DNA of 64,000 bases from Siphonodentalium dalli (taxonomy: Eukaryota > Mollusca > Scaphopoda > Gadilida > Siphonodentaliidae): assembly GCA_032622095.1 (NCBI GenBank), contig CP136063.1, forward strand, positions 28,212,987 through 28,276,986. Direction: 5' to 3'. Below are positions 1 to 64,000 of the stretch, in pieces. The first letter of the stretch is position 1, and every line of letters starts with the position of its first letter. The translations under genes and the position numbers were made by a program. Under the pieces are notes generated by a model, which had not been told where the DNA came from, searched no databases, and was given only the letters and a program-made list of their open reading frames with translations.

Positions 1-1426
1 AAAACAGAACAGTGCACCAGAGACACTGATTGCTATGTTAATCGTATCCCGGGTGGGTGATCCATGTTTACTTTGATTAGTGGTCATCGGTATCCGTTAA
101 GTAAGTGAGTTCGCCGTAACCATGCATGCGCTCGGGTTATGTTCCATCAATGTTATCGTCTGCTCAGCAATGTTCGGACACTATATTTCTATGTCTAGTT
201 GGGTTATCATAATCGATGGATTATTCAATGGATAATTCACTTCTTTGCACTGCTTGAATAGAGGGGTGTCCACCCCTCCTCTTTAGCCAACATTGGCAAA
301 TATCCTGGTTTGATGTTCATATTCCGTGAATTTATGTTATAAATATGAGTTTTAAATATTTCTAACTGTGAATTCTGAATTTCAACAGCTCGTGGCTCGT
401 GTATTGTCAGTCAGACAAACGTTTATATGTGTTTTAAACATATTTCAAATCGATTAGATATTTGATTTGTGACGTGCTTACCTGGACCTGGTTATGCAAA
501 GGCTACTCTTAATGATTTATAAATAGACATCGCTGATCGTTGAAATATGTAGTTAAAATCTGTTTTTCAGAATAGTTTTCAATGCTTTGACGTTCTCCGA
601 TGATCCTCTTATTTTGATTGGACTTTGATGTATTGTTAGACTAACTGCATGTTGATATATATGTAGCTCTAGACTTGTGGTACTGTTCACACTAAATGAA
701 CTTTGAACACATAGTAATGTAGTTGTAACATATATGTTCAATTAACTATGGTTTTGATATGCATATATGAAATATCGTCGTAGGTGAATATGAGAACAAA
801 GTTTGTCTGTTTCAAATATACTTGTTGATGATGGTTGGTTTGTGACTTTTCACAGGTACCAACTGTGAAGATTTTGAGTATTTTTTAATTGTTTCGTGTT
901 TGACGAACCTGGTTGTTGCTTGTGGGCTATAGTCATCTTTAATAATTTAATTCGCAAACACATATATGAATGGCATGGAACATTTGTCAAAACCGTTTCT
1001 AAGAACTGAACATTTTACCAAATAACGGAGTTGGGACGTGGCTATAAACGATTAATGGTTGGCGGAAATATGTACGTTTTATATCTCGCTACTGCACAAA
1101 ATATATTGTATTAAATTTATTGGAATGTGAGTTATTTATGGATGTAAAAAATGAAATTTACAACCAAAATATATTTACTCCGCAGTTCTTTCATTAGTAT
1201 CACCGCGAATTTTTCGAAGTTCCCAATTAATGCATAGAAGTTTCTCGTCGTGAATCTGTCTATTTTTGACTTGATGTGTGTGGATGCCATCATACGACAC
1301 GGAGAGAAACGCCGCATGGAATCCCATTCAATCTCTCAGTTATGGGGATGGTCAGATGCAGCTGGGCTTTTGTGCTGCATTTAGCTAGCTGAGCATCCAC
1401 ATGGATGAGGCCAAACAAATAATACA
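1..1426. other. AT-rich non-coding sequence, no gene seen
   Basis: No ORF with recognisable protein similarity, no clear RNA gene and no strong repeat were found here. Short ORFs on the minus strand have no domain, motif or biased composition and look random. Confidence 0.5.
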
Positions 1427-1763
1427 TGTGTTTAGGGTTACATTGTCCAAAATAATTAGGGTAGGTAGGTATTTGTTTCTTCAAATTCGTTTATTCTGCA
1501 TTCCATTTGGTCATTGACAATTCAAACTAGAAAGCTTCATAATTCAGATAAATTGAAAGGTTCAATACTAAATTGTGTTGATGTTGAATTAGTCAGAGCA
1601 CTAGACTATTAAAACGTCTAAACGTTTTTGTTGGAGAAGTTTGAAAATGGGTAAGATACCTTTCGATGCCCTTCCCGTTGAGCAAAAAAACAAACAAATT
1701 ATCTGTGTAAAATGTTTTGGGTAGGTAACATTTTCTAGGGTAGGTAGGGAAACCCTAAACACA
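1427..1763. mobile_element. Small TIR element (MITE-like), about 337 bp
   Basis: The left end TGTGTTTAGGGTT (from 1427) is matched in inverted orientation by AACCCTAAACACA (1751-1763). Just inside each end is a GGGTAGGTAGG tract, and both tracts lie on the plus strand. There is no coding capacity. The 13-bp terminal inverted repeat fits a miniature inverted-repeat transposable element, but I could not identify a target-site duplication or other copies in the window. Confidence 0.4.
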
Positions 1764-1805
1764 GGTTTTGTTTTTGTGTGAATGGACGGATGTGAACCGA
1801 GTATT

Positions 1806-2345
1806 AAAGATCGATTATCTCCTCATATAACAAATTTGAAATAGTTGCGGGATATAAAAATATAACTCTGAATTGATGACCCCTGTCCGGAAACGCTTCT
1901 ATCAATTAATATTGATTTTATTTCGAAAATGTTATTATAAAATGAAATGATTAGATGGGACACTTAGATTAGATTGTTTCTACGTTTAGAACAGACAATT
2001 CATGCGATACCATATATCGATGGAGATAATTAAGATTTTCCCATTCCGAACGTCAAATGTCCCAGATTGATTGTATTGTTTTGTATTCCATAGTTATAAT
2101 TGACGAGTCTAATTAACGATGATTTGTGAAAAAATTACACAATAACATTTATTGTCTGTTAACAGTAACCACTATTGTTCGTCAGCTAAACAACCACACG
2201 TGTTTAGACCAGAACATATTCGAAATATAAGTAATATTAATTGATAGTAGCGTTTCCGGACAGGGGTCTTCGATCAATATCGAAGATGTTATGCCCTGGT
2301 AACTACATGTATATAACACATGTTTACAAATATATAGATCATCTA
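1806..2345. mobile_element. Family M1 inverted-repeat transposon, copy 1
   Basis: The two ends are long inverted repeats. The arm at 1878-1913 (begins GACCCCTGTCCGG) matches the reverse complement of 2233-2268 with one mismatch in 36, and weaker matching continues outward to the GATTATCTC / CATGTTTACAAA ends. The interior holds CTGTTAACAGTAACCACTATTG and other blocks that recur at 46.8-47.3, 57.1-57.6, 57.6-57.9 and 60.3-61.0 kb. No ORF of transposase length is present, so it is a non-autonomous element. The superfamily is not identified. Confidence 0.7.
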
Positions 2346-4150
2346 AAACTAAATACCTGTCAACAAGCACAATGAGTATATAGTATATTTATATTGACTA
2401 TAATCGATTATTTAAATAGTAATGTTATGATATTAATACTTGGCTTTTATGTTGGTATATTAATATATATGTATGGTTCCCAGAATTAAGTATACGATGG
2501 TCACAACCAGTGAGAGATATGGCAATCTTCGGTGGCATAAATACTAAAATTGGCGACATACATGTATTAAACCTATTATGTGTAACTAAAAGTGAACACA
2601 CGTGTGTGACTCTGAAGACAACCACTTTTATGTGCGCGTTGCGATCGAATAGTTTACTCCATCCAACAAGATTTCATACGAGTGTGTGCCATGCTTACTC
2701 CTGATGATAACATGCGAGCAGAAGTGTCAGAACACTCCGCATATATTCATTGTATTTCAACATGACATCGACCCGGAACCATATGTACATATATATTGTA
2801 TACATTGCTATATGTCTATTGCATATATACTTCTATATCTCAATATCATTTATGTTATACGTGTATTAACTTGGATGAGACAATAAAGCATGCATGTCCT
2901 TAATATTGGAACATATAGTCATTTATATGGGAACATATAGCCCTTACTAAGGTAACATATAACCCTCACTATGGGAACATATAGCCCTTCATATGGGAAC
3001 CTATAACACTTGGATTCTGATTCAGATATAGAAGATTTTATTTATAAAAGTCTATGTTTTTACTCTAATATTCAGTTCAGACGAGTTAAATGTATTAACT
3101 ACGCCCATGTGATCATCGTTACTGATAGCTAGAAGATAATACATTTGGTAATTGAATATGTTTGCAAATACACGGAACTAAGTGAATAAAAGGCATTTTC
3201 AGAAAAGCGCTGTCAATGACCAATCAACAGCGTTCCAGTATTTACTGAAATAATTGGATTAATATCGGAATTACCGGGCTTTAAATTTCAGAGTTCACGA
3301 AACACTCAAAGCGGGTGATAATTCTGACTTCTGGAGACAAACTGCAATGTTATTCCGAGAAACTGAACTGTCAATATTCATTTGGCAAATGGCTAGATAC
3401 AATCTGAATTAATTATAACCGAAACAAGTCTTAACATACAATGTTTTATCTCACTGACTATCTAAGCCGTATCCACGCTTGTGATTGGTTCATTGGCATT
3501 CACTATTATCGATAGTGTCGTCCGCGAAGCCATAGTGGGCCTCCTAATTTTATCACACCCACAATCGCTTGGAAAATCCATAAATCTATTTTTAGCATAC
3601 CCACTATTCCGGGGAGGTAATTTGAAAGTCATCTCCGTCTCGCTGCAAGGGAAGGTTCAACATATTTTTATCCGCAATGTCTTTGTAATCGAAAACTAGA
3701 GCACAATAAATGATTATAAGCAATTTCTTTATGTTAATTGTGATGTTTTACCCATGTTTGATGTGACGATTTATCATGTTCCTTTCTCTGCTGATCACAA
3801 TATCGCTACTATATATTTGTCTATTTCCTCAGTTCACGCTACTAAATTTTCTGAACGAATCTTCAATTTGTTTTCGGTAAAAAAAAGTATTGTTTCGAAC
3901 TGATGTCATTGTTTAACAACAGCAACGACGCCTGCTTTTCATTGTTAATAATTCTCGAGGAAGAAAATTTAAGATTTGCCCAATTAGAAGCGGGGTAAAA
4001 TTTGACAAGCAAAATAAACAAAATAAAAATTAACAACAAAACTTTGCACTGAAAATATTGAAATCGTTCTGCAATGAAAAGGGAATATAGATGGTTGTGA
4101 ACTGTTTGACATTATGGGTCATGGGACAGAATGAAAAACGTTCGATAAAA
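2346..4150. other. Non-coding sequence, no gene seen
   Basis: Overlapping short ORFs at 2425-2886 and one at 3481-3699 show no domain or composition signal. Apart from the small tandem repeat at 2908-3010 I see nothing annotatable. Confidence 0.45.
2908..3010. repeat. Short tandem repeat, 4-5 units of about 22 bp
   Basis: The motif GGGAACATATAGCCCTT recurs with small changes (GGAACATATAGTC, GGTAACATATAACCC, GGGAACCTATAACAC) at roughly 22-23 bp spacing. Confidence 0.6.
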
Positions 4151-4276
4151 TATAATAAATATTGCACGGCTTGTCGGTGACTATGCAAAAATAGTGGTAC
4201 TCCGGCTCCGGGACTATTCTTCCTCTCGGACCACTATTTTGTCATAGTCACATCCAAGCCGTGCACTATTTATATA
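4151..4276. repeat. Imperfect palindrome, possible foldback MITE
   Basis: The left arm (TTGCACGGCTTG, then TGACTATGCAAAAATAGTGGT) pairs with the right arm (ACCACTATTTTGTCATAGTCA, then CAAGCCGTGCA). Arms are about 55 bp with a short loop near 4217-4233. The flanking TATAATAAAT / ATTTATATA is also symmetric. There is no coding sequence. Confidence 0.6.
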
Positions 4277-5241
4277 ATAGTTCACATGTACATTGAGAAT
4301 AATATTGCAAAGCAAACAACGGAAGTGGATCCTTGCTTTAATACTAGGCGACCAGATGGTCGGTACCCGTTAAAATATGGCCTGTTCATGTCTATGAGGG
4401 GTACCATGCTGGTAATGTAACATGCCCGAAATAATGGTCGCATGTTATCGAGGCCATGATGGGCCTATGTAACGATCACATAGAAACACTAGGGGGTCTG
4501 CTGGCATTCGAGTTCCCTTACTATATTTACGTTATTTATTGCAACATGCACATTTAAGTTCACACGAATTGATTACCAAACTGAAAAACATGCCATTATC
4601 CAAGTAAAACTAATACTTGAGCCCTCATGTATTTCCCATCTGGCAACTCGCGACCGACGGATGTCTTGATTACTTCTATCTTATTGTTTTGTTTATCACT
4701 ACCTTGGGAACCTCATTAAATTGCGCCTATTGCAGATATCTACAGAAATATCCAGTGGATAAAAATCAACTTCACTGAGCGAAAATATCACAATGATCAA
4801 TAATTACACACAGTATAAAATAAATCTTGTTATGAATCAACATGTATAGCGAAAATACACATGCTTCTAATATAATGTCGCCATTAAAGATGGCAAGTGC
4901 CATTAAGGACAAAAACATTAGATTAAGATGGACTTGCCACCATAAACCCATCAACAGATTAAACGCTATCAAACAGAAATAAAATTACCATTATGTCCAA
5001 GCGTTTAATGATACATGCGCCGTTAGGAACGCACGTCTGAGCACGTCTCTCTACGTACCAAGGCCATAACAATTTAATGAGGTTCCTCGTATAATTTAAT
5101 TTAATCAAATATATGTATCACGTGATTCACCATGATATCTCTTACAGACTCTAAGATGAGTACACATTTTTCATCAGTGACTCCAAGCTATTGAAAAGGC
5201 AAGATGTGCCGAAACCGGTATAGCTGTTTGTACATACATGT
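4277..5241. other. Non-coding sequence, no gene seen
   Basis: No supported gene, RNA or strong repeat. A 66-codon minus-strand ORF (4772-4972) is rich in hydrophobic residues but matches no family I recognise. Confidence 0.45.
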
Positions 5242-5616
5242 GTACCACTCCCCAGGTTCTTATACACTAAGTTGGAACTCTCAGAAAACATGGTGATGAC
5301 ATTTATTAACACAAGTATATACATGTGAACAGCAAGGCATCCACGGGAGAATAATAATCTCGGGAATGTACCACTCCCAGGTTCTTATACACTAAGTTGG
5401 AACTCTCAGAAAACATGGTGATGACATTTATTAACACAAGTATATACAGGTGAACAGCAAGGCAGCCACGGGAGAATAATATACAATGATATCTTCTTGT
5501 GAATACGTTCAGAACAAGAGTGAAGTCCAGTGTTTGGCTCTGTCTGGTATATATGGGCTGAGAGGAAAACGTCCTGAACTCCAGATGTCGTGATTTGATT
5601 GGAACACGTATGCGCC
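5242..5616. repeat. Dispersed repeat R250: a partial and a full copy in tandem
   Basis: A segment starting GTACCACTCC and containing AACATGGTGATGACATTTAT appears twice head to tail: a truncated copy (5242-5367) and a longer copy (5368-5616) ending near GAACACGTATGCGCC. A third copy is at 9642-9888, directly against the Helitron array. Short ORFs inside are shared by the copies only because the DNA is repeated; I see no protein signal. Confidence 0.75.
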
Positions 5617-5620
5617 GCTC

Positions 5621-5690
5621 CCATCAACACCAGATGGACAATTCCATCAACAACAGATGGATAATTCCATCAACAACAGATGGACAATTA
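5621..5690. repeat. Three-unit tandem repeat, about 23 bp
   Basis: CCATCAACA(A/C)CAGATGGA(C/T)AATT is repeated three times in a row just after the dispersed repeat R250. Confidence 0.7.
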
Positions 5691-5885
5691 ATAGTTTTGA
5701 TGAAAGCAGTGAACCCCAGAGGCAATGATCTAAATCATTCACCTGAGTGTTGTTTGTTCCCAACATCAGGCCAGGACACTGACCCCAGCTACGAAAGTAT
5801 TACATAACTCATATCACCTTTTTCAAGATTTTTGTTATAAAACAAAAAACTTGATGAGAGATTTAAACTATCCCATTTGGAATAT

Positions 5886-6185
5886 GAATTGTTCCGAAGC
5901 AGAAGAATGTCATAATCCTACAAGTTCCCATCACAGGAATGTCACACTCCGAAATTTCTTTAGTCAAGCAAAACCTTCGATTGCTATGAATTGGTCCGAA
6001 ACAGAAGAATGTCATAATCCTAGAATAAGCTTTGATTCTGGAGAGTTAGTTCTGATCCAGCGTTGGAAGTTAATGGTGCCTCTCCCTATTAACCCCGTTT
6101 ATCTTGGCTATCTTCTGACTCATCGGTTGATCCAGATCCAGCGTTGGAGAACAACGGTGCCTTTCCCGGTCATTCCCGAGCATCC
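5886..6185. repeat. Degenerate duplicated segments
   Basis: CAGAAGAATGTCATAATCCTA occurs twice about 101 bp apart (near 5899 and 6000). A second pair, built on CCAGCGTTGGA and GGTGCCT, follows at about 6057 and 6138. The plus-strand ORF across this stretch (5851-6192) owes its internal repeats to these duplications and has no recognised domain. Confidence 0.55.
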
Positions 6186-6231
6186 TGGCTAGATTCCGAA
6201 TGAATGATTGATCGATTGATCCAGATATGAC

Positions 6232-6560
6232 TTCTGTCGGAAGTTTTAATGGCCTTGTTTCGATACGAAAGTTGAATAAATTTCCAACTTGATCTTGAAT
6301 TCAGGCGTAAATTTGTTAAGGGTCAATCTGGTTTAATATCTAGGGTGTGACTTCCCGTCATGACTTAAACCGCCTTGTTCGATACGAAAGTTGAATAAAT
6401 TTCAACTTGATCTTGTATTCGGGCGTAAATGTGTTAAGGGTCAATATGGTTTAATATCTAGGGTGTGACTTCCTGTCGAGAGCTATATTTGCCTTGTTTC
6501 GATACGAAAGATGAATAAAGTTCACTCGATCTTGAATTTGGGCATAAATAAATGGTCAAC
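6232..6560. repeat. Three tandem units of about 120 bp
   Basis: The block GCCTTG(T)TTCGATACGAAAG starts at 6251, 6372 and 6491, each followed by GAATAAA and CTTGAT or CTCGATCTTG. The first two are also followed by GTTAAGGGTCAAT and TCTAGGGTGTGACTTCC. The third unit is cut short. Confidence 0.8.
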
Positions 6561-7016
6561 ATAGTACTGTCGAGTGGAAAGGACTTCATATACGTTGTGT
6601 AAGAACTGAAGTGAATTATCCGGGTAATGTCAATAGCGTTAGAACACGCTTATACGTGTAGAACACGATTTCAACCTTGAAAATGACCATTACCGATTAT
6701 CATTGTAATTGGGACATAACGGCCCAACCTATACCATCATGTACAATTGACTTGTACAAATGCTCTATAGCATTAAATGTCCCAACTTGTTGGCACCGGC
6801 GTGTGGAACCACGCACTTCGAGTCGAACCTCTATTTCATTGCCGTGAAAATGCAAAATTAAATCTCACGGGCCCCGTATTTGGGAACACCCGTCAAATCA
6901 CCTTGAAATTACAATGTAACCGATTCACATTTCAATTTGAAAAAAACTGAAATTCTAACAACTCTCATAAACATAAACAACTCCCACATCAAGGACATTT
7001 TATATAAATGCCATCG

Positions 7017-7053
<37 letters not shown>

Positions 7054-8560
7054 CTTGTGAAACGGAATAAAATGTACAACTCATGAGACAATTTGCTTGG
7101 CTTATTGGTTCACATAGCTAATTATATATGGGTTTTTAATACAACCTACATTACATTATTATCATGATATGTCACTTTAAAACAATTCAATAGTTCACTA
7201 TACAAACTTTATTTTCCTGACATCAGCTAATTCTTTAAACGTATTTCCAGTTCATTCTCATATGTCCCTTTAAACTTAAAATCTTCAGACAACAACTAAC
7301 TTATATTTTCATGACCTCAGACAACTCTTAAACGGAATGTGTAAGCTAGTCTTCATTCACATGTCCCTTTAACTAAAATCAATAGATAGGTCACCATACG
7401 AATTTAAATTTTTCCTGACCACAGCTTAACTGCCAATGAAATATATATAATTACCACTTTAGTTCCTACAGTCCCGGATGGACAGTTTTGACCAGTTTGC
7501 ATAATTAATACCCTAAGGCCATGTGTCGACTCCTAGTGTTATCTATGCATTGCTGTTGTGAACAGTGGTCTTTCATCGAAGTGACCCGGGTATTCAGGGG
7601 TCATTGTCTCCTGTATATGTACCCCGAAATGCCCGCTCATTTGTGTTTTCGCTAGAAATAGCCAGTGGTGTACTAATTTCCTTTTTGCCTGGATCTAAAT
7701 CTCATGTTAATGTTTTCAACATAGCTATGGTTCAAAATGTGTTTTTAGACAGTATATCTTCATGAAAAAATTTGTCTTTATTCAGTACAATTTGTCATGG
7801 AATGAATAGGATTATTTTCGGATCTATTTAAATTCCATTAAAGGTAAGTTCTCTTTTTTTTCTTACTATTTTTGTTCCGAGAAATTTGTGCCGTCAACAA
7901 ACAGTTTAGACATATTAGACATATATCCGTTTGGTTGTAACTCACAGACACTCAAATAATTCCCGGAACAGATTTTATCATGGCACCATTCATTTTCTAT
8001 TACATTTTCTATTACATTTCTTACTTTCCGACTTGTCAACTCTGATCAACCTTGGTTTGTTCGAAACTTGAACACATTACTTGTATAATGCGTACATACG
8101 ATGACGATACACGTACAGCGATCTATATATTTAAAAATTTACATTTTAACCCAATCCGGTGTGTCATAACAAAATACCACTAACCATCCGGGTAGATGTT
8201 TTTGCAAAACATTGGAACCATTTGGCTAAATGGAACATTCCTAAACCATACTTAAAACTTCAAGTGACTATAATGTGTTTAATTTTTTAAAAATTTGAAT
8301 TACTTCAACTAATTTCTTTTATTTAAAGATATATCTCGCTGGACCCAACCAGTTTCTTGACAAACTGTCATAAATAACTAATGTTTTCAAATGGATAATC
8401 TGAGCACAATAAAACTAATATTATAAGCTCAATTGTCCGACATAACAGCCTTAACAAAAATTGAACCCACAATTCGTTCAAAACCAGAACTCACTAAACT
8501 CATACTGATTAACTTGACAACATCCTAAAATCACCAGTAAATTTAATACCTATATAACCT
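6561..8560. other. Non-coding sequence with a TA microsatellite, no gene seen
   Basis: A (TA)n microsatellite lies at about 7018-7052. The ORF at 7565-7765 has no recognisable domain. No RNA gene is supported; a stretch near 6790-6830 that loosely resembles a tRNA B box was rejected. Confidence 0.45.
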
Positions 8561-9480
8561 GCATAAAGGTGTCATAATTTAGACCAGCGTACATGTAACT
8601 AATAATACCTCGAAAACAACAATCTTTATTTCAAATCGACGCAACAATTTTTGAAACAACAATTTGACATAGAAAACGCTGATACAACAGTAATTTCCAA
8701 GCATACGTAATATAGAAAAATTGACGCAACAATTTAAACTATAACTGTGAATTCCCTGAACAACTTTTTTGCTTTACTCGCATATTATTCAATTAAAAAC
8801 TAATATAATCGACAGATTAATATCTCTACCATGCATGCATAATTTAATAATTCACTGGAAGTCATTCTCGCATAGATTGTCAAACCAATCTTACCCAATT
8901 CTTGGATACCATATAGCTCTGGACACATAGCTTTTATCCCAGTGATTATTTCTTCTAGCTGATAACATTTTTCAATTTTAATAATTACGGCCAATTTGCA
9001 CAAAAATTTAGACCAGCAACAATTAACTAATAATACTTCGAAAATAAAAACCACTCTTTATTTCAACTTCCATTGATAAACTCATATTTTGACAAGTTGT
9101 TTTAACTTTCTTCTCAACGGGAACAACTAGACTTTATATATATGGATTGCTTCCTTTAAGTCTACAAATTACTTCAAAGCTAAGCAATTTCCATCGAAGC
9201 GACAGGTTGTCCCGGAACATAACAAGGGTCAATTCCCACACAAATTTAGACCAGCTATCATTTATTTAAATGTGACACAACAATTTTTAAATCATGATAA
9301 CTCGAATCATGAAGAGTTTAGCCAATTTGCACAAAAATTAAGACCAGATCTCATTTATCTCCAATCGACGCAACGATTAATGAAACAACAACTCGAAATA
9401 AACATACTGGTACAACAGTAGTTTCTAAGTATACCTTATATAGAACAATTGATGGAACCATTTTAAACTATAGTTAAATC
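8561..9480. repeat. Decayed dispersed repeat, two or three diverged copies
   Basis: Blocks TTTAGACCAGC, TTTATTTCAAATCGACGCAACAA / CAATCGACGCAACGATTAATG, ACAACAGTA(A/G)TTTC and TATAGAACAATTGA occur around 8580-8745 and again around 9330-9470, with a third partial set near 9000-9065. The similarity is clear but degraded. No coding signal is present. Confidence 0.5.
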
Positions 9481-9641
9481 TATCTATTTACCTATAAAGA
9501 GTTGTGAACCAAGCCAAATAATTGCAAATTGCCTCATACCTTGCAATCCTTCCTTCCTTCCTTCATTTCTCCCCCGGGACCGCCTGCGTCCATGTTCAAG
9601 AATTCCAAGAAGCGTCTAGCTCACGACACCATCTCGGGAAT

Positions 9642-9888
9642 GTACCACTCCCCAGGTTCTTATACACTAAGTTGGAACTCTCAAAAAACATGGTGATGAC
9701 ATTTATTAACAAAAGTATATACAGGTGAACAGCAAGGCAGCCACAGGAGAATAATATACAATATCTTCTTGTGAATACGTTCAGAACAAGAGTGAAGTCC
9801 AGTGTTTGGCTCTGTCTGGTATATATGGGCTGACAGGAAAACGTCCTGAACTCCAGATGTCGTGATTTGATTGGAACACGTTTGCGCC
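9642..9888. repeat. Dispersed repeat R250, third copy
   Basis: Closely similar to 5368-5616 (same GTACCACTCC start and GAACACGT..GCGCC end). It abuts the left edge of the Helitron array, so its right end marks a breakpoint of that array. Confidence 0.75.
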
Positions 9889-10616
9889 ACGTTTTGGACA
9901 AGCTCAGAGCACCGCTTCTCCCTTCCCAATCATCAAAATCACCGCAAACGCCACTTCGGGGGTTAAGGCATCAACGATCTTTATATTGACCATATTCTGA
10001 TGTTTAAGGATTAACGCTCTTTATTGCAATGGACGTGGCTAAACTACTGACCACATGCATCCGAAATACGGATGCGCGACGAAATGCAATTATCTCGATT
10101 AAAAAGGCAGAATTGATCTAAGCATCATTTGTTTACAATTCAACGCAACACTATCGCTCGAAATATTCAGCAGAGAGATTTCACGACGGGATTAATTGAC
10201 TGTCCGCTCTTTTCGGGGAGACGGGTACCATGAATTAACTCATTGAAAAACAAACAATGCGTTGTCTGTCGTTCCTAGGAAGGGGGAATTTCATTGGGTC
10301 AATTCGGGGACTAATCTAGCAACGGGGATGTTTAGGACGGGTTCCATGAATTATCTCATTGAAAAACAAACAATGCGTTGACTGTCGTTCCCAGGAAGGG
10401 GGGATTTCATCGGGTCAATTTTTCCGCCAGAAAAAAAAAATTCATTTCAAAAATTAATTAAAACAATTTAAAATTTAAAAAAATTAAAAATAATTATTTA
10501 AATTTAAAAAAACATTAATATTACAAAATTCAAAAAAAATAAATAAATAAAAACAAAATAATTAAAAAAATGTCATGTTTCTGACCAACCACGCCAGTGG
10601 CGGGCTAACCTGCTAG
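9889..10616 (+). mobile_element. Helitron-like monomer 0 of the array, 5' part missing
   Basis: Begins inside the common 3' module (TTTTGGACAAGCTCAGAGC) and runs through an AT-rich tract to the 3' end CGCCAGTGGCGGGCTAACCTG followed by CTAG (10613-10616). It contains a local tandem duplication: ACTCATTGAAAAACAAACAATGCG near 10238 and a near copy at about 10349, followed each time by GTC(G)TTCC(T/C)AGGAAGGGGG. The 5' end and the 33-bp minisatellite are absent. No Rep/helicase ORF is present, so the element is non-autonomous. Other copies of the 3' module are near 10779, 29107, 31670, 34125 and 34432. Confidence 0.7.
10591..10616 (+). other. Helitron 3' end: hairpin plus CTAG (junction 1)
   Basis: CGCC-AGT-GGCG can pair, and nine to ten bases later CTAG is followed at once by the TC of the next monomer. 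This is the standard Helitron termination signal. Confidence 0.7.
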
Positions 10617-11539
10617 TCTCCTATATATTTTGAGACTTCCGTATATATGTATATATATATGTGTGTATATATATATATGTGGGTACTTTATAGAATCGAA
10701 AACGAATGGTCGGATCGAGGTCAAACTTCGTATATAATGGTAAAAACCCACGGGAATCGTCCACGTCGTATTTTGGACAAGCTCAGAGCACCGCTTCTCC
10801 CTTCCCAATCATCAAAATCACCGCAAACGACACTTCGGGGTTAATGCATCAACGATCTTCATATTGACCGTATTTGGAGTCGTTAACCGACAAACGCTCT
10901 TTATTGCCATTTTCAATCATACCTCTTTTAGGGACAGGTACTGCGTGTTGTGTGAAAAAAAAAATGTGTGTAGTGTGATTCTTATGTCTGTCGTTCCTAG
11001 GCACGGGGGAAATTTTCATCGGGTCACTTTTCCGCCGATGTACCTTAAATCATACCTATTTTAGGGACTGGTACTGCGTGTTTAGTTATTCTTATGTCTT
11101 CTTCACCGTAATCGGGTAAAATAAGGTCTAATCGGGTAAAATATTGAAAAATTAAATAAAAAAAATTAAAAAATCCAGTAAATTAAAAATGCACGGGTAA
11201 AATATTGAAAAACCAAAAATTAAATTAAAAAATTAATCAAACAAATTAATTCAAAAAGCCAGTAAATTAAATATTATTGAAAAAAAAATATTTAAAAATG
11301 TAATGTTTCTGAGTGTAATCGGGTAAAATATTGAAAAACAAAAAATTAAATTCTAAAATTAATCAAAAAAATTTATTAAAAAATCCAGTAAATTAAAAAT
11401 GCACAATTAACTCATGTTATAAAAAAAAAATTAATATTAACTATTAACTCATTGAAAACAAAAATTTAAAAATTAATTAAAAAAATATAAAATTGTCATG
11501 TTTCTGACGAACGCCGTTAGTGGCGGGCTAACCTGCTAG
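10617..11539 (+). mobile_element. Helitron-like monomer 1, satellite-free, 923 bp
   Basis: Starts TCTCCTATATATTTTGAG directly after the CTAG of the previous monomer and ends CTAG at 11536-11539. The 5' module has a diverged TCGAAAACG..GGTCGGATCGAGG block, the counterpart of the TCGAAAACGGCCGAGCCG block of later monomers. The 3' module (AAGCTCAGAGCACCGCTTC) and a long poly-A/T-rich tail follow. It contains no 33-bp units, so it shows the element before or without satellite expansion. No protein is encoded. Confidence 0.75.
11512..11539 (+). other. Helitron 3' end: hairpin plus CTAG (junction 2)
   Basis: CGCCGTTAGTGGCGGGC, a weakened stem, then TAACCTG and CTAG, joined to TCTATTATATATTTTGG. 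Confidence 0.7.
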
Positions 11540-13552
11540 TCTATTATATATTTTGGAAGATCTGTCTGTGTGTGTGTGTCTGTATGTCTGTAATCGATGG
11601 ACTCGAAAACGGCCGAGCCGATTTCGATGAAACTTGGTATGAGGGGGTATTTTCGGCCGGGGAGTGACATAGACCTATTAATTTGCCCGTGCGACGTGAC
11701 CTTGAAATATAGTTATGGGGTTTATGTTTCCTATATGGCACAGAGTTATGGGGTTTATGTTTCCTATGTCACACATAGTTATGGGGTTTATGTTTCCTAT
11801 ATGGCACAGAGTTATGGGGATTATGTTTCCTATGTCACACAGAGTTATGGGGTTTATGTTTCCTATGTCACACAGAGTTATGGGGTTTATGTTTCCTATG
11901 GCACACATAGTTATGGGGTTTATGTTTCCTATGGCACACATAGTTATGGGGTTTATGTTACCTATGGCACACAGAGTTATGGGGTTTATGTTTCCTATGG
12001 CACACATAGTTATGGGGTTTATGTTTCCTATGGCACACATAGTTATGGGGTTTATGTTACCTATGGCACACAGAGTAATGGGGTTTATGTTTCCTATGGC
12101 ACACAGAGAAATGGGGTTTATGTTTCATATGGCACACAGAGTTATGGGGTTTATGTTTCCTATGGCACACATAGTTATGGGGTTTATGTTTCCTATGGCA
12201 CACATAGTTATGGGGTTTATGTTTCCTATGGCACACAGAGTAATGGGGTTTATGTTTCCTATGGCATACAGAGTTATGGGGTTTATGTTTCCTATGGCAC
12301 ACATAGTTATGGGGTTTATGTTTCATATGGCACACATAGTTATGGGTTTATGTTTCCTATGGCACACAGAGTAATGGGGTTTATGTTTCCTATGGCACAC
12401 AGAGTTATGTGGTTTATGTTTCCTATGGCACACAGAGTTATGGGGTTTATGTTTCCTATGGCACACAGAGTTATGGGGTTTATGTTTTCTGTCACACAGA
12501 GTTATGGGGTTTATGTTTCCTATGGCACACATAGTTATGGGGTTTATGTTTCCTTTGGCACACATAGTTATGGGGTTTATGTTTCCTATGGCACACAGAG
12601 TAATGGGGTTTATGTTTCCCATGACACACAGAGTAATGGGGTTTATGTTTCCTATGGCACACAGAGTTATGGGGTTTATGTTTCCCATGACACACAGAGT
12701 AATGGGGTTTATGTTTCCTATGGCACACAGAGTAATGGGGTTTATGTTTCCTATGTCACACAGAGTAATGGGGTTTATGTTTCCCATGACACACAGAGTA
12801 ATGGGGTTTATGTTTCCTATGTCACACAGAGTAATGGGGTTTATGTTTCCTATGTCACACAGAGTTATGGGGTTTCTATGGCACACAAGGTTATGGTGTT
12901 TATGTTTCCTATATGTCACACAAAGTTGTGGGGTTTATGTTTCCTATGGCACACAAAGTTATGGGGTTTATGTTTCCTATGGCACACAGAGTAATGGGGT
13001 TTATGTTTCCTATGGCACACAGAGTAATGGGGTTTATGTTTCCTATGGCACACAGAGTAATGGGGTTTATGTTTCCTATGACACACAGAGTAATGGGGTT
13101 TATGTTTCATATGACACACAGAGTAATGGGGTTTATGTTTCATATGTCACACAGAGTTATGGGTTTTATGTTTCCTATGGCACACAGAGTAATGGGGTTT
13201 ATGTTTCCTATGGCACACAGAGTAATGGGGTTTATGTTTCATATGGCACACAGAGTAATGGGGTTTATGTTTCATATGACACACAGAGTAATGGGGTTTA
13301 TGTTTCCTATGTCACACAGAGTAATGGGGTTTATGTTTCATATGACACACAGAGTTATGGGGTTTATGTTTCATATGTCACACAGAGTAATGGGGTTTAT
13401 GTTTCATATGACACACAGAGTAATGGGGTTTATGTTTCCTATGTCACACAGAGTAATGGGGTTTATGTTTCCCATGACACACAGAGTAATGGGGTTTATG
13501 TTTCCTATGTCACACATAGTTATGGGGTTTATGTTTTCTGTCACACAGAGTT

Positions 13553-15962
13553 ATGGTGTTTATGTTTCCTATGGCACACAGAGTTATGGGGTTTCTATGG
13601 CACACAAGGTTATGGTGTTTATGTTTCCTATATGTCACACAAAGTTGTGGGGTTTATGTTTCCTATGGCACACAGAGATATGGGGTTTATGTTTCCTATG
13701 GCACACAGAGTTATGGGGTTTATGTTTCATATGGCACACATAGTTATGGGGTTTATGTTTCCTATGGCACACAGAGTAATGGGATTTATGTTTCCCATGA
13801 CACACAGAGTAATGGGGTTTATGTTTCCTATGTCACACATAGTTATGGGGTTTATGTATTCTGTCACACAGACTTATGGTGTTTATGTTTCCTATGGCAC
13901 ACAGAGTTATGGGGTTTCTATGGCACACAAGGTTATGGTGTTTATGTTTCCTATATGTCACACAAAGTTGTGGGGTTTATGTTTCCTATGGCACACAGAG
14001 TTATGGGGTTTATGTTTCCTATGGCACACATAGTTATGGGGTTTATGTTTCCTATGGCACACAGAGATATGGTGTTTATGTTTCCTATGGCACACATAGT
14101 TATGGTGTTTATGTTTCCTATGGCACACAGAGTTATGGGGTTTATGTTTTCTGTCACACAGAGTTATGGGGTTTATGTTTCCTATGGCACACATAGTTAT
14201 GGGGTTTATGTTTCCTATGGCACACATAGTTATGGGGTTTATGTTTCCTATGGCACACAGAGTAATGGGGTTTATGTTTCCCATGACACACAGAGTAATG
14301 GGGTTTATGTTTCCTATGGCACACAGAGTTATGGGGTTTATGTTTCCCATGACACACAGAGTAATGGGGTTTATGTTTCCTATGGCACACAGAGTAATGG
14401 GGTTTATGTTTCCTATGTCACACAGAGTAATGGGGTTTATGTTTCATATGGCACACAGAGTAATGGGGTTTATGTTTCATATGACACACAGAGTAATGGG
14501 GTTTATGTTTCCTATGTCACACAGAGTAATGGGGTTTATGTTTCATATGACACACAGAGTTATGGGGTTTATGTTTCATATGTCACACAGAGTAATGGGG
14601 TTTATGTTTCATATGACACACAGAGTAATGGGGTTTATGTTTCCTATGTCACACAGAGTAATGGGGTTTATGTTTCCCATGACACACAGAGTAATGGGGT
14701 TTATGTTTCCTATGTCACACATAGTTATGGGGTTTATGTTTTCTGTCACACAGAGTTATGGTGTTTATGTTTCCTATGGCACACAGAGTTATGGGGTTTC
14801 TATGGCACACAAGGTTATGGTGTTTATGTTTCCTATATGTCACACAAAGTTGTGGGGTTTATGTTTCCTATGGCACACAGAGATATGGGGTTTATGTTTC
14901 CTATGGCACACAGAGTTATGGGGTTTATGTTTCATATGGCACACATAGTTATGGGGTTTATGTTTCCTATGGCACACAGAGTAATGGGATTTATGTTTCC
15001 CATGACACACAGAGTAATGGGGTTTATGTTTCCTATGTCACACATAGTTATGGGGTTTATGTATTCTGTCACACAGACTTATGGTGTTTATGTTTCCTAT
15101 GGCACACAGAGTTATGGGGTTTCTATGGCACACAAGGTTATGGTGTTTATGTTTCCTATATGTCACACAAAGTTGTGGGGTTTATGTTTCCTATGGCACA
15201 CAGAGTTATGGGGTTTATGTTTCCTATGGCACACATAGTTATGGGGTTTATGTTTCCTATGGCACACAGAGATATGGTGTTTATGTTTCCTATGGCACAC
15301 ATAGTTATGGTGTTTATGTTTCCTATGGCACACAGAGTTATGGGGTTTATGTTTTCTGTCACACAGAGTTATGGGGTTTATGTTTCCTATGGCACACATA
15401 GTTATGGGGTTTATGTTTCCTATGGCACACATAGTTATGGGGTTTATGTTTCCTATGGCACACAGAGTAATGGGGTTTATGTTTCCCATGACACACAGAG
15501 TAATGGGGTTTATGTTTCCTATGGCACACAGAGTTATGGGGTTTATGTTTCCCATGACACACAGAGTAATGGGGTTTATGTTTCCTATGGCACACAGAGT
15601 AATGGGGTTTATGTTTCCTATGTCACACAGAGTAATGGGGTTTATGTTTCCCATGACACACAGAGTAATGGGGTTTATGTTTCCTATGTCACACAGAGTA
15701 ATGGGGTTTATGTTTCCTATGTCACACAGAGTTATGGGGTTTCTATGGCACACAAGGTTATGGTGTTTATGTTTCCTATATGTCACACAAAGTTGTGGGG
15801 TTTATGTTTCCTATGGCACACAGAGTAATGGGGTTTATGTTTCCTATGGCACACAGAGTAATGGGGTTTATGTTTCCTATGGCACACAGAGTAATGGGGT
15901 TTATGTTTCCTATGACACACAGAGTAATGGGGTTTATGTTTCATATGACACACAGAGTAATG
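13553..15962 (+). repeat. Higher-order repeat inside array 1, about 1,205-bp period
   Basis: The marker run GTTATGGGGTTTCTATGGCAC, then CACACAAAGTTGTGGGG, recurs at a fixed offset: blocks beginning 13553 and 13876 reappear at 14758 and 15081, both shifted by 1,205 bp, with the same order of variant units for about 0.9 kb. The right part then diverges. This shows duplication of blocks of tens of units, beyond single-unit slippage. Confidence 0.8.
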
Positions 15963-16771
15963 GGGTTTATGTTTCATATGTCACACAGAGTTATGGGTTT
16001 TATGTTTCCTATGGCACACAGAGTAATGGGGTTTATGTTTCCTATGGCACACAGAGTAATGGGGTTTATGTTTCATATGGCACACAGAGTAATGGGGTTT
16101 ATGTTTCATATGACACACAGAGTAATGGGGTTTATGTTTCCTATGTCACACAGAGTAATGGGGTTTATGTTTCATATGACACACAGAGTAATGGGGTTTA
16201 TGTTTCATATGTCACACAGAGTTATGGGGTTTATGTTTCCTATGGCACAGAGTAATGGGGTTTATGTTTCATATGTCACACAGAGTAATGGGGTTTATGT
16301 TTCATATGACACACAGAGTAATGGGGTTTATGTTTCCTATGTCACACAGAGTAATGGGGTTTATGTTTCCCATGACACACAGAGTAATGGGGTTTATGTT
16401 TCCTATGTCACACATAGTTATGGGGTTTATGTTTTCTGTCACACATAGTTATGGTGTTTATGTTTCCTATGGCACACAGAGTTATGGGGTTTCTATGGCA
16501 CACAAGGTTATGGTGTTTATGTTTCCTATGGCACACATAGTTATGGGGTTTATGTTTCCTATGGCACACAGAGTTATGGGGTTTATGTTTCCTATGGCAC
16601 ACAGAGTTATGGGGTTTATGTTTCATATGGCACACATAGTTATGGGGTTTATGTTTCCTATGGCACACAGAGTAATGGGATTTATGTTTCCCATGACACA
16701 CAGAGTAATGAGGTTTATGTTTCCTATGTCACACATAGTTATGGGGTTTATGTTTTCTGTCACACAGACTT

Positions 16772-19700
16772 ATGGTGTTTATGTTTCCTATGGCACACAG
16801 AGTTATGGGGTTTCTATGGCACACAAGGTTATGGTGTTTATGTTTCCTATATGTCACACAAAGTTGTGGGGTTTATGTTTCCTATGGCACACAGAGTTAT
16901 GGGGTTTATGTTTCCTATGGCACACATAGTTATGGGGTTTATGTTTCCTATGGCACACAGAGATATGGTGTTTATGTTTCCTATGGCACACATAGTTATG
17001 GTGTTTATGTTTCCTATGACACACAGAGTTATGGTGTTTATGTTTCCTATGTCACACAGAGTTATGGGGTGTATGTTTCCTATGGCACACAGAGTTATGC
17101 GGTTTATGTTTCCTATGGCACACATAGTTATGGGGTTTATGTTTCCTATGGCACACATAGTTATGGGGTTTATGTTTCCTATGGCACACAGAGTAATGGG
17201 GTTTATGTTTCCTATGGCATACAGAGTTATGGGGTTTATGTTTTCTATGGCACACATAGTTATGGGGTTTATGTTTCATATAACACACATATTTATGGGG
17301 TTTATGTTTTCTGTCACACAGAGTTATGGGGTTTATGTTTCATATGGCACACATAGTTATGGGGTTTATGTTTCCTATGGCACACATATTTATGGGGTTT
17401 ATGTTTTCTGTCACACAGAGTAATGGGGTTTATGTTTCCTATGGCACACAGAGTTATGGGATTTATGTTTCCTATGGCACACAGAGTAATGGGGTTTATG
17501 TTTCCTATGGCACACATAGTAATGTGGTTTATGTTTCCTATGGCACACATAGTAATGTGGTTTATGTTTCCTATTGCACACAGAGTTATGGGGTTTATGT
17601 TTCCTATGGCACACAGAGTAATGGGGTTTATGTTTCCTATGGCACACATAGTAATGTGGTTTATGTTTCCTATTGCACACAGAGTTATGTGGTTTATGTT
17701 TCCTATGGCACACAGAGTAATGGGGTTTATGTTTCCTATGGCATACAGAGTTATGGGATTTATGTTTCATATAACACACAGAGTTATGGGGTTTATGTTC
17801 CATATGGCACACATAGTTATGGGGTTTATGTTTCCTATGGCACACAGAGTAATGGGGTTTATGTTTCCTATGGCATACAGAGTTATGGGGTTTATGTTTC
17901 ATATAACACACAGAGTTATGGGGTTTATGTTTCCTATGGCACACAGAGTAATGGGGTTTATGTTTCCTATGTCACACAGAGTAATGGGGTTTATGTTTCC
18001 TATGGCATACAGAGTTATGGGGTTTATGTTTTCTATGGCACACATAGTTATGGGGTTTATGTTTCCTATGGCACACAGAGTAATGGGGTTTATGTTTCCT
18101 ATGGCATACAGAGTTATGGGGTTTATGTTTTCTATGGCACACATAGTTATGGGGTTTATGTTTCATATAACACACAGAGTTATGGGGTTTATGTTTCCTA
18201 TGGCACACAGAGTAATGGGGTTTATGTTTCCTATGGCACACAGAGTAATGGGGTTTATGTTTCATATGGCACACAGAGTAATGGGGTTTATGTTTCATAT
18301 GACACACAGAGTAATGGGGTTTATGTTTCCTATGTCACACAGAGTAATGGGGTTTATGTTTCATATGACACACAGAGTAATGGGGTTTATGTTTCATATG
18401 TCACACAGAGTTATGGGGTTTATGTTTCCTATGGCACAGAGTAATGGGGTTTATGTTTCATATGTCACACAGAGTAATGGGGTTTATGTTTCATATGACA
18501 CACAGAGTAATGGGGTTTATGTTTCCTATGTCACACAGAGTAATGGGGTTTATGTTTCCCATGACACACAGAGTAATGGGGTTTATGTTTCCTATGTCAC
18601 ACATAGTTATGGGGTTTATGTTTTCTGTCACACAGAGTTATGGTGTTTATGTTTCCTATGGCACACAGAGTTATGGGGTTTCTATGGCACACAAGGTTAT
18701 GGTGTTTATGTTTCCTATATGTCACACAAAGTTGTGGGGTTTATGTTTCCTATGGCACACAGAGTTATGGGGTTTATGTTTCCTATGGCACACAGAGTTA
18801 TGGGGTTTATGTTTCATATGGCACACATAGTTATGGGGTTTATGTTTCCTATGGCACACAGAGTAATGGGATTTATGTTTCCCATGACACACAGAGTAAT
18901 GAGGTTTATGTTTCCTATGTCACACATAGTTATGGGGTTTATGTTTTCTGTCACACAGACTTATGGTGTTTATGTTTCCTATGGCACACAGAGTTATGGG
19001 GTTTCTATGGCACACAAGGTTATGGTGTTTATGTTTCCTATATGTCACACAAAGTTGTGGGGTTTATGTTTCCTATGGCACACAGAGTTATGGGGTTTAT
19101 GTTTCCTATGGCACACATAGTTATGGGGTTTATGTTTCCTATGGCACACAGAGATATGGTGTTTATGTTTCCTATGGCACACATAGTTATGGTGTTTATG
19201 TTTCCTATGACACACAGAGTTATGGTGTTTATGTTTCCTATGTCACACAGAGTTATGGGGTGTATGTTTCCTATGGCACACAGAGTTATGCGGTTTATGT
19301 TTCCTATGGCACACATAGTTATGGGGTTTATGTTTCCTATGGCACACATAGTTATGGGGTTTATGTTTCCTATGGCACACAGAGTAATGGGGTTTATGTT
19401 TCCTATGGCATACAGAGTTATGGGGTTTATGTTTTCTATGGCACACATAGTTATGGGGTTTATGTTTCATATAACACACATATTTATGGGGTTTATGTTT
19501 TCTGTCACACAGAGTTATGGGGTTTATGTTTCATATGGCACACATAGTTATGGGGTTTATGTTTCCTATGGCACACATATTTATGGGGTTTATGTTTTCT
19601 GTCACACAGAGTAATGGGGTTTATGTTTCCTATGGCACACAGAGTTATGGGATTTATGTTTCCTATGGCACACAGAGTAATGGGGTTTATGTTTCCTATG

Positions 19701-21140
19701 GCACACATAGTAATGTGGTTTATGTTTCCTATGGCACACATAGTAATGTGGTTTATGTTTCCTATTGCACACAGAGTTATGGGGTTTATGTTTCCTATGG
19801 CACACAGAGTAATGGGGTTTATGTTTCCTATGGCACACATAGTAATGTGGTTTATGTTTCCTATTGCACACAGAGTTATGTGGTTTATGTTTCCTATGGC
19901 ACACAGAGTAATGGGGTTTATGTTTCCTATGGCATACAGAGTTATGGGATTTATGTTTCATATAACACACAGAGTTATGGGGTTTATGTTCCATATGGCA
20001 CACATAGTTATGGGGTTTATGTTTCCTATGGCACACAGAGTAATGGGGTTTATGTTTCCTATGGCATACAGAGTTATGGGGTTTATGTTTCATATAACAC
20101 ACAGAGTAATGGGATTTATGTTTCCTATGTCACACAGAGTTATGGGGTTTATGTTTCCTATGGCACACATAGTTATGGGGTTTATGTTTCCTATGGCACA
20201 CAGAGTAATGGGGTTTATGTTTCCTATGGCATACAGAGTTATGGGGTTTATGTTTTCTATGGCACACATAGTTATGGGGTTTATGTTTCATATAACACAC
20301 AGAGTTATGGGGTTTATGTTTCCTATGGCACACAGAGTAATGGGGTTTATGTTTCCTATGGCACACAGAGTAATGGGGTTTATGTTTCCTATGGCATACA
20401 GAGTTATGGGGTTTATGTTTTCTATGGCACACATAGTTATGGGGTTTATGTTTCATATAACACACAGAGTTATGGGGTTTATGTTTCCTATGGCACACAG
20501 AGTAATGGGGTTTATGTTTCCCATGACACACAGAGTTATGGGGTTTATGTTTCCTATGGCACACAGAGTAATGGGGTTTATGTTTCCTATGGCACACAGA
20601 GTTATGTGGTTTATGTTTCCTATGGCACACATAGTAATGGGGTTTATGTTTCCTATGGCACACATAGTTATGGGGTTTATGTTTGCTATGGCACACAGAG
20701 TAATGGGGTTTATGTTTCCTATGGCACACAGAGTTATGTGGTTTATGTTTCCTATGGCACACATAGTTATGGGGTTTATGTTTCCTATGGCACACAGAGT
20801 AATGGGGTTTATGTTTCCTATGGCACACAGAGTTATGTGGTTTATGTTTCCTATGGCACACATAGTAATGTGGTTTATGTTTCCTATTGCACACAGAGTT
20901 ATGGGGTTTATGTTTCCTATGGCACACAGAGTAATGGGGTTTATGTTTCCTATGGCATACAGAGTTATGGGGTTTATGTTTCATATAACACACAGAGTTA
21001 TGGGGTTTATGTTCCATATGGCACACATAGTTATGGGGTTTATGTTTCCTATGGCACACAGAGTAATGGGGTTTATGTTTCCTATGACATACAGAGTTAT
21101 GGGGTTTATGTTTCATATAACACACAGAGTAATGGGGTTT
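16772..21140 (+). repeat. Higher-order repeats inside array 1, about 2,191-bp and 1,023-bp periods
   Basis: The variant order of 16772-17945 reappears at 18963-20102, shifted by 2,191 bp, including rare marks such as GCGGTTTATG, ACACATATTTATGG and CCTATTGCACAC. A nested 1,023-bp shift links blocks ending near 20102 and 21125. The block at 16772 is found a third time at 25230, so a copy shift of about 6.27 kb (18963 to 25230) also exists. Confidence 0.8.
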
Positions 21141-22263
21141 ATGTTTCCTATGTCACACAGAGTTATGGGGTTTATGTTTCCTATGGCACACATAGTTATG
21201 GGGTTTATGTTTCCTATGGCACACAGAGTAATGGGGTTTATGTTTCCTATGGCATACAGAGTTATGGGGTTTATGTTTTCTATGGCACACATAGTTATGG
21301 GGTTTATGTTTCATATAACACACAGAGTTATGGGGTTTATGTTTCCTATGGCACACAGAGTAATGGGGTTTATGTTTCCTATGGCACACAGAGTAATGGG
21401 GTTTATGTTTCCTATGGCATACAGAGTTATGGGGTTTATGTTTTCTATGGCACACATAGTTATGGGGTTTATGTTTCATATAACACACAGAGTTATGGGG
21501 TTTATGTTTCCTATGGCACACAGAGTAATGGGGTTTATGTTTCCCATGACACACAGAGTTATGGGGTTTATGTTTCCTATGGCACACAGAGTAATGGGGT
21601 TTATGTTTCCTATGGCACACATAGTAATGGGGTTTATGTTTCCTATGGCACACATAGTTATGGGGTTTATGTTTCCTATGGCACACAGAGTAATGGGGTT
21701 TATGTTTCCTATGGCACACAGAGTTATGTGGTTTATGTTTCCTATGGCACACATAGTTATGGGGTTTATGTTTCCTATGGCACACAGAGTAATGGGGTTT
21801 ATGTGTCCTATGGCACACAGAGTTATGTGGTTTATGTTTCCAATGGCACACAGAGTAATGGGGTTTATGTTTCCTATGGCACAGAGTAATGGGGTTTATG
21901 TTTCCTATGTCACACAGAGTAATGGGGTTAATGTTTCCTATAACACACAGAGTTATGGGGTTTATGTTTCCTATGGCACACAGAGTTATGGGGTTTATGT
22001 TTCCTATGGCACACAAAGTAATGGGGTTAATGTTTCCTATGTCACACAGAGTAATGGGGTTTATGTTTCCTATGGCACACAGAGTTATGGTGTTTATGTT
22101 TCCTATGGCACACAGAGTTATGGTGTTTATGTTTCCTATGGCACACATAGTTATGGGGTTTATGTTACCTATGGCACACAGAGTTATGGGATTTATGTTT
22201 CCTATGGCACACATAGTTATGGGGTTTATGTTTCCTATGGCACACATAGTTATGGGGTTTATG

Positions 22264-23665
22264 TTACCTATGGCACACAGAGTAATGGGGTTTATGTTTC
22301 CTATGGCACACAGAGTAATGGGGTTTATGTTTCATATGGCACACAGAGTTATGGGGTTTATGTTTCCTATGGCACACATAGTTATGGGGTTTATGTTTCC
22401 TATGGCACACATAGTTATGGGGTTTATGTTTCCTATGGCACACAGAGTAATGGGGTTTATGTTTCCTATGGCATACAGAGTTATGGGGTTTATGTTTCCT
22501 ATGGCACACATAGTTATGGGGTTTATGTTTCATATGGCACACATAGTTATGGGTTTATGTTTCCTATGGCACACAGAGTAATGGGGTTTATGTTTCCTAT
22601 GGCACACAGAGTTATGTGGTTTATGTTTCCTATGGCACACAGAGTTATGGGGTTTATGTTTCCTATGGCACACAGAGTTATGGGGTTTATGTTTTCTGTC
22701 ACACATAGTTATGGGGTTTATGTTTCCTATGGCACACATAGTTATGGGGTTTATGTTTCCTATGGCACACATAGTTATGGGGTTTATGTTTCCTATGGCA
22801 CACAGAGTAATGGGGTTTATGTTTCCCATGACACACAGAGTAATGGGGTTTATGTTTCCTATGTCACACAGAGTTATGGGGTTTATGTTTCCTATGGCAC
22901 ACAGAGTTATGGGGTTTATGTTTCCTATGGCACACAGAGTTATGGGGTTTATGTTTTCTGTCACACATAGTTATGGGGTTTATGTTTCCTATGGCACACA
23001 TAGTTATGGGGTTTATGTTTCCTATGGCACACATAGTTATGGGGTTTATGTTTCCTATGGCACACAGAGTAATGGGGTTTATGTTTCCCATGACACACAG
23101 AGTAATGGGGTTTATGTTTCCTATGTCACACAGAGTTATGGGGTTTATGTTTCCTATGTCACACAGAGTTATGGGGTTTATGTTTCCTATGGCACACATA
23201 GTTATGGGGTTTATGTTTCCTATGGCACACATAGTTATGGGGTTTATGTTACCTATGGCACACAGAGTTATGGGGTTTATGTTTCCTATGGCACACATAG
23301 TTATGGGGTTTATGTTTCCTATGGCACACATAGTTATGGGGTTTATGTTACCTATGGCACACAGAGTAATGGGGTTTATGTTTCCTATGGCACACAGAGT
23401 AATGGGGTTTATGTTTCATATGGCACACAGAGTTATGGGGTTTATGTTTCCTATGGCACACATAGTTATGGGGTTTATGTTTCCTATGGCACACATAGTT
23501 ATGGGGTTTATGTTTCCTATGGCACACAGAGTAATGGGGTTTATGTTTCCTATGGCATACATAGTTATGGGGTTTATGTTTCCTATGGCACACATAGTTA
23601 TGGGGTTTATGTTTCATATGGCACACATAGTTATGGGTTTATGTTTCCTATGGCACACAGAGTAA
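22264..23665 (+). repeat. Higher-order repeat inside array 1, about 1,084-bp period
   Basis: The set of units at 22264-22581 recurs at 23348-23665, shifted by 1,084 bp, and is also seen near the left end of the array at 12057-12374, a shift of 10,207 bp. The rare mark TATGTTACCTATGG and a unit shortened to GTTATGGGTTTATG are kept in all three. Confidence 0.75.
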
Positions 23666-26600
23666 TGGGGTTTATGTTTCCTATGGCACACAGAGTTATG
23701 TGGTTTATGTTTCCTATGGCACACAGAGTTATGGGGTTTATGTTTCCTATGGCACACAGAGTTATGGGGTTTATGTTTTCTGTCACACATAGTTATGGGG
23801 TTTATGTTTCCTATGGCACACATAGTTATGGGGTTTATGTTTCCTATGGCACACATAGTTATGGGGTTTATGTTTCCTATGGCACACAGAGTAATGGGGT
23901 TTATGTTTCCCATGACACACAGAGTAATGGGGTTTATGTTTCCTATGGCACACAGAGTTATGGGGTTTATGTTTCCCATGACACACAGAGTAATGGGGTT
24001 TATGTTTCCTATGGCACACAGAGTAATGGGGTTTATGTTTCCTATGTCACACAGAGTAATGGGTTTATGTTTCCCATGACACACAGAGTAATGGGGTTTA
24101 TGTTTCCTATGTCACACAGAGTTATGGTGTTTATGTTTCCTATGTCACACAGAGTTATGGGGTTTCTATGGCACACAAGGTTATGGTGTTTATGTTTCCT
24201 ATATGTCACACAAAGTTGTGGGGTTTATGTTTCCTATGGCACACAAAGTTATGGGGTTTATGTTTCCTATGGCACACAGAGTAATGGGGTTTATGTTTCC
24301 TATGGCACACAGAGTAATGGGGTTTATGTTTCCTATGGCACACAGAGTAATGGGGTTTATGTTTCCTATGTCACACAGAGTAATGGGGTTTATGTTTCAT
24401 ATGACACACAGAGTAATGGGGTTTATGTTTCATATGTCACACAGAGTTATGGGTTTTATGTTTCCTATGGCACACAGAGTAATGGGGTTTATGTTTCCTA
24501 TGGCACACAGAGTAATGGGGTTTATGTTTCATATGGCACACAGAGTAATGGGGTTTATGTTTCATATGACACACAGAGTAATGGGGTTTATGTTTCCTAT
24601 GTCACACAGAGTAATGGGGTTTATGTTTCATATGACACACAGAGTAATGGGGTTTATGTTTCATATGTCACACAGAGTTATGGGGTTTATGTTTCCTATG
24701 GCACAGAGTAATGGGGTTTATGTTTCATATGTCACACAGAGTAATGGGGTTTATGTTTCATATGACACACAGAGTAATGGGGTTTATGTTTCCTATGTCA
24801 CACAGAGTAATGGGGTTTATGTTTCCCATGACACACAGAGTAATGGGGTTTATGTTTCCTATGTCACACATAGTTATGGGGTTTATGTTTTCTGTCACAC
24901 AGAGTTATGGTGTTTATGTTTCCTATGGCACACAGAGTTATGGGGTTTCTATGGCACACAAGGTTATGGTGTTTATGTTTCCTATATGTCACACAAAGTT
25001 GTGGGGTTTATGTTTCCTATGGCACACAGAGTTATGGGGTTTATGTTTCCTATGGCACACAGAGTTATGGGGTTTATGTTTCATATGGCACACATAGTTA
25101 TGGGGTTTATGTTTCCTATGGCACACAGAGTAATGGGATTTATGTTTCCCATGACACACAGAGTAATGGGGTTTATGTTTCCTATGTCACACATAGTTAT
25201 GGGGTTTATGTTTTCTGTCACACAGACTTATGGTGTTTATGTTTCCTATGGCACACAGAGTTATGGGGTTTCTATGGCACACAAGGTTATGGTGTTTATG
25301 TTTCCTATATGTCACACAAAGTTGTGGGGTTTATGTTTCCTATGGCACACAGAGTTATGGGGTTTATGTTTCCTATGGCACACATAGTTATGGGGTTTAT
25401 GTTTCCTATGGCACACAGAGATATGGTGTTTATGTTTCCTATGGCACACATAGTTATGGTGTTTATGTTTCCTATGACACACAGAGTTATGGTGTTTATG
25501 TTTCCTATGTCACACAGAGTTATGGGGTGTATGTTTCCTATGGCACACAGAGTTATGCGGTTTATGTTTCCTATGGCACACATAGTTATGGGGTTTATGT
25601 TTCCTATGGCACACATAGTTATGGGGTTTATGTTTCCTATGGCACACAGAGTAATGGGGTTTATGTTTCCTATGGCATACAGAGTTATGGGGTTTATGTT
25701 TTCTATGGCACACATAGTTATGGGGTTTATGTTTCATATAACACACATATTTATGGGGTTTATGTTTTCTGTCACACAGAGTTATGGGGTTTATGTTTCA
25801 TATGGCACACATAGTTATGGGGTTTATGTTTCCTATGGCACACAGAGTAATGGGATTTATGTTTCCCATGACACACAGAGTAATGGGGTTTATGTTTCCT
25901 ATGTCACACATAGTTATGGGGTTTATGTTTTCTGTCACACAGACTTATGGTGTTTATGTTTCCTATGGCACACAGAGTTATGGGGTTTCTATGGCACACA
26001 AGGTTATGGTGTTTATGTTTCCTATATGTCACACAAAGTTGTGGGGTTTATGTTTCCTATGGCACACAGAGTTATGGGGTTTATGTTTCCTATGGCACAC
26101 ATAGTTATGGGGTTTATGTTTCCTATGGCACACAGAGATATGGTGTTTATGTTTCCTATGGCACACATAGTTATGGTGTTTATGTTTCCTATGACACACA
26201 GAGTTATGGTGTTTATGTTTCCTATGTCACACAGAGTTATGGGGTGTATGTTTCCTATGGCACACAGAGTTATGGGGTTTATGTTTCCTATGGCACACAG
26301 AGTAATGGGGTTTATGTTTCCTATGGCACACAGAGTAATGGGGTTTATGTTTTCTATGGCACACATAGTTATGGGGTTTATGTTTCATATAACACACAGA
26401 GTTATGGGGTTTATGTTTCCTATGGCACACAGAGTAATGGGGTTTATGTTTCCTATGGCACACAGAGTAATGGGGTTTATGTTTCCTATGGCATACAGAG
26501 TTATGGGGTTTATGTTTTCTATGGCACACATAGTTATGGGGTTTATGTTTCATATAACACACAGAGTTATGGGGTTTATGTTTGCTATGGCACACAGAGT

Positions 26601-29105
26601 AATGGGGTTTATGTTTCCTATGGCACACAGAGTTATGTGGTTTATGTTTCCTATGGCAAACATAGTTATGGGGTTTATGTTTCCTATGGCACACAGAGTA
26701 ATGGGGTTTATGTTTCCTATGGCACACAGAGTTATGTGGTTTATGTTTCCTATGGCACACATAGTAATGTGGTTTATGTTTCCTATTGCACACAGAGTTA
26801 TGGGGTTTATGTTTCCTATGGCACACAGAGTAATGGGGTCTATGTTTCCTATGGCATACAGAGTTATGGGGTTTATGTTTCATATAACACACAGAGTTAT
26901 GGGGTTTATGTTCCATATGGCACACATAGTTATGGGGTTTATGTTTCCTATGGCACACAGAGTAATGGGGTTTATGTTTCCTATGGCATACAGAGTTATG
27001 GGGTTTATGTTTCATATAACACACAGAGTAATGGGGTTTATGTTTCCTATGTCACACAGAGTTATGGGGTTTATGTTTCCTATGGCACACATAGTTATGG
27101 GGTTTATGTTTCCTATGGCACACAGAGTAATGGGGTTTATGTTTCCTATGGCATACAGAGTTATGGGGTTTATGTTTTCTATGGCACACATAGTTATGGG
27201 GTTTATGTTTCATATAACACACAGAGTTATGGGGTTTATGTTTCCTATGGCACACAGAGTAATGGGGTTTATGTTTCCTATGGCACACAGAGTAATGGGG
27301 TTTATGTTTCCTATGGCATACAGAGTTATGGGGTTTATGTTTTCTATGGCACACATAGTTATGGGGTTTATGTTTCATATAACAAACAGAGTTATGGGGT
27401 TTATGTTTCCTATGGCACACAGAGTAATGGGGTTTATGTTTCCCATGACACACAGAGTTATGGGGTTTATGTTTCCTATGGCACACAGAGTAATGGGGTT
27501 TATGTTTACTATGGCACACAGAGTTATGTGGTTTATGTTTCCTATGGCACACATAGTAATGGGGTTTATGTTTCCTATGGCACACATAGTTATGGGGTTT
27601 ATGTTTCCTATGGCACACAGAGTAATGGGGTTTATGTTTCCTATGGCACACAGAGTTATGTGGTTTATGTTTCCTATGGCACACATAGTTATGGGGTTTA
27701 TGTTTCCTATGGCACACAGAGTAATGGGGTTTATGTGTCCTATGGCACACAGAGTTATGTGGTTTATGTTTCCTATGGCACACAGAGTAATGGGGTTTAT
27801 GTTTCCTATGGCACAGAGTAATGGGGTTTATGTTTCCTATGTCACACAGAGTAATGGGGTTAATGTTTCCTATAACACACAGAGTTATGGGGTTTATGTT
27901 TCCTATGGCACACAGAGTTATGGGGTTTATGTTTCCTATGGCACACAGAGTAATGGGGTTAATGTTTCCTATGTCACACAGAGTAATGGGGTTTATGTTT
28001 CCTATGGCACACAGAGTTATGGTGTTTATGTTTCCTATGGCACACAGAGTTATGGTGTTTATGTTTCCTATGTCACACAGAGTAATGGGGTTTTTGTTTC
28101 CTATGGCACACAGAGTAATGGGGTTTATGTTTCCTATGGCACACATAGTAATGGGGTTTATGTTTCCTATGGCACAGAGTAATGGGGTTTATGTTTCCTA
28201 TGGCACACATAGTAATGGGGTTTATGTTTCCCATGTCACACAGAGTTATGGGGTTTATGTTTCCTATAACACACAGAGTTATGGGGTTTATGTTTCCTAT
28301 GGCACACAGAGTTATGGGGTTTATGTTTCCTATGGCACACAGAGTTATGGGGTTTATGTTTCCTATAACACACAGAGTTATGGGGTTTATGTTTCCTATA
28401 ACACACAGAGTAATGGGGTTTATGTTTCCTATGGCACACATAGTTATGGGGTTTATGTTTCCTATGTCACACAGAGTAATGGGGTTTATGTTTCCTATGG
28501 CACAGAGTAATGGGGTTTATGTTTCCCATGGCACACAGAGTAATGGGGTTTATGTTTCCTATGGCACACAGAGTAATGGGGTTTATGTTTCATATGACAC
28601 ACAGAGTAATGGGGTTTATGTTTCCTATTACACACATAGTTATGGTGTTTCTGTTTCCTATGGCACACAGAGTAATGGGGTTTATGTTTCCCATGACACA
28701 CATAGTAATGGGGTTTATGTTTCCCATGGCACACATAGTAATGGGGTTTATGTTTCCTATGGCACACAGAGTAATGGGGTTTATGTTTCCTATGGCACAC
28801 AGAGTAATGGGGTTTATGTTTCCAATGGCACACAGAGTAATGGGGTTTATGTTTCCCATGGCACACAGAGTAATGGGGTTTATGTTTCCTATGTCACACA
28901 TAGTTTCCTATGGCACACAGAGTAATGGGGTGTATGTTTCCTATGGCACACAGAGTAATGGGGTTTATGTTTCCTATGTCACACAGAGTAATGGGGTTTA
29001 TGTTTCCTATAACACACATAGTTATGGAGTTTATGTTTCCTATGTCACACAAAGTTATGGGGTTTATGTTTTCTGTCACACAGAGTTATGGTGTTTATGT
29101 TTCCT

Positions 29106-29385
29106 CAAGCTCAGAGCACCGCTTCTCCCTTCCCAATCGTCAAAATCACCACAAACGACACTTCGGGGGTTAAGGCATCAACGATCTTTATATTAAATTA
29201 AAAAATTAATTCTAAAATTAATTCAAAAATCCAGTAAATTAAAAATGCACAATTAACTCATGTTATAAACAAAAAATTAATATTAACTATTAACTCATTG
29301 AATACAAAAATTTAAAAATTAATTAAAAAAATTTAAAATTGTCATGTTTCTGACGAACGCCGCCAGTGGCGGGCTAACCTGCTAG
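29106..29385 (+). other. 3' module and AT-rich tail of monomer 2
   Basis: Starts CAAGCTCAGAGCACCGC right after the last 33-bp unit and keeps only the first part of the 3' module (to ACGATCTTTATATT) before the AT-rich tract. Compared with 31669-31896 it lacks the GACCGTATTTGGAGTCG portion, so it is internally deleted. It ends with hairpin CCGCC-AGT-GGCGG and CTAG. Confidence 0.7.
29357..29385 (+). other. Helitron 3' end: hairpin plus CTAG (junction 3)
   Basis: Perfect CCGCC-AGT-GGCGG stem, GCTAACCTG spacer, CTAG at 29382-29385. The next monomer starts ACTATTATA rather than TCTATTATA. Confidence 0.7.
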
Positions 29386-29549
29386 ACTATTATATATTTT
29401 GGAAGATCTGTCTGTGTGTGTGTGTGTCTGTAATTGATGGACTCGAAAACGGCCGAGCCGATTTCGATGAAACTTGGTATGTGGGGTATTTTCGGCCGGG
29501 GGGTGGCATAAACCTATTAATTTGCCCGTGCGACGTGACCTTGAAATAT

Positions 29550-31668
29550 AGTTATGGGGTTTATGTTTCCTATATGGCACAGAGTTATGGGGTTTATGTT
29601 TCCTATGGCACACATAGTAATGGGGTTTATGTTTCCTATGACACACAGAGTAATGGGGGTTATGTTTCCTATGTCACACAGAGTAATGGGGTTTATGTTT
29701 CCTATGTCACACAGAGTAATGGGGTTTATGTTTCCTATGGCACACAGAGTTATGATGTTTATGTTTCCAATGGCACACAGAGTAATGGGGTTAATGTTTC
29801 CTATGTCACACAGAGTAATGGGGTTAATGTTTCCTATGGCACAGAGAGTAATGGGGTTTATGTTTCCTATGGCACACAGAGTAATGGGGTTTCTATGGCA
29901 CACAGAGTAATGGGGTTTATGTTTCCTATGGCACACAGAGTTATGGGGTTTATGTTACCTATGGCACACAGAGTTATGGGGTTTATGTTTCCTATGGCAC
30001 ACAGAGTAATGGGGTTTATGTTTCCTATGTCACACAGAGTTATGGGGTTTATGTTACCTATGGCACACATAGTAATGGGGTGTATGTTTCCTATGGCACA
30101 CAGAGTAATGGGGTTTATGTTTCCTATGACACACAGAGTAATGGGGTTAATGTTTCCTATGGCACACAGAATTATGGGGTTTATGTTTCCTGTGGCACAC
30201 AGAGTAATGGGGTTTATGTTTCCTATGACACAGAGAGTAATGGGGTTAATGTTTCCTATGGCACACAGAATTATGGGGTTTATGTTTCCTATGGCACACA
30301 GAGTAATGGGGTTTATGTTTCCTATGGCACACAGAGTAATGGGGTGTATGTTTCCTATGTCACACAGAGTTATGGGGTTTATGTTACCTATGGCACACAG
30401 AGTAATGGGGTGTATGTTTCCTATGTCACACTGAGTTATGGGGTTTATGTTTCCTATGGCACACAGAGTAATGGGGTTTATGTTTCCTATGGCACACAGA
30501 GTAATGGGGTTTATGTTTCCTATGGCACACAGAGTTATGGGGTTTATGTTTCCTATGTCACACAGAGTTATGGGGTTAATGTTTCCTATGGCACACAGAA
30601 TTATGGGGTTTATGTTTCCTATGGCACACAGAGTAATGGGGTGTATGTTTCCTATGGCACACAGAGTAATGGGGTTTATGTTTCCTATGTCACACAGAGT
30701 AATGGGGTTAATGTTTCCTATGTCACACATAGTTATGGTGTTTATGTTTCCTATAACACACATAGTTATGGGGTTTATGTTTCCTATGCCACACAGAGTA
30801 ATGGGGTTTATGTTTCCTATGTCACACATAGTTATGGGGTTTATGTTTCCTATGGCACACAGAGTAATGGGGTTTATGTTTCCTATGGCACACAGAGTAA
30901 TGGGGTTTATGTTTCCTATGGCACACAGAGTAATGGAGTTTATGTTTCCTATGGCACACAGAGTAATGGGGTGTATGTTTCCTATGGCACACATAGTTAT
31001 GGTGTTTCTGTTTCCTATGGGACACAGATTAATGGTGTTTATGTTTCCCATGACACACAGAGTAATGGGGTTTATGTTTCCTATGGAACACAGAGTAATG
31101 GGGTTTATGTTTCATATGACACACAGAGTAATGGGGTTTATGTTTCCTATGTCACACAGAGTAATGGGGTTTATGTTTCCTATGGCACACAGAGTAATGG
31201 GGTTTATGTTTCCTATGGCACAGAGTAATGGGGTTTGTTTCCTATGGAACACATAGTAATGGGGTTTATGTTTCCTATGGCACAGAGTAATGGGGTTTAT
31301 GTTTCCTATGTCACACATAGTTATGGGGTTTATGTTTCCTATGTCACACATAGTTATGGGGTTTATGTTTCCTATGGCACACAGAGTAATGGTGTTTATG
31401 TTTCCCATGACACACAGAGTAATGGGGTTTATGTTTCCTATGGCACACAGAATAATGGGGTTTATGTTTCATATGACACACAGTGTAATGGGGTTTATGT
31501 TTCCTATGTCACACAAAGTTATGGGGTTTATGTTTCCTATGGCACACAGAGTTATGGGGTTTATGTTTCCTATGGCACACAAGGTTATGGTGTTTATGTT
31601 TCCTATGTCACACAAAGTTATGGGGTTTATTTTTTCTGTCACACAGAGTTATGGTGTTTATGTTTCCT
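29550..31668 (+). repeat. 33-bp minisatellite array 2, about 64 units
   Basis: Same unit and same 5' flank (GTGACCTTGAAATATAGTTATGG) as array 1 and array 4. It is rich in variants not common in array 1, such as GGGGTTAATGTTTCC, AGAATTATGG and GGGGTGTATG. It ends with TTTTCTGTCACACAGAGTTATGG and the GTTTCCTCAAGCTCAG junction seen at the end of array 1. Confidence 0.93.
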
Positions 31669-31896
31669 CAAGCTCAGAGCACCGCTTCTCCCTTCCCAAT
31701 CATCAAAATCACCGCAAACGACACTTCGGGGGTTAAGGCATCAACGATCTTTATATTGACCGTATTTGGAGTCGTTAACCGACAAACGCTCTTTATTGCC
31801 ATCGACGTTGCTAAACGGTTAACCACGCGTACGAAACTACGGACGCAAAACGCGAAATGCATTTATCTCGATTAAAAAGGCAGAATTATAGAATCG
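31669..31896 (+). other. 3' module copy lying between arrays 2 and 3
   Basis: A near full-length 3' module: AAGCTCAGAGCACCGCTTC, ACTTCGGGGGTTAAGG, GACCGTATTTGGAGTCG, CTCTTTATTGCCATCGACG, then CTCGATTAAAAAGGCAGAA. At 31893-31897 the sequence ATAGAATCGA passes straight into AGTTATGGGG, whereas the matching copy at 34341 continues into AAAACGAATGG. The minisatellite therefore begins exactly where the second 5'-like block would. Confidence 0.7.
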
Positions 31897-34122
31897 AGTT
31901 ATGGGGTTTATGTTTCCTATGGCACACAGAGTAATGGGGTTTATGTTTCCTATGTCACACATAGTTATGGGGTTTATGTTACCTATGGCACATATAGTAA
32001 TGGGGTGTATGTTTCCTATGGCACACAGAGTAATGGGGTTTATGTTTCCTATGACACACAGAGTAATGGGGTTTATGTTTCCTATGGCATACAGAGTTAT
32101 GGGGTTTATGTTTCCTATGGCACACATAGTAATGGGGTTTATGTTTCCTATGGCATACAGAGTTATGGGGTTTATGTTTCCTATGTCACAGAGTAATGGG
32201 GTTTATGTTTCCTATGGAACACATAGTAATGGGGTTTATGTTTCCTATGTCACACATAGTTATGGGGTTTATGTTTCCTATGGCACACATAGTAATGGGG
32301 TTTATGTTTCCTATGTCACACATAGTTATGGGGTTTATGTTTCCTATGGCACACATAGTAATGGGGTTTAAGTTTCCTATGGCATACAGAGTTATGGGGT
32401 TTATGTTTCCTATGTCACACAGAGTTATGGGGTTTATGTTTCCTATGACACACAGAGAAATGGGGTTTATGTTTCCTATGACACATAGTAATGGGGTTTA
32501 TGTTTCCTATGGCACACAGAGTAATGGGGTTTATGTTTCCTATGACACAGAGTAATGGGGTTTATGTTTCCTATGGAACACATAGTAATGGGGTTTATGT
32601 TTCCTATGGCACACAGAGTAATGGGGTTTATGTTTCCTATGACACAGAGTAATGGGGTTTATGTTTCCTATGTCACACAGAGTTATGGGGTTTATGTTTC
32701 ATATGACACACAGAGTTATGTGGTTTATGTTTCCTATGTCACACAGAGTTATGTGGTTTATGTTTCCTATGGCACACAGAGTAATGGGGTTTATGTTTCC
32801 TATGTCACACAGAGTAATGGGGTTTATGTTTCCTATGGCACAGACTAATGGGGTTTATGTTTCCTATGGAACACATAGTAATGGGGTTTATGTTTCCTAT
32901 GGCACAGAGTAATGGGGTTTATGTTTCCTATGGCACACAGAGTTATGTGGTTTATGTTTCCTATGGCACACATAGTTATGGGGTTTATGTTTCCTATGTC
33001 ACACAGAGTTATGGGGTTTATGTTTCCTATGGCACAGAGTAATGGGGTTTATGTTTCCTATGGAACACATAGTAATGGGGTTTATGTTTCCTATGTCACA
33101 CATAGTTATGGGGTTTATGTTTCCTATGGCACACATAGTAATGGGGTTTATGTTTCCTATGTCACACAGAGTTATGGGGTTTATGTTTCCTATGACACAC
33201 AGTGTAATGGGATTTATGTTTCCTATGGAACACATAGTAATGGGGTTTATGTTTCCTATGGCACACATAGTTATGGGGTTTATGTTTCCTATGACACACA
33301 TAGTTATGGGGTTTATGTTTCCTATGTCACACAGAGTTATGGGGTTTATGTTTCCTATGGCACACAGAGTAATGGGGTTTATGTTTCCTATGGCACACAT
33401 AGTAATGGGGTTTATGTTTCCTATGGCACACAGAGTAATGGGGTTTATGTTTCCTATGGCACACAGAGTAATGGGGTTTATGTTTCCTATGTCACACATA
33501 GTTATGGGGTTTATGTTTCCTATGGCACAGAGTAATGGGGTTTATGTTTCCTATGGCACACAGAGTAATGGGGTTTATGTTTCCTATGGCACAGAGTAAT
33601 GGGGTTTATGTTTCCTATGGAACACATAGTAATGGGGTTTATGTTTCCTATGTTACACATAGTTATGGGGTTTATGTTTCCTATGGCACACAGAGTAATG
33701 GGGTTTATGTTTCCCATGACACACAGAGTAATGGGGTTTATGTTTCCTATGGCACACAGAGTAATGGGGTTTATGTTTCATATGACACAGAGTAATGGGG
33801 TTTATGTTTCCTATGTCACACAAAGTTATGGGGTTTATGTTTTCTGTCACACAGAGTTATGGTGTTTATGTTTCCTATGGCACACAGAGTTATGGGGTTT
33901 CTATGGCACACAAGGTTATGGTGTTTATGTTTCCTATGTCACACAAAGTTATGGTGTTTATGTTTTCTGTCACACAGAGTTATGGTGTTTATGTTTCCTA
34001 TGGCACACAGAGTTATGGGGTTTCTATGGCACACAAGGTTATGGTGTTTATGTTTCCTATGTCACACAAGGTTATGGTGTTTATGTTTTCTGTCACACAG
34101 AGTTATGGTGTTTATGTTTCCA
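31897..34122 (+). repeat. 33-bp minisatellite array 3, about 67 units
   Basis: Same unit as the other arrays. It has many 31-bp units lacking one CA (GGCACAGAGTAATGG), each of which shifts the reading frame and exposes a TAA. The 3' end carries a duplicated TTTCTATGGCACACAAGG block and stops at GTTTCCACAAGCTCAG. Confidence 0.93.
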
Positions 34123-35128
34123 CAAGCTCAGAGCACCGCTTCTCCCTTCCCAATCATCAAAATCACCGCAAACGACACTTCGGGGGTTAAGGCATCAACG
34201 ATCTTTATATTGACCGTATTTGGAGTCGTTAACCGACAAACGCTCTTTATTGCCATCCACGTTGCTAAACGGTTAACCATGCGTACGAAACTACGGACGC
34301 AAAAGGCGAAATGCATTTATCTCGATTAAAAAGGCAGAATTATAGAATCGAAAACGAATGGTCGGATCGAGCTCAAGATTCGTATATAAGGGTAAAAACC
34401 CACGGAGATCGTCCACGTCGTATTTTGGACAAGCTCAGAGCACCGCTTCTCCCTTCATAATCATCAAAATCACCGCAAACGACACTTCGGGGGTTAATGC
34501 ATCAACGATCTTCATATTGACCGTATTTGGAGTCGTTAACCGACAAACGCTCTTTATTGCCATTTTCAATCATACCTCTTTTAGGGACGGGTACTGCGTG
34601 TTGTGTGAAAACAAAAAATGTGTGTTGTGTTATTCTTATGTCTGTCGTTCCTAGGCACAGGGGGAAATTTTCATCGGGTCACTTTTCCGCCGATGTACCT
34701 TAAATCATACCTCTTTTAGGGACGGGTACTGCGTGTTTAGTTATTCTTATGTCTTCTTCACCGTAATCGGGTAAAATAAGGTATAATCGGGTAAAATATT
34801 GAAAAATTAAATTAAAAAATCCAGTAAATTAAAAATGCACGGGTAAAATATTGAAAAACCAAAAATTTAATTAAAAAATTAATCAAAAAAATTAATTCAA
34901 AAAGCCAGTAAATTAAATATTATTGAAAAAAAAAATTAAATTCAAAAATTAATTCTAAAATTAATTCAAAAATCCAGTAAATTAAAAATGCACAATTAAC
35001 TCATGTTATAAACAAAAAATTAATATTAACTATTAACTCATTGAATACAAAAATTTAAAAATTAATTAAAAAAATTTAAAATTGTCATGTTTCTGACGAA
35101 CGCCGCCAGTGGCGGGCTAACCTGCTAG
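34123..35128 (+). other. Double 3' module and tail of monomer 3
   Basis: Two 3' modules follow each other (34125 and 34432), separated by the 5'-like block TCGAAAACGAATGGTCGG and GTAAAAACCCACGG. Then come ATCGGGTAAAATA-type AT-rich sequence and the hairpin/CTAG end. The second half (34341-35128) is nearly the same as satellite-free monomer 1 (10690-11539). Confidence 0.7.
35100..35128 (+). other. Helitron 3' end: hairpin plus CTAG (junction 4)
   Basis: Perfect CCGCC-AGT-GGCGG stem, GCTAACCTG spacer, CTAG at 35125-35128, joined to TCTATTATATATTTTGG with no base between. Confidence 0.72.
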
Positions 35129-38100
35129 TCTATTATATATTTTGGAAGATCTGTCTGTGTGTGTGTGTGTCTGTAATTGATGGACTCGAAAACGGCCGAG
35201 CCGATTTCGATGAAACTTGGTATGTGGGGGTATTTTCGGCCGGGGGGTGGCATAAACCTATTAATTTGCCCGTGCGACGTGACCTTGAAATATAGTTATG
35301 GGGTTTATGTTTCCTATGGCAAACAGAGTAATGGGGTTTATGTTTCCTATGTCACACAGAGTAATGGGGTTTATGTTTCCTATGTCACACAGAATAATGG
35401 GGTTTATGTTTCCTATGGCACACAGAGTTATGGTGTTTATGTTTCCTATGGCACACAGAGTAATGGGGTTTATGTTTCCTATGTCACACAGAGTTATGTG
35501 GTTTATGTTTCCTATGGCACACAGAGTTATGGGGTTTATGTTTCCTATGTCACACAGAGTAATGGGGTTTATGTTTCCTATAACACACAGAGTAATGGTG
35601 TTTATGTTTCCTATGTCACACATAGTTATGGGGTTTATGTTTCCTATGGCAGAGTAATGGGGTTAATGTTTCCTATGGCACACAGAGTAATGGGTTTATG
35701 TTTCCTATGTCACACAGAGTAATGGGGTTTATGTTTCCTATGGCACACATAGTAATGGGGTTTATGTTTCCTATGTCACACAGAGTTATGGGGTTTATGT
35801 TTCCTATGGCACACAGAGTAATGGGGTTTATGTTTCCTATGGCACAGAGTAATGGGGTTTATGTTTCCTATGCCACACATAGTTATGGGGTTTATGTTTC
35901 CTATGGCACACATAGTAATGGGGTTTATGTTTCCTATGGCACACAGAGTAATGGGGTTTATGTTTCCTATGGCACACATAGTAATGGGGTTTATGTTTCC
36001 TATGGCACACAGAGTTATGGGGTTTATGTTTCATATGGCACAGAGTAATGGGGTTTATGTTTCCTATGGCACACAGAGTTATGGGGTTTATGTTTCCTAT
36101 AACACACAGAGTAATGGGGTTTATGTTTCCTATGCCACACATAGTTATGGGGTTTATGTTTCCTATGGCACACATAGTAATGGGGTTTATGTTTCCTATG
36201 GCACACAGAGTAATGGGGTTTATGTTTCATATGGCACAGAGTAATGGGGTTTATGTTTACTATGCCACACAGAGTTATGGGGTTTATGTTTCCTATAACA
36301 CACAGAGTTATGGGGTTTATGTTTCCTATGGCATACAGAGTTATGTGGTTTATGTTTCCTATGGCACACAGAGTAACGGGGTTTATGTTTCCTATGGCAT
36401 ACAGAGTTATGTGGTTTATGTTTCCTATGGCACACAGAGTAACGGGGTTTATGTTTCCTATGTCACACAGAGTTATGTGGTTTATGTTTCCTATGGCACA
36501 CAGAGTAATGTGGTTTATGTTTCCTATGGCACACAGAGTAATGGTGTTTATGTTTCCTATGGCACACAGAGTTATGGGGTTTATGTTTCCTATGGCACAC
36601 AGAATTATGGGGTTTATGTTTCCTATGTCACACAGAGTAATGGGGTTTATGTTTCCTATGGCAGAGTAATGGGGTTAATGTTTCCTATGTCACAGAGTAA
36701 TGGGGTTTATGTTTCCTATGGCACACATAGTAATGGGGTTTATGTTTCCTATGGCACACAGAGTAATGGGGTTTATGTTTCCTATGGCACAGAGTAATGG
36801 GGTTTATGTTTCCTATGTCACAGAGTAATGGGGTTTATGTTTCCTATGGCACAGAGTAATGGGGTTTATGTTTCCTATGTCACACAGAGTTATGGGGTTT
36901 ATGTTTCCTATAACACACAGAGTTATGGGGTTTATGTTTCCTATGTCACACAGAGTAATGGGGTTTATGTTTCCTATAACACACAGAGTTATGGGGTTTA
37001 TGTTTCCTATGTCACACATAGTTATGGGGTTTATGTTTCCTATAACACAGAGTTATGGGGTTTATGTTTCCTATGTCACACAGAGTAATGGGGTTTATGT
37101 TTCCTATGTCACACAGAGTAATGGGGTTTATGTTTCCTATGTCACACAGAGTAATGGGGTTTATGTTTCCTATGGCACACAGAGTAATGGGGTTTATGTT
37201 TCCTATGTCACACAGAGTAATGGGGTTTATGTTTCCTATGGCACACATAGTAATGGGGTTTATGTTTCCTATGTCACACAGAGTTATGGGGTTTATGTTT
37301 CCTATGGCACACAGAGTAATGGGGTTTATGTTTCCTATGGCACAGAGTAATGGGGTTTATGTTTCCTATGCCACACATAGTTATGGGGTTTATGTTTCCT
37401 ATGGCACACATAGTAATGGGGTTTATGTTTCCTATGGCACAGAGTAATGGGGTTTATGTTTCCTATGTCACACAGAGTTATGGGGTTTATGTTTCCTATG
37501 TCACACAGAGTTATGGGGTTTATGTTTTCTGTCACACAGAGTAATGGGGTTTATGTTTCCTATGCCACACATAGTTATGGGGTTTATGTTTTCTGTCCAC
37601 AGAGTTATGGGGTTTATGTTTCCTATAACACACAGAGTTATGGGGTTTATGTTTTCTGTCACACAGAGTAATGGGGTTTATGTTTCCTATGCCACACATA
37701 GTTATGGGGTTTATGTTTCCTATGGCACACAGAGTAATGGGGTTTATGTTTCCTATGCCACACATAGTAATGGGGTTTATGTTTCCTATGGCACACAGAG
37801 TAATGGGGTTTATGTTTCATATGGCACAGAGTAATGGGGTTTATGTTTCCTATGTCACACAGAGTTATGGGGTTTATGTTTCCTATAACACACAGAGTTA
37901 TGGGGTTTATGTTTCCTATGGCACACAGAGTAATGGGGTTTATGTTTCCTATGGCATACAGAGTTATGTGGTTTATGTTTCCTATGGCACACAGAGTAAC
38001 GGGGTTTATGTTTCCTATGTGACACAGAGTTATGTGGTTTATGTTTCCTATGGCACACAGAGTAATGTGGTTTATGTTTCCTATGTCACACAGAGTAATG

Positions 38101-39359
38101 GTGTTTATGTTTCCTATGGCACACAGAGTTATGGGGTTTATGTTTCCTATGGCACACAGAATTATGGGGTTTATGTTTCCTATGTCACACAGAGTAATGG
38201 GCTTTATGTTTCCTATGGCAGAGTAATGGGGTTAATGTTTCCTATGGCACACAGAGTAATGTGGTTTATGTTTCCTATAACACACAGAGTAATGGGGTTT
38301 ATGTTTCCTATGTCACACAGAGTAATGGGGTTTATGTTTCCTATGGCACAGAGTAATGGGGTTTATGTTTCCTATGTCACAAAGAGTTATGGGGTTTATG
38401 TTTCCTATGTCACACATAGTTATGGGGTTTATGTTTCCTATAACACACAGAGTTATGGGGTTTATGTTTCCTATGTCACACAGAGTAATGGGGTTTATGT
38501 TTCCTATGACACACAGAGTAATGGGGTTTATGTTTCCTATGTCACACAGAGTTATGGTGTTTATGTTTCCTATGTCACACATAGTTATGGTGTTTATGTT
38601 TCCTATGTCACACATAGTTATGGGGTTTATGTTTCCTATGTCACACTGAGTAATGGGGTTTGTTTCCTATGTCACACAGAGTAATAGGGTTTATGTTTCC
38701 TATGTCACACATAGTTATGGTGTTTATGTTTCCTATGTCACACATAGTTATGGGGTTTATGTTTCCTATGTCACACTGAGTAATGGGGTTTATGTTTCCT
38801 ATGTCACACATAGTTATGGGGTTTATGTTTCATATGGCACAGAGAGTAATGGGGTTTATGTTTCCTATGTCACACAGAGTAATGGGGTTTATGTTTCCTA
38901 TGTCACACTGAGTAATGGGGTTTATGTTTCCTATGTCACACAGAGTAATGGGGTTTATGTTTCCTATGGCACACATAGTAATGGGGTTTATGTTTCCTAT
39001 GGCACACAGAGTAATGGGGTTTATGTTTCCTATGGCACAGAGTAATGGGGTTTATGTTTCCTATGTCACACATAGTTATGGGGTTTATGTTTCCTATGTC
39101 ACACAGAGTAATGGGGTTTATGTTTCCTATGGCACAGAGTAATGGGATTTATGTTTCCTATGTCACACATAGTTATGGGGTTTATGTTTCCTATGGCACA
39201 CATAGTTATGGGGTTTATGTTTCCTATGTCACACATAGTTATGGGGTTTATGTTTCCTATGGCACACATAGTAATGGGGTTTATGTTTCCTATGGCACAC
39301 AGAGTAATGGGGTTTATGTTTCCTATGGCACACAGAGTAATGGGGTTTATGTTTCATAT
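35129..39359 (+). mobile_element. Helitron-like monomer 4, truncated on the right
   Basis: 5' end TCTATTATATATTTTGG at 35129 directly after CTAG, followed by the usual 5' module and array 4. The array stops at 39359 within a unit (GTTTCATATC), where a different minisatellite and the ZF duplicons begin, so the 3' module and terminal hairpin are missing. Confidence 0.75.
35294..39359 (+). repeat. 33-bp minisatellite array 4, about 123 units
   Basis: Same 5' flank (GACCTTGAAATATAGTTATGG) and unit as arrays 1 and 2. Typical local variants are ACACTGAGTAATGG, CCTATAACACAC, CCTATGCCACAC and units shortened at GGCAGAGTAATGG. Frequent 31-bp units break the frames, so ORFs are shorter than in array 1. 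Confidence 0.93.
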
Positions 39360-39500
39360 CACTGTAACATCGATGTACCTAGGGAGGTTCACTGTAACAT
39401 CGATGTACCAGACGGTTCTACCAGACAGAGGAACAATCACTGTAACATCGATGTACCTAGGGAGGTTCTGCCAGACAGAGGAACAATCACTGTAACATAT
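39360..39500 (-). repeat. 50-bp minisatellite, about 3 units
   Basis: Units contain CACTGTAACATCGATGTACC, TAGGGAGGTTC and CCAGACAGAGGAACAAT. They are the reverse complement of the arrays at 40660-40960 and 42820-43412. This short array sits exactly between the broken end of the 33-bp array and the first ZF copy. Confidence 0.85.
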
Positions 39501-39509
39501 TAAATGTCA

Positions 39510-40502
<993 letters not shown>

Positions 40503-40665
40503 GCTTTTGGCAAGAGGGGCTGTTTCAAAACAGTTTGTCTTTGATATTCATGACAGAACCATTTTGTAAGTCCCAATACTCCTTGAATTTCCGGTATTTT
40601 AATATAGTTTTTTGAGTTGCGAACATATTTGGAATGTTTCATGATTGTTGGGAAAATGACCTCCT
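40503..40665. other. Non-ZF segment attached to truncated ZF copies
   Basis: Starts AGCTTTTGGCAAGAGGGGC and is shared with 42650-42815 but absent upstream of copy C. It contains TTTCAAAACAGTTTG and CCTTGAATTTCCGG. No coding signal. It marks the breakpoint that removed the ATG and first fingers. Confidence 0.6.
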
Positions 40666-40962
40666 GATTGTGTTACAGTGATTGTTCCTCTGTCTGCCAG
40701 ACCCGCCCTATGTACATCAGTATTACAGTGATTATTCCTGTCTGACAGAACCTCCCTATGAACATACTCCTTGAATATCCCGTATTTTAATAATGATTTT
40801 TGAGTTGCGAACATATTTGGATTGTTCCTCTGTCTGGCAGAACCTCCCTAGGTACATTGATGTTACAGTGATTGTTCCTCTGTCTGGCAGAACCTCCCTA
40901 GGTACATCGGTGTTACATCGATTGTTCCTCTGTCTGGCAGAACCTCCCTATGTACATCGGTG
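40666..40962 (+). repeat. 50-bp minisatellite, about 5 irregular units
   Basis: Repeats of TTACAGTGATTGTTCCTCTG, TCTGGCAGAACCTCCCTA and GGTACATCG.TGTT, interrupted by a segment with CTCCTTGAATATCCCG. Same family as 42820-43412. Confidence 0.8.
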
Positions 40963-41072
40963 CCACTAGGGTTATTTCCCATGAGCTTTGACCAAACTCT
41001 ATGTGCGGAATCCACTGCACACTGTATATAATTTGAGCAAGTGCCTTCCAGTCTTAAAGTCCATAGTGCAAA

Positions 41073-41231
41073 GATAATTTATACACAGAAAGACACGATG
41101 TGTAAATGGGTTTGTCGATACGGCACGAGTGATGTCGCAGAAGGATAGAACGAGAGCCGCTTGCGCCTCGAGTTCTATCCCTCCGCGACAGCACGAGTGC
41201 AAACCAATTTACACATCGTGTCGTTCTGTGT
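41073..41231. repeat. Hairpin element, about 65-bp arms (duplicon A)
   Basis: Left arm GACACGATGTGTAAATGGGTT through GGCACGAGTGATGTCGC and GGATAGAAC pairs with right arm GTTCTATCC (inverted), GCGACAGCACGAGTGC and CCAATTTACACATCGTGTCG. The loop is around GAGAGCCGCTTGCGCC. The right arm lacks about 10 bp (CGTATCGACA) that is kept in the second copy. Confidence 0.7.
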
Positions 41232-41589
41232 TTATTACACGCTTCGCATCCTAGAATCCGTGCATTAAAAATACACGATTAGAATGTTTATTTAGGCTCA
41301 TACAGGGCGTGTTTGTCATTTGTGAAGATTCTGTTATTTAAATAGTCCCAGTTTCATGGTTGAGGCGAACGTCATACAGGCCTACGTCATTTTACGTCAA
41401 CGAGATGCGTATGGAACGTACGTTCCATACGGATTTGTGAATATGGAACAGCAATAACACTGTACTTCTAGGAACAAGTGTGTAATAAACGACGAAGATT
41501 CATTCTTCCCTCCCCTTTTCCTCTGTCATCGGAATATAAGATTGTTTCCAATCCTCCTTCGACGAACATATTAAATGTCACGAACTCAA
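41232..41589. other. Duplicon spacer, no gene seen
   Basis: Shared almost unchanged with 43695-44040. It contains the short palindrome GGAACGTACGTTCC. No ORF with recognisable similarity. Confidence 0.6.
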
Positions 41590-42695
<1,106 letters not shown>

Positions 42696-42819
42696 TCATG
42701 ACAGAACCATTTTGTAAGTCCCAATACTCCTTGAATTTCCGGTATTTTAATATTGTTTTTTGAGTTGAGAACATATTTGGAATGTTTCATGATTGTTGGG
42801 AAAATGACCTCCTGATTGT

Positions 42820-43412
42820 GTTACAGTGATTGTTCCTCTGTCTGCCAGACCCGCCCTATGTACATCAGTATTACAGTGATTATTCCTGTCTGACAGAACC
42901 TCCCTATGAACATACTCCTTGAATATCCCGTATTTTAATAATTATTTTTGAGTTGCGAACATATTTGGATTGTTCCTCTGTCTGGCAGACCCTCCCTATG
43001 TACATCGATGTTACAGTGATTGTTCCTCTGTCTGGCAGAACCTCCCTAGGTACATCGGTGTTACAGTGATTGTTCATCTGTCTGGAAGAACCGCCCTAGG
43101 TACATCGATGTTACAGTGATTGTTCCTCTGTCTGGTAGAACCTCCCTAGGTACATCGATGTTACAGTGATTGTTCCTCTGTCTGGCAGAACCTCCCTAGG
43201 TACATCGATGTTACAGTGATTGTTCCTCTGTCTGGCAGAACCTCCCTAGGTACATCGATGTTACAGTGATTGTTCCTCTGTCTGGCAGAACCTCCCTAGG
43301 TACATCGATGTTACAGTGATTGTTCCTCTGTCTGGCAGAACCTCCCTAGGTACATCGATGTTACAGTGATTGTTCCTCTGTCTGGCAGAACCTCCCTAGG
43401 TACATCGATGCC
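42820..43412 (+). repeat. 50-bp minisatellite, about 9 regular units plus irregular ones
   Basis: Between about 42960 and 43412 units of ACAGTGATTGTTCCTCTGTC, TGGCAGAACCTCCCTAGG and TACATCGATGTT follow each other every 50 bp, several of them identical. The high identity indicates recent expansion. The irregular left part matches 40666-40830. Confidence 0.9.
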
Positions 43413-43526
43413 ACTGGGATTATTTCCCATGAGCTTTGACCAAACTATATGTGCGGAATCCACTGCACACTGTATATAATTTGAGCAAGTGCCTTCCAGT
43501 CTTAAAGTCCACAGTGCAAAGATAAT

Positions 43527-43694
43527 TTATACACAGAAAGACACGATGTGTAAATGGGTTTGTCGATACGGCACGAGTGATGTCGCAGAAGGATAGAACG
43601 AGAGCCGCTTGCGCCCCGAGTTCTATCCCTCCGCGACAGCACGAGTGCCGTATCGACAAACCAATTTACACATCGTGTCGTTCTGTGTTTATTA
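43527..43694. repeat. Hairpin element, about 70-bp arms (duplicon B)
   Basis: Same element as 41073-41231 but with the complete right arm, including GCCGTATCGACAAACC. Arms run from GACACGATGTGTAAATGGG to the matching CCAATTTACACATCGTGTC, with only a few mismatches. There is no coding sequence. Likely a foldback or MITE-type insertion duplicated with the ZF unit. Confidence 0.75.
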
Positions 43695-44039
43695 CACGCT
43701 TCGCATCCTAGAATCCGTGCATTAAAAATACACGATTAGAATGTTTATTTAGGCTCATACAGGGCGTGTTTGTCATTTGTGATGATTCTGTTATTTAAAT
43801 AGTCCCAGTTTCATGGTTGAGGCGAACGTCATACAGGCCTACGTCATTTTACGTCTATGAGATGCGTATGGAACGTACGTTCCATACGGATTTGTGAATA
43901 TGGAACAGCAATAACACTGTACTTCTAGGAACAAGTGTGTAATAAACGACGAAGATTCATTCTTCCCTCCCTTTTTCCTCTGTCATCGGAATATAAGATT
44001 GTTTCCAATCCTCGTTCGACGAACATATTAAATGTCACG
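43695..44039. other. Duplicon spacer, no gene seen
   Basis: Near-identical to 41232-41589 and ends with the same CATATTAAATGTCACGAACTC block that opens each ZF copy. No coding signal. Confidence 0.6.
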
Positions 44040-44343
<304 letters not shown>

Positions 44344-45291
44344 TTACCAAGTTGCTCGATGCATTAAATTATTTCCCGCATATACAGTATCACAACGGTG
44401 AGGCTTATCTACGGTGTGTATTCTCTTATGTGTCACCAAGTCGCCCGATTGTTTAAATGATTTCCCGCATATGTCACAATGGTGAGGCTTATCTCCAGTA
44501 TGGATTCTCTTATGTGTCACTAAGTTACTCGATTGACTAAATGATTTCCCGCATATATCACAGTGGTAAGGCTTATCTCCGGTATGTATTCTCTTGTGTG
44601 TCACCAAGCCACTCGATGTATTAAATAATTTCCCGCATATATCACAACGGTGAGGCTTATCTCCAGTGTGGATTCTCTTGTGTGTCACCAAGTTGCTCGA
44701 TCTATTAAATGATGTCCCGCATATGTCACAATGGTAAGACTTATCTCCAGTGTGGATTCTCTTGTGTGTCACCAAGCCACTCGACCGGTTAAATGATTTC
44801 CCGCATATGTCACAATGGTAAGGCTGATCTCCGGTGTGGATTCTCTTATGTCTCGCCAAGTCGCCCGATTGTTTAAATGATTTCCCGCATATATCACAAT
44901 GGTAAGGCTTATCTCCGGTGTGGATTCTCTTATGTTTCGCCAAGTGGCTCGATTGATTAAATGATTTCCCGCATATATCACAACGGTGAAACTTATCTCC
45001 TGCGTGGATTCTCTTATGTGCCACCAAGTTGCTCGATTGAGAAAATGATTTCCCACATATATCGCAATCGTAAGGCTTATCTCCGGTGTGTATTCTCTTA
45101 TGTGGCACCAAGTAGCTCGAATGATTAAATGACTTCCCGCATATATCACAATGGTAGGGCTTATCTCCGGTGTGGATTATCTTATGTCTCGCCAAGTTGC
45201 CAGATTGGGTAAACGATTTCCCACATACGCCACAATGATGCCGTTTATTAGCTGTGTAGGCCTCATTACCATTCAGGTTAGAATCTCCCAT
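44344..45291 (-). CDS. C2H2 zinc-finger protein, 315 aa, ten complete fingers (copy C)
   Basis: True ATG at 45289-45291, with a TATA-like sequence 50-60 bp upstream. After a 17-residue leader ([17 protein letters not shown]) come ten 28-residue C2H2 fingers with linkers TGDKP, TGDQP, TGDKS, AGDKF or TVDKP. An eleventh finger is broken after HRCD by a frameshift, ending NNLMHRATW. Helix regions vary ([70 protein letters not shown]), as expected of a DNA-binding array. No KRAB, BTB, SCAN or ZAD domain is visible. It is the only intact member of three tandem copies. A nuclear sequence-specific DNA-binding role is inferred from the family; the target is unknown. The whole protein lies in one exon. 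Confidence 0.8.
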
Positions 45292-45339
45292 CGTTTGCCG
45301 GGATTTGTTACAGTGAGTGGTATATCTCTTGAAGCGGCA

Positions 45340-45351
45340 GTCTATATATAG
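45340..45351 (-). promoter_or_regulatory. TATA-box-like element of the ZF gene
   Basis: On the minus strand GCTATATATAGACTGCC lies about 50-60 bp upstream of the ATG at 45291. That spacing would allow a short leader of about 20-30 nt. The location is predicted from motif and distance only. Confidence 0.4.
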
Positions 45352-45547
45352 CGAGCATCTGAATATAATGGAATTCCATAGTGTGACTGTAAATTATTAA
45401 TTCGTGATGCGGAGGCATCACGTATCAATATACCGATTTTCAAGTAGAACAAAGGATGGTCGAAATACCGTATTTATGTTGAATTACAACAAAGGTTTTG
45501 TTTAGTAGAACGGTTCACAAAACGATAGATGTCTACACAGCTTACAG

Positions 45548-45660
45548 TGCAGTGTACATTATCGTTAAAGACCAACAGGAAGAGCGTCACAAACTCGACA
45601 GTTTTTTCGTCGTAAAAATTTTCCCCGATATATGACACCATCTTTTATTAAGTTGCAGAC
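45548..45660. repeat. Dispersed repeat, copy 1
   Basis: Shares GAGCGTCACAAACTCGACAG, TCGTCGTA and ACACCATCTTTTATTAA with 60200-60330. Non-coding; the element type is not recognised. Confidence 0.6.
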
Positions 45661-45719
45661 TATGTAGAAACCGACGCTGCATTAACCCTTATATAGAACA
45701 AACACTAACTGACTAAGAC

Positions 45720-45766
45720 ACAAGCCCGGTAAACGATGGTTTACCAGGCTTTACTGTGCCAGTTAA
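45720..45766. repeat. Short palindromic repeat, about 47 bp
   Basis: CAAGCCCGGTAAACGATGG followed by TTTACCAGGCTTTACTGTGCC. The reverse complement occurs at about 57126-57172 and 61056-61103 inside M1 copies. It looks like a very small mobile or hairpin insertion. Confidence 0.55.
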
Positions 45767-45786
45767 GGTAACTATATATATAAATA

Positions 45787-46386
45787 CTAGCTGGCGGACC
45801 AGACTTCGTCCGGGCTGTTTCCCCTCTGCGTTTCGGCGAATTGCGAGATTTGACCTTGAATTGTCCATTTTGAAGGTCAAGGTCAGGTGAGTTCACGATT
45901 TGACCCTTCCAATACACTGCCCGGACAAAAGTACCCCACAAAAGTACCCGTCGAAATCCATCCTGTTTTACTCGATTTTACCTTGAATTGACCATTTGAA
46001 GGTCAAGGTCAGGTCGGGGTCACGATTTGACCCGTCCAAAACACTCATTGGACAAAAGTAACCCTATGTATCAAATTTCGTCGAAATCCCATCAAAATTC
46101 GCGATTTGACCTTGAATTTACCGGATTTCAAGGTCAAGGTCACATCGCACGGGCAAATGAATAGGCTTATGACACTCCCCATACGAATGTATCCCTAGAC
46201 ACTAATTTTCATCGAAATCCCGTGATATTTGGGCGTTTGACCTTGAAAGGATCCGATTTCAAATTAATAGGCCTATGCCACTCCCGGCCGAAAGTACCCC
46301 CAAATACCAAGTTTAATCGAAATCGGTTGAACCGTTTTCGAGTCCATCGCGAACAGACAGACAGATTTCCCAAAATATATAATAGA
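45787..46386 (-). mobile_element. Non-autonomous Helitron, 600 bp, complete
   Basis: Read on the minus strand it starts TCTATTATATATTTTGGG (46386) and ends with a CGGAC..GTCCG hairpin, CCAG and CTAG (45787). The preceding host base is A and the following one T. Removing 45787-46386 joins TATATATAAATA to TAGAATATCTGG, which is exactly the sequence at 57959-57982 in a paralogous repeat, so the ends are confirmed by an empty site and there is no target duplication. Inside are repeated blocks of TTGACCTTGAA and GGTCAAGGTC and the GGCCGGGAGTGGCATA / GCCCGTGCGATGTGACC sequence that flanks the 33-bp arrays. No ORF. Confidence 0.88.
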
Positions 46387-46388
46387 TA

Positions 46389-46805
46389 GAATATCTGGGA
46401 GTTTGGACAAGGAAACACAAATAAATAGTGAATTAAATAAATGGTAATATATAATGCTACTTGAACACAGATATCGATAATGAATACTGGGTAGGGGACT
46501 TAAATTCATATTTAATATGTTATACCCACGCAACTATTTCAAATATGTTATTTAAAGAGATAATCCATCTTTAAAGATATATTCCAAATTTAAGTGTGTA
46601 TTTTCCCTTTGTAAACGTATTATATAGTTACCGGGGTATAAATGAAATATTATGTTGCGAAAGATATAATCCCTCTTTTAAAAAGTCACTTCACATAGTA
46701 TATTTCTACCGTGGGAAATACACGATAAGCAATATACACGACAATTCTTTCCTAATTGATATATCTTACGCCAAGCCAATGACCATCAAGAAATCGCTTG
46801 TTTTT
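46389..46805. repeat. Dispersed repeat flanking the Helitron, plus a partial M1 end
   Basis: 46387-46560 (GAATATCTGGGAG, GTGAATTAAATAAATGGTAAT, GCTACTTGAACACAG, ATGAATACTGGGTAG) is paralogous to 57971-58140. From about 46600 a diverged M1 arm (TTATATAGTTACCGGGGTAT) follows. No gene. Confidence 0.65.
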
Positions 46806-47330
46806 AAAGATGGATTATATCTTTGAATAATTTTCTGTAAATAGTTGGTGGGTATAAAATAATAGATATGAACTGTAGACCACTGTCCGGAAAAGCTTCT
46901 ATCAATTAATATTGATTTTATTTCGAATATTAGATTGGGACCGTTCATTTTACTATTTTTAGATCAGACAATTCGGATGATACCATATTGCGATATAGAG
47001 CAATAGGCTGTTCCTACGGATACTTATAGAACGTCAAATATTATAGATTGGTCGTTTGTATTGTTTTGTTCCACATATATAATCGCTAATAAGTATAATT
47101 AACGTTTACTTGTGACAATATTGGTACAGAAAATTTCTGGTATCTGTTAACAGTAACCACTATTGTTCGTCAGCTGAACAAACACATCTTTTTAGACCAT
47201 AAAAGACTCGAAATAAAATTAATATTAATCCATAGAAAGATTTCCGGACAGGAGTCTTCGATTCAAATCTAATATTTTATACCCCGGTAACTATATAATA
47301 CATGTTTACAAAGAGATAATCCACCTTTAA
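46806..47330. mobile_element. Family M1 inverted-repeat transposon, copy 2
   Basis: Left arm near 46868-46912 (CTGTCCGGAAAAGCTTCTATC, then AATTAATATTGATTTTATTT) and right arm near 47213-47260 (AATATTAATCCATAGAAAG, then TTTCCGGACAGGAGTC) are inverted repeats. The interior (TGTTTTGTTCCAC, GTTAACAGTAACCACTATTG) matches the other M1 copies. No transposase. Confidence 0.7.
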
Positions 47331-47890
47331 TCGATAGAAGCATTCCCGGACAGGAGTCTTCGATTCAAATCTAATATGTTATACCCCGGTAACTATATAA
47401 TACATGTTTACAAAGAGATAATCATCCACCTTTAATCGATAGAAGCATTTCCGGACAGGAGTCATCGATTTAAATATAATATTTTATACCCCGGTAACTA
47501 TATAATACATGTTTACAAAGAGATAATTCACCTTTAATCGATAGAAACATTTCCGGACTGGAGTCTTCGATTCAGATCTAATATTTTATACCCTGGTAAC
47601 TGAATAATACATGTTTACAAAGAGATAATCCACCTTTAATCGATAGAAGCATTTCCGGACAGGAGTCATCGATTTAAATATAATAATTTATACCCCGTAA
47701 CTATATAATACATGTTTACAAAGAGACAATCCACCTTTAACCGATAGAAGCATTTCCGGATAGGAGTCTTCGATTCAAATCTAATATTTTATACCCCAGT
47801 AACTGTATAATACATGTTTACAAAAAGATAATCCACCTTTATACCCCGGTAACTGTATAAAACATTCTTACAAAGAGATAATCCACCTTT
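47230..47890. repeat. Tandem array of the M1 right arm, about 6 units of about 103 bp
   Basis: The arm sequence (CGATAGAAGCATTTCCGGAC, then ATACCCCGGTAACTATATAA, then CATGTTTACAAAGAGATAAT) repeats with CCGGACAGGAGTC-type blocks near 47244, 47347, 47453, 47555, 47656 and 47757. Units differ by point changes. The array grew out of the right terminal repeat of M1 copy 2. Confidence 0.85.
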
Positions 47891-48065
47891 AAAACTATTC
47901 CTAAGAATTTGATGACTTTGGTGAATAATATGTTACATGTACCCCAAATGATAGACATATTCTGATTTAAAATGCAAAAACCATCACTGAAAACATTTCG
48001 TAGAAACCCATTTTTTATTGTTGATGATGCTACTGAACATGTTGCAAAGAACAAGTATGTATCTT

Positions 48066-48210
48066 TTTGAAGTACTTTTCGGAACACATGTACACCCGAG
48101 TCCAACCGAGTCCAAACGCCTAAACGGGTTTCTGTTTCACACCAATACCCAGAGCATTGTACCAAACAACGACTGGTGAACAAACCTGGTTTCCATGACA
48201 ACTGTTTATA
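48066..48210. repeat. Left 145-bp direct repeat flanking the LINE
   Basis: Runs from TTTGAAGTACTTTTCGG to CATGACAACTGTTTATA and matches 52670-52804 in the same orientation. It carries an extra CCGAGTCCAA (10 bp) compared with the right copy. It lies directly at the 3' end of the LINE and is best read as one side of a very long target-site duplication. Confidence 0.8.
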
Positions 48211-48580
48211 TATATAGATCTTTATTTCCTCCGTTTCCGAAGATATCAAAATATATAACAATAATAGAGACTGTCGTCTCAACATTTACACACAACACAT
48301 TCAATTGTTATCATATTTTACATAATTATACAACATGACAAGTATCCATAAACATTCAGCATACAATCATTATAGTAACATAAATATATGCAAGATATCG
48401 ATAAAGGCATAGGTAGCATGAAATTCAATTGACTTTTGCGGCTGACATTATTTAATTTTTGTTGTTGTTGTTGTTGTGGCTGATATTACGATATATTCCT
48501 CTCATGTCAGCGCTGCTCATATTGTATATGCCATGTATATTTGCGAAAGTTTTATACTGTTGACGCGTATACACTTACAC

Positions 48581-49349
48581 TTAAACATTCTCAGCTGCTG
48601 TTCGGTCAACATATAATTTCCACAGATAAGCACATTTCCTCACAAAAAAGTCGATTAGATAAATTTCAACTTCTGCGGATTCATGTACGAGATCATTACA
48701 TCTAGATAGAAATATGCGTGTTTTAGATTCAGTATCGAGTGAGTCAAATTTTAGATAAACGTCCACGTGAAATTCATTTAGTATTTCATATTCGATAAGA
48801 TCCCTATCACGATGTAACGAGGAGCATTCCACTAATGCATGGGACACTATATCTGTGTATTTTAATCGACAAGAGTGAGCAATTTGCTTCTTCGGTTTGT
48901 AATATAGACAACAGTCGCGCAACAATTAAATATGACTCTTTGTTTTTGGGGAATTTTCGACAATTTTGCCATAATTGGGACATATGACGACTGGAATGTA
49001 TGTCATGGAACCGAATAAGTCTATTATCGCTTAATATGTTTTGTGTCCATTCTGCATCGTTTATTTCCGACCAACGTTGTCTGACTTTTCGCTTCCATAT
49101 TGTCGGATTTAAAAAGGATCTATGACGAATAAACGCTTCCAGTTCCCCTGTCAACTTATATTTGTCAAAGATAAAAATGATATCGGCCATGAAATTCCCT
49201 GAAAATTTAACGAGGCCTGTCAGATATTGATGTAATCTCGTGAAAAATAATTGTTTACCGGTTTTGTTGGATTTTAAGTTGCACAAGGAACCAAAAAATG
49301 ACATTTTACGTTTTTCAATTATTGCATTTATTGGCGACATACCGACCAA
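48581..49349 (-). pseudogene. LINE ORF2 C-terminal region, frame-shifted
   Basis: Two overlapping minus frames (48807-49349 and 48581-48925) continue the protein after RT. The second has a Cys/His cluster (CRLKYTDIVSHALVECSSLH) of the kind found after RT in CR1/Jockey/I-type LINEs. The frame changes near 48900. Confidence 0.6.
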
Positions 49350-49377
49350 ACCGCATGCTATATTTGTTGATGTTCGT

Positions 49378-50919
49378 CTATGTGAAACCCTGGTAATATT
49401 TTATGCAGAATCGATGAGTTTTCTCAAGTCGATCAACACAATTTCTATTGAGATCCCATAGTAATTCAGAACCATAAAGACCTTTAGATAAGACTACTGA
49501 TGAATATAACATCGTGCAACTCTGTGGCGTTATTCCACCGGGATAAACTCCTGCGTTTGCTAGCATCATGAGTGCACTTCTTAGTTTGTCACAAATGCGT
49601 TCAACGAAAGCAGTATTGAAATCATATTTGTCGATGGGTATGCCAAGATGAGTAGTTTCTGTGCATTCTTCCACCCGATTTGCACACAAAGTCCAATTTT
49701 TTGCTCGATTAGAAAATTCATTTTTGGATTCGTTTAAAACCAGAACCGAGCATTTATTAGAGTTATATCTGTACCGCCATTTGTTACTGTATTTTTTACA
49801 AATATTACATAATTCCGACAACCCCGTACTACTCAATGAGAGCAATACCATGTCATCTGCGTGTGTAGGACAAGTACAGTTGACGCCGAGTATAGTGAGA
49901 CCATATGGTGACTCTGATAACAATTTTATCAATTCGTCTACGTATATCATGTAGTACAGAGGCGAGAGAATGCTTCCCTGTCTGGCGCCCTGTTGTACAT
50001 CGAACCAACGCGAATATGTTTCATCATACCGGATACAACATTGAACAGTTTTGAGTAGTTGGTCTATCAGTTTAAATGTATGTCCTTGCATTCCACGTTT
50101 ATGTAGTTTGTATAATAGACCATCAATCCAGACAGTGTCAAATGCTTTCCAAACGTCTAGAAAGAAGCAGTATAATTTCTTATTGCAATCGGAAGTGTAA
50201 GAAATGCATTCTCTCAAAAGGTATGATGTCATTGTTGCGCTTACACTTTTTTGGAAACCATGTTGTAACGGGTGTACTGAAAGAATGTTCGGTGCATATG
50301 ATTCCAGTCGAGATTGCATAACTTTCTCAAATAATTTATACAATACAGGCACTAGAGTAATTGCTCGATAGCTGTCAAATTCTGTTCTGGGCTTTGATCC
50401 TCCTTTGTACAGTGATACGATTATTCGGCGTTTCATTTGATTGGGAACATTTTGTGTCATAAAGATTGACGTGAGTAGTTCAGCGATAGTTTTCATTAGT
50501 AGAGGGCTTCCATGAATTAAATGTTCGTTTGTAATATTATCCCACCCGGCCGCTTTGTTTCGACTGAGAGAACGATAAATTGGTACAAGTTCCTTTCCGG
50601 TTACAGGGAACAGAATGCGACGGTCAATTTCGCTCGTTTTTCTACATGAATGTTCAGAAGTCTCGCGCGATACAACTGAAGTGATTTGATCAAAATGTTC
50701 AGAATTGAACTCATAGTGGTACAGGGGCGAGTATAGCTTTTCGAAATAAGTTGCCCAACCTTCTGAAACTTCCTCTTCTGTGCGTAGTGTTTTTCCTTCA
50801 TGACAGTAGATCGGATTTCGATCCAAATGTGTACGCCGGCGTTTGTTACGTAAAATACGAAATAAATAGTCCATGTCAACTTGCGCCCGTTCATCAATCT
50901 CATCATTTAAATCTGTCAT
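49378..50919 (-). pseudogene. LINE reverse transcriptase, 513-codon open segment
   Basis: RT motifs are in order: KAAGWDNITNEHL (about residues 145-157), SYRAITLVPVLYKLFEKV, LQHGFQKS, FFLDVWKAFDTVW (motif A), QQGARQGSILSPLYY (motif B), THADDMVLLS (motif C, HADD in place of the usual YADD) and NSNKCSVLV (motif D). RT copies the element RNA at the nicked target. The segment has an ATG, but this is not the natural start: the upstream linker and endonuclease are in other frames. Confidence 0.85.
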
Positions 50920-51154
50920 GTGTTTTTTCTGCTGCTTTCCTATATTCTCTACGGAATTCGCGTTTGGCTAATTTATATAAATTATAGGCATCTGATTTAG
51001 AATCTGCTCTTGGGCGCCCTTTATCTATCCAGTTATTTCGCAAGATTCCCATATTTGCATGCAATTGTTTCAGTTTTTCGTTCCAAAAGGGCTTCAGATT
51101 TTTTCTAAATTTCTTTTTTTGGTAGCGCTTTATCCGTTGCAGTGGATATAGCAT
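50903..51154 (-). pseudogene. LINE ORF2 linker between endonuclease and RT
   Basis: A basic, helix-prone stretch (FWNEKLKQLH, LYKLAKREFRREYRKAAEK) typical of the segment that precedes RT. It is in a different frame from both neighbours. A run of seven T at 51114-51120 lies at the junction with the endonuclease frame and is a likely indel site. Confidence 0.65.
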
Positions 51155-52187
51155 GCGTAATAGTATCGTATAGTTCTGAAGAATTTTGTTTTCTAGAGGA
51201 TATAGCGATCGACCTTAATTCTGCATCTAAAGAATTGTGATATATTTCAATTAAGTTTGTCTGACGTGATACACGCTTCCAATCTATCATTGATACGGGT
51301 TGATGACTGTTTGGCGATTTAGCTTTGACGTGCATAGGAACGTTAATACCCAAGGAAATCGGTTTGTGATTTGATACATCAATAGAATCATCATCGAGAA
51401 CATTCACAGTTTTGACACATGTTTTTAGTGTCTCCGGTACAAGAATGTGATCTATGATTGAACCTTGTATCATATGATTAGTAGTTCCAAATGGAACACA
51501 AGTTACGGGCGGGGTATTTCCGCACATTTGAACATTTGTAGACAATAGGTTTAATTGCTTGACAAATTTTGTGAACGCCATATTGCGGTCAGCACTGACA
51601 TTTAATCGAGCATTAAAGTCGCCCATTACTATTATATTGCCATGTGCTTTATAAATATTACATACATCGTATAACATATGAATACATTCTCCATAGAATT
51701 CTGGTATGTAATTCGTCGATGGAAGATATACTTGAAATATATAAATAAAGGTATTTTTGTATAAATGTATCTGAATGCCTATTATACGATCACTGTTGAT
51801 ATGCAAGGGGCACACACAGTGGGAGATCCTTTTGTTCCACAAAAGAGCTACTCCACCCGATGGTCTCCCTCTTTTATTAGGCAGTTTTGGTGTTCTCTGA
51901 CGATAATCACATGCCGCGTGGTATTCATAAGATTTGTCAAGTGATTCGATAAAGTCAATATTGTGTGCAGACAACCAATGTTCGCTAACACTAATTATGT
52001 CATACAAGCCCGTGTCGAGCATCTTACTGAGATATGAACCTGATGACATAATACCAGTAGCGTTCCAAGTCAACAGATTAAGAGTGGAACTATCCATTCT
52101 GTAATCCGCTTTGTGACCTGAAAATACACAATTTCTCAACAAACACACAACTAAAAGAAGTAGAGCATTGCAGTAATGAATGCCCAT
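51105..52187 (-). pseudogene. LINE AP endonuclease domain, 360-codon open segment
   Basis: AP endonuclease motifs are all visible: LLTWNATG (about residues 38-45, Asn42), SEHWL (Glu69), GGVALLWNKRI, RIIGIQI, FQVYLPSTNY, VMGDFNARL (GDFN), SIIDHILV and SNHKPI (catalytic His). The domain nicks the target for reverse transcription. The first ATG is at 52187, but Met31 (MDSSTLNLLTW) gives a better domain start. It is separated from RT by frameshifts. Confidence 0.85.
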
Positions 52188-52231
52188 ATCAACGGTACTA
52201 TTTTAGTACTGAATATAGATGTATATTGGGG

Positions 52232-52669
52232 TTAAATGTCGCTCTTATGAACCCACAATCTGCATACAGCGCCTTTCGGCCAGAAGTTGTCAGATAATAC
52301 ATCATCAAGGTCCCTGTCGCATATGTTCAATCTGGCTGTATTTCCTCTGAGCATACGAATAACTGTAAACCGGATTTCATACTTATTCAGATATTTCTTA
52401 ATGTCATGTATTGTCACACTATCGTCGAATGCACCTACGAACACTTGTGATGTTTTAATCGGCCTGTCGTGTAGTTGAAAAAAGTAGTCATCGTCATTTG
52501 ATTTCGGTTGAACTGGTCTGTCGGGAGTTCTTTTCGTCTGCTGATTTGTATGCGGAATGTCTGACTCTACGCTGACATCATTTGGGTGTGAGGTATATGA
52601 TTCGTCCGTGTAAACTTCCTCCTCATATGACTGATGCATAATATTATTTATAGTTTCGACCAATTCACG
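52232..52669 (-). pseudogene. LINE ORF1 C-terminal part
   Basis: After an acidic/polar region (YEEEVYTDES..TPDRPVQPKSNDDD) comes VFVGAFDDSVTIHDIKKYL, then FTVIRMLRGN and FWPKGAVCRLW, the pattern seen at the C-terminus of ORF1 proteins of CR1-like LINEs in invertebrates. The open frame runs on to 52795 only because the flanking direct repeat happens to lack stops. The N-terminal part is missing. Confidence 0.65.
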
Positions 52670-52804
52670 TTTGAAGTACTTTTCGGAACACATGTACACC
52701 CGAGTCCAAACGCCTAAACGGGTTCCTGTTTCACACCAATACCCAGAGCATTGTACCAAACAACGACTGGTGAACAAACCTGGTTTCCATGACAACTGTT
52801 TATA
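52670..52804. repeat. Right 135-bp direct repeat flanking the LINE
   Basis: Same sequence and orientation as 48066-48210 apart from a 10-bp difference and a few substitutions. It joins directly to the truncated 5' end of the LINE. Confidence 0.8.
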
Positions 52805-53146
52805 CCTGGATCATTACAACGCGTGTTGCGAACCTTAGTTAGAATTGTATCAGAATTCATTTGTATTTTTCCATGCAACGAGTGTCATGTGTAGCATTGC
52901 CGACTTCAATTCGGTTAACTGTCTGCGGTTTATACTGTACACCAGATTCCTCACTTTCATGCTCAATTTGTATCTTCGTTCCACAATAGATCGAACCCGA
53001 ATTGAGTGTACCACCACTAAGAATGTTTTGTGATTCGCACCCGTTAAGGTGTTATTCGAGTGCATCGACGGTGACGTCATGAATGTCAGCTAATAAACCA
53101 CCATCGAGGGACACAGTTTCCGGCTTCATATCAACATCACCACACG

Positions 53147-53556
53147 GACGCTGAAATGGTCATTGTCACCCCTTTCGTTCACTTGGGTACCCAGCTTTTT
53201 AAAACTTTCAGTTGGGTACCCAGCTTTTATAAAATTTACAGTTGGGTACCCAGCTCTATGAGCAGTCAATCTGCAGTACCAATGTCCGATGCATACAATT
53301 CTTCTCCGCTATTATGTTTAAGCATCGTGATGGATAGTCATCATATTTCATATGTAAAGAAGAATTCACATATTTACCAGGTTCATTTCACAATCAACTG
53401 GGGGTAATCACTAGCTAAATCAAGATCTGTGTGAGATTTCATAAAGCTGGGTACCCAACTGTAAATTTTACAAAAGCTGGGTACCCAACTGAAAATAAAA
53501 AAAACCTGGGTACCAAACTGAACGAAAGGGGGCGACAGTGACCATTTCAGCCACAC
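53147..53556. mobile_element. Foldback/MITE element with about 105-bp inverted ends
   Basis: Left end GCTGAAATGGTCATTGTC and CCCCTTTCGTTCA, then three GTTGGGTACCCAGCT-type blocks spaced 33-36 bp; the right end is the inverted counterpart ending TGACCATTTCAGC. The GGTACCCAGC blocks are near-palindromic themselves. The core (53255-53435) has no recognised protein, and the ORF 53156-53407 is not supported. Confidence 0.75.
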
Positions 53557-53706
53557 TGACCTGTCTGTGTGGTAAATACGACAGCAGAGTCACGTGTCGT
53601 GTGTTGTGAATTCTTCAGCAGCAACCTGTTCTATAAACATTCCCGTCTGTTTAGTTTCGAATATTAATGTCTTGGGCTGAGAAACATCAAGTGAAGGCAC
53701 CTCGGG

Positions 53707-54033
53707 TTAAGGGGAGAACAGCAAGTTCAATATTTTATGAGTTGAACTAAGACGTGATGTCAGGTTTAAATGTGCTGTGCCCACACCACGCTCAGGTCCA
53801 AAGAAAAACTCAAGGTATTTCCATGCGGGTTGGGATGTATTCTGAAAGTCATTGATAAACTTTCTTTTTAAACTCCTCGTATAGCGAGCGACTGGAAACA
53901 TGTGTATGTGATGCTTAAGATGTACACTCCACTCACTGATATTGACTGATTCGTGTCCACAGATGCCACAGAAGATTAGCCCAGAGCCAGTCTCCACGTT
54001 AACACCAAACATCGGGCGAATCAGATCGGTCAA
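53707..54033 (-). CDS. Possible C2H2-type exon, 108 codons
   Basis: Contains FCGICGHESVNISEWSVHLK followed by HH, an isolated C2H2-like finger unlike the tandem ZF arrays nearby, then a basic stretch (RYTRSLKRKF). Compared with random ORFs the cysteine/histidine spacing is suggestive, but I see no second supporting exon with clear splice sites. It could be an exon of a host gene, part of a domesticated transposon, or chance. Confidence 0.3.
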   Translation of the reverse strand: MTDLIRPMFGVNVETGSGLIFCGICGHESVNISEWSVHLKHHIHMFPVARYTRSLKRKFINDFQNTSQPAWKYLEFFFGPERGVGTAHLNLTSRLSSTHKILNLLFSP

Positions 54034-54361
54034 ACGGTAGACATCGAGAAAGGGACGAATGTGCGGCTCCAGGCAGTATAGTCTCTCTGGTTAGACTTCC
54101 TGTTATTTCGACAGGATATTCGGCACCAAGAGTAAAAAATACCGTTCTGCGTTTTCGACGAATTGATAATAACCTTTCAAGTTTGTGTTCTGGCAGTACT
54201 GAATCCAGCTAGCCAGTTCCCATGAAAACACTGTGGTCAATACGGAGGCAATGCATAATATTTGTTATGGTGCAGAGAAAATAACTTGGTCCGCTGATAT
54301 CGAATATCACACAGTGGTTGCGAGTGGAGCGGGCATGGCTGTAAGTTATCAAACACGTGCT

Positions 54362-54547
54362 TTAACACCTGTCACCTGAACACCAACCAGAACAGTGGTC
54401 GCTATACTTCGTTTGCCAAAAATGGAGAATAAGGTCTACCAGGGATGATTGAACCTGGCCGCATAATGCGCATTTCACATTAATGAAAGACAATGTACGC
54501 ATCATCTTACAAAGTCTACACATCAGTTCTCCAAGATGATTTATCAT
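54362..54547 (-). CDS. Possible Cys-rich exon, 61 codons
   Basis: CRLCKMMRTLSFINVKCALC has two CxxC pairs and is followed by HFW..DHCSGW. It is on the same strand as and 330 bp upstream of 53707-54033, so the two could belong to one gene. Function not recognised. Confidence 0.25.
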   Translation of the reverse strand: MINHLGELMCRLCKMMRTLSFINVKCALCGQVQSSLVDLILHFWQTKYSDHCSGWCSGDRC

Positions 54548-54559
54548 TGAAAAGATATC

Positions 54560-55872
<1,313 letters not shown>

Positions 55873-56020
55873 ATCCATCATGACCTGGGGTGTGGGATGG
55901 AAAAATCTCACCCTCGGGGCCAGATATTTGGTCCGGACACTCGGCAACCCTCGTGTCCGGCCCAAATATCTGGCCCCTCGGGTGAGATTTTTCCATCCCA
56001 CACCCCAGGTCATGATGGAT
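55873..56020. repeat. Near-perfect 148-bp palindrome
   Basis: Left arm from ATCCATCATGACCTGGGG through GGCCAGATATTTGG and TCCGGACAC; right arm GTGTCCGGCC through CCAAATATCTGGCC to CCCCAGGTCATGATGGAT. Arms are about 68 bp with a loop of about 12 bp (TCGGCAACCCTC). The same peptide in both orientations (MTWGVGWKNL) is only a reflection of the palindrome. Likely a foldback/MITE insertion. Confidence 0.9.
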
Positions 56021-56021
56021 A

Positions 56022-57049
<1,028 letters not shown>

Positions 57050-57060
<11 letters not shown>

Positions 57061-57620
57061 ATCTAATATTTTAGACCCCGGTAACTATATAATACATGTT
57101 TACAAAGAGATAATCCACCTTTAACTGGCACAGCGTAAAGCCTGGCAAACCATCGTTTACTGTGCTTGTGCCTTCTATCGATTAATATTAATTTTATTTC
57201 GAATATTTTCTGGTCTAAAAAGGTGTGTTGTCCAGCTAACAAACAATAGTGGTTACTGTTAACAGAGACAAGAAATTATATTGTGCAATTTTGTCACAGA
57301 TAAACGTTAATTATACTCATTAACGCTTATTTATGTGGAACAAAACAATACGAACAACCAATCTGTGACATTTGACATTCGTTGCGTAGCCGTAGGAACA
57401 GCCCAGTGCTCTATATCACAATACGGTCTCATCCGAATGGTCGGTTGTAAAAATAGTAACATAAACGGGCCCGATTTAATATTCGATATAAAATCAATAT
57501 TAATTGATAGAAGCTTTTCCGGACATAGGTCTTCAGTTCATATCTGTTATTTTATACCCATGTAACTATTTAAATGTTGTTATTTAAAGAGATAATCCAT
57601 CTTTAACAATTTTGTCACAA
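57050..57620. mobile_element. Family M1 inverted-repeat transposon, copy 3 (inverted)
   Basis: Starts TCTAATATTTTAGACCCCGG with the CATGTTTACAAAGAGATAAT arm, carries the 47-bp palindromic insertion at about 57126-57172, the CAATAGTGGTTACTGTTAAC interior (reverse of copy 1), and ends CCGGACATAGGTCTTC, GAGATAATCCATC. Confidence 0.7.
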
Positions 57621-57945
57621 ATAAACCTCAGTATTACTTATTAGCCAGTATTAGCGCTTAAATCTGTGGAACAAAACAATACAAACAACCAATCTGGGAC
57701 ATTTGACTTTCGTTGCGTAGCCGAAGGAACAGCCCAGTGCTCTATATCGCAATATGGTATCATCGAATGGTCTGTTATAAAAATAGTAACATAAACGGTC
57801 CCGATTTAATATTCGAAATGAAATCAATATTAATTGATAGAAGCTTTTCCCGGCTGGGGTCATCAGTTGATATCTATTATTTTATACCCACGCAACTATT
57901 TCAAATTTGTTATTTAAAGAGATAATCCAACTTTAATGTAAAACC
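57600..57945. mobile_element. Family M1 transposon, copy 4 (left-truncated)
   Basis: Begins in the interior (ATTTTGTCACAAATAAAC) and repeats the right two thirds of copy 3, including GCCCAGTGCTCTATATC and AATATTAATTGATAGAAGC, ending GAGATAATCCAAC. It follows copy 3 head to tail. Confidence 0.65.
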
Positions 57946-57954
57946 ACTATTAAA

Positions 57955-58140
57955 GGTATATATATAAATATAGAATATCTGAGAGTATGAACAAGGAAAC
58001 ATAAAGAAATAGTGAATTAAATAAATGGTAATATCAAATGCTACTTGAACACAGGGATATCGAGAATGAATACTGGGTAGCGGTATTTCATATTTATTAT
58101 TTTATACCCACGCAACTATTTCAAATCTGTTATTTAATGT
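57955..58140. repeat. Dispersed repeat with the empty Helitron site
   Basis: TATATAAATA|TAGAATATCTG at 57961-57981 is the uninterrupted version of the sequence split by the Helitron at 45787-46386. The homology continues to the right through GTGAATTAAATAAATGGTAAT and ATGAATACTGGGTAG. Confidence 0.85.
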
Positions 58141-58301
58141 CGTCATTACTTCATGAATACTTTTACAGATATGGAATATCGCAGATTCTCTTTGTCTCAT
58201 AATTTATAGCATCACCAATCCATTCTTTTAACAAACTCAAACAACATTAAATTGCGCATAATTAATTAATAATTACAACACTTAGACTCGCGGTGGACGC
58301 T

Positions 58302-58768
58302 CTATATTTCATTCAAATTTCGGGGGACATTCCGGAGCTTACAAGGCTTGTTTGTTGTCAATTTTGGAGAAAAAAAAAATGATTTCTCACACATATCACA
58401 CTGATACGGCCGATCGCCGGTGTGGATTATCTTATAAGCAGTGGCTTGGGATGAAGTAGCAAATGATTTCTCATATAGGTACACATCGCATTGATCCGGT
58501 CGATCGCCGGGGTGGATTATCATGTTGTTGTTCCAGAATGGACTATCTTATGTTTCGTTATATCACTGTTCTGTGTGAATGATTTCTCACATATGTCGCA
58601 CTGATACGGACGACCTCCAGAATGGACCCGCCTATGCACCGTCAGGGTACTCTTATCTGCGAATGATTTCTCACATATATCACATTGATACGGACGCTCT
58701 CCAGAATGGACTCTATTATGTTTCGTTTGATCAGTCTTCTGGGTGAATGATTTCTCACATACATCACA
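58302..58768 (-). pseudogene. C-terminal fingers behind the nonsense codon, plus a damaged ZF tail
   Basis: Same frame as the upstream ORF: after TAA at 58769-58771 three more fingers follow (helices QKTDQTK, DKSTLTV, QNSDITK), ending HSGTTT and a stop near 58520. Beyond this, 58302-58523 holds two degenerate fingers in another frame (QCDVYLYEKSF with an insertion; CDMCEKSFFFSPKLTTNKP without the His pair). Confidence 0.7.
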
Positions 58769-59818
58769 TTAATACGGACGACCTCCAGAATGGTCTCTCT
58801 TATGTTTAATCAGGCTACTCGACTGGGTGAATGATTTCTCACATATATCACACTGATAAGGACGATCTCCAGAATGGACTCTCATATGTTTCGTTAGATC
58901 ACTCGTCTGGGTGAATGATTTCTCACATATATCGCACTGATAAGGACGATCTCCAGAATGGACTCTCTTATGTTTCGTTAGATCACTCGTCTGGGTGAAT
59001 GATTTCTCACATATGTCGCACTGATACGGACGATCTCCAGAATGGACTCTCTTATGTCTCATTAGGTTACTCGTCTCGGTGAATGATTTCTTACATATAT
59101 CGCATTGATACGGCCGCTCTCTAGAATGGACTCTCTTATGTTTCGTTAGATCACTCATCTGTGTGAATGATTTCTCACATATATCGCACTGATACGGACG
59201 CTCTTCAGAATGTAATCTCATATGTCGCATTATTTGATTCTTCTCCCCGAATGATTTCTCACATATATCGCATTGATACGGACGCTCGCCATAATGGACT
59301 CTCTTATGTGCCACTAGGTTACTCTTCTCGCCGAATGATTTATCACATATATCGCATTGATACAGACGCTCTCCGGAATGGACTTTTTTATGTCTCGTTA
59401 GGACACTCGTCTCCGCGAATGATTTCTCACATATATCGCACTGATACAGACGATCTCCGGAATGAACTATCTTGTGTCTCATTAGGCTACTCGTCTGGGT
59501 GAATGATTTCTCACATATATCACACTGATACGGACGCTCGCCAGAATGGACTCTCTTATGCGCCATTAATTTATTCTTCTCGACGAATGATTTCTCACAT
59601 ATATCGCACTGATACGGACGATATCCGGAATGGACTCTCTTGTGGCTCATTAGGCTACTCGTCTGGGTGAATGATTTCTCACATATATCACACTGATACG
59701 GACGCTCGCCAGAATGGACTCTCTTATGCGCCATTAATTTATTCTTCTCGCCGAATGATTTCTCACATATATCGCACCGATATACAAATGATGAGCAAGT
59801 TTCTTGCAAATAATTCAA
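58769..59818 (-). CDS. C2H2 zinc-finger exon, twelve fingers, 349 codons
   Basis: Twelve consecutive 28-residue fingers of the pattern YQCDICEKSF..SL..HKRVHSG(E/D)RP, a different subfamily from the CDICGKSF copies at 39-45 kb. There is no ATG before the first finger: the open frame starts after TGA at TTGAATTATTTGCAAG, so this is probably the last exon of a spliced gene with an acceptor near 59805, or a truncated copy. It stops after HSGGRPY because CAA (Gln) has become TAA at 58769-58771, although three normal fingers follow in frame. Expected role: nuclear DNA binding. Whether the allele is functional with twelve fingers cannot be told from the sequence. Confidence 0.75.
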   Translation of the reverse strand: MNYLQETCSSFVYRCDICEKSFGEKNKLMAHKRVHSGERPYQCDICEKSFTQTSSLMSHKRVHSGYRPYQCDICEKSFVEKNKLMAHKRVHSGERPYQCDICEKSFTQTSSLMRHKIVHSGDRLYQCDICEKSFAETSVLTRHKKVHSGERLYQCDICDKSFGEKSNLVAHKRVHYGERPYQCDICEKSFGEKNQIMRHMRLHSEERPYQCDICEKSFTQMSDLTKHKRVHSRERPYQCDICKKSFTETSNLMRHKRVHSGDRPYQCDICEKSFTQTSDLTKHKRVHSGDRPYQCDICEKSFTQTSDLTKHMRVHSGDRPYQCDICEKSFTQSSSLIKHKRDHSGGRPY

Positions 59819-60199
59819 ATCAAATTGTCTATTTCATGCAAATTCAAATGAATAAGTAATGATTAAATAACAACTAACTGCTTTAAGCCATTCAAACTCA
59901 AATCACAGTTGGTCCAGCTCTTGTGAAGTCAAATCAATTAATGACTCAAAAAAAATTCCCCGCGAATTCCAGCCACAGTAAAACTAACTAATTACTACTC
60001 ACACGAATAAGACCAATGAAACTACGGCTGAGCTTTAATCACCCTGAAGTAATTGTGTGATAATTTATCATGATATAATATTGAATTGTAATGAATACGG
60101 AAAGGATATCGACCTATTGCTAATTGTGAATTACATTATTTGTATCCAAATAATACCAATGATTAATGGTGAATAGCGAAAATAAGAATGTTACATGTA
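59819..60199. other. No gene seen; possible intron upstream of the ZF exon
   Basis: AT-rich, without recognisable coding sequence or strong repeats. If the ZF exon at 58769-59818 is a last exon, this would be the end of its intron. Confidence 0.4.
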
Positions 60200-60330
60200 C
60201 ATTAGTGCTAAAGACCGGCCGGAATAGCGTCACAAACTCGACAGTAATCTCGTCGTATAACTCTTCCCCCGATCTATACAAATGTATCTATTTTGGTGGA
60301 CAGGGGATTACACCATCTTTTATTAAAGGT
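60200..60330. repeat. Dispersed repeat, copy 2
   Basis: Matches 45548-45660 (GCGTCACAAACTCGACAG, TCGTCGTA, ACACCATCTTTTATTAA), with an extra segment around TATTTTGGTGGACAGGGG. Confidence 0.6.
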
Positions 60331-61048
60331 GAATTATCTCTTTGTGAACATGTATTATATAGTTACCGGGGTCTAAAATATTAGATTTGAATCGAAGACT
60401 CCTGTCCGGAAATGCTTCTATCGATTACTAATAATTTTATTACGAATATTTTCTGGTCTAAAAAGGTGTATTTGTTCAGCTAACAAACAATAGTGTTTAC
60501 TGTTAACAAAGACCAGAATTTTTATTTAAAGATGGATTATCTCTTCAAATAACAAATTTTAATTAGCTGCCTGGGTACAAAATAATAGATATGAACTGAA
60601 GACCCCTGTCCGGAAATGCTTCTATCAATTAATACTGATTTTATTTCGAATATTAATTCGGGACCGTTCATGTCACTATTTTTAGAACAGACCATTTGGT
60701 TGACACCATATTGCGATATAGAGTACTGGGCTGTTCTACGGCTACGTAACGAAAGTCAAATGTCACAGATTGGTTGTTTGTATTGTTTTGTTCCACAGAT
60801 ATAAGCGCTAATAAGTATAACTAACGTTTATTTGTGACAAAATTGTTACATAAACTTTCGGTCTTGTCTCTGTTAACGGTAACCACTATTGTTCGTTAGC
60901 TGAACAAACACACATTGTTAAACCAGAAAATATTCGAAATAAAATTAATATTAATCGATAAAGCATTTCCGGACAGGAGTCTTCGATTCAAATCTAATTT
61001 TTAGACCCCGGTAACTATATAATACATGTTTACAAAGAGATAATCCAA
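60318..61048. mobile_element. Family M1 transposons: one partial and one complete copy
   Basis: 60318-60530 is an arm plus partial interior (ATTATATAGTTACCGGGGTC, CCTGTCCGGAAATGC). 60527-61048 is a complete copy with left arm CTGTCCGGAAATGCTTCTATC (60608) and right arm TTTCCGGACAGGAGTC (60966), interior GTTAACGGTAACCACTATTG, and the CATGTTTACAAAGAGATAAT end. Confidence 0.7.
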
Positions 61049-61270
61049 ATTTAACTGGCACAGCGTAAAGCCTGGCAAACCATCGTTTACTGGGCTTGTG
61101 CCTTCTATCGATTAATATTAATTTTATTTCGAATATGTTCTGGTCTAAAAAGGTGTGTTTGTTCAGATGGATTATCTCTTTAAATAACAAATTTTAATTA
61201 GCTGCCTGGGTACAAAATAATAGATATGAACTGAAGACCCCTGTCCGTAAATGCTTCTATCAATTAATAG
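61049..61270. mobile_element. Family M1 fragment with the 47-bp palindromic insert
   Basis: CTGGCACAGCGTAAAGCCTGG lies at 61055-61075. Part of an M1 interior (TTCTGGTCTAAAAAGGTG) is followed by an arm (CCTGTCCGTAAATGCTTC) that is cut at CAATTAATAG by a GC-rich segment. Confidence 0.6.
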
Positions 61271-61310
61271 CGCCCGCGAAGCCGCGGAAGCGAAGCGACC
61301 AGGGTATACG
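61268..61310. other. GC-rich hairpin at a repeat boundary
   Basis: CCGCG-AAGC-CGCGG can pair and is followed by AAGCGAAGCGACC. It interrupts an M1 arm. On the minus strand it would be a hairpin followed by GCGCTATT, which only partly resembles a Helitron 3' end (CTAT instead of CTRR), so no class is assigned. Confidence 0.3.
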
Positions 61311-62095
61311 TATGCGAATATGAGATATATACTAATCGACTTTTTCGGCCCAATCTAAACATAGATAAAATTACCTAAAATGGATAATTTATTCATAACT
61401 GAAGGGTCAGCCAGGGTCAGCGGAGTCCAAAATTCTATTGTTGGCAACGGCCGCCATTTTGTTTTGATTAATTCCCACCTCGATCGGCAGCGAAGTTAGT
61501 GTAATTTATCAAAATGACCAAGAGCGAAAACTTTGATAAATAATTCTTGACGGCACATGTTAGTTATACATGTTCTTCATTATATATGGGCAAATAATGT
61601 CTTTAATACAAGCCAAAGTTATTACAAATTGTGAATCTGAGCACTGAAGTTTAACAAAAAGTGAAATAATCAAATTGCATGAACAAATTTTGTTTACATA
61701 TTTTATAAAAATATTAAAAATATTTGCCCCGAAAGAGGATTTTAGAGGCCTCACTGGGTGTTTAGATATTTTCTTCAATTTTCTATCGGTGTTTCCGCCT
61801 AAAGTTGGATGGAATATTCTCAAAGTGCAAAGCCGACAAACGAAAACTATAAGTTCCGATAGATTGATAGATCGCAGAGTCCTTTTAAATAAATCGAATT
61901 CATCATAGATTCATACAACTTTAGTCTGTCCAAATCAAATATTGGGTGATGAGGCATGGGTCGAGACATAATATAGTTCCAAAGATATTAATTATTTTAA
62001 GCCATTTGATTCATTGATGGTGTGAACCAATCCAATCATGTTATTGATAATGGCTTGTATATCATGTATTTCTATTCACAACGAGCGAAAGAAAT
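61311..62095. other. No gene seen
   Basis: The ORFs at 61560-61823 and 61675-61908 overlap on opposite strands and have no recognised features. AGGGTCAGCCAGGGTCAGCGG at about 61406 is a small internal repeat. Confidence 0.4.
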
Positions 62096-62389
62096 ATGAG
62101 TTTGTTGCTTGATAAGTTTGTATCAGTACGCACACATAAAATGCGTGCACGGTGCAGACATGTTTCGCCGCTCAACATTCACACTGAAAACATGTTAAAT
62201 AACTCAACACCTACGATTATGAACACAACTGAGGTAAGCAATGTGTACATATTTATGAAATCCATTCTAAGAATAGATTTCTTAAAACCAAAGTCGACAC
62301 TGACTGGCGAAATATTGCAGACAAATCCAAATAAAAACAAAACGCACACTCATGACACTGACACTGACTTCGAGCTTGAATTGAAATAA
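62096..62389 (+). CDS. Unrecognised ORF, 97 codons; doubtful
   Basis: Starts ATG in a weak context (GAAATATGAG) and encodes a basic, Thr/Asn-rich peptide with no known domain. A consensus splice donor (GAG|GTAAGC) at 62233-62238 lies inside the frame, so if real this might be a first exon of about 46 codons. No homolog recognised. Confidence 0.2.
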   Translation: MSLLLDKFVSVRTHKMRARCRHVSPLNIHTENMLNNSTPTIMNTTEVSNVYIFMKSILRIDFLKPKSTLTGEILQTNPNKNKTHTHDTDTDFELELK

Positions 62390-62605
62390 GTTGTGCCATG
62401 GTTATTTCACAAATGACCGCAAAAAATTGCTATTTCAAATATAATTTAATGTTTCGCTTGCTGAATTACGTAACAGATACATGTATGAATCAAGTATTAT
62501 TTAAAAACATGCAAAATAGCAATAGCAAATTAGCATGACGATTGTACAGTATAATTAACACTACCGTAACAGAATGAGACTGAGAGCAAGAAGTGATGGA
62601 GTCGC
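62390..62605. other. No gene seen
   Basis: AT-rich sequence without a coding or RNA signal. It precedes the 5S-like repeats. Confidence 0.4.
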
Positions 62606-62606
62606 A

Positions 62607-62735
62607 CCGAAATGTAGCAGCACCATAATTCCAAGCCGGTCACCCATCCAAGGACTAACCGAGCTTGACGTTACTTAACCTCGGTGATCAGACAAAGCAT
62701 CTAATGGCTGAGACCTGGAGGTTGTATCATGACAG
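62607..62735 (-). pseudogene. 5S rRNA-derived sequence, near full length
   Basis: On the minus strand CTGATCACCGAGGTTAAGTA, ACGTCAAGCTCGGTTAGTCC, TTGGATGGGTGACCGGCTTG and GAATTATGGTGCTG follow the order of 5S rRNA internal control region and 3' half. The 5' part (ATACAACCTCC) is weak. Several substitutions at otherwise conserved positions and the lack of a clear terminator suggest a pseudogene or a 5S-derived SINE head, not a working gene. The element would be transcribed by RNA polymerase III if active. Confidence 0.7.
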
Positions 62736-62814
62736 TCCTCTAATGGCCAGACGAGCCCCCAGTGTAACAGGACGAGAGAGTGAGAAGTGCGTAAGTTGCA
62801 CCGAACATTGTCAT

Positions 62815-62890
62815 CACCCGGAAACCCAACCCAGTCATTCAGTCAACCATCCAAAGACTAACCGAGCTTGACGTTGCGTCTAACGACCGT
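62815..62890 (-). pseudogene. 5S rRNA-derived sequence, partial second copy
   Basis: The minus strand again has AACGTCAAGCTCGGTTAGTC and TTTGGATGG, then diverges (TTGACTGAATGACTGGG). It lies about 190 bp from the first copy in the same orientation. Confidence 0.6.
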
Positions 62891-63240
62891 GTCCAAGAAA
62901 TCTAGACCTCTCGGGTAGAAGAGTCATCTGCCTTCTATATTTACAACCATATTATTCCTTTTCATGAAAATAAATTAAATTTAAAGCAAGTCGAAGATGT
63001 TAAATAAGTTATGTTTAAAAATATTATGCAATAATGCATGAAATTGATAGGTTTACGTTCAGACGACCACGATACAATCGTAAGCGGAAAGATTTCCGTC
63101 GCAGGAAGTAACCGGTAGCTCGATTGCACATGCTAACATCAAAATCGTTGGTCATAAATTGATATCAAGCGCTGTTTGATTCTAGATGCGAAATGTGGAT
63201 ATCCTTGGTTACCTCCACTTGCGATGTAATCGCAGCTGTA
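62891..63240. other. No gene seen
   Basis: No supported feature; it separates the 5S-like repeats from the hAT element. Confidence 0.4.
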
Positions 63241-64000
63241 TAGGCCTGTAACGATTCATCGTGATTTCGATTCATCGCGATTCGTCATTCATGATTCTAT
63301 ACGCGATTCATTTGTCTGTAATTTCGATACACTACGATACAGATCCGCTTCCGTATTATGCAGTTACCATCCGAAGTAAATCGGGACCCCTCGTTCGTTT
63401 CCGTAAGCTGTGAATGCTTACGAAGTTTTATTGGAAGTAAATCTGTAAATTTCGTTTGTTTCCGTGAGCTCGCACTTTGACCTTTGACACAAACGTTTGC
63501 GGAAGTGATATGGCTGACCTACGTAATCTAGCCTCAGACTGTAAGCCATGCTCTGATTGGTTTAATTTGATGAACTGCTGTGATTTCAATCAATCAAATA
63601 CTAGTATATTGGATATATCGTCTGCGCAAAACAACAACACGTGGGCCGTGGAAAGATGTCTGCTCAAGAAAGCTTAAAACTTGTCAATCTGACAGCGGCC
63701 TACAGGTAGAAAATCTGGCAGTATTTCGGTTTTGGGACGTAACCCTTTGAGGATGGAAAGCAATGCATTAAGACAGACAGAACTAAAACGATCTGCAAAT
63801 TATGTTCGACGGCAACCTCTTACAAGACTGGTGTTACGACCAACATGTCACACCATTTGAAACGACATCATTCTCAGCCAGCTGTTGTGATTATATGATA
63901 TATAAACAGATGAGTGAGAAACTTTTCAACTCTTTTACCGTCTTCAGTATCAATATGTCATGTTGTACTGGTATTTCCGGATGTGTATGAGCATACTACA
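63241..64000 (+). mobile_element. hAT-type DNA transposon, left part, runs off the window
   Basis: The left end TAGGCCTGTAACGATTCATC, followed by repeated CGATTCATCGCGATTC blocks, has the look of hAT 5' termini (TGTAACGATTC-type). About 0.5 kb inside is a BED zinc finger, the domain that opens hAT transposases. The right end lies outside the window, so the terminal inverted repeat and 8-bp target duplication cannot be checked. Confidence 0.5.
63743..63898 (+). pseudogene. BED-type zinc finger of a hAT transposase or ZBED-like protein
   Basis: The frame encodes KTDRTKTICKLC, then STATSYKTGVTTNMSHHLKR and HHSQ: a C-x2-C..H-x4-H BED finger (last pair HLKRHH). A TAA lies just upstream in frame, and another frame just before has LAVFRFWDV, similar to the aromatic residues that normally precede the BED cysteines, so a frameshift is likely. 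TGA at 63896-63898 ends the frame. Probably a decayed transposase start. Confidence 0.55.

Follow-up and report, generated by a model that had tools for sequence, protein, structure and literature searches.

The Helitron array at positions 9889 to 39359 of the 64,000-nucleotide stretch of Siphonodentalium dalli DNA analyzed here (the window; C3:28212987-28276986) is best explained as a train in which non-autonomous Helitrons from at least two families, R and Q, follow one another, started by insertion at the 5' borders of resident elements and followed by minisatellite-mediated duplication (probability roughly 0.7). The array is of a known kind and of unusual scale. A new Helitron would insert canonically between A and T, the A belonging to the host and the T being the first base of the resident 5' TC, and the product would read A|TC(new)...CTAG|TC(resident), with no host base at the joint. 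Insertion at a resident 5' border makes the upstream element the younger one, and this is the order of insertion that we infer within the window. Later unequal exchange or replication slippage in a 33-bp minisatellite, together with deletions, would have duplicated the joint between an R tail and a Q head and made the Q-head/R-tail chimeras that are seen as monomers 3 and 4. Insertion at 5' borders predicts unrelated neighbors, an outer A and an outer T, unlinked histories of joined P and Q elements (P being a further family, described below), and younger families upstream.

The window contains four exact copies of the tail GGCGGGCTAACCTGCTAG, all on the + strand and ending at 10616, 11539, 29385, and 35128. 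Directly 3' of these tails lie four heads of the general form T/ACT..TATATATTTTG, namely, TCTCCTATATATTTTGA at 10617, TCTATTATATATTTTGG at 11540, ACTATTATATATTTTGG at 29386, and TCTATTATATATTTTGG again at 35129. When up to 3 mismatches were allowed, the tail 17-mer gave 5 matches (the four junction tails and a solitary copy) versus 1.07 expected, a number reached in 0 of 100 shuffles. The preliminary description of this DNA had recognized Helitrons with TC and CTAG ends in head-to-tail order, which the four exact tails and the solitary copy bear out, and its monomers of 0.9, 17.8, and 5.7 kb correspond to closed units of 923, 17,846, and 5,743 bp. The fusions of CTAG to TCTATTATATATTTTGG without a host base at 11539/11540 and 35128/35129 were found as it had reported them, and so was the change of T to A at 29385/29386, where the head starts with AC. 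At 10616/10617, where it had seen a diverged 5' end, CTAG is indeed fused to a head, but that head is one of another family, R, by its body too. The solitary copy, whose ends could have spoken against the proposed borders, begins with TC and ends with CTAG as proposed, and its A|TC...CTAG|T structure fixes the element ends and the target as those of a Helitron.

Comparison with loci of the same genome placed monomers 1 and 2 in the R family (tail ...GTGGCGGGCTAACCTGCTAG) and the heads of monomers 3 to 5 and of the solitary copy in the Q family (head TCTATTATATATTTTGG). The coordinates of all features are collected in Table 1. Monomer 1 has no 5' end, being interrupted at 9888/9889 by another repeat (9631-9888, matching 5357-5616 at 96.6%). 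Monomers 3 and 4 are chimeras as judged from their sequence, in which a Q head and the 33-bp minisatellite are followed by R sequence. The minisatellite of monomer 4 is broken at 31669-31897 by an extra R segment, its R body lacks the first 71 bp (10688-11539 matching 34340-35128 at 89%), and the tail of monomer 3 is a shortened form of that of monomer 4. The 33-bp array of monomer 5 ends at about 39359 against a 50-bp repeat.

Table 1. Helitron monomers, junctions, and associated repeats in the window (window coordinates)
Feature	Start	End	Strand	Description
Monomer 1	9889	10616	+	R-family Helitron, 5'-truncated; 3' part with CTAG
Monomer 2	10617	11539	+	R-family Helitron, 923 bp, both ends; head TCTCCTATATATTTTGA, tail GTGGCGGGCTAACCTGCTAG
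Monomer 3	11540	29385	+	Q-family head (~170 bp), 33-bp minisatellite, short R-family tail
Monomer 4	29386	35128	+	Q-family head (first base A, not T), 33-bp minisatellite, R body and R tail
Monomer 5	35129	39359	+	Q-family head and 33-bp minisatellite; no 3' end
33-bp minisatellite	11711	39359	+	Consensus AGTTATGGGGTTTATGTTTCCTATGGCACACAG; higher-order duplications up to 1,453 bp, 99.4%
Junction 1	10599	10633	+	R tail, R head
Junction 2	11522	11556	+	R tail, Q head; CTAG|TC
Junction 3	29368	29402	+	R tail, Q head; CTAG|AC
Junction 4	35111	35145	+	R tail, Q head; CTAG|TC; duplicate of junction 3
Solitary Q-family Helitron	45787	46386	-	Full-length, 600 bp; A|TC...CTAG|T

The four junctions of the window do not carry equal weight. 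A diagonal scan (98% identity, 200-bp windows) yielded 146 matches, only one of which connects different monomers: 29189-29492 matches 34932-35235 at an offset of 5743 and 99.4-99.5% identity, encompassing junctions 3 and 4. These two are therefore copies of one junction and not separate pieces of evidence. The other 145 matches lie within monomers and extend up to 1,453 bp at 99.4%. TRF counts 843.7 copies of the 33-bp unit along a stretch that includes junctions 3 and 4 as well as the R segments, and the sharing of unit variants between monomers did not decide the order of events. Evidence on junction 1 (R|R) is mixed. Between the tails of monomers 1 and 2, identity is 72% over 204 bp, monomer 1 having no head to compare, and the tail of monomer 1 is nearer to that of another locus, L022 (85% over 149 bp); the body of monomer 1 shares 88.7% identity with that of monomer 2 over 141 bp, against 72.9-82.4% with R copies at other loci. 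Compared with R copies elsewhere, monomers 1 and 2 are thus not especially close to each other in the tail, but they are in the body, and from these identities an old duplication or a concatemer could lie behind this junction. Perhaps two of the joints in the window are primary (one R|R, one R|Q), local duplication having followed.

Other CTAG|TC junctions, for which the 2.23-Gb genome (9 contigs) was searched with exact patterns, proved to be abundant. CTAG|TCTATTATATATTTTGG occurs 7,035 times (0 for the reversed-pattern control), and an A stands before this head at 5,716 places (1 for the control). Among the heads listed at C1:1-39 Mb that lie >20 kb from any other exact head, 43 are joined to CTAG and 43 are preceded by A. 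The combination seen in the window, R tail followed by Q head, is found 578 times. Loci were taken from the places listed first on contig C1 and are not a random sample; 20 joints were read from the first 100 listed there, 19 of which have no other exact joint within 20 kb. A known tail motif stands 5' of the head in 19 of the 20 joints read (16 under a stricter motif). Their usual form is A|P...CTAG|Q...CTAG|T, in which the bodies of P (head TCTCATATATATTTTGA, tail ...ACGTCGGGCTCATCGGCTAG) and Q are unrelated, and longer trains occur as P|P|P|Q (L009 and L021), P|P|Q (L020), and R|P|Q (L022). The base at the left edge of the train is A in 11 of 12 readable loci, with T in L019, and the base at the right edge is T in all 11 loci. 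Among 30 Q copies preceded by A, 22 have a recognizable 3' end, 7 of which abut another head and 15 of which are solitary. Single copies flanked by A and T, which the preliminary description had looked to for support, are thus found outside the window as well: the 15 solitary copies, from loci L029-L058 chosen for an A before TC, are followed by T in 15 of 15 cases.

Joints of the CTAG|TC type have been regarded as marks left by rolling-circle multimers, and it was in this sense that the array had first been interpreted, as a concatemer produced by joined-end circles or read-through. Thirteen of the 20 loci read contain abutting pairs in which both units are bounded, 20 pairs in total, leaving aside a 21st whose units do not abut directly; 13 of these pairs give no alignment at all, 1 (L028) aligns partially, and 6 are of the same family. 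Since most pairs read do not align, the joint alone is no evidence of a circle. Under such a concatemer, the circle of one Helitron (its ends joined as CTAG|TC), or a skipped terminator, would give a multimer that is then inserted, and one circle cannot join different elements. A single-circle origin is hence excluded for junction 2 of the window, where an R tail meets a Q head, and was rejected for the 13 unalignable pairs as well; the primary joints of the window can be explained without a concatemer. The near identity of junctions 3 and 4 would suit a concatemer as well, as would the bodies of monomers 1 and 2 being nearer to each other than to copies elsewhere, although the former pair is one duplicated junction. 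The Helraiser transposon produces circles with exact CTAG|TC junctions, which are active as donors (PMC4778049, PMC5876387), and regular, homogeneous arrays are present in this genome.

Relationships among neighboring units bear on the same question. Of 10 neighboring Q-headed pairs, 8 show higher identity to a copy elsewhere than between the neighbors, with the caveats that for L053 the closer copy is found only in L052, which lies at a distance of 10 kb in the same array, that L014 is unalignable, and that one L031 pair covers 133 bp; at L025 and L052, the neighbor is the closest by identity. Neighboring P elements in L009 are 83.6-86.4% alike, less than their 90-92% identity to copies elsewhere, and those of L020 and L021 pair best with each other in at least one direction. 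Homogeneous arrays are exemplified by the regular one at C1:16.05 Mb (L052/L053), with a period of 917-927 bp and neighbors 97-98% alike; in L003-L006, a two-element unit repeats. The homogeneous arrays could have been made by circles or by unequal exchange, and for arrays such as L052/L053 a concatemer is possible. As the origin of the array in the window, the concatemer is unlikely, though it fares best among the alternatives to insertion at 5' borders.

Circles of mixed composition are a still less probable source. Here RepHel would first link two different Helitrons, 3' end to 5' end, and a P-Q dimer would insert as one; mixed CTAG|TC joints, a left A, a right T, and uncorrelated histories of P and Q would all result, and RepHel joins and recuts such junctions in vitro (PMC5876387). 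Mixed circles predict similar numbers of P|Q and Q|P joints, but 2,502 P|Q and 299 Q|P joints were observed, a skew that is approximate, these being raw counts with a Q tail that covers one Q subfamily; a smaller number of intact P heads may be partly responsible. The first 100 listed P|Q joints fall into 82 clusters, 73 of them single, and 17 of the first 100 listed Q|P joints lie in one cluster. There are 18,544 exact P tails in the genome and 13,449 exact tails belonging to the one Q subfamily. Of the 100 P tails listed first, 29 continue directly into an exact Q head (19 of 76 P tails when one cluster is set aside), as do 16 of the 100 Q tails listed first. We also classified what follows 75 non-focal 3' ends from the loci examined and the window, scoring a flank a few bases from a head as host. 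Q ends are followed by host sequence in 40 cases, by Q in 7, by R in 1, and by P in 0; P ends by P in 5 and by Q, R, and host in 1 each; and R ends by R, P, and Q in 3 each, by other heads in 2, and by host in 5.

Over 11 P|Q loci, one of which (L028) has a chimeric Q, a Mantel test of P against Q distances gave r = -0.165 (p = 0.73), and the absence of correlation means that there is no sign of the pairs having spread as one composite. P measures 376-982 bp and Q 612-2,815 bp over these loci. The mean distance is smaller for P (0.086) than for Q (0.278), which is weak evidence of age because Q there mixes subfamilies. That a P-Q or R-Q composite formed once and spread as a unit by skipping its inner CTAG is very improbable given these unequal lengths and the unsupportive Mantel result, even though the Q-head/R-tail chimeras of the window and the two-element unit of L003-L006 point to local amplification of composites.

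How, then, do different Helitrons come to be fused without a host base between them? The main argument for a concatemer had been that independent insertions would need an A before TC. That argument falls, since insertion between a host A and a resident T yields CTAG|TC directly. Du et al. 2008 (PMC2267711) describe this for a maize pair of different Helitrons fused as CTAG|TC without a host base, which they ascribe to consecutive insertion, either canonical at the A|T of the resident 5' border or non-canonical at the GT of the 3' border. Theirs is a single case; here one head type has 7,035 exact joints, at least three families take part, and the raw counts show an order skew. With cases numbering in the thousands within a single genome, circle models and insertion at 5' borders become testable against each other by order, phylogeny, and empty sites.

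Insertion at 5' borders raises the question of why resident heads should be hit so often. A target profile was built from 43 3' flanks without an immediate head, 9 of which ran into a nearby head and were removed, leaving 34. These solitary flanks begin with T and continue TATATA-rich, 13 of 34 being (TA)n, so that the 3' side of the target resembles the heads of the elements themselves. Scored against the 7,304 A|T sites that the window contains when the array and the solitary copy are excluded, the Q head is among the best 1.2-3.3% and the P head among the best 0.2-5.8%; the scores of three R-type heads are less good, being equaled by 3.9-27% of sites. With all A|T sites equal, 0.5 P|Q joints would be expected by chance, and 16-43 if insertions were confined to sites scoring like the Q head, versus the 2,502 observed. 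AT-rich targeting goes some way toward explaining frequent insertion at heads. Target likeness alone falls 58-159 times below the P|Q count, which clusters inflate, and recognition would accordingly have to go beyond AT-richness. The resident head may thus be favored through resemblance to a target or through recognition as one, and direct recognition of a left end as target would be a bold extension. TE dimers reportedly seed satellites. We consider it an even bet that the resident 5' end is a preferred landing site in this genome: the RepHel machinery would treat the A|TC(n)TATATATTTTG head as a target, about half of the exact Q heads (of those preceded by A or CTAG) carry another Helitron joined seamlessly to their 5' side, younger families would stack upstream, and the trains would seed satellite-like arrays. 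This would be a simple path from a Helitron insertion preference to tandem arrays.

Stacking of Helitrons at resident 5' ends across a genome was not found described in the titles and abstract openings of the open-licence papers listed, and several known systems share parts of it. Tandem Helibat elements of Myotis (Pritham and Feschotte 2007, as represented in citing papers) show perfect head-to-tail CTAG|TC joints, as here; there they were read as tandem repeats, whereas 13 of the 20 pairs here join unalignable elements. Plant centromeric Helitron arrays (Xiong et al. 2016, as summarized in PMC12628747 and PMC5148889) likewise consist of head-to-tail copies, but the copies there are truncated, and many of the arrays combine several 5' ends with just one 3' end, whereas many units here have both ends. 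Double insertion of transposable elements, for which site preference is the main source of dimers (McGurk and Barbash 2018, as summarized in PMC12628747), was described in Drosophila melanogaster; here the elements are Helitrons, and under their A|T rule the joint becomes seamless. Helraiser (PMC4778049, PMC5876387) resembles the present elements in its TC and CTAG ends and its A|T target, has an AT-rich target bias that is strongest on the 3'-end flank, and forms joined-end circles; its new insertions differ in not being clustered around donor sites.

The canonical Helitron ends, 5' TC and 3' CTRR (here CTAG), are present at the junctions of the array except for the AC head at 29386, and the solitary copies in the window and elsewhere agree with insertion between A and T without a target-site duplication. 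As for the short GC hairpin ascribed to the tails, tails 3 and 4 have a 5-bp palindromic stem (a P tail has one of 6 bp), but folding of 7 tails gave z values of -0.04 to -1.54, none convincingly better than shuffles. RepHel families had no match among the 10 window ORFs scanned, as is expected for non-autonomous copies, and a RepHel protein encoded elsewhere would do the work. Across the genome, Helitron_like_N matches were obtained at 151 or more places (150 of 457 candidates scored); those listed all lie outside the window, and many have open frames of at least 1,600 codons. A RepHel locus at C1:13.74 Mb, for which no 5' head was found in the 701 + 395 bp upstream of the open frame, is likely the partner of P, judging from the sequence on its 3' side: a P-type end is present there, its last 33 bp 91-97% like P tails, and it is fused as CTAG|TC to an R-like head. 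Among its other coding sequences, the window encodes C2H2 zinc-finger arrays and a LINE reverse transcriptase.

The left end of monomer 1, the first and 5'-truncated R-family element of the head-to-tail Helitron train, is cut off by another repeat, which lies at two places in the window. The 33-bp minisatellite within the train had no match among the loci fetched from the same genome for comparison, either by motif search (L001 to L058) or by blastn (L009 to L058). Repeats of 50 bp adjoin the Helitron array and lie between some of the 84-bp repeats, for example at 42968-43410.

Features in the window and at one comparison site
Feature	Position	Strand	Description
Repeat that cuts off monomer 1	5241-5616, 9631-9888		95.7-96.6% between copies
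33-bp minisatellite	11711-39359		~844 copies, within the train
84-bp repeats	39541-45227, 54633-54969, 58532-59782		C2H2 zinc fingers where scanned
LINE-type ORFs	49381-52202	-	reverse transcriptase and endonuclease domains
Array of two alternating elements (L003-L006)	C1:1.626-1.630 Mb		spacings of 1,376 and 1,029 bp

Elsewhere in the genome, one ~90-kb cluster at C2:103.71-103.81 Mb holds 17 of the first 100 listed joints in which a family Q tail is fused directly to a family P head, and this cluster is possibly a satellite built from a Q-P unit. A locus coding for RepHel, the Helitron transposition protein, is surrounded by a dense cluster of Helitron joints at C1:13.72-13.79 Mb.
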